The notes under the pieces: generated by a model | Database searches by the model: none | What the model saw: only the letters and a program-made list of their open reading frames with translations | What the model was told of the DNA's origin: nothing | IMG/VR virus record: IMGVR_UViG_3300020378_000054 | Coordinates: 1-21,349 of that record | Strand: one strand, 5' to 3' | Source of the DNA: a virus | DNA length: 21,349 bases | Program-made: the position numbers and the translations under genes | Shown here: one piece after another, positions 1 to 21,349 of the stretch | How the letters are laid out: each line of letters starts with the position of its first letter | Position numbering within the stretch: position 1 is the stretch's first letter

Positions 1-45
1 ACCCACCAGTTAGGAGTAACATGTAGGTATAATAAGGAGTTCGGA

Positions 46-405
46 ATGAAGCCTGCATTATTTATCTTCGCTGACGATCATGGAAGTAGCTGCGTATACG
101 TACATAAATGTGACCTAGCTACAGCCTACACTATGATAACGAACACGGTGACACACGAATGGGCACCGAGTTTGGATAGGTTCAATGCAGAAGAATACTC
201 TGCGTTGTTCATAGCAGCGAATAAGAAAAAACCATTCGACATGATAGTCACTGGCGAGTTCGACGAGACTGGTGACTACGATGACGTAGATACAGTCTAC
301 GAAATCTACAAGTCACACGATGGTAAAGCCATACGAGTGATGCCAGTAACTTCAGATGACGGCGAGACGTTAATCTGGGAGCTGAGAAAAACTCTGCTCC
401 ACTAA
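46..405 (+). CDS. Hypothetical protein, 119 aa
   Basis: I do not recognise this family. The ATG at 46 has a good ribosome binding site (AAGGAGT at 34-40). The product is a soluble, mildly acidic protein of 119 residues with no signal peptide or membrane segment. The C-terminal half is rich in Asp, Glu and Tyr (around residues 72-90) and ends in a short basic and hydrophobic stretch. It reads toward the cobS/cobT-like pair but is separated from it by about 170 bp holding three hairpins and a promoter, so it is probably the last gene of an upstream transcript. It is likely a small phage accessory protein; the function is unknown. Confidence 0.75.
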   Translation: MKPALFIFADDHGSSCVYVHKCDLATAYTMITNTVTHEWAPSLDRFNAEEYSALFIAANKKKPFDMIVTGEFDETGDYDDVDTVYEIYKSHDGKAIRVMPVTSDDGETLIWELRKTLLH

Positions 406-430
406 AAATTCTCTACACGTACGGGCGACC

Positions 431-451
431 AAAAATATCAAAGATATTTTT
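431..451. terminator. AT-rich hairpin after the first gene
   Basis: A perfect 9-bp inverted repeat (AAAAATATC / GATATTTTT) with a 3-nt AAA loop, ending in five T. It lies 26 bp after the stop of the 46-405 gene, where a terminator would be expected. The stem has almost no G-C pairs, so termination would be weak. It is symmetric and could act in either direction. Confidence 0.35.
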
Positions 452-474
452 GAGGAACCTAGAGCTATAGTTCT

Positions 475-516
475 TCGGCAATTCTGCCGAGGTCTATCTT
501 ATGCTGTTCTAGCATA
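475..516. repeat. Two tandem short hairpins upstream of the cobS-like promoter
   Basis: Two perfect 6-bp inverted repeats lie in tandem: TCGGCA/TGCCGA (475-480 and 485-490, loop ATTC) and TATGCT/AGCATA (500-505 and 511-516, 5-nt loop). The second ends five bases before the -35 box at 521. That position suits a regulator binding site. Either could also fold in RNA read from upstream. No family of sites is recognised. Confidence 0.4.
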
Positions 517-520
517 GTAT

Positions 521-549
521 TTGACACGTCGTACGTTGTGTCGTATACA
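521..549 (+). promoter_or_regulatory. Sigma70-type promoter for the cobS-like operon
   Basis: A perfect -35 hexamer TTGACA (521-526), a 17-bp spacer and a -10-like TATACA (544-549). Transcription would start near 556, leaving a leader of about 18 nt before the ribosome binding site AAGGAA (563-568) and the ATG at 574. This also argues against the GTG at 538 as start codon, since it would lie inside the promoter. Confidence 0.6.
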
Positions 550-573
550 CTACTTATTCAACAAGGAAATCAA

Positions 574-2193
574 ATGTCAAACATTACTATCACACGTATT
601 ATTCAAGACCATAACGCTCGTGAAGCACAGAAAGTTCTTCGCGGTGTTATCCAACACAGACTTCCGTACGAGCATGACTTCTGGAAACCAGTTGTCGATG
701 CTGCTTCAAAGTCTTATGCCATAAATCACGATCACAAGAACTCTCGTTCGATGAAAAGTGTCAGCGTCTCGCAGATACTTGATCGTATGAACGTGGACGG
801 CCTTACCTTTCTCATCAACTACTTCAATACGGTAAGCACGGAAGAGGCCGCATTACTTCTTGCAAATGACTTCGCCTATGCGGATTGCATTGAGAAGGTA
901 GCTGACATTACGTCTTGGCCTTTTACGCAAGAAATCGAAACCCTCGCCGAACTGCGTGATACTGACATCGAAAAAGACCTGATGGAAATCGGTGGCTGCG
1001 CTGTCGAGGCAGAGCCAGAAGCTGAGACTGAGGTTGAGGCCGAGGCCGAGCCAGAGGCTGAAGCAGATACATCCGATACGTACGCAGTACCCTCTGCTAT
1101 TGCATCGGCTGCCAACGTACTGCTTGAGGCTGCCACCAACGGTGACGAGACGGACTTGCAAGCTCTGCTTGACGAGCTAGTAACGCTACGCAAGAAGCCT
1201 GACTACGCTGCTGTACCAGAAGTTGACGCTACAGGTGAGATACCGTTCGGTGCACCCATACGTAGGAACGTACAGGATGTGTTCGGTATCCAGCACGAGA
1301 TGCTTAACTTCGACATCAATGTGTACGAGTGGGCAGGCACTAACCCATTGGTGCCAAAGATCGATGAGAACTATATCTTCAACGTCGATGCTCTGCATGA
1401 TTGCTTGTGGGCGCGTAATAATAAAGAGAACGCGTGGCTATCGGGTCATACTGGTACTGGCAAGTCTACCTTTATCGAGCAAGTATGTGCTCGTACTGGC
1501 TACATGTTCATTCGTGTAGGTATGGATAGCGGCATCGAGCGTGACACCTTCATCGGCATCATGGGTCTTGAGGCTGACGATAACGGCAACAACATCAGCA
1601 AGTTCGTAGATGGTATCCTTCCGCAAGCAATGCAAATGCCATGTGTGCTGCTGCTCGATGAGCTTGATGCTGTACGTCCAGACATTGCGTACGTACTGCA
1701 ACCAGTGCTCGAAGGCGGTGCGCTTCGATTGCTTGAGGATGGTGGTCGTCTGGTTCACCCTCACATGGACTTCCACATATGTGCAACTGGTAACTCTACT
1801 GGGCAAGGTGACAGCTCTGGCATGTACGCTGCTGCTGTCAAGGTTCAGTCTCGTGCGATGGTCAATCGGTTCTCTACTCACATTCGTATCGATTACCTAC
1901 CGATTGATGACGAGATGCGTCTTGTTCGCAATGCTGCACCGTCACTGAGCGATCAGGGTATGGGTTATATCCAAGACTTCGTGATGAACTATCGTCAAGG
2001 CTTTCTCGATGGCACGATTGTTACACCCATATCACCACGTAACACCACTACGATTGGCAAGTACGTAGACAGTCTAGAGGATCGTATTGGTACGTTGCCT
2101 GCTGTCAAGAAAGCACTTCACATGAACGTGATGCTGACCATCGATGAAGCTGATGCCATTGCAGTTACTGGCATCATGGATCGCATATCATAA
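574..2193 (+). CDS. cobS: CobS-like AAA+ ATPase (MoxR type)
   Basis: AAA+ ATPase of the MoxR/CobS group, 539 aa. The ATG at 574 is chosen for its ribosome binding site AAGGAA (563-568); a GTG 36 bp upstream lies in the promoter. Residues about 1-140 are helical and unrecognised, and about 145-165 are a Glu/Ala repeat. The C-terminal half follows CobS closely: an N-terminal VFGI-type motif, Walker A GHTGTGKS (291-298), Walker B LLLDELD (359-365), sensor-1 CATGNS (403-408), a putative arginine finger near R432 and the sensor-2 SPR motif (R489). Bona fide CobS is about 330 aa, so some 200 N-terminal residues are extra, perhaps a target-binding domain. It pairs with the CobT-like gene 28 bp downstream. 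No CobN is visible, so a role in cobalt insertion is unlikely; remodelling of a protein target is my inference. Confidence 0.9.
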   Translation: MSNITITRIIQDHNAREAQKVLRGVIQHRLPYEHDFWKPVVDAASKSYAINHDHKNSRSMKSVSVSQILDRMNVDGLTFLINYFNTVSTEEAALLLANDFAYADCIEKVADITSWPFTQEIETLAELRDTDIEKDLMEIGGCAVEAEPEAETEVEAEAEPEAEADTSDTYAVPSAIASAANVLLEAATNGDETDLQALLDELVTLRKKPDYAAVPEVDATGEIPFGAPIRRNVQDVFGIQHEMLNFDINVYEWAGTNPLVPKIDENYIFNVDALHDCLWARNNKENAWLSGHTGTGKSTFIEQVCARTGYMFIRVGMDSGIERDTFIGIMGLEADDNGNNISKFVDGILPQAMQMPCVLLLDELDAVRPDIAYVLQPVLEGGALRLLEDGGRLVHPHMDFHICATGNSTGQGDSSGMYAAAVKVQSRAMVNRFSTHIRIDYLPIDDEMRLVRNAAPSLSDQGMGYIQDFVMNYRQGFLDGTIVTPISPRNTTTIGKYVDSLEDRIGTLPAVKKALHMNVMLTIDEADAIAVTGIMDRIS

Positions 2194-2221
2194 TCAAATT
2201 TCAACCTTCAAGGAGTAACAA

Positions 2222-4288
2222 ATGTTTTCCCAAAATTCTGTATCAGCCCTAGCAACTGAGTTAGACAAACTATCTCGCATCATGGGCAACAAAGACGTAC
2301 GTACCACTTTCAATGGGAGTGGTGCTTACACCGATGGCAAGAATGTGAACGTGCCTGCAATGGACATGGACGCAGAGCTTGACCCAACTCACCAAGCGAT
2401 CATGCGTGGCTACCACATACACGAGGTCAGCCACGTTACCGACACTGACTTCGGCGTGTTCAAGAAGCGTGGCGTCAAGAAGATCAAGGGCACATGGAAC
2501 GCTTGCGAGGACGTGTTCGTAGAGCGCAAGGCTATGGAGAAATTCCCAGGAGCAAGGCGATCTCTCCAACAGACAGTCAATCATGTACTTACGCGTGAGA
2601 ATAAACACTGGGCTGACAACCCAGAGGAAAATGAGAAGCGTCGAGAGAAGTGGTGGACAGAGATACCATACGCTGCTCTGCAAGTGGCTCGTAGGAAGAT
2701 GGGGTACGACAGCGAGGCACTGGATCAGTACATTGATGAAATGCCCAAGGAACTAATGAACGAAGCGCGGAAGTTCTCCACGAAGATGATCGACGCTGAC
2801 AATTCACATGACGCTCTGGCGGTTGCTCGTGCTATCGAGCGACGAATGAAGAAGCTCGGTGAGGATTATGTCGAGGAAGAAGAAGAGAAGAAGAAGAAGC
2901 TACGGCAGTCTGGTGACGACGACAGTAACAACAACAGCGCCGACAAGCAGGATCACGAAGAAGAAGTTACTACTGGTAGCGACAGAGGTGATGATGATGC
3001 TGGCGTCGAGAACCCATCCGATGAGGGTGACGACGGCGATGGTACTGACGGTGCTAATGACAACGACGGTGACGACGATGACGACGATGGCGACGGTACG
3101 AACGGCGGCGGCGGAGACGAGGAAGGTGATGACGACAGCGGCGGTGACGGCGGAGGCGGCGGTGATGACGGCGACGGTGACGACTACGACGACGACGACA
3201 CTGGTACGAACGCTGAACCCATTGATCCTACCGAGGGTGGCTTTAGTACTGAAGAGGCGGAGAAACGTGCGATGGATGCGTTCAATGCTTTGTTCGGGAA
3301 GTATCAAAGCAAGAAGATCGAACTTGTTTGTAGAGACAAGACCGAGGTGTTCGATGACCACGTACAAGTTTGGCAGTATATGTTCGAGGAGGCTAACAAG
3401 AAGATCAATGGCGAGCGCGTAGGTCGTTACCTTCGAGAGAGTATACAGAACTACAGGGATTGGCCCAAGGGTAATGACTTCTCGTGGGTCAAGGAAACCA
3501 CGCGACAGTATTTGGAGAGTATGCCTGATGATGTTCGTCTGTATGCCGCTAGACTTGCACGTCTATTGTTGAGCCAAGAGGACAGACGTAAGGAAGGTGG
3601 TCATCGTTCTGGCAAGCTCGATGCTCGTAGGCTGTCGCAAATCAAAGCAGGCAATACCCATGTGTTTGCACGTAACAGTGTGACCAAGACTGCTGAGACG
3701 CGCATCATGGTTGCGGTTGATGGTTCGTCGAGTATGCAAAATCAGCCTACGATCACTGCGATACTGGCTCTCAACCAGTGTCTTGGTCGTGCCAATGTCA
3801 AGTTTGATATTGTTGAGTGGGGCGGCGTTACGCACGCTCATACCGATGAGGTCTTTGGCAACAAGCCTTGGATGGTTTATCACAAGAGGGCTTCGGACAA
3901 CTGGCGCAAGATTAACACTGGCCTTGAGTTTCAACCAGTCGGCGGCGACACATCTACGCTTTCAGCTATGACTGCTGTTGCTCGCATCATGAGCGAATGG
4001 CAAGAGCCTAGACGTGTGCTCCTGTTCCTTACTGATGGTCGTCCAAACGGTTATACGGACGAGTGCGAAATTGTTGGCAATCTTGTTGCAGACATGTTCG
4101 TTGGCGGTATCGAGACATACGGCGTGTATATCGGTAAAGAGCTGAAAGATGACAGCCCAGCGAACGACTGGATGGGCATGATGTTTGGCGACAAGTGGAC
4201 ACCCACTACGTTCGAGAAGCTAGGCGAGACATTGCTTGGCGGTATCGAGAAGCTACTCATCAAAGGAGGTCACGCTCATGCCGCGTGA
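2222..4288 (+). CDS. cobT: CobT-like protein: HExxH domain, acidic linker, VWA domain
   Basis: CobT-like partner of the preceding ATPase, 688 aa, with ribosome binding site AAGGAG at 2210-2215. Three parts are visible. The N-terminal domain carries HEVSH at residues 67-71, a match to the HExxH zinc-protease motif, with a candidate third ligand E96 in a CED motif 25 residues on. Residues about 218-333 are an extreme Asp/Gly/Glu low-complexity linker, a feature also known between the domains of genuine CobT. The C-terminal VWA domain starts near 493 and shows the MIDAS set: D500, S502, S504 (DGSSSM), a Thr at 577 or 579, and D605 in LTDG. AAA+/VWA pairs act as co-chaperone machines in which VWA binds the target or the ATPase. 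Protease activity is an inference from the motif. Annotation as cobalt chelatase would be over-specific. Confidence 0.88.
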   Translation: MFSQNSVSALATELDKLSRIMGNKDVRTTFNGSGAYTDGKNVNVPAMDMDAELDPTHQAIMRGYHIHEVSHVTDTDFGVFKKRGVKKIKGTWNACEDVFVERKAMEKFPGARRSLQQTVNHVLTRENKHWADNPEENEKRREKWWTEIPYAALQVARRKMGYDSEALDQYIDEMPKELMNEARKFSTKMIDADNSHDALAVARAIERRMKKLGEDYVEEEEEKKKKLRQSGDDDSNNNSADKQDHEEEVTTGSDRGDDDAGVENPSDEGDDGDGTDGANDNDGDDDDDDGDGTNGGGGDEEGDDDSGGDGGGGGDDGDGDDYDDDDTGTNAEPIDPTEGGFSTEEAEKRAMDAFNALFGKYQSKKIELVCRDKTEVFDDHVQVWQYMFEEANKKINGERVGRYLRESIQNYRDWPKGNDFSWVKETTRQYLESMPDDVRLYAARLARLLLSQEDRRKEGGHRSGKLDARRLSQIKAGNTHVFARNSVTKTAETRIMVAVDGSSSMQNQPTITAILALNQCLGRANVKFDIVEWGGVTHAHTDEVFGNKPWMVYHKRASDNWRKINTGLEFQPVGGDTSTLSAMTAVARIMSEWQEPRRVLLFLTDGRPNGYTDECEIVGNLVADMFVGGIETYGVYIGKELKDDSPANDWMGMMFGDKWTPTTFEKLGETLLGGIEKLLIKGGHAHAA

Positions 4289-4598
4289 TCTCAAACTACC
4301 CAGAGCATTTGACCCGAAGGTCAATCCCACCATGAAACGAGAGTGGTTCAAGCTGGCTGATGGCTGGCGACCACACTCATGGTGGTGGCATGTGGCGTAC
4401 GTCATCCGATCAAAGCGCGTACGCCACGCCGATGAAGAAAAGATTAAGCGCGTGATGCGCCTAATCGATAACAAACTTCCCCATCTACAGGAGGACTACA
4501 CTCGTGGAAGTACTAACACAAGCAGTACTCTGCCTAGCTATGAACGTATACTTCGAGGCTCGGTCAGAGGATACGAGGGGACAACTCGCAGTGGCTGA
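4278..4598 (+). CDS. Small basic hypothetical protein, 106 aa
   Basis: Unrecognised protein of 106 aa. The ATG at 4278 lies inside the end of cobT (11-bp overlap) and has a near-perfect ribosome binding site, AAAGGAGGT, at 4262-4270; an in-frame start 42 bp upstream has none. It is basic, with a Trp/His-rich centre (a run of three Trp and a His around residues 35-38) followed by a charged helix. The last ~32 codons overlap the start of the SleB-like gene by 95 bp in another frame and have Ser/Thr/Gly-rich composition, suggesting the tail is overprinted. No known domain is recognised; the good start signal is the main support. Confidence 0.7.
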   Translation: MPRDLKLPRAFDPKVNPTMKREWFKLADGWRPHSWWWHVAYVIRSKRVRHADEEKIKRVMRLIDNKLPHLQEDYTRGSTNTSSTLPSYERILRGSVRGYEGTTRSG

Positions 4599-4890
4599 AG
4601 TCACACTCAATCGAGTGAAGAGCGAGAAATACCCAGACAATATCTGTGATGTCGTGTGGCAACGGAAACAATTTTCTTGGACACATGATGGGAAGAGCGA
4701 CAACCCAAAGCATAAGAAAGCATGGGAGAAAGCGCAGCGAATAGCGTTGTTCGCTCTTAGCACAGACAACAAGATAGTGGGAGATGATGTCACCCACTAT
4801 CACGCAACCTACAGCCAACCGTATTGGACAAGTTCTTATGAGCGCGTTGGGAAAGTTGGAACACATATTTTCTACAAGAGGAAGGGCTAA
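4504..4890 (+). CDS. SleB-family cell wall hydrolase (Hydrolase_2)
   Basis: Peptidoglycan hydrolase of the SleB/Hydrolase_2 family, 128 aa, which cleaves glycan strands (lytic transglycosylase type in characterised members). It starts at a GTG (4504) with AGGAGG at 4489-4494. Family marks seen: NVYFEAR with the presumed catalytic E18, GQLAVAEVTLNRV, the YPDNICDVV segment, QFSW, and the C-terminal THYHA and GTHIFYKR blocks. It has only the catalytic domain, with no signal peptide, membrane segment or wall-binding domain, so export would depend on a holin or on packaging in the virion. It lies far from the amidase/spanin lysis genes at 9.4-10.5 kb. It may be a second endolysin or act in entry. 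Confidence 0.9.
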   Translation: MEVLTQAVLCLAMNVYFEARSEDTRGQLAVAEVTLNRVKSEKYPDNICDVVWQRKQFSWTHDGKSDNPKHKKAWEKAQRIALFALSTDNKIVGDDVTHYHATYSQPYWTSSYERVGKVGTHIFYKRKG

Positions 4891-4895
4891 AGAAT

Positions 4896-5069
4896 ATGTT
4901 AGTAAAGAACGAAGTTGAGGTAGTGAACGCTATCAGACGTATGGAATTGAAGGTGGATAACTTACGCCTTGAGTTCAAAGCAACAGGCAACCCACGAAAG
5001 TATGACATGGATGAAGTGCTTTCGTTAATCGAGAAATTAAAATCGAATTTGCAGGGAGGTCGGGCATGA
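4896..5069 (+). CDS. Small hypothetical protein, 57 aa
   Basis: A short gene encoding 57 aa, beginning MLVKNEVEVVNAIRRMELK. It starts five bases after the SleB-like gene, with a modest purine-rich ribosome binding site in the end of that gene, and its TGA overlaps the next ATG (ATGA at 5066-5069). It is predicted largely helical and charged. The gap-free fit between two genes and the coupled stop support it being real. The function is unknown. Confidence 0.65.
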   Translation: MLVKNEVEVVNAIRRMELKVDNLRLEFKATGNPRKYDMDEVLSLIEKLKSNLQGGRA

Positions 5070-5425
5070 GTTTCAATCACGAAGATTTGCTGAGAGAAAA
5101 GATGCTTGCGTTCGAAAGGACGCAAGTGAAGTCGAAGCTGCGCCCAGTGCTCCCATGTGACAAGCGTAGCGAGGACAGAGTAATCAAGGCTTCCGAGGAG
5201 AAGCGAGAGGTTCGTGTCAAAATCTACGAAATAATCCTAGACCACATTAACGAAAGCGAAGTTGTGACGGCCCAGGAGGTAGCCGTTCGTACGAACATAC
5301 CAATGCAGTCGGCAGCGAACTACCTACGCTCGATGGAGAAGGAAGAATATGTGGCTGCAATACCCAGAGTGGGTAAGAAGAATAGGTGTTGGGCGTTCGC
5401 AAAAACAGGGAAAGTTTTAGCATGA
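5066..5425 (+). CDS. Probable winged-helix DNA-binding protein, 119 aa
   Basis: Small basic protein, 119 aa, with ribosome binding site GGGAGGT at 5053-5059 and an ATGA overlap with the preceding gene. The N-terminal 45 residues are charged and probably flexible. Residues about 50-113 look like a winged helix: a first helix (KIYEIILDHI), an HTH pair containing TAQEVAVRTNIPMQSAANYL, and a wing ending in the RCWAFA strand. This suits a transcriptional regulator or a DNA-remodelling accessory. It is coupled to the next gene by a second ATGA. The specific family is not recognised. Confidence 0.72.
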   Translation: MSFNHEDLLREKMLAFERTQVKSKLRPVLPCDKRSEDRVIKASEEKREVRVKIYEIILDHINESEVVTAQEVAVRTNIPMQSAANYLRSMEKEEYVAAIPRVGKKNRCWAFAKTGKVLA

Positions 5426-5634
5426 AAAAGAAACCAACAGCGATATACAAATTCACAGAGCATGAGGTAATAACCCTCATGCTTGCTCTCGAAAACGGAA
5501 TAAAGCAGGGCAAGGAACGCAAAGAGAAACGAATGGTTGAGGATATGGAGGCGCTATTCGAGCGCCTCATGCTCGATCTTGCGATGGCGAAGATGCTCTG
5601 GGAAGAACAATCAACTGGTAAATATCTGCAATGA
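5422..5634 (+). CDS. Small helical hypothetical protein, 70 aa
   Basis: A 70-aa protein starting MKKKPTAIYKFTEHEV. The ATG at 5422 overlaps the preceding TGA (ATGA), so translation is probably coupled; there is no separate strong ribosome binding site. It has a basic start, a helix-rich middle (KQGKERKEKRMVEDMEALF) and a short tail. There is no membrane segment. An in-frame start 36 bp upstream is less likely because it lies within the previous gene without a ribosome binding site. Not recognised. Confidence 0.7.
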   Translation: MKKKPTAIYKFTEHEVITLMLALENGIKQGKERKEKRMVEDMEALFERLMLDLAMAKMLWEEQSTGKYLQ

Positions 5635-5906
5635 CCAAGCAACCAGAAATTAAATACGTACGAAAAAGATTGTATGTCACCGACGACCAGACGCCTGCGT
5701 TGTCGGTGGACGACGATGGATATGTGCGCTGCGGCCTGACTGTTGATATGCGTACGAACGACATGCTTGTCTTAGGACTGGTGCTGTCACTCAAGAATAA
5801 GAAATGGAAAGCTGACTTGATCGAACGCGTCAAAGAAAAGATGGAAGGCGCAACGACGCCGACATCTAGAAGCGTTCGGATCATGGAACTTTTAAGCGAC
5901 GATTAA
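5631..5906 (+). CDS. Hypothetical protein, 91 aa
   Basis: A 91-aa protein, the last gene of the rightward early cluster. It overlaps the previous stop by ATGA at 5631-5634. The N-terminal half looks like beta strands (KYVRKRLYVTDDQ, then DDDGYVRCGLTVDM) and the C-terminal half is helical and charged. It is followed 36 bp later by a terminator, which supports its place as the operon end. The function is not recognised. Confidence 0.7.
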   Translation: MTKQPEIKYVRKRLYVTDDQTPALSVDDDGYVRCGLTVDMRTNDMLVLGLVLSLKNKKWKADLIERVKEKMEGATTPTSRSVRIMELLSDD

Positions 5907-5941
5907 TCATGTACTAGGGGGCACCCGATAAGGCCCATAGA

Positions 5942-6000
5942 AAAACCGCCCAATAGATCCCAAGCCCTAACAACAGATCCACTGAGCGGTTTTATTTTTC
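5942..6000. terminator. Bidirectional intrinsic terminator with a large loop
   Basis: The stem AAAACCGC (5942-5949) pairs with GCGGTTTT (5986-5993) over a 36-nt loop and is followed by a T-rich run to 5999. Read on the other strand, the same stem also ends in T, so it can stop both the rightward cluster ending at 5906 and leftward transcription from 6907. The loop holds two copies of AGATCC (5955-5960 and 5975-5980). Confidence 0.6.
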
Positions 6001-6105
6001 CCCACACCGATCATGTAACTCGGCGGTAGCTACTCTGGGGCTACAGTCTCAAGCGGAAAGGAGGTCGCCTTCTCTGTAGTGACGTGGTTATCGGCATAAC
6101 ACGAA
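6001..6105. other. Noncoding stretch with overlapping hairpins and an isolated strong SD
   Basis: No convincing gene. CTACAG (6041-6046) can pair with CTGTAG (6074-6079), while an overlapping GGCTAC can instead pair with an upstream GTAGC. A strong Shine-Dalgarno-like AAAGGAGGT lies inside this fold at about 6057-6065. The only nearby start in a plausible position is a GTG at 6079, giving a six-codon ORF. GTTAT/ATAAC (6087-6091 and 6096-6100) forms another small dyad. It may be part of a leader or small RNA; this is weak. Confidence 0.25.
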
Positions 6106-6178
6106 ATGTCTATAAAACCGAAGCGCACTCACGTCTTACGCACAGGTGAGCCTTCGTCCATCAAGACCCACCCGATTA

Positions 6179-6907
6179 CTAAACGCACGTTGGGTTCACT
6201 TGCTCCATTCGACGTGCGTAAACTATTGTTGTGTGAGCTTTACCCAATGAGTTGTGAGTTGTGTAACTGGCTTCCACCAATCTCCCACCACGACATAACC
6301 TTACACACGCCGATTGTACTTTGGTGTAACAACCGTTCTGTATGCTATCAAAGTCTTTGCGCTTGATGGGATTGATCGAGAGTATAGACCAAAGCACGTC
6401 TACGAAACCCATAGGCTCAACCGACAACACGTCTAAGATCATATCGTCGAGTTCACCATTGCTCATGTGTAGTAAAGTTGTGAACATTTGATCTCTTATT
6501 TTGAGCAAACTATCTGCGTCTGACGCACCAGTCACAACTTCTCTGGGTCTGTCGTCGGTGACAACTTCAGCCCATTCGGTAAGTATCTCGTCGTCTGTTT
6601 TATCTTCGACGTCGATTACTTCTTCATCGTCCTCATCTTCGACGAGAACTGTATCTTCATCATCAGCATCTATTCGTACCGCAATCCACTTGGCGAGGTG
6701 TGCCCTCTCTGGAAAGTTCGGCTTAACAGTTGCCTTGTATCTGTCACCCACACGTACATCACATGCGTTCGACATGGCTACGGATATGTAGCACACTTCA
6801 TTGTTTGGGAGTATTGAAAATGCTGCGCCATTGTTCGCGCAACCTGTTACTTCAAGTATAGTAGTTGTGTATTTCTGCATCTTAATAACCATAAAAATTG
6901 TGTTCAT
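6179..6907 (-). CDS. Acidic protein with OB-fold-like N-terminus, 242 aa
   Basis: Unrecognised protein, 242 aa. Residues about 10-80 look like a small beta-barrel of cold-shock/S1 (OB) type: alternating strands, then a VGDRYKATVKPN segment typical of such folds. Residues about 84-118 are strongly acidic, followed by a helical C-terminal domain that may include a helix-turn-helix (about 150-215). This architecture suggests binding of nucleic acid or of a DNA-bound protein. The start is uncertain: ATGs at 6907, 6892 and 6880 are all in frame and none has a clear ribosome binding site. Upstream lie a 21-bp palindrome (6933-6953) and the attP region, so this gene is probably under lysogeny control. 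It ends facing the terminator at 5942-6000. Confidence 0.7.
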   Translation of the reverse strand: MNTIFMVIKMQKYTTTILEVTGCANNGAAFSILPNNEVCYISVAMSNACDVRVGDRYKATVKPNFPERAHLAKWIAVRIDADDEDTVLVEDEDDEEVIDVEDKTDDEILTEWAEVVTDDRPREVVTGASDADSLLKIRDQMFTTLLHMSNGELDDMILDVLSVEPMGFVDVLWSILSINPIKRKDFDSIQNGCYTKVQSACVRLCRGGRLVEASYTTHNSLGKAHTTIVYARRMEQVNPTCV

Positions 6908-6932
6908 CGCTCACGATGAGGTGATATTTGAA

Positions 6933-6953
6933 CCAAGTTGTGTGACAACTTGG
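6933..6953. promoter_or_regulatory. Operator-like palindrome upstream of the 6907 gene
   Basis: A perfect inverted repeat, CCAAGTTGT / ACAACTTGG, around a GTG centre. It lies 26-46 bp upstream of the leftward gene starting at 6907. On the minus strand it overlaps a possible -35 (TTGTCA), with TATCAC 16 bp further on as a -10. It is probably a repressor site; it could also fold as a leader hairpin. Confidence 0.45.
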
Positions 6954-6999
6954 ACTGCTCAATGAACACCGAAAGTTATATAAGTGTAGTAGGATTTCT

Positions 7000-7039
7000 C
7001 TTAGCAGGGGAGCGCCTTCGACCACTCGGCCACATCTCC
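7000..7039 (-). other. Putative attP core: first 40 nt of a tRNA-Ser(GCU) gene
   Basis: Read on the minus strand, 7039 to 7000 is the 5' half of a bacterial tRNA-Ser: acceptor strand GGAGATG, TG, D arm GCC...GGC with the GTGGTCGAA loop, anticodon stem CTCCC and loop CTGCTAA (anticodon GCT). After one more base, tRNA similarity stops: the expected GGGAG, variable arm, T arm and CATCTCC acceptor strand are absent. A tRNA fragment next to an integrase gene is the usual signature of a phage attachment site. That it keeps the 5' half, not the 3' half, is unusual. Confidence 0.65.
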
Positions 7040-7046
7040 GTGAACG

Positions 7047-7075
7047 GTGATAGCGAGTACGCTTTTGATCTGCAA
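7047..7075 (-). promoter_or_regulatory. Promoter-like sequence ahead of the tRNA 5' half
   Basis: On the minus strand, TTGCAG (7075-7070), a spacer of exactly 17 bp, and TATCAC (7052-7047), ending 7 bp before the first tRNA base at 7039. This is the spacing of a tRNA gene promoter. It would let the phage supply both promoter and 5' half for the host tRNA rebuilt after integration. Confidence 0.4.
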
Positions 7076-7135
7076 GAGTTATTTCCATGACGTTCTTAAT
7101 AACTTTCGGTGTCCCAATTAGTTGTGTGTCTGACG

Positions 7136-8146
7136 CTACGAGAGCGACATCACGGCTGCTTTATGATCTTCATAGGTGGTGTTCATATATCGCATCACCA
7201 TTTTCAAATCACTATGCCCAAGTAAATCAGCGATCACTTTAGGCGGTATGCCATTTCGTGCAAGACGAGTGGCAAAGGTGTGGCGTAGTGTGTACGGACT
7301 TTTATTTATCTTTAGTTTATCCGTCACCTTACGCCAATGATACCCGATCTGCTTGTTCGTTTCGAACGGTCTGCCCTCTAGCAGAAACGGATATAAACTT
7401 GGCGGTGGATCACTGCGAGGAATTGTTGCGAGTGCCTTGTCATTGAGGGGCACCCGACGCTCCCTGAGTTCTCCATCTGCTCCTTTGTACGAGCCGAGGA
7501 CTACCGTACTATTGGTGAAGTCTACGGCTGTATAAGTTAAACGCATTGCTTCTATTGGTCGTGCGCCAGTATGAAGTAAGAAAGTACACAAGCGTCGTAC
7601 ATCTGGATGCAGATCAGGAAAGATTAAGTCTATCTCTTCCTGAGACAGAGTATCAGTTTTGTGTTTACCTTCTCTTGGCTTCTTTATTTTTATCTGTTCA
7701 CGCAACCCCAAAGATGCAGCAAAGTTTAATACACCTTGTAGTTGGTTTAGGTCGCGTCTGATGGTTGAGTTCGCATTACCTTTATTGACGTGTATCTCTT
7801 CAACGTATTCCTCAATGTCATTGAGGTCTATCTTGTTGACTTGATACTCACCAAAGTAATCCGACAATCGCATTACATAATCCACTGTAGACTTTGAGCT
7901 GCCAGTATGCGGCGACTTTAAATATCTACGTGCTACGGATTTGAATTTGTTTTGTGCTCCGTGAATACTCTTCGCACCTAACTTAATCGCACCCGATAAA
8001 ACCTTCGCCTCAAACTCAGCGCATAGGTCTTTAGCATGGATGTAATCGGTTGTACCTAGCGAGTGGCGTACACGTAATTTATTGTACGTACCGACTGCTT
8101 GGTAAACATTACCACCAGATCGCTTTTTAACTTTAAATAACGGCAT
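7136..8146 (-). CDS. int: Tyrosine recombinase / phage integrase
   Basis: Site-specific tyrosine recombinase, 336 aa, which joins attP to a chromosomal attB. Residues about 1-55 resemble the N-terminal DNA-binding strand domain, 63-150 the core-binding (SAM-like) domain, and 165-330 the catalytic domain. Catalytic set: R196 (HTGARPIEA), probable Lys at K221, R288 in YTLRHTFATRL, H311 (LGHSD) and nucleophile Y320 (MRYMNT). The first His of the HxxR box is replaced by Tyr (Y285), a known variant. The ATG at 8146 has GGGAG a few bases upstream. The 3' end lies about 100 bp from the tRNA-like attP core. It is the last gene of a leftward cluster with a LuxR-like regulator. Confidence 0.95.
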   Translation of the reverse strand: MPLFKVKKRSGGNVYQAVGTYNKLRVRHSLGTTDYIHAKDLCAEFEAKVLSGAIKLGAKSIHGAQNKFKSVARRYLKSPHTGSSKSTVDYVMRLSDYFGEYQVNKIDLNDIEEYVEEIHVNKGNANSTIRRDLNQLQGVLNFAASLGLREQIKIKKPREGKHKTDTLSQEEIDLIFPDLHPDVRRLCTFLLHTGARPIEAMRLTYTAVDFTNSTVVLGSYKGADGELRERRVPLNDKALATIPRSDPPPSLYPFLLEGRPFETNKQIGYHWRKVTDKLKINKSPYTLRHTFATRLARNGIPPKVIADLLGHSDLKMVMRYMNTTYEDHKAAVMSLS

Positions 8147-8150
8147 ACCG

Positions 8151-8363
8151 TTACACTCCCTTCGGTGGGGCTAGGGGAACTACAGGGCTACCCCATGCTC
8201 CGCTCCCAACCCAGTCCGATTGCGGTACTCCGCACCGAACTAAACATCTGATTTTCTGTAGAGATTTGTGAACATAGCTGTCGTGAAATCTCGATACTAA
8301 GTAAGCCCATCTAAACTTTGGGTCTGGATGTCTTACAGATATATCTTGGGGTGGTTTATACAT
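8151..8363 (-). CDS. Small hypothetical protein between regulator and integrase, 70 aa
   Basis: A 70-aa ORF starting MYKPPQDISVRHPDPKF. Its ATG overlaps the stop of the LuxR-like gene (TAATG at 8361-8365) and a GGAAGGTG-type ribosome binding site lies just upstream. It ends five bases before the integrase start. The N-terminal half is basic and could bind DNA; the tail is Gly/Pro-rich. The position upstream of int suits an excisionase, but no excisionase motif is visible. Function unknown; the tail composition leaves some doubt that the whole frame is coding. Confidence 0.5.
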   Translation of the reverse strand: MYKPPQDISVRHPDPKFRWAYLVSRFHDSYVHKSLQKIRCLVRCGVPQSDWVGSGAWGSPVVPLAPPKGV

Positions 8364-8905
8364 TACTCTACACCTTCCCTTCGATATATTGCAGCGTGTG
8401 GATCGTTGCCGACTTCAAAAGTCCGTGCCCAATCTACTGGCAAACCACCAGAGGCTTTCTGGTAATCTGACGGATCAACTCGTTCGAATATTTCATTCAA
8501 GACGAGAGCTGCTTGACCCCTTGTTTTTGTACCCACTTTCTTACAGACGGCTCGCACATGTAGCTTCACTGTATTCTCCCCTATATTGAGGACTTGGCCT
8601 ATGTCTTTGTTTGACCAACCTTCAATCAGGAGTTGTGATGTTACATGCTGCTTTGAAGTCATAGTACGTAGCAGAGAAAGTTCTGCTGCTGATACTTTAA
8701 CTTCTGGGCTGAGTACGTCCTTTGAAGTGGCAGTACTATTACTAAGTAATAGATTTGTAATAATGTCCAACTTCGCCTCTATTCTGGCTAGGTCGAACTT
8801 CAAAGTTTGTACTGACATGTTTTCTTTCTGATCGTTAAAAGTTGATAAGTGAGTTGATAGAAGTTTATCTTCTATATCTGATATGTAGTGCTTACGATAC
8901 ACCAT
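8363..8905 (-). CDS. LuxR-type helix-turn-helix regulator
   Basis: DNA-binding regulator, 180 aa. The ATG at 8905 is chosen because AAAAGG lies nine bases upstream; a longer frame would need a TTG at 8935 without support. Residues about 85-140 match the LuxR/GerE HTH: LLIEGWSNKDIGQVL, then the recognition part IGENTVKLHVRAVCKKVG and the closing RGQAAL. The N-terminal 60 residues include a predicted helix (DLARIEAKLDIITNLL) that could dimerise, but no receiver or autoinducer-binding domain is visible. It probably controls the integrase cluster or lysogeny; its signal is unknown. Confidence 0.85.
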   Translation of the reverse strand: MVYRKHYISDIEDKLLSTHLSTFNDQKENMSVQTLKFDLARIEAKLDIITNLLLSNSTATSKDVLSPEVKVSAAELSLLRTMTSKQHVTSQLLIEGWSNKDIGQVLNIGENTVKLHVRAVCKKVGTKTRGQAALVLNEIFERVDPSDYQKASGGLPVDWARTFEVGNDPHAAIYRREGVE

Positions 8906-8979
8906 TGTCAACAACCTTTTAATAATTACGCACAACTTTGTACGTAAGACACTGATAATAAATGAAACTTTTTTAAACT

Positions 8980-9372
8980 TTAGATGTGCTTACTGAGTGT
9001 GTAAGTATTCTTTAGCCTTTGCACCCAGTACTCCGTATAGTCTGACCAGAAGTTTTTAAGCTCTGGTGAAGCGACTAATGAGTGGTACTTTGTGCGGCAT
9101 GGCTTATCAGTACAGCACTTATGTATAACCCAACCTTCCATGACCATGTCATGTACGATTTTGTTACACCCCCTCTGGCTTAACTCGGACTTCTTACAAA
9201 GGTCTGTACTGAGGATACCCTCATCACCAGCATTTAGAATGTGAACAGTTACATCCCACCTTGCCCAAGTCGAATAAATAAAACTGCCCATCCTTTTATT
9301 GTGGTCGAAGTCTAGGAGTTCTAATTTATCGTTTGCGAATAATTCTAAGAGATCAAGTTCAATCGGTTTCAT
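8980..9372 (-). CDS. Winged-helix protein, 130 aa
   Basis: A 130-aa protein with a MarR-like winged-helix pattern at residues about 35-110: WDVTVHILNAGDEG, then STDLCKKSELSQRGCNKIVHDM as the HTH, then a wing (GWVIHKCCTDKPCRTKY). Three Cys in and around the wing could bind metal or be redox-active, but this is speculative. The ATG at 9372 has no clear Shine-Dalgarno, and an AT-rich stretch upstream (9390-9410) may hold a promoter. It lies between the lysis genes and the LuxR-like regulator. Likely a transcriptional regulator. Confidence 0.7.
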   Translation of the reverse strand: MKPIELDLLELFANDKLELLDFDHNKRMGSFIYSTWARWDVTVHILNAGDEGILSTDLCKKSELSQRGCNKIVHDMVMEGWVIHKCCTDKPCRTKYHSLVASPELKNFWSDYTEYWVQRLKNTYTLSKHI

Positions 9373-9455
9373 CCGAGTAACATAAACACTACTTTATAAT
9401 AATGTAAACTGAACTGAGTTCGCCTTTTGTATAGGCAAACTAAAATTAATACTTG

Positions 9456-9662
9456 CTAATCACACACCCGATGATGTGTTTCGTTATGAACTATAACGTC
9501 GGTGAGCATCTCTTTGTCGTTCTGCATTAACCAATCGGCTACCTTGTCGTTGTCGAAGTATATGGGGTAGGCTATATCGCAGTACGTATCACCTGTTATC
9601 CTTTCGCACCCAAGTACTAGCACGCTCAGACAACTCAGTATCATCCAGAGTTTTAACTTCAT
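9456..9662 (-). CDS. o-spanin-like lipoprotein (Rz1-like)
   Basis: A 68-aa outer-membrane lipoprotein with a short signal peptide and lipobox VLGC (lipidated C19). The mature part carries the GDTYCDIAYPIYF and IVHNETHHRVC motifs seen in small phage lysis lipoproteins of alphaproteobacterial phages. It starts at ATG 9662 with AAGGAAA upstream, inside the end of the i-spanin frame (74-bp overlap, different frame), the usual embedded Rz/Rz1 layout. With the i-spanin it should link inner and outer membranes in the last lysis step. Confidence 0.8.
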   Translation of the reverse strand: MKLKLWMILSCLSVLVLGCERITGDTYCDIAYPIYFDNDKVADWLMQNDKEMLTDVIVHNETHHRVCD

Positions 9663-9828
9663 CTTTAATTTCCTTCTGAGTATTCAAATTCGATAGACGC
9701 TTCTCGTCTATCTTCCTCTTGATCTTGTCTTGCCCTCGCGCAACGCCTGTAGAATAAATACCAATCAGTCCGAGTACGAAAGCCGCGCCGACAAGCGCGT
9801 ATAATTGAAGTTTCTGCATACCAAACAT
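9589..9828 (-). CDS. i-spanin-like protein (Rz-like)
   Basis: A 79-aa inner-membrane protein with an N-terminal membrane segment (about residues 9-26, LYALVGAAFVLGLIGIYS) followed by a charged coiled-coil-like periplasmic part, the topology of an i-spanin. The start at 9828 follows directly on the amidase stop, with GGAAG five bases upstream. The o-spanin begins inside its 3' part. It is shorter than lambda Rz (153 aa), as in many compact spanins. Assignment rests on topology and gene order. Confidence 0.78.
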   Translation of the reverse strand: MFGMQKLQLYALVGAAFVLGLIGIYSTGVARGQDKIKRKIDEKRLSNLNTQKEIKDEVKTLDDTELSERASTWVRKDNR

Positions 9829-10500
9829 TTACTTCCAGCCTTCTGCCCAAGCCTTTATTCTTTCTCTCATTATATAGATGCCGAATAGAATTGTGATGCC
9901 AGCAAATCCGAGAATGATATACTGACTGGTTTCGTTCATACCACTTAATGCGGTGACGGTAGTACCAGCACTGGCTGCAACTGTAGCTGCCGATGCCTTA
10001 ACTGTTTTACTTTGGGTTGCTTTCGTACGCTCTGGTTTCTTGGCGGTTGCTTCGGAGAGCGACATGCCAGCCAACCATTTCTGTACGCGAAAGCCAGGAC
10101 ATGCTTTTGACGAGATGCGATTGTGTCCGATCACTCGTTCGTTCTTTACGTTGTACTGCCCTTGCAGCTTTCGTATCAGATCGTAGGCGGCTGCCAACTG
10201 TAGTGGTGTGAAGTGTTCGGTTGCTAGATCGTCTGCGTCTGAGCCGAAGCCACCGAATAATGCGATGCCAATACTATCTTTATTATGCCCACGCGCATGA
10301 CTTCCGATCATCTCTATGGGTCTACCCTGTACGACTTCGCCGTTGCGTCCCACTAGGTAATGATATCCAATCGCCTTCCATCCACGATCTACGACGTGCC
10401 ACTTCTCAACTTCCTTGACCTGTTCGTTAATGGTTTTCTTTTCCCACCAGTCGGGTCTGGTTGCAGTACAGTGGACAATGATCTGTTTAATCTGTCTCAA
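9829..10500 (-). CDS. N-acetylmuramoyl-L-alanine amidase with C-terminal membrane anchor
   Basis: Endolysin of the Amidase_2 / T7 lysozyme family, 223 aa, cutting the bond between MurNAc and L-alanine. I place the start at TTG 10500 because AGGGAG lies seven bases upstream; an earlier TTG at 10539 lacks one. Zinc ligands H10, H126 and C134, with Y46 and K132, match the T7 lysozyme set (H17, H122, C130, Y46, K128). After the catalytic domain come a Lys/Ala/Thr-rich linker (about 155-185) and a membrane segment (about 195-212), so the enzyme is probably tethered to the inner membrane. It overlaps the upstream nuclease by 14 bp and leads directly into the spanins. Confidence 0.9.
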   Translation of the reverse strand: MRQIKQIIVHCTATRPDWWEKKTINEQVKEVEKWHVVDRGWKAIGYHYLVGRNGEVVQGRPIEMIGSHARGHNKDSIGIALFGGFGSDADDLATEHFTPLQLAAAYDLIRKLQGQYNVKNERVIGHNRISSKACPGFRVQKWLAGMSLSEATAKKPERTKATQSKTVKASAATVAASAGTTVTALSGMNETSQYIILGFAGITILFGIYIMRERIKAWAEGWK

Positions 10501-10897
10501 TGTTAAACTCCCTGTGTAAACTTTCTGTTTGAGCTTCAACAGTAAACTCTAGAGGGTTTATCTTAATCGATATGGGGGGTTTGTCGTCCCATGTGCGAGC
10601 CAAAACAACACCAGTATCGAGAGCTACGAAGAGGTACACACCGTCGTACAAATCTTTACGGGCTTCGTTGACCTTGAAGCAGTATCGATAGTTGTCTGAG
10701 TACCTGTCTTGTCTGTGGTATGGCTTACGAGCCGACTTTACTTGTACGCGTATCAGCTTGCCATTGGGATGTGATACCCACAAGTCATCGTAAGGGAGGT
10801 CTACGTGAGTAACTCGTAGTCCCAGAAGTTCCAGAATGTACGCTGCATAAAACTCTGCTGCACGTCCCGAATAGATATTTTCCTGATGGCTAATCAG
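10487..10897 (-). CDS. PD-(D/E)XK nuclease-like protein with probable CTG start
   Basis: A 136-aa protein resembling the small PD-(D/E)XK endonucleases associated with group I introns. The fold signature is GRAAEFYAAYILELLG (E15), then YDDLW (D38), then VQVKSA (Q52-K54). No ATG, GTG or TTG precedes these residues in frame; the first is a TTG at 10783, which would remove the catalytic Asp. The frame opens only at a CTG (10897) directly after the TAA of the upstream gene, which would give MISHQENIYSGRAAE, a normal-looking N-terminus. Start by reinitiation on CTG is therefore my reading. Start on ATT, stop readthrough or a sequence error are alternatives. Confidence 0.7.
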   Translation of the reverse strand: MISHQENIYSGRAAEFYAAYILELLGLRVTHVDLPYDDLWVSHPNGKLIRVQVKSARKPYHRQDRYSDNYRYCFKVNEARKDLYDGVYLFVALDTGVVLARTWDDKPPISIKINPLEFTVEAQTESLHREFNIETD

Positions 10898-11182
10898 TTA
10901 TCTATTACGCAGAAGGTTCTCCAAATGTGTAATCGTAGCTTTTGCTGTAGCTAAATCTGATCGAAGTTCTGCGATCTCTCCCAATAATTGTTCTATCTGT
11001 TCTGTCTTATCGTCTAGCTTCTCAGCTAATCGATCCACTTGGTACTTGAGTGTGTTCTGATATTCACTGTTGGCATCGCGTCGTGCTTTCTCTCGCATCG
11101 ATACGAAGCTCCAAAACCCTGCGCTGCCGATGAGCGCAACGGCTAGTGTAATTATATGCTCAAGTCCCACCATGTTCCCCAT
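10898..11182 (-). CDS. Small membrane protein with coiled coil, 94 aa
   Basis: A 94-aa protein with one N-terminal membrane segment (residues about 8-28) followed by a long charged coiled coil (about 45-92, with regular Leu and Ile spacing in QLLGEIAELRSDLATAK). Its place in the lysis cluster suits a holin-associated or spanin-like membrane protein. Starts at 11182 or 11173 are both possible, with only a weak AGAAG upstream. Its TAA is immediately followed, in the same frame, by the presumed CTG start of the nuclease. Confidence 0.72.
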   Translation of the reverse strand: MGNMVGLEHIITLAVALIGSAGFWSFVSMREKARRDANSEYQNTLKYQVDRLAEKLDDKTEQIEQLLGEIAELRSDLATAKATITHLENLLRNR

Positions 11183-11226
11183 GTTCTTCTATCGGCTATC
11201 AAGCAGCGTAGCCCTAGCGGAGCTGC

Positions 11227-11412
11227 TCATGTCTGCGTACCCATGTCTACACAACGCGAGATGTAAAAGCCGCCCTCTGGCCTTGACTGATCGAGAATTA
11301 CATCGTTGTTGTTGCGTGCCATTTCGCACTGTTCTTTCGTTACGTAGATGTAAGGCATTGGCTGTATTCGGTACTCGTTCCCAACAAACATTACGAACAC
11401 AACCACCCACAT
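11227..11412 (-). CDS. Small exported or membrane protein, 61 aa
   Basis: A 61-aa protein beginning with a hydrophobic stretch (MWVVVFVMFVG) that may be a signal peptide or anchor, followed by a short domain with two Cys (C29 and C54) that could form a disulphide. The overall look fits small exported phage proteins near lysis genes. It starts one base after the stop of the upstream gene. An overlapping 73-aa frame (11189-11410) is Arg/Ser-rich and looks like a shadow. The function is unknown. Confidence 0.6.
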   Translation of the reverse strand: MWVVVFVMFVGNEYRIQPMPYIYVTKEQCEMARNNNDVILDQSRPEGGFYISRCVDMGTQT

Positions 11413-11413
11413 T

Positions 11414-11905
11414 TTAGATTATCCCTTTGTACTTCAAGGCAAAGTAGCCAAGTACACCCAATACTCCCACGAACACTAAGGCGGCGGCTGCATACCCTAG
11501 CATTTCCATTCGTTCGTTATGATCTCTTATTGCTTGCTTGCGTGCTTCAGCCCGTGCTGCACGCGCTTCGCTTTCGAACTGGATGAAGCGATCCCAACTC
11601 CCTGGCCTCCCGTATAGTCTGCACATCGAACGAAGATTATCTCTATTCTCTTTAAGTTCTTCTAGTTTCTGGAAAGCCTCGAAGTCGCTTGCTGATTTAC
11701 CCAAAAATTTATTGTAGATAGAGTTCTTATCTTTATCTACCATGTGCTTGAGCTTCTCTTCACTATCGAGAACCACACCTATTTTGTCAGCAACAGAGGC
11801 TATCTCCCTGCCGTTTTGTACCGCTTGTTTTATCACCCCGTAGGCTGCGTTACATGCGCTTGCTAGTGCGATTACTTCTGCTACCGCCACGACGAACAAC
11901 TCCAT
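11414..11905 (-). CDS. Hypothetical membrane-anchored protein, 163 aa
   Basis: I place the start at ATG 11905 (MELFVVAVAEVIALASACNAAY), giving 163 aa; a longer frame to 12031 would run through the upstream small basic gene. The N-terminus is a small, Ala-rich amphipathic or membrane-active helix, the middle is charged and helical with Ala/Arg/Glu repeats (about 115-130), and a C-terminal membrane segment covers about 136-158 (AAAALVFVGVLGVLGYFAL). No known family is recognised. Its place among lysis and small membrane genes suggests an envelope or virion role. Confidence 0.65.
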   Translation of the reverse strand: MELFVVAVAEVIALASACNAAYGVIKQAVQNGREIASVADKIGVVLDSEEKLKHMVDKDKNSIYNKFLGKSASDFEAFQKLEELKENRDNLRSMCRLYGRPGSWDRFIQFESEARAARAEARKQAIRDHNERMEMLGYAAAALVFVGVLGVLGYFALKYKGII

Positions 11906-12002
11906 TAACCGACACGGTTGTTTTTGGTGTTCGTAAAATTTTCTGGTACGCAGCTCTAGCTGCCTTACCACGCTTTGAATTTGACTTTGGTTTACGTGCC
12001 AT
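11850..12002 (-). CDS. Very small basic protein, 50 aa
   Basis: A 50-aa, strongly basic, Arg/Lys/Ser-rich protein beginning MARKPKSNSKRGKAARAAYQ. The ATG at 12002 is chosen because residues before it in the open frame look like out-of-frame translation of the upstream nuclease; no good ribosome binding site is seen. It overlaps the start of the next gene by 56 bp in another frame. It may bind nucleic acid. Moderate doubt about whether it is expressed. Confidence 0.45.
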   Translation of the reverse strand: MARKPKSNSKRGKAARAAYQKILRTPKTTVSVNGVVRRGGSRSNRTSKRM

Positions 12003-12046
12003 GAAAATGAACATACCGAATATGCGATCAAGATGTCGTCCTCTAT

Positions 12047-12424
12047 TTAAGAAAGAGAGCCTTTCTCTAGTAAGTACGCAAGGTAAAGTTCTCGCCAATC
12101 GTGCAATCTCATGACCACTAAACTCTCACCCAGTTTCTCGCCGTTACGTCGAGTAATGACGACTGGTTTTTCTGGTGCGTGTGTAAGTCGTATGTTTCTT
12201 TCGGCTTGCTTCAAAGCCTCCCGTACATTCAATCGTTCGACACGTTTTGCTTCTATAAAAATATCTGGCGTACCGATTATGTCGGCACCACCCACTACTC
12301 CTATCTTACCGCCACCCGAAAGTGGCGCTCGCTGGCATCGATTTTCGTTAAAGATGTGATCGTTGAACCAATGTGCTAGGTCTACTTCGTACCTATCACC
12401 TTTTCTTTTCTGTGGATTAGCCAT
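12047..12424 (-). CDS. PD-(D/E)XK Holliday-junction-resolvase-like nuclease
   Basis: A 125-aa nuclease resembling archaeal Hjc-type and phage resolvase-like PD-(D/E)XK proteins. Motifs: KGDRYEVDLAHWF (E13), a Ser/Gly-rich loop APLSGGGK, GADIIGTPDIF with candidate D48 or D54, and IEAK (E58, K60). These give the E...D...ExK active site. The likely role is cleavage of branched DNA in replication or packaging. The start at ATG 12424 overlaps the preceding stop (TAATG), with a GAGGTG ribosome binding site. It lies in one leftward cluster with the HTH/zinc protein. Confidence 0.82.
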   Translation of the reverse strand: MANPQKRKGDRYEVDLAHWFNDHIFNENRCQRAPLSGGGKIGVVGGADIIGTPDIFIEAKRVERLNVREALKQAERNIRLTHAPEKPVVITRRNGEKLGESLVVMRLHDWRELYLAYLLEKGSLS

Positions 12425-12780
12425 TAGAACGGCACCTCTGGTTTGTAAGGCTTCTTCCTCGCCTGAGTTTTGTGCTCTTCTTCGTATGCTATTCGTCTAG
12501 CGTCTGCCTCTCTGTCTAGGCATGGGTCGCAACGGTACTGGTTCTTAGGTCTGGGTTTTTTACAACCACAGTTAAGACAAGGCCGCCTCCATTTCTTTGG
12601 CGACGGCTTGATTTGGTACTTGGCACCTGGAAAGTATTGAAGATTGAGCCTCATCAAAATTCGTTTGAGCGTATCGACGCAGACATCGTATCGATCCGCT
12701 AATTCTTTGTGACTGTAAGTATTGTGAAATTGTTTTAGCCAAGCCACCTCGTCATCAGGTAGCTTTGTTTTCCTTGACAT
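12424..12780 (-). CDS. HTH protein with C-terminal zinc ribbon
   Basis: A 118-aa putative DNA-binding protein. The ATG at 12780 is chosen for an adjacent AAGGGGG ribosome binding site; an in-frame ATG at 12813 sits inside a palindrome and lacks one. Residues about 9-45 form a helix-turn-helix (WLKQFHNTYSHKELADRYDV then CVDTLKRIL), of the type that starts phage HNH and resolvase-like proteins. Residues C68, C71, C84 and C87 form a CxxC...CxxC zinc ribbon, and the tail is basic. No HNH residues are seen, so nuclease activity is not claimed. It probably heads the leftward cluster that ends in the spanins. Confidence 0.75.
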   Translation of the reverse strand: MSRKTKLPDDEVAWLKQFHNTYSHKELADRYDVCVDTLKRILMRLNLQYFPGAKYQIKPSPKKWRRPCLNCGCKKPRPKNQYRCDPCLDREADARRIAYEEEHKTQARKKPYKPEVPF

Positions 12781-12804
12781 GACCCCCTTCAATGCAATCT
12801 CGTG

Positions 12805-12821
12805 AGTGAACATGTTTCACT
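12805..12821. promoter_or_regulatory. Operator-like palindrome AGTGAA-N5-TTCACT
   Basis: A 17-bp inverted repeat, AGTGAA (12805-12810) and TTCACT (12816-12821), lying 25-41 bp upstream of the leftward start at 12780. A further ACAACT/AGTTGT pair lies beside it (12835-12840 and 12854-12859). The position suits a regulator site for the leftward cluster. Confidence 0.4.
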
Positions 12822-12880
12822 TTGTAACATATGCACAACTATGGGTAAACGGAAGTTGTTAAAAAATACCTACTTTTGTC

Positions 12881-12908
12881 TTGACAATACGAACGAACAC
12901 GATAAAAT
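12881..12908 (+). promoter_or_regulatory. Strong sigma70-like promoter in noncoding DNA
   Basis: TTGACA (12881-12886), a 16-bp spacer and TAAAAT (12903-12908), reading rightward. Both neighbouring genes read leftward, so any transcript would be noncoding at first and then antisense to the primase gene. It would begin near 12915 and contain the 11-bp hairpin at 12937-12963. Confidence 0.5.
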
Positions 12909-13003
12909 CGCAAGCGAAGTAGGCGACTGCAAGCGAATACGAGCTACGCTAAGTAGCTCGTATGAACGCAGAACTAAGACGAAACGTAGACGCGATTTTA
13001 TCG
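12900..13003. repeat. Nested dyads and short direct repeats next to the primase gene
   Basis: An outer 12-bp inverted repeat, CGATAAAATCGC (12900-12911) and GCGATTTTATCG (12992-13003), encloses an inner perfect 11-bp hairpin, ATACGAGCTAC / GTAGCTCGTAT (12937-12947 and 12953-12963, 5-nt loop). The two are almost concentric. The 9-mer GCAAGCGAA occurs twice, 19 bp apart (12910-12918 and 12929-12937). This could be a replication origin, a small RNA gene or a control region; no gene is convincing here. Confidence 0.55.
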
Positions 13004-13035
13004 AATTTCGTACGAACGATTTTCGCAAAAAAAAA

Positions 13036-14964
13036 TTAACTTTGAGAGTTAGATACCCACGATGCGGTTACTGTTTCTCGGACTGATTTTGTCCAATCTT
13101 CTACTGTCGAAACAGGACGACCTACCCTATCAGCAATCTCCCCATCTGATAGTGGTGGGCGAATTGCGCCTGTCGCATCTGTCCATTCTTTAGCAAACCC
13201 CAGTGCTCTTTGCTTCGCTGTCTTGGGACTGATTACTTTTACTGTGTCGTCCAAAGAAGATGAGGTGAACGCTAAATTATATACTGGCTCATGGGCATCT
13301 GACCACTCTCTTACCTTGCCGTATCTTAATTGCATCATCACATCTATACGGCGACCTTCCGCTTCAGCAGCAGCAAGTATATCAGGAAACGGACTAGCAG
13401 GAATATTACCTTCGTAGATGCCTGCCTTAACTTCAGCAGTCTCTTGATCCCAATAGACCTGTGTAATCTTTATCTGGGTTTCGAGTACAGTAAGTTGGTT
13501 AGAGCTTCCTGCTTCCCTGCCCGACGCCGAACCCTCTGACGGTTTGTTGCTGTGATGCAGCAACCAAACAACCAAGCCTGCATTACGTAACTTCAAACAC
13601 AGTTGGTTGATGTACCCCCATTGTTCAGCAGAGTTTTCTTGCAGACCTGGGAACGCCGAACGAATGGTATCGATTACCACATGCGTAGGCTTCGTAGCTT
13701 TTATCCACTGCTCAAAGTTTTTGATACCTGTTTCGTTCATAAGGTTCATATCACGTTGGTCATGGAACGGTGCCCAGATCATAAAGTCATCGGCTGCATC
13801 TCCGTACGAACGACGCGATCTATCAAGAAACTTAGCGATGTTAGCTCTGCTGTTCTCAAAGTCGAAATACAAAACTTTCGATCTCTCGTTCAGATCAAAC
13901 GGCCCGAAACGATATTGCCCAGAACACGCTGCGTACAGAAGATTACGTACGAACATAGACTTACCATGTCCACTGTACCCAAACACTTGAACAATCGTGC
14001 CTGTTGTTGGGACAATCGGATCAATAAAGAACTTCATATTATCCACGTACTTCTGTAACTCTTCTAAGCTATCAGTAGTAATTGGTTTGAATACGCTAGG
14101 CTCTGGCTGTTTAACCTCTACTATATTACCCTTACGGATCTCAGCTTGCTCTGCCCTTTCACACATCTGGCGAACTTTTTTCTCGTCGATATGATTTTGG
14201 AAAAACTCATTCATAAAAGAGTAAGCACCGAACTCTAGCTCTGCACCCCTCTCTCCCTGTCCAGCAAGTGAGCATATATACTTATAAAGTCTGTCGTCTC
14301 TGCCGTTACCACCACCGTCAGGTAGTTTACCCACCTTTGCAACTAACTCTTCGGTGCGCTGCCAGATAGGTTTCTCTACATACACGTCGTTAAGGTTCAT
14401 GCCTTCTAGACGAAATTGGCTGATGTCTATTACATTACTAGACTTCTGAACTGTGTATCGAGGCGGTGTATATACAGGCATATCATCGAAGTCAGTGCCC
14501 TCTGATATAACCCATTCGTAATTCTTAGATGGTGGTGCAAGACAATAACCTTTTGACCCACGCAAATCTAAGCCGTCGATCTGAGGCCATTCACTACCAT
14601 CAGTTGTAGAGCCTGCTCTATTTTTTATCCAACCTGATCCGCTTGGATATTCGAAGTAGAAGTGACGACCACGTTTTGTCTTTACTTGTATTGGCGTTTT
14701 AGTAAGGCCATACTTTTCTGCTGCTTTAAGAGCCTCATCATTATCACAATCGACAATGACGAGGCCGCTTAGTTCGCATGAAGCAATAGCAACATTAGCA
14801 TCTGGTGATCTTTTCCACCACGAAATTACTTCTTCTTCTGTCGGTAATCTCTTTTCGTCAACATAGACACCCCACTTTTCCGTAGGCTGCTTAGTATCCT
14901 GTGCGATTGGTATCGGTAGCCATCCTCGATCCAGATACTCTAGTGCTGCGTCCAATGTGTTCAT
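13036..14964 (-). CDS. Primase-polymerase / RecA-fold helicase fusion
   Basis: Replication protein, 642 aa, joining a bifunctional primase-polymerase (prim-pol, AEP) domain to a RecA-fold (AAA_25/RepA-like) helicase. The prim-pol part covers about 1-170, with D72 and D74 (VDCDND), H101 (RHFYF) and D133 in GLDLRG followed by the APPS motif. The helicase part covers about 300-540, with Walker A GYSGHGKS (329-336), Walker B VVIDT (D432) and the LLHHSNK motif. Residues about 575-625 hold an HTH-like segment (LSDGEIADRVGRPVSTVEDW) that could bind the origin. The ATG at 14964 has GGAGG just upstream and lies inside the Cro-like gene. It primes and unwinds phage DNA. Confidence 0.92.
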   Translation of the reverse strand: MNTLDAALEYLDRGWLPIPIAQDTKQPTEKWGVYVDEKRLPTEEEVISWWKRSPDANVAIASCELSGLVIVDCDNDEALKAAEKYGLTKTPIQVKTKRGRHFYFEYPSGSGWIKNRAGSTTDGSEWPQIDGLDLRGSKGYCLAPPSKNYEWVISEGTDFDDMPVYTPPRYTVQKSSNVIDISQFRLEGMNLNDVYVEKPIWQRTEELVAKVGKLPDGGGNGRDDRLYKYICSLAGQGERGAELEFGAYSFMNEFFQNHIDEKKVRQMCERAEQAEIRKGNIVEVKQPEPSVFKPITTDSLEELQKYVDNMKFFIDPIVPTTGTIVQVFGYSGHGKSMFVRNLLYAACSGQYRFGPFDLNERSKVLYFDFENSRANIAKFLDRSRRSYGDAADDFMIWAPFHDQRDMNLMNETGIKNFEQWIKATKPTHVVIDTIRSAFPGLQENSAEQWGYINQLCLKLRNAGLVVWLLHHSNKPSEGSASGREAGSSNQLTVLETQIKITQVYWDQETAEVKAGIYEGNIPASPFPDILAAAEAEGRRIDVMMQLRYGKVREWSDAHEPVYNLAFTSSSLDDTVKVISPKTAKQRALGFAKEWTDATGAIRPPLSDGEIADRVGRPVSTVEDWTKSVRETVTASWVSNSQS

Positions 14965-15154
14965 TCATTTCCTCCGTGAAATATTGATCGAGGTCGAGCG
15001 TAGGCCAAACCTGTTTGATTTTTGAAAGGTAAGTGGAGGAAACAAAATCTCTGCGTACCCAACCATATGGGGTCGTACGACAGATGCCTAATGACTTAGC
15101 TACGTACGGTGCGCCACCCAAGTCATCAATTAATTTTTGTATGTCGAAGTGCAT
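14891..15154 (-). CDS. Cro/YdaS-like helix-turn-helix protein
   Basis: An 87-aa DNA-binding protein. Residues about 4-55 match a Cro/YdaS-type HTH: IQKLIDDLGGAPYVAKSLG, then the turn and recognition helix CRTTPYGWVRR, then a closing helix (TYLSKIKQVW). The ATG at 15154 has GAGGAAAAC upstream. Its last 74 bp overlap the start of the primase gene in another frame, so both are translated from one leftward message. It faces the divergent recombination operon across about 100 bp with a dyad, the classic layout for a Cro-like switch. The tail after residue 60 is probably disordered. Confidence 0.82.
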   Translation of the reverse strand: MHFDIQKLIDDLGGAPYVAKSLGICRTTPYGWVRRDFVSSTYLSKIKQVWPTLDLDQYFTEEMNEHIGRSTRVSGSRMATDTNRTGY

Positions 15155-15257
15155 TTTTTTTGTTTTCCTCTTGCAATGTAGTGGGATGTATCATATACGA
15201 TACTGAAACACAACCTTTGATCTGTACTAAGATCGATAAAATTCAAGGATCAAGTTC
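15155..15257. promoter_or_regulatory. Divergent promoter/operator region
   Basis: The region separates the leftward Cro-like/primase genes from the rightward recombination operon. It holds the dyad GTATC-N6-GATAC (15188-15203), a second short dyad GATC-N8-GATC (15219-15234) and, toward the + gene, a -10-like TAAAAT (15237-15242) without a clear -35. AAGGA (15245-15249) is the ribosome binding site for the ATG at 15258. The dyad is the best candidate for a Cro-like operator. Confidence 0.5.
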
Positions 15258-15677
15258 ATGGAAGATGACATTATATTCGGTGACGTCCGTATATCTATTC
15301 CTACTCACCCAAAACAAGATCGGCTACGCGAACACGCTGCACAGTATGTAGATACCCTCGCAAAACTTGAGCATCTGAAGGATAACATAGACTATCTTAA
15401 AGAAATATTGCTCTCTGATCTACCCCAAGAGGCAGGAGAATACCCTATCGAAATGGACGACGGACGTACTCTGATGATTAAGATACCAGAGAAATGGACG
15501 TGGGATAAGAAGTTGTTGAAAGATACCTACGAAGTATCTGGACTTCCCGAATGTGTATCACAAAGTTTTCTCGTTGATCGGAAAAAATACGAAGCCGCCC
15601 CCGACAACGTGAGAGAGGTGCTGAAGAAAGCACTGACTATTCAATGCGGCTCACCAACAATCAAGGTTCAATCATGA
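15258..15677 (+). CDS. Hypothetical protein heading the recombination operon, 139 aa
   Basis: A 139-aa soluble protein, first gene of the rightward operon, with AAGGA eight bases upstream. It has a helical N-terminal half (REHAAQYVDTLAKLEHLKDN) and a C-terminal half with strands and a WTWDKKLLKDTYE segment. No domain is recognised. Coupling to the Sak4-like gene by ATGA suggests a role in recombination or replication, perhaps as a partner or loader. This is by position only. Confidence 0.75.
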   Translation: MEDDIIFGDVRISIPTHPKQDRLREHAAQYVDTLAKLEHLKDNIDYLKEILLSDLPQEAGEYPIEMDDGRTLMIKIPEKWTWDKKLLKDTYEVSGLPECVSQSFLVDRKKYEAAPDNVREVLKKALTIQCGSPTIKVQS

Positions 15678-16453
15678 AGATAACACCATTAAAAACAACG
15701 GATGCTACTGTTAGTAGCAAGTCGAAGAGCTTGGTGTATGGGCCACACGGATCGGGTAAGACTACCCAGTGTGCGAATTACGCCAAACGATATGGGAAGG
15801 GGATCATTCTATCAGGCGAGGGTGGGCTTTCGTCTATCTCTGATATGGAAATAGATTACCTTCCCTTCAGTACGTTTAAAGCAGAGCCTAAAAGAGAGGG
15901 CACTTATTCTTTTAAACAGTTGATGCAATACATTGCTTCAGATGAGTTTAAGAAAGAGAAGTACCAGTGGCTCGCGATAGACAGTGTGACCGAGCTTTCG
16001 CAAAGATGTTTTGCAGAAGTTGAGAAAGCACAAGAAGGTAAAGCAAACGGTTACGATCTTTGGAGTACCTATGGGCGAGAGATAACTGCTGCGCTCAAGT
16101 GGGTAAGAGATTTAGATATGCACGTTGTCATGATGGCTCTCGCTACTGCGAAGTCTGATGATAACGGCACTACAATGTACTGGCCTATGATGAACCAAGC
16201 TAAGATTTCGGAGCTGTTGCCTGCGTTATTCGATAATGTGTTTGCGTTGCTTCGAAAGACTAACGACCAGAACGGAAAGATTAGCGTTCAAAGGTACTTG
16301 GTAACTGAACAAGTGGGTGGTTGGTACGGCAAGGTTCGTGACCCCAACCGTCGTCTAGCTCCGTTCGAGAGCGAGCACGATGTCACCAAGTTATTGGATA
16401 TAATTTACATGAAAGATGATGAGTACAAAAAGAGGAGTACAGTAAATGAGTGA
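15674..16453 (+). CDS. Sak4-like RecA-fold ATPase (AAA_24)
   Basis: Single-strand annealing/recombination ATPase of the phage Sak4 type, 259 aa. The ATG at 15674 overlaps the previous TGA (ATGA). Walker A GPHGSGKT is at residues 23-30 and Walker B WLAIDS at 99-104 (D103). The VVMMALA strand (151-157) and a conserved QVGGWYG/KVRDPN-type end complete the RecA core. Sak4 proteins are half-size RecA relatives that pair DNA with the help of an SSB, and here an SSB-like gene follows with an 8-bp overlap, then an exonuclease. That order makes the assignment firm. Confidence 0.85.
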   Translation: MKITPLKTTDATVSSKSKSLVYGPHGSGKTTQCANYAKRYGKGIILSGEGGLSSISDMEIDYLPFSTFKAEPKREGTYSFKQLMQYIASDEFKKEKYQWLAIDSVTELSQRCFAEVEKAQEGKANGYDLWSTYGREITAALKWVRDLDMHVVMMALATAKSDDNGTTMYWPMMNQAKISELLPALFDNVFALLRKTNDQNGKISVQRYLVTEQVGGWYGKVRDPNRRLAPFESEHDVTKLLDIIYMKDDEYKKRSTVNE

Positions 16454-16889
16454 TTTCATGGGACTAGAAGGCATGGACTTGTCTGATGTCGAGGTAAACA
16501 CTAATAAAATATTAGGTGTTGGTCGGCACGTTGTTAAGATAAGTGATGCTGCTGTTGAGAAAGACGATAGTAAAAACACTGCGCGTCTTGTTCTCTCTTA
16601 CGAAAATTCGGATGGCAATATTCGCCAGTGGATTTACGTGTATCACGGTGGATCACCAAAGGCTACTGAAGTAGGTAAGAAGCAGCTTAAAGAGTTGCTT
16701 TTAATGGTAGGTCACGATGGTCAGGAAGCGCCTAACCCATCTTACTTAAAAGGTAAGACTGTCGGCATTAATGTGAAGAACGAAGAGTACATGGGTAAAA
16801 CTCAGTCGAAGGTTTCTTATTTCTTTACACCAAAAGAAAAAGAAAACTCTGGCACATCAGCGCCTATGGATGATGAAATACCATTCTAA
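16446..16889 (+). CDS. Single-strand DNA-binding-like protein (DUF669 type)
   Basis: A 147-aa protein with an OB-fold-like body (strands around 25-65 and 100-128) and a C-terminal tail ending MDDEIPF. This copies the acidic DDxIPF tip by which bacterial SSB recruits partner proteins. The family resembles DUF669 phage proteins, which accompany Sak4-type ATPases. It starts at ATG 16446 with AGAGGAG upstream, overlapping the Sak4-like gene by 8 bp, and ends in TAATG with the exonuclease gene. It probably coats single-stranded phage DNA and recruits the Sak4-like ATPase or nuclease. Confidence 0.82.
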   Translation: MSDFMGLEGMDLSDVEVNTNKILGVGRHVVKISDAAVEKDDSKNTARLVLSYENSDGNIRQWIYVYHGGSPKATEVGKKQLKELLLMVGHDGQEAPNPSYLKGKTVGINVKNEEYMGKTQSKVSYFFTPKEKENSGTSAPMDDEIPF

Positions 16890-17716
16890 TGCACCCAGTA
16901 CACCCACTAGCCCAGAGCGTTCTTGACGCTATAGATCATGGGTACGAACAAGAAGATCGAGGAGAGGCGCGGTGTTACATCGGCGCGAGCATGGCAGGGA
17001 CAGATTGCGTAGCGCAAATGTCTCTGTCTCTTCGTGGTTTTCCTGACGTCAATATAGATCCACAACTCGCACGTATTTTTTTTGCAGGACACAAGATCGA
17101 GGATTGGGTTGTGTATGACCTAAAACGAAGGGCTGATCTAAGGGTGTACGAGAAAGACGATATGACTGGTCGTCAGCATAGGAAGGAATGGTTAAGCGGT
17201 CATGTGGTTTGTAACTCAGATGGACTTGTAGATTTCGAAGATGGTTCGGGTCAAGCAATCCTAGAGATCAAATCAATGAACGATGCCAACTTTAAGAAAT
17301 TTATGTCAGTCGGAGTTAAGGCATCCCATCGAAAATATTATCGGCAAATGCAGATGATGATGGCGATGTTTAGGATCGAGCGCAGTTTGTTTGTTTCGTA
17401 CAATAAAAATAACTCTCAATATCATTGTGAAATAGTTTCATTCGACCAAGAAGAATGGGACGAAATGTACGTCAAGATACAAGCAGCACTCGATGGGCAG
17501 GCAGGACGCGTTGCTACAGCGCCCGAAGATTGGAGATGCAAGTCGTGCTTCAAGAGGGAAAGTTGTTGGGAAGTCCCAGATGTTAGTCCTGCCTGTCGTT
17601 TCTGTAAGAATAGTTTTGCGAATAAAGATGGTGGGTGGACATGCAAGCTAGACAATCGAGAGTGTACTGACCCTTGTGACAAGTATGAAATGTTTAGGCC
17701 AACCGAGAAAGTATAA
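16889..17716 (+). CDS. Cas4/RecB-like PD-(D/E)XK exonuclease
   Basis: Exonuclease of the PD-(D/E)XK (RecB/Cas4) family, 275 aa. Motifs: GHKIED (H68, E71), the SDGLVD acidic motif (D111 or D115), LEIKS (E126, K128) and the YYRQMQ motif (Q153). C217xxC220x5C226 is the Cys spacing of the Cas4/AddB iron-sulphur cluster, and C29 or C40 near the N-terminus could give the fourth ligand. A second Cys group (C236, C239, C252, C259, C263) forms an extra C-terminal module, perhaps a zinc finger. It starts at ATG 16889 within TAATG. It should resect DNA ends for the Sak4/SSB pair. Confidence 0.87.
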   Translation: MHPVHPLAQSVLDAIDHGYEQEDRGEARCYIGASMAGTDCVAQMSLSLRGFPDVNIDPQLARIFFAGHKIEDWVVYDLKRRADLRVYEKDDMTGRQHRKEWLSGHVVCNSDGLVDFEDGSGQAILEIKSMNDANFKKFMSVGVKASHRKYYRQMQMMMAMFRIERSLFVSYNKNNSQYHCEIVSFDQEEWDEMYVKIQAALDGQAGRVATAPEDWRCKSCFKRESCWEVPDVSPACRFCKNSFANKDGGWTCKLDNRECTDPCDKYEMFRPTEKV

Positions 17717-17949
17717 TGATGGATACATTTAACGAACTGAGTGATGCACGGCAGGGCATAATAAGAAAAGAAGCGGAGATCGAAAGTATCTACGAAAGAC
17801 TAGACGCTTTAGATATGACGGACTTGGACGATATTCATCGTGCCAAAACAAAATTAAGGCATGAGAAAGAGCGTTTAGTTGATCTCAAATGCAGAGCGAC
17901 AGAACTGGAAATTGATTTGATGAGAATGGGATACGCCAAGAATGTCTAA
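17716..17949 (+). CDS. Small coiled-coil protein, 77 aa
   Basis: A 77-aa protein, nearly all helical and charged, with heptad-like Leu/Ile spacing across residues about 15-70. It starts at ATG 17716, overlapping the exonuclease stop (TAATG). It ends 8 bp inside the next gene. It has no enzyme motif. The tight coupling points to an accessory role in the recombination operon. Confidence 0.7.
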   Translation: MMDTFNELSDARQGIIRKEAEIESIYERLDALDMTDLDDIHRAKTKLRHEKERLVDLKCRATELEIDLMRMGYAKNV

Positions 17950-18253
17950 GCTGCGCGACCTTCCTTTGGATGAGGGCAAAAGATTAATTAACACTGACCG
18001 CAACCAAGAATATGGCGAGCCGTACGATAACTTTTCTGATATAGCTGCGATGATAACGGCTATACTACGAAGCATCCTCAAGGATGGTGAGCGCGTACGT
18101 GTTGAGCATGTGGCAATGATAATGATTATCGTGAAACTTTCACGCATGACCACATCACCCGATAAGTTCGATAGTTGGGCAGATATTGCAGGCTACGTAG
18201 GAACTGGGTGGGAAGCTATTGCTGTGGATCGGGGTATAGACACTAACGACTAA
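17942..18253 (+). CDS. DUF6378-like phage protein, 103 aa
   Basis: A 103-aa helical protein. The pattern YGEPYDNFSDIAAM, then VAMIMIIVKLSRM, then DSWADIAGYVGTGWE matches the DUF6378 family, common in phages and often placed near nucleotide or replication genes. The conserved His/Asp/Glu layout recalls all-alpha nucleotide pyrophosphohydrolases, but no function is established and I do not claim one. It is the last gene of the rightward operon, and its stop overlaps the stop of the convergent virion gene by 4 bp, leaving no room for an intergenic terminator. Confidence 0.75.
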   Translation: MSKLRDLPLDEGKRLINTDRNQEYGEPYDNFSDIAAMITAILRSILKDGERVRVEHVAMIMIIVKLSRMTTSPDKFDSWADIAGYVGTGWEAIAVDRGIDTND

Positions 18254-21200
18254 CTACCCCAACCGTTACCCCATCCTGATTTGCTGCCGCCTTTTTTGCT
18301 GCGCTCTCCTGCAACAGCATCGACAATACCTTCTTTAGCCCAAGACACGCCGCCTAGTACTGGTACTCGTCCGACTATTTCTCGAACTGCTGCTCTCTTT
18401 TCTCCGTTGGTATCGTCTTGATCCCACCATGATCGGGCACCTTGAAGCACAGTCGTAGCGTCGTTGAATAAACCAACTGTCGGGCCACCGAGTGTTTCTA
18501 GGTTTCTCTGTGCTCCGTACGCACCGTTATCGGCTTGTGAGGCTATGTCGTACGCCAACTCACCCATTAAGCCTAGACCGCCTAAAGCCATCATACCATC
18601 GAAGTACCAACCCATAAGCATGTCCATATCTTCGTTTTCTTCAAAGGCAGTGGTAAGTGTTTCAGAGAGTTTTCGTTCACGCAATTTAAACTCTCTATTA
18701 TCTTCGCCGCCACGACCTTGAATGATGTCTTTCGTACCGACAGCTACGCCACCCATTGCAGGGCCAGCAACTAGAAGTGCAGCCAGTGGCGCAAGTCTGT
18801 TATCGCTTTGCCCTACGAAGGCTTTTACAAAGTTAGCACCACGTTCAGCAGGAGTGTTACCTCTAAACGCTTCGCCAGCTACTGTATTTATTAGTCGTGT
18901 CATCATCAAAGGATAAGACTTCAACTGAAACGCAATTGCTCCTAACGGTGTTTGTGCCCACAAAGGTATGTCATTTGGGTTAGGCGTGAAGATCATTTGG
19001 TTTGTTAGTTTAATCATAGAAGAAGAAACTTTATCAGCCAACGGATGTTCGTTATTTGTAAAACGACTTTCCATTATCATATCTAAATCGAGTGACTGAT
19101 CTTGTACTAACTCAGATAGACCCTCTTCGTTTAGTATACGTCTAGCAATCCGACCAGCTCTAGAGTTCGGACGGTTTCTCAAAATCCTATGCTGGGCTTT
19201 TACGTGTTCGTACGATACGGCAGCAGCCACATCTCTCATCATGTCAGTCCAGGGAGTAAGTAGCGTAGCGTTAAAAAAGCCAGTCATAAACTGCGTACTG
19301 TCTACACCATGAGCTACCGTAAGTCTTTGATGTACTGCGTTTTCTGTAGCAGCGCCAATGTTACGGATCATATCTCGATACTCTGGGTCAGTCGCAAACT
19401 TACGAAGAGATTTAATATACGCACCCGTGTCACCCGTTCGTATCAACGGAAGTATTAAGTCGCCAAGAGACGTTAGAGTTGTGAACCCAAGCAGTGTAAC
19501 CGCATTTACTCCACGCAACCATTTCGAGGCATTACGCATAGAGAATGTTCCGTGCACTCCATCGATAGGTCGTCGCATTGCAGAGTTCATAAACCCTTGT
19601 GCGTGCTGTAAGTTTCTATTTGATGGCACCTCCATCAGACCTTTTGTGTCACCTAACGCATTGGCTATTGCAGCAGCTCTTTTCTTAAAGTTATTACGTA
19701 AAACTTCTGCGTCTGGGTTGTCGTTTAGCTGATCTCCAAGAAGCTCCATAATGTTAGCTTCTATCTCAGGTGCCGATCTACCGTCTTGTGCCATATCAAT
19801 AAGCTGTTGAGCTTTTTGTTCTGCCTCAAACTTATTTTTTATTGGAGCGTAAAAGACATCATTTCTAAACGTCTGTGATTTGGTGCCGTGATCTGTCATA
19901 CCAGAACGCGTCCAATTAGTTGTGATTATTTTATTGCTAGAAAGCAACTTGCCAATCACCTGTCTAGCGTTCATAGGCTGAGATAAGATAGCCATGTAAT
20001 CATGGTATCCATGTGCACCTACTCCAAATTTTTCTGATATGTCTATACGATGCTCTAAGTTGTCACTGTATTTAGTCATAGCAACGAGCAAGTCATTCTC
20101 TAAAAACACGCCCAAGCTGTCAGGTACATCCATATCAGCAAACTCTGGGAACTCATCAAGACGTATAAGTCTTGTGTAGTCTAAGTGATCTGACTGATCT
20201 CCTGCTTTATCAGCATTACGTTTGAAGTTCTGCGCTGGGTTAGAGAACACACCATCTTCATCAATAAGCCTTTGTAGTACGCGTCGAGCAGATGCTTCTG
20301 CTTTGGCTGCTTCGCCTGTCCCGTTTCTTTCTGCCAAGAAATATTTTTTAAGTCTGCGAACAAACTCCTCTGGGTCAGCTTGGATCAAGTCCTTGCGCCA
20401 TATTTGTGGAAAATAGTTTTTCTTTAAGTTACCAACAAGAGCACCAGATGCACGCAATCGACCAGTAGCTTCGTCAAGATAACCACGTACATGGTCATAT
20501 GTAATCCTTTCTGAAGGGTCTAGTTCGCCAACTTTATTTACATCTCGTAACGCACTGATAATACGCAAATGACTAGCAGGCTGTGTCATACGACGTTTTG
20601 GGTTGATACCCATTGCGCCCATTGCGCTTTCAGCCATCATTTGCGGCCCCGTTCGCCAGTAGTTTGCGAGCTTGTTTTTACTATCAGGTAATTCTTTTAG
20701 CATTTTTGTAAGCGGTATAATAAACTTACCCATCTTCGCGTTTGTTCGCTCGAAGTGACCGCCACTTCCATCTTTAGGCTCGAAGAAATTGGCAAGGTTT
20801 GAAATGCCCGAACGATCCATTATTTTTGAGTTTGTTTTCCAAGGAAGATAAATGTTTGATTTACGTATCTCGGCTGCTGCTTCAGACGGCATACCTCTGC
20901 CCCTGGCAACTGATATCATTGCTTCAAGTGTACGAGCAGGAACGCCAGCTTCTTCCAGTTCGCCTGCTGCCTGACTAATAACGCGTATTGCATTGTCGCC
21001 TTCAACGGCTTGGATTATTCGACCATTGATTGAGTGTTGCTGAGAACCCTCACCAATAACAGGAGTAGCTGCTTCAAACACATCGCTTCGTAGGTTACGA
21101 ACGCTTTTGTTCGTCAGCATCATTTTGACGTCACCAAGATTTACGCTAGTAAAACCAGCACTTTGCATTGACTTCTTAAACTTACGAACACCGCCCATAA

Positions 21201-21349
21201 TGCCAATAACTCTACGCGCCATCTGTTCGCCAGAATGTATACCCGTTATTGCATCAAGTTCGTTGGCTTCTCTGTTTTTGCCTAGCGATCTCATCTGCCC
21301 TATTAATGTAGTAATAAGATCGTCTGACCCTGCCATGTTATCTGTAAAA
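18250..21349 (-). CDS. Large virion (internal or ejection) protein, 5' end probably outside the window
   Basis: A very long phage protein of at least 1028 aa. The first ATG in the window is at 21336, but it has no ribosome binding site and the frame stays open to the right edge, so the N-terminus probably lies outside. It is rich in helices, Ala, Arg and Asn. Hydrophobic stretches occur near residues 617-632 (NAVTLLGFTTLTSLGD), about 855-870 and about 920-935 (counted from 21336), and the tail is Gly/Lys/Ser/Trp-rich. Size, composition and a mosaic of weakly conserved helical domains fit internal virion or large polyvalent proteins ejected with DNA in podovirus-like phages. No enzyme motif is seen in this part. 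Confidence 0.7.
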   Translation of the reverse strand, partial: FTDNMAGSDDLITTLIGQMRSLGKNREANELDAITGIHSGEQMARRVIGIMGGVRKFKKSMQSAGFTSVNLGDVKMMLTNKSVRNLRSDVFEAATPVIGEGSQQHSINGRIIQAVEGDNAIRVISQAAGELEEAGVPARTLEAMISVARGRGMPSEAAAEIRKSNIYLPWKTNSKIMDRSGISNLANFFEPKDGSGGHFERTNAKMGKFIIPLTKMLKELPDSKNKLANYWRTGPQMMAESAMGAMGINPKRRMTQPASHLRIISALRDVNKVGELDPSERITYDHVRGYLDEATGRLRASGALVGNLKKNYFPQIWRKDLIQADPEEFVRRLKKYFLAERNGTGEAAKAEASARRVLQRLIDEDGVFSNPAQNFKRNADKAGDQSDHLDYTRLIRLDEFPEFADMDVPDSLGVFLENDLLVAMTKYSDNLEHRIDISEKFGVGAHGYHDYMAILSQPMNARQVIGKLLSSNKIITTNWTRSGMTDHGTKSQTFRNDVFYAPIKNKFEAEQKAQQLIDMAQDGRSAPEIEANIMELLGDQLNDNPDAEVLRNNFKKRAAAIANALGDTKGLMEVPSNRNLQHAQGFMNSAMRRPIDGVHGTFSMRNASKWLRGVNAVTLLGFTTLTSLGDLILPLIRTGDTGAYIKSLRKFATDPEYRDMIRNIGAATENAVHQRLTVAHGVDSTQFMTGFFNATLLTPWTDMMRDVAAAVSYEHVKAQHRILRNRPNSRAGRIARRILNEEGLSELVQDQSLDLDMIMESRFTNNEHPLADKVSSSMIKLTNQMIFTPNPNDIPLWAQTPLGAIAFQLKSYPLMMTRLINTVAGEAFRGNTPAERGANFVKAFVGQSDNRLAPLAALLVAGPAMGGVAVGTKDIIQGRGGEDNREFKLRERKLSETLTTAFEENEDMDMLMGWYFDGMMALGGLGLMGELAYDIASQADNGAYGAQRNLETLGGPTVGLFNDATTVLQGARSWWDQDDTNGEKRAAVREIVGRVPVLGGVSWAKEGIVDAVAGERSKKGGSKSGWGNGWGS

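Follow-up and report, generated by a model that had tools for sequence, protein, structure and literature searches.

The window, by which we mean the whole 21,349-base stretch of DNA analyzed here, contains no GANTC site; the absence is genuine and under strong selection. This DNA is part of a temperate marine phage genome belonging to the CRP-810-type family, and we hold with moderate confidence that restriction is what cleared this GANTC-free lineage of the motif and maintains it so by purifying selection.

Family membership and presumed host

The window was homologous to Roseobacter phage CRP-810, whose family was recently described (Wu et al. 2024, PMC11288001), and carried the following features:

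1..21349, no strand: whole window, phage DNA without GANTC, CCGG, GGWCC and CCCGC (word counts)
538..2193, plus strand: CobS-like AAA ATPase, family marker (40% to CRP-810 gp06)
2222..4288, plus strand: CobT-like VWA protein, family marker
7000..7039, minus strand: attP candidate, the 5' half of a tRNA-Ser(GCU) gene as far as the anticodon loop, GGAGATGTGGCCGAGTGGTCGAAGGCGCTCCCCTGCTAAG
7136..8146, minus strand: tyrosine integrase
8363..8935, minus strand: LuxR-type regulator, present in CRP-810 too
12047..12424, minus strand: Holliday junction resolvase (50% to CRP-810)
13036..14964, minus strand: bifunctional primase/polymerase with AAA_25, family core gene
15644..16453, plus strand: AAA_24/Sak4-like ATPase, family core gene
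16889..17716, plus strand: PD-(D/E)XK (YqaJ/Cas4-type) exonuclease, family core gene, used to build the family tree
18250..21336, minus strand: virion protein of 1028 aa, with which the closest relatives were identified

Prim-Pol, AAA ATPase, PD-(D/E)XK nuclease, Holliday resolvase and cobS/cobT were all present (30-50% identity to CRP-810), and the core genes were collinear with those of an 87%-identical relative (G001), in the order conserved in the family. The major capsid protein (69%), portal (69%) and TerL (59%) of G001, whose genes lie outside the window, also matched CRP-810. The tyrosine integrase marks the phage as temperate; relatives kept both integrase and the tRNA-Ser 5' half, the family's arrangement of an integrase with attP at a tRNA gene, for which CRP-810 uses tRNA-Thr (PMC11288001). 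By its core genes, synteny and lifestyle, the window belongs to this family. Scanning it with Rfam and for tRNAs gave nothing useful.

The sequence-only reading had taken the missing GANTC as support for an alphaproteobacterial host. Such a host is supported, not by that absence but by CRP-810 homology and by attP, in which the tRNA-Ser 5' half equals Rhodobacterales copies except for one base; attP leaves out the host tRNA's T arm, which contains GANTC. In a search to name the host, no CRP-810-type prophage was found in 397 genomes of the candidate host family or among the 80 viral contigs whose tRNA-Ser site was intact; three genome-contig matches to CRP-810-type phages were distant and lay in metagenome-assembled genomes of three phyla, and the other viral contigs carrying the tRNA-Ser site were not GANTC-free. 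Among 298 genomes of this bacterial family, which bears the exact attB sequence, neither RE_HpaII (CCGG) nor RE_Eco47II (GGNCC) turned up, the latter in a search without a working control; the missing RE_HpaII was counted against restriction, although restriction enzyme families diverge fast. The presumed hosts are not known to have a GANTC-cutting enzyme, which likewise counts against restriction. The host presumed for the window's lineage would methylate GANTC, judging from attP, from the relation to CRP-810 and from the occurrence of CcrM, described as without a cognate endonuclease, in nearly all Alphaproteobacteria (PMC11514494).

Absence of GANTC and current selection

An earlier claim that 21.3 kb held no GANTC, with about 83 expected at equal base frequencies, was correct on both points: the exact count was 0 (one strand is enough, because the motif is palindromic), as was that of each of the four variants (11-13 expected apiece). 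Base composition predicted 82 sites. The Markov and codon-shuffle comparisons proposed at that time gave no null near zero: a maximal-order Markov model predicted 50, and 300 shuffles of synonymous codons, with all proteins and codon usage preserved, gave 47.7 +/- 5.6 (range, 32-61). GANTC in the window therefore lies well under a null controlled for composition and codons, as expected of an avoided recognition site. It was the sole zero among 16 N-centered five-base palindromes, where CCNGG and GGNCC (8 each; about 21 expected) were the only other clear deficits. Coding DNA was also purged. Serine codons following Asp or Glu were AGY in 30 of 30 cases and never TCN, against 108 AGY of 350 elsewhere in the window; after Asp or Glu, CRP-810 has 32 AGY and 31 TCN.

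A zero due to composition, codon usage or a general dislike of palindromes has next to no probability. Words with GG or CC are scarce in the genome, and so, to a mild degree, are other 4-mer palindromes (AATT, for example), but codon shuffling and the sister words refute this cause, GATC, TCGA, GTAC, GCGC, AGNCT, GTNAC and TGNCA being close to or over expectation.

Repeating the count in relatives, as had also been proposed, gave zero in four full relatives of 55.0, 55.3, 56.7 and 53.3 kb (210, 215, 220 and 206 expected); six pooled contigs (283 kb) had 0 GANTC against 1,095 expected. The absence is common by descent to a large part of the family, which would suit a relic of an ancestral pressure, with GANTC never regained since. 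We regard that as very improbable. None of the 2,881 substitutions between the window and G001 (13% divergence) created a GANTC, where 31-35 were expected and control words built alike fell near the substitution null, and relatives at 26-30% divergence had 0 against 27-46 expected. A relic free of current selection is rejected for the window's clade: selection against GANTC is current there. Family clades with 2-20 scattered GANTC may be true relics in decay. The strong selection asserted by the sequence-only reading thus holds at the DNA level and, by codon shuffling, the serine split and the lack of sites gained by substitution, is ongoing.

Restriction or methylation as a possible cause

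Other words, absent from the earlier account, were missing from the window as well: CCGG (0; 27 expected), GGWCC (0; 18 expected) and CCCGC (0; 14 expected). GAAGAC (0; 11 expected) and ACCTGC (0; 9 expected) also did not occur, and RGATCY (4; 18 expected), CCWGG (8; 19 expected) and GGCC (26; 48 expected) were scarce. CCGG, GGWCC and CCCGC have no CcrM target inside and correspond to Type II specificities.

The sets of avoided words differed between clades on the family tree. Cultured CRP-810 tolerates GANTC (105 sites, with 67 CCGG) and instead has 0 GGWCC, 0 CCWGG and 0 RGATCY, whereas the window's lineage avoids GANTC; L184 had 58 GANTC with 0 GATC and 0 GGCC. Besides that of CRP-810, at least two clades tolerate GANTC. 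This switching by clade favors escape from restriction over avoidance of CcrM methylation. Among the widely varying motifs, however, GANTC avoidance was the commonest and steadiest (4 changes on the tree; 6-9 for CCGG, GGWCC, CCWGG and RGATCY), a pattern to be expected from an unchanging property of the hosts, CcrM for example, and one that counts against restriction.

On that alternative, host CcrM would methylate phage GANTC, or leave it hemimethylated, at a cost that involves no restriction, whether by recruiting GcrA, by affecting replication, by titrating CcrM or through a nuclease that senses methylation state. We think this rather unlikely. Beyond the stability of GANTC avoidance, it draws on the near-universal CcrM of Alphaproteobacteria (PMC11514494), on SAR11, where CcrM-type methylation occurs with no recognized R-M system and the prophage and about half of the pelagiphages are GANTC depleted (PMC9516812), and on Rhodobacterales chromosomes, whose lowest GANTC density is in GTA regions (PMC9836097). 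Yet CRP-810 integrates in an alphaproteobacterium with its 105 GANTC (PMC11288001), and the other tolerant clades speak likewise; regulatory harm would be expected to fall on promoters, yet the purge extends to coding DNA; and CCGG, GGWCC and CCCGC, absent from the same genome, require a separate cause anyway. Other alphaproteobacterial phages even make GANTC methylases themselves (PMC5537653); evidently phages can live with methylated GANTC, and it is the unmethylated form that is more likely to harm them.

Such methylases would offer an alternative protection against enzymes that cut unmethylated GANTC (Decewicz et al. 2017, PMC5537653), but unlike those phages the CRP-810-type records searched yielded none. 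PF01555, PF05869 and PF02086 had no match in 55-57 records, no homologue of the phiLM21/CRP-902-type methylase was found in the CRP-810-type DNA examined, and the methylase motif [ND]PP[YFW] was lacking from the window and ten long family contigs; CRP-810 gp19 matched small-molecule-type methyltransferase families. Family and homologue searches thus found no phage methylase that relieves CRP-810 or L105 of avoidance.

A general rule of methylate or eliminate was also rejected. HMO-2011-type contigs with a CRP-902-like methylase had nonzero GANTC in 57 of 57 cases (467 observed; 2,041 expected), as did 25 of 25 relatives without it; in this group, then, elimination does not follow the methylase. 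That those without it keep GANTC as well was counted against restriction.

Where the sequence-only reading gave restriction and CcrM avoidance equal weight, the evidence (missing non-CcrM sites, the clade mosaic, CRP-810 with its GANTC) leans to restriction; the CcrM option is weakened. Under restriction, hosts met by the lineage would carry a HinfI-like enzyme cutting unmethylated GANTC, their own sites being shielded by CcrM, as may be supposed, or by a cognate methylase. A lineage purged of GANTC, with purifying selection keeping the motif out chiefly via synonymous codon choice, would enter such hosts freely. In a published analysis (Rusinov et al. 2018, PMC6286503), the sites that phages eliminate almost always belonged to orthodox Type II systems, which favors restriction, and complete elimination of Type II sites was rare in temperate phages, which counts against it.

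Known systems and significance

The window is a striking, extreme case of a known phage strategy, not a new mechanism. As in Type II site elimination (PMC6286503), short palindromic sites are fully removed from a double-stranded DNA phage by synonymous change; unlike the pattern described there, several were eliminated together in an integrase-bearing lineage. Seong et al. 2022 (PMC9516812) have already reported GANTC depletion in pelagiphages and in NP1, a SAR11 prophage; these are likewise marine alphaproteobacterial phages, some temperate, depleted by clade and with a GANTC-methylating host. The window's lineage belongs to another phage group and differs in total loss over 55-kb genomes, in current selection and in the loss of CCGG, GGWCC and CCCGC within a clade-specific mosaic. 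The abstract, results and discussion of Wu et al. 2024 (PMC11288001) say nothing of motif avoidance.

The words missing from phage genomes tell what cuts their DNA inside uncultured hosts, and in CRP-810-type phages this record can be read per clade, with GANTC nearly everywhere and CCGG, GGWCC, CCWGG, RGATCY, GATC and GGCC scattered. Why phages purge GANTC when CcrM-bearing hosts seemingly have no GANTC restriction enzyme becomes testable, and CRP-810, with its sites and cultured host, forms a natural test pair with a GANTC-free relative. It is a distinctly speculative idea, and quite unlikely, that marine alphaproteobacteria widely carry an unrecognized solitary nuclease that cuts unmethylated GANTC, with the essential CcrM mark as self-signal. 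If true, this would make a cell-cycle methylase serve as the modification component in restriction; conserved CcrM would set the same barrier across successive hosts, explaining GANTC as the commonest and steadiest avoided varying motif, and the loss of GANTC from pelagiphages whose hosts have no recognized R-M system would be explained as well.

GANTC loss in the window

The sequence-only reading had reported no GANTC anywhere in the window, an entire virus contig from IMG/VR (21,349 bases), and an exact count agreed (0 sites; 4/4 variants missing), against 82 expected from base composition, 50 from a maximal-order Markov model and 47.7 ± 5.6 from codon shuffling (lowest, 32; 300 draws), in which synonymous codons were permuted among the window's own genes, leaving proteins and codon usage unchanged. 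The loss had been said to span coding and noncoding DNA, and GANTC was likewise missing from the 1,950 bases not covered by the genes used. Serine TCN directly after an Asp or Glu codon always yields GANTC; at such positions the window used AGY in 30/30 cases (other serine positions, TCN in 242/350), and CRP-810 (OR671924), the cultured Roseobacter phage that gives the family its name, used TCN in 31/63. The purge therefore acts on DNA, via synonymous choice.

Further absences were overlooked by that reading, namely CCGG (0 versus 27 expected), GGWCC (0 versus 18), CCCGC (0 versus 14), GAAGAC (0 versus 11) and ACCTGC (0 versus 9); RGATCY (4 versus 18), CCWGG (8 versus 19) and GGCC (26 versus 48) were low. 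Words built like the missing ones (AGNCT, GTNAC, TGNCA, TCGA, GATC, and GTAC) were close to or over expectation. Type II restriction enzymes with matching specificities are known for most of the missing words (HinfI, HpaII, AvaII, BstYI, and EcoRII). CGTAC (101; 52 expected) and TACGAA (45; 20 expected) were enriched relative to codon shuffling.

Phage identity and host

The window is part of an ~55-kb phage genome, and its gene set is that of the CRP-810-type marine family, described from a cultured Roseobacter CHUG phage (PMC11288001). Genes for cobS-like and cobT-like proteins, integrase, LuxR, Holliday resolvase, Prim-Pol, AAA_24 ATPase, PD-(D/E)XK nuclease and a large virion protein are shared with CRP-810 (29 to 50% identity); in G001 (55 kb, 87% identical to the window), capsid, portal and TerL are 59 to 69% identical to those of CRP-810. 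The phage is temperate, since it carries an integrase, and a candidate attachment site was located:

Window 7000-7039, minus strand: attP candidate downstream of the integrase, a tRNA-Ser(GCU) 5' half that runs as far as the anticodon loop.

This half is kept in GANTC-free relatives, with the same layout in family contigs L025, L027, L030, L036, L040 and L073/L127. Lengthened to a complete-tRNA 44-mer, that of the closest relatives exactly matched tRNA-Ser copies on plasmids of three Rhodobacterales genera (Qingshengfaniella, Ponticoccus and Thioclava); the window's own half differs by one stem base. An alphaproteobacterial host, probably one of the Rhodobacterales, is supported; the missing GANTC had been offered as support for an alphaproteobacterial host, which the tRNA match backs independently of the motif. 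The bacterial genomes examined for this tRNA-Ser would, judging from that match, be Rhodobacterales. The T arm carried GAATC in 8/8 bacterial copies inspected, and because attP ends at the anticodon loop, the phage can do without it.

Selection and turnover of avoided sites in the family

GANTC was 0 in all 22 first relatives, to 53% protein identity. G001, G005, G007 and G022 (relatives' contigs, 53 to 57 kb) had 0 each versus 206 to 220 expected, and six pooled contigs (283 kb) had 0 versus 1,095; expectations for long relatives, including L184 and L198-L200, follow base composition and exceed codon-aware values, and the IMG/VR contigs compared are genome fragments. None of 2,881 substitutions between the window and G001 created GANTC; ~31 were expected by random dealing (35 without the codon-position rule), with the same substitutions redistributed within base and codon-position classes and amino-acid selection entering only via codon position. 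Control words of like build lay near this null, TCNGA alone being clearly lower; CCGG and GGWCC behaved like GANTC. Selection against GANTC is current in the window's clade.

Of the 72 family contigs retained as non-redundant and 7 kb or longer, 56 avoided GANTC (observed/expected, <0.1) and 12 tolerated it (>0.3). An exonuclease tree gave 4 state changes for GANTC and 6 to 9 for CCGG, GGWCC, CCWGG and RGATCY, approximate counts because the tree is of a single gene, made by a quick method, with many weak branches. GANTC-tolerant clades avoid different sites instead. CRP-810 (57.7 kb) has 105 GANTC but 0 each of GGWCC, CCWGG and RGATCY (composition expectations, 132, 132, and 55), a set flagged alongside contigs L023 and L042 and not mentioned in the abstract, results or discussion of PMC11288001. 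L184 has 58 GANTC but 0 GATC and 0 GGCC; it, L185 and L198-L200 (family members or distant relatives) all combine zero GATC with many GANTC, L185 also lacking GGCC. Scattered GANTC persist in some clades (G041, 10; G042, 20; G034, 4), which may be in transition. Two contigs of the low-GC L107-L109 clade carry a methylase gene, with no other case among 43 records:

G034:C1:7552-8550: C5 cytosine methylase gene.
G036:C1:7381-8511: C5 cytosine methylase gene.

One of G034's four GANTC (position 7605) lies inside this gene, as if via recent acquisition. Phage-borne tRNA-Thr(GGU) occurs in the CRP-810 subgroup (L150, L154, L159, L161, L162, L178, L187, and L023); its T arm is TTCAATC or TTCAATT, which leaves this RNA gene devoid of GANTC in the GANTC-free contigs.

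Probable restriction escape and a possible role for CcrM

We favor escape from restriction at unmethylated GANTC, because the mosaic consists of type II sites, an integrating relative tolerates GANTC in an alphaproteobacterium, coding DNA is purged and, more indirectly, other alphaproteobacterial phages encode GANTC methylases (PMC5537653). CCGG, GGWCC and the remaining avoided words would likewise reflect escape from putative host enzymes. A test built on phage methylases was negative, as HMO-2011-type phages retain GANTC with or without one; in those roseophages with an NPPF methylase, GANTC is low, never absent.

OQ401624 (roseophage CRP-902) 2554-3108: small NPPF methylase, 32% to phiLM21_p027, a proven GANTC methylase.

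CcrM-linked pressure stays in contention, either as a methylation cost or, the more interesting form, as a restriction enzyme reading the CcrM mark as self: CcrM is described as lacking a cognate nuclease (PMC11514494), SAR11 has no recognized restriction-modification system, yet GANTC is depleted in its prophage and in roughly half of its phages (PMC9516812), and avoidance of GANTC is wider and steadier in the family than that of other variable motifs.

Phage avoidance of restriction sites is well established (PMC6286503), and earlier published work has described GANTC-depleted phages of marine alphaproteobacteria (PMC9516812). Two things are new here: GANTC is wholly lost, and currently kept out, in temperate phages that span a deep portion of the CRP-810-type family, and alongside this runs a readable swap of avoided sites from clade to clade.
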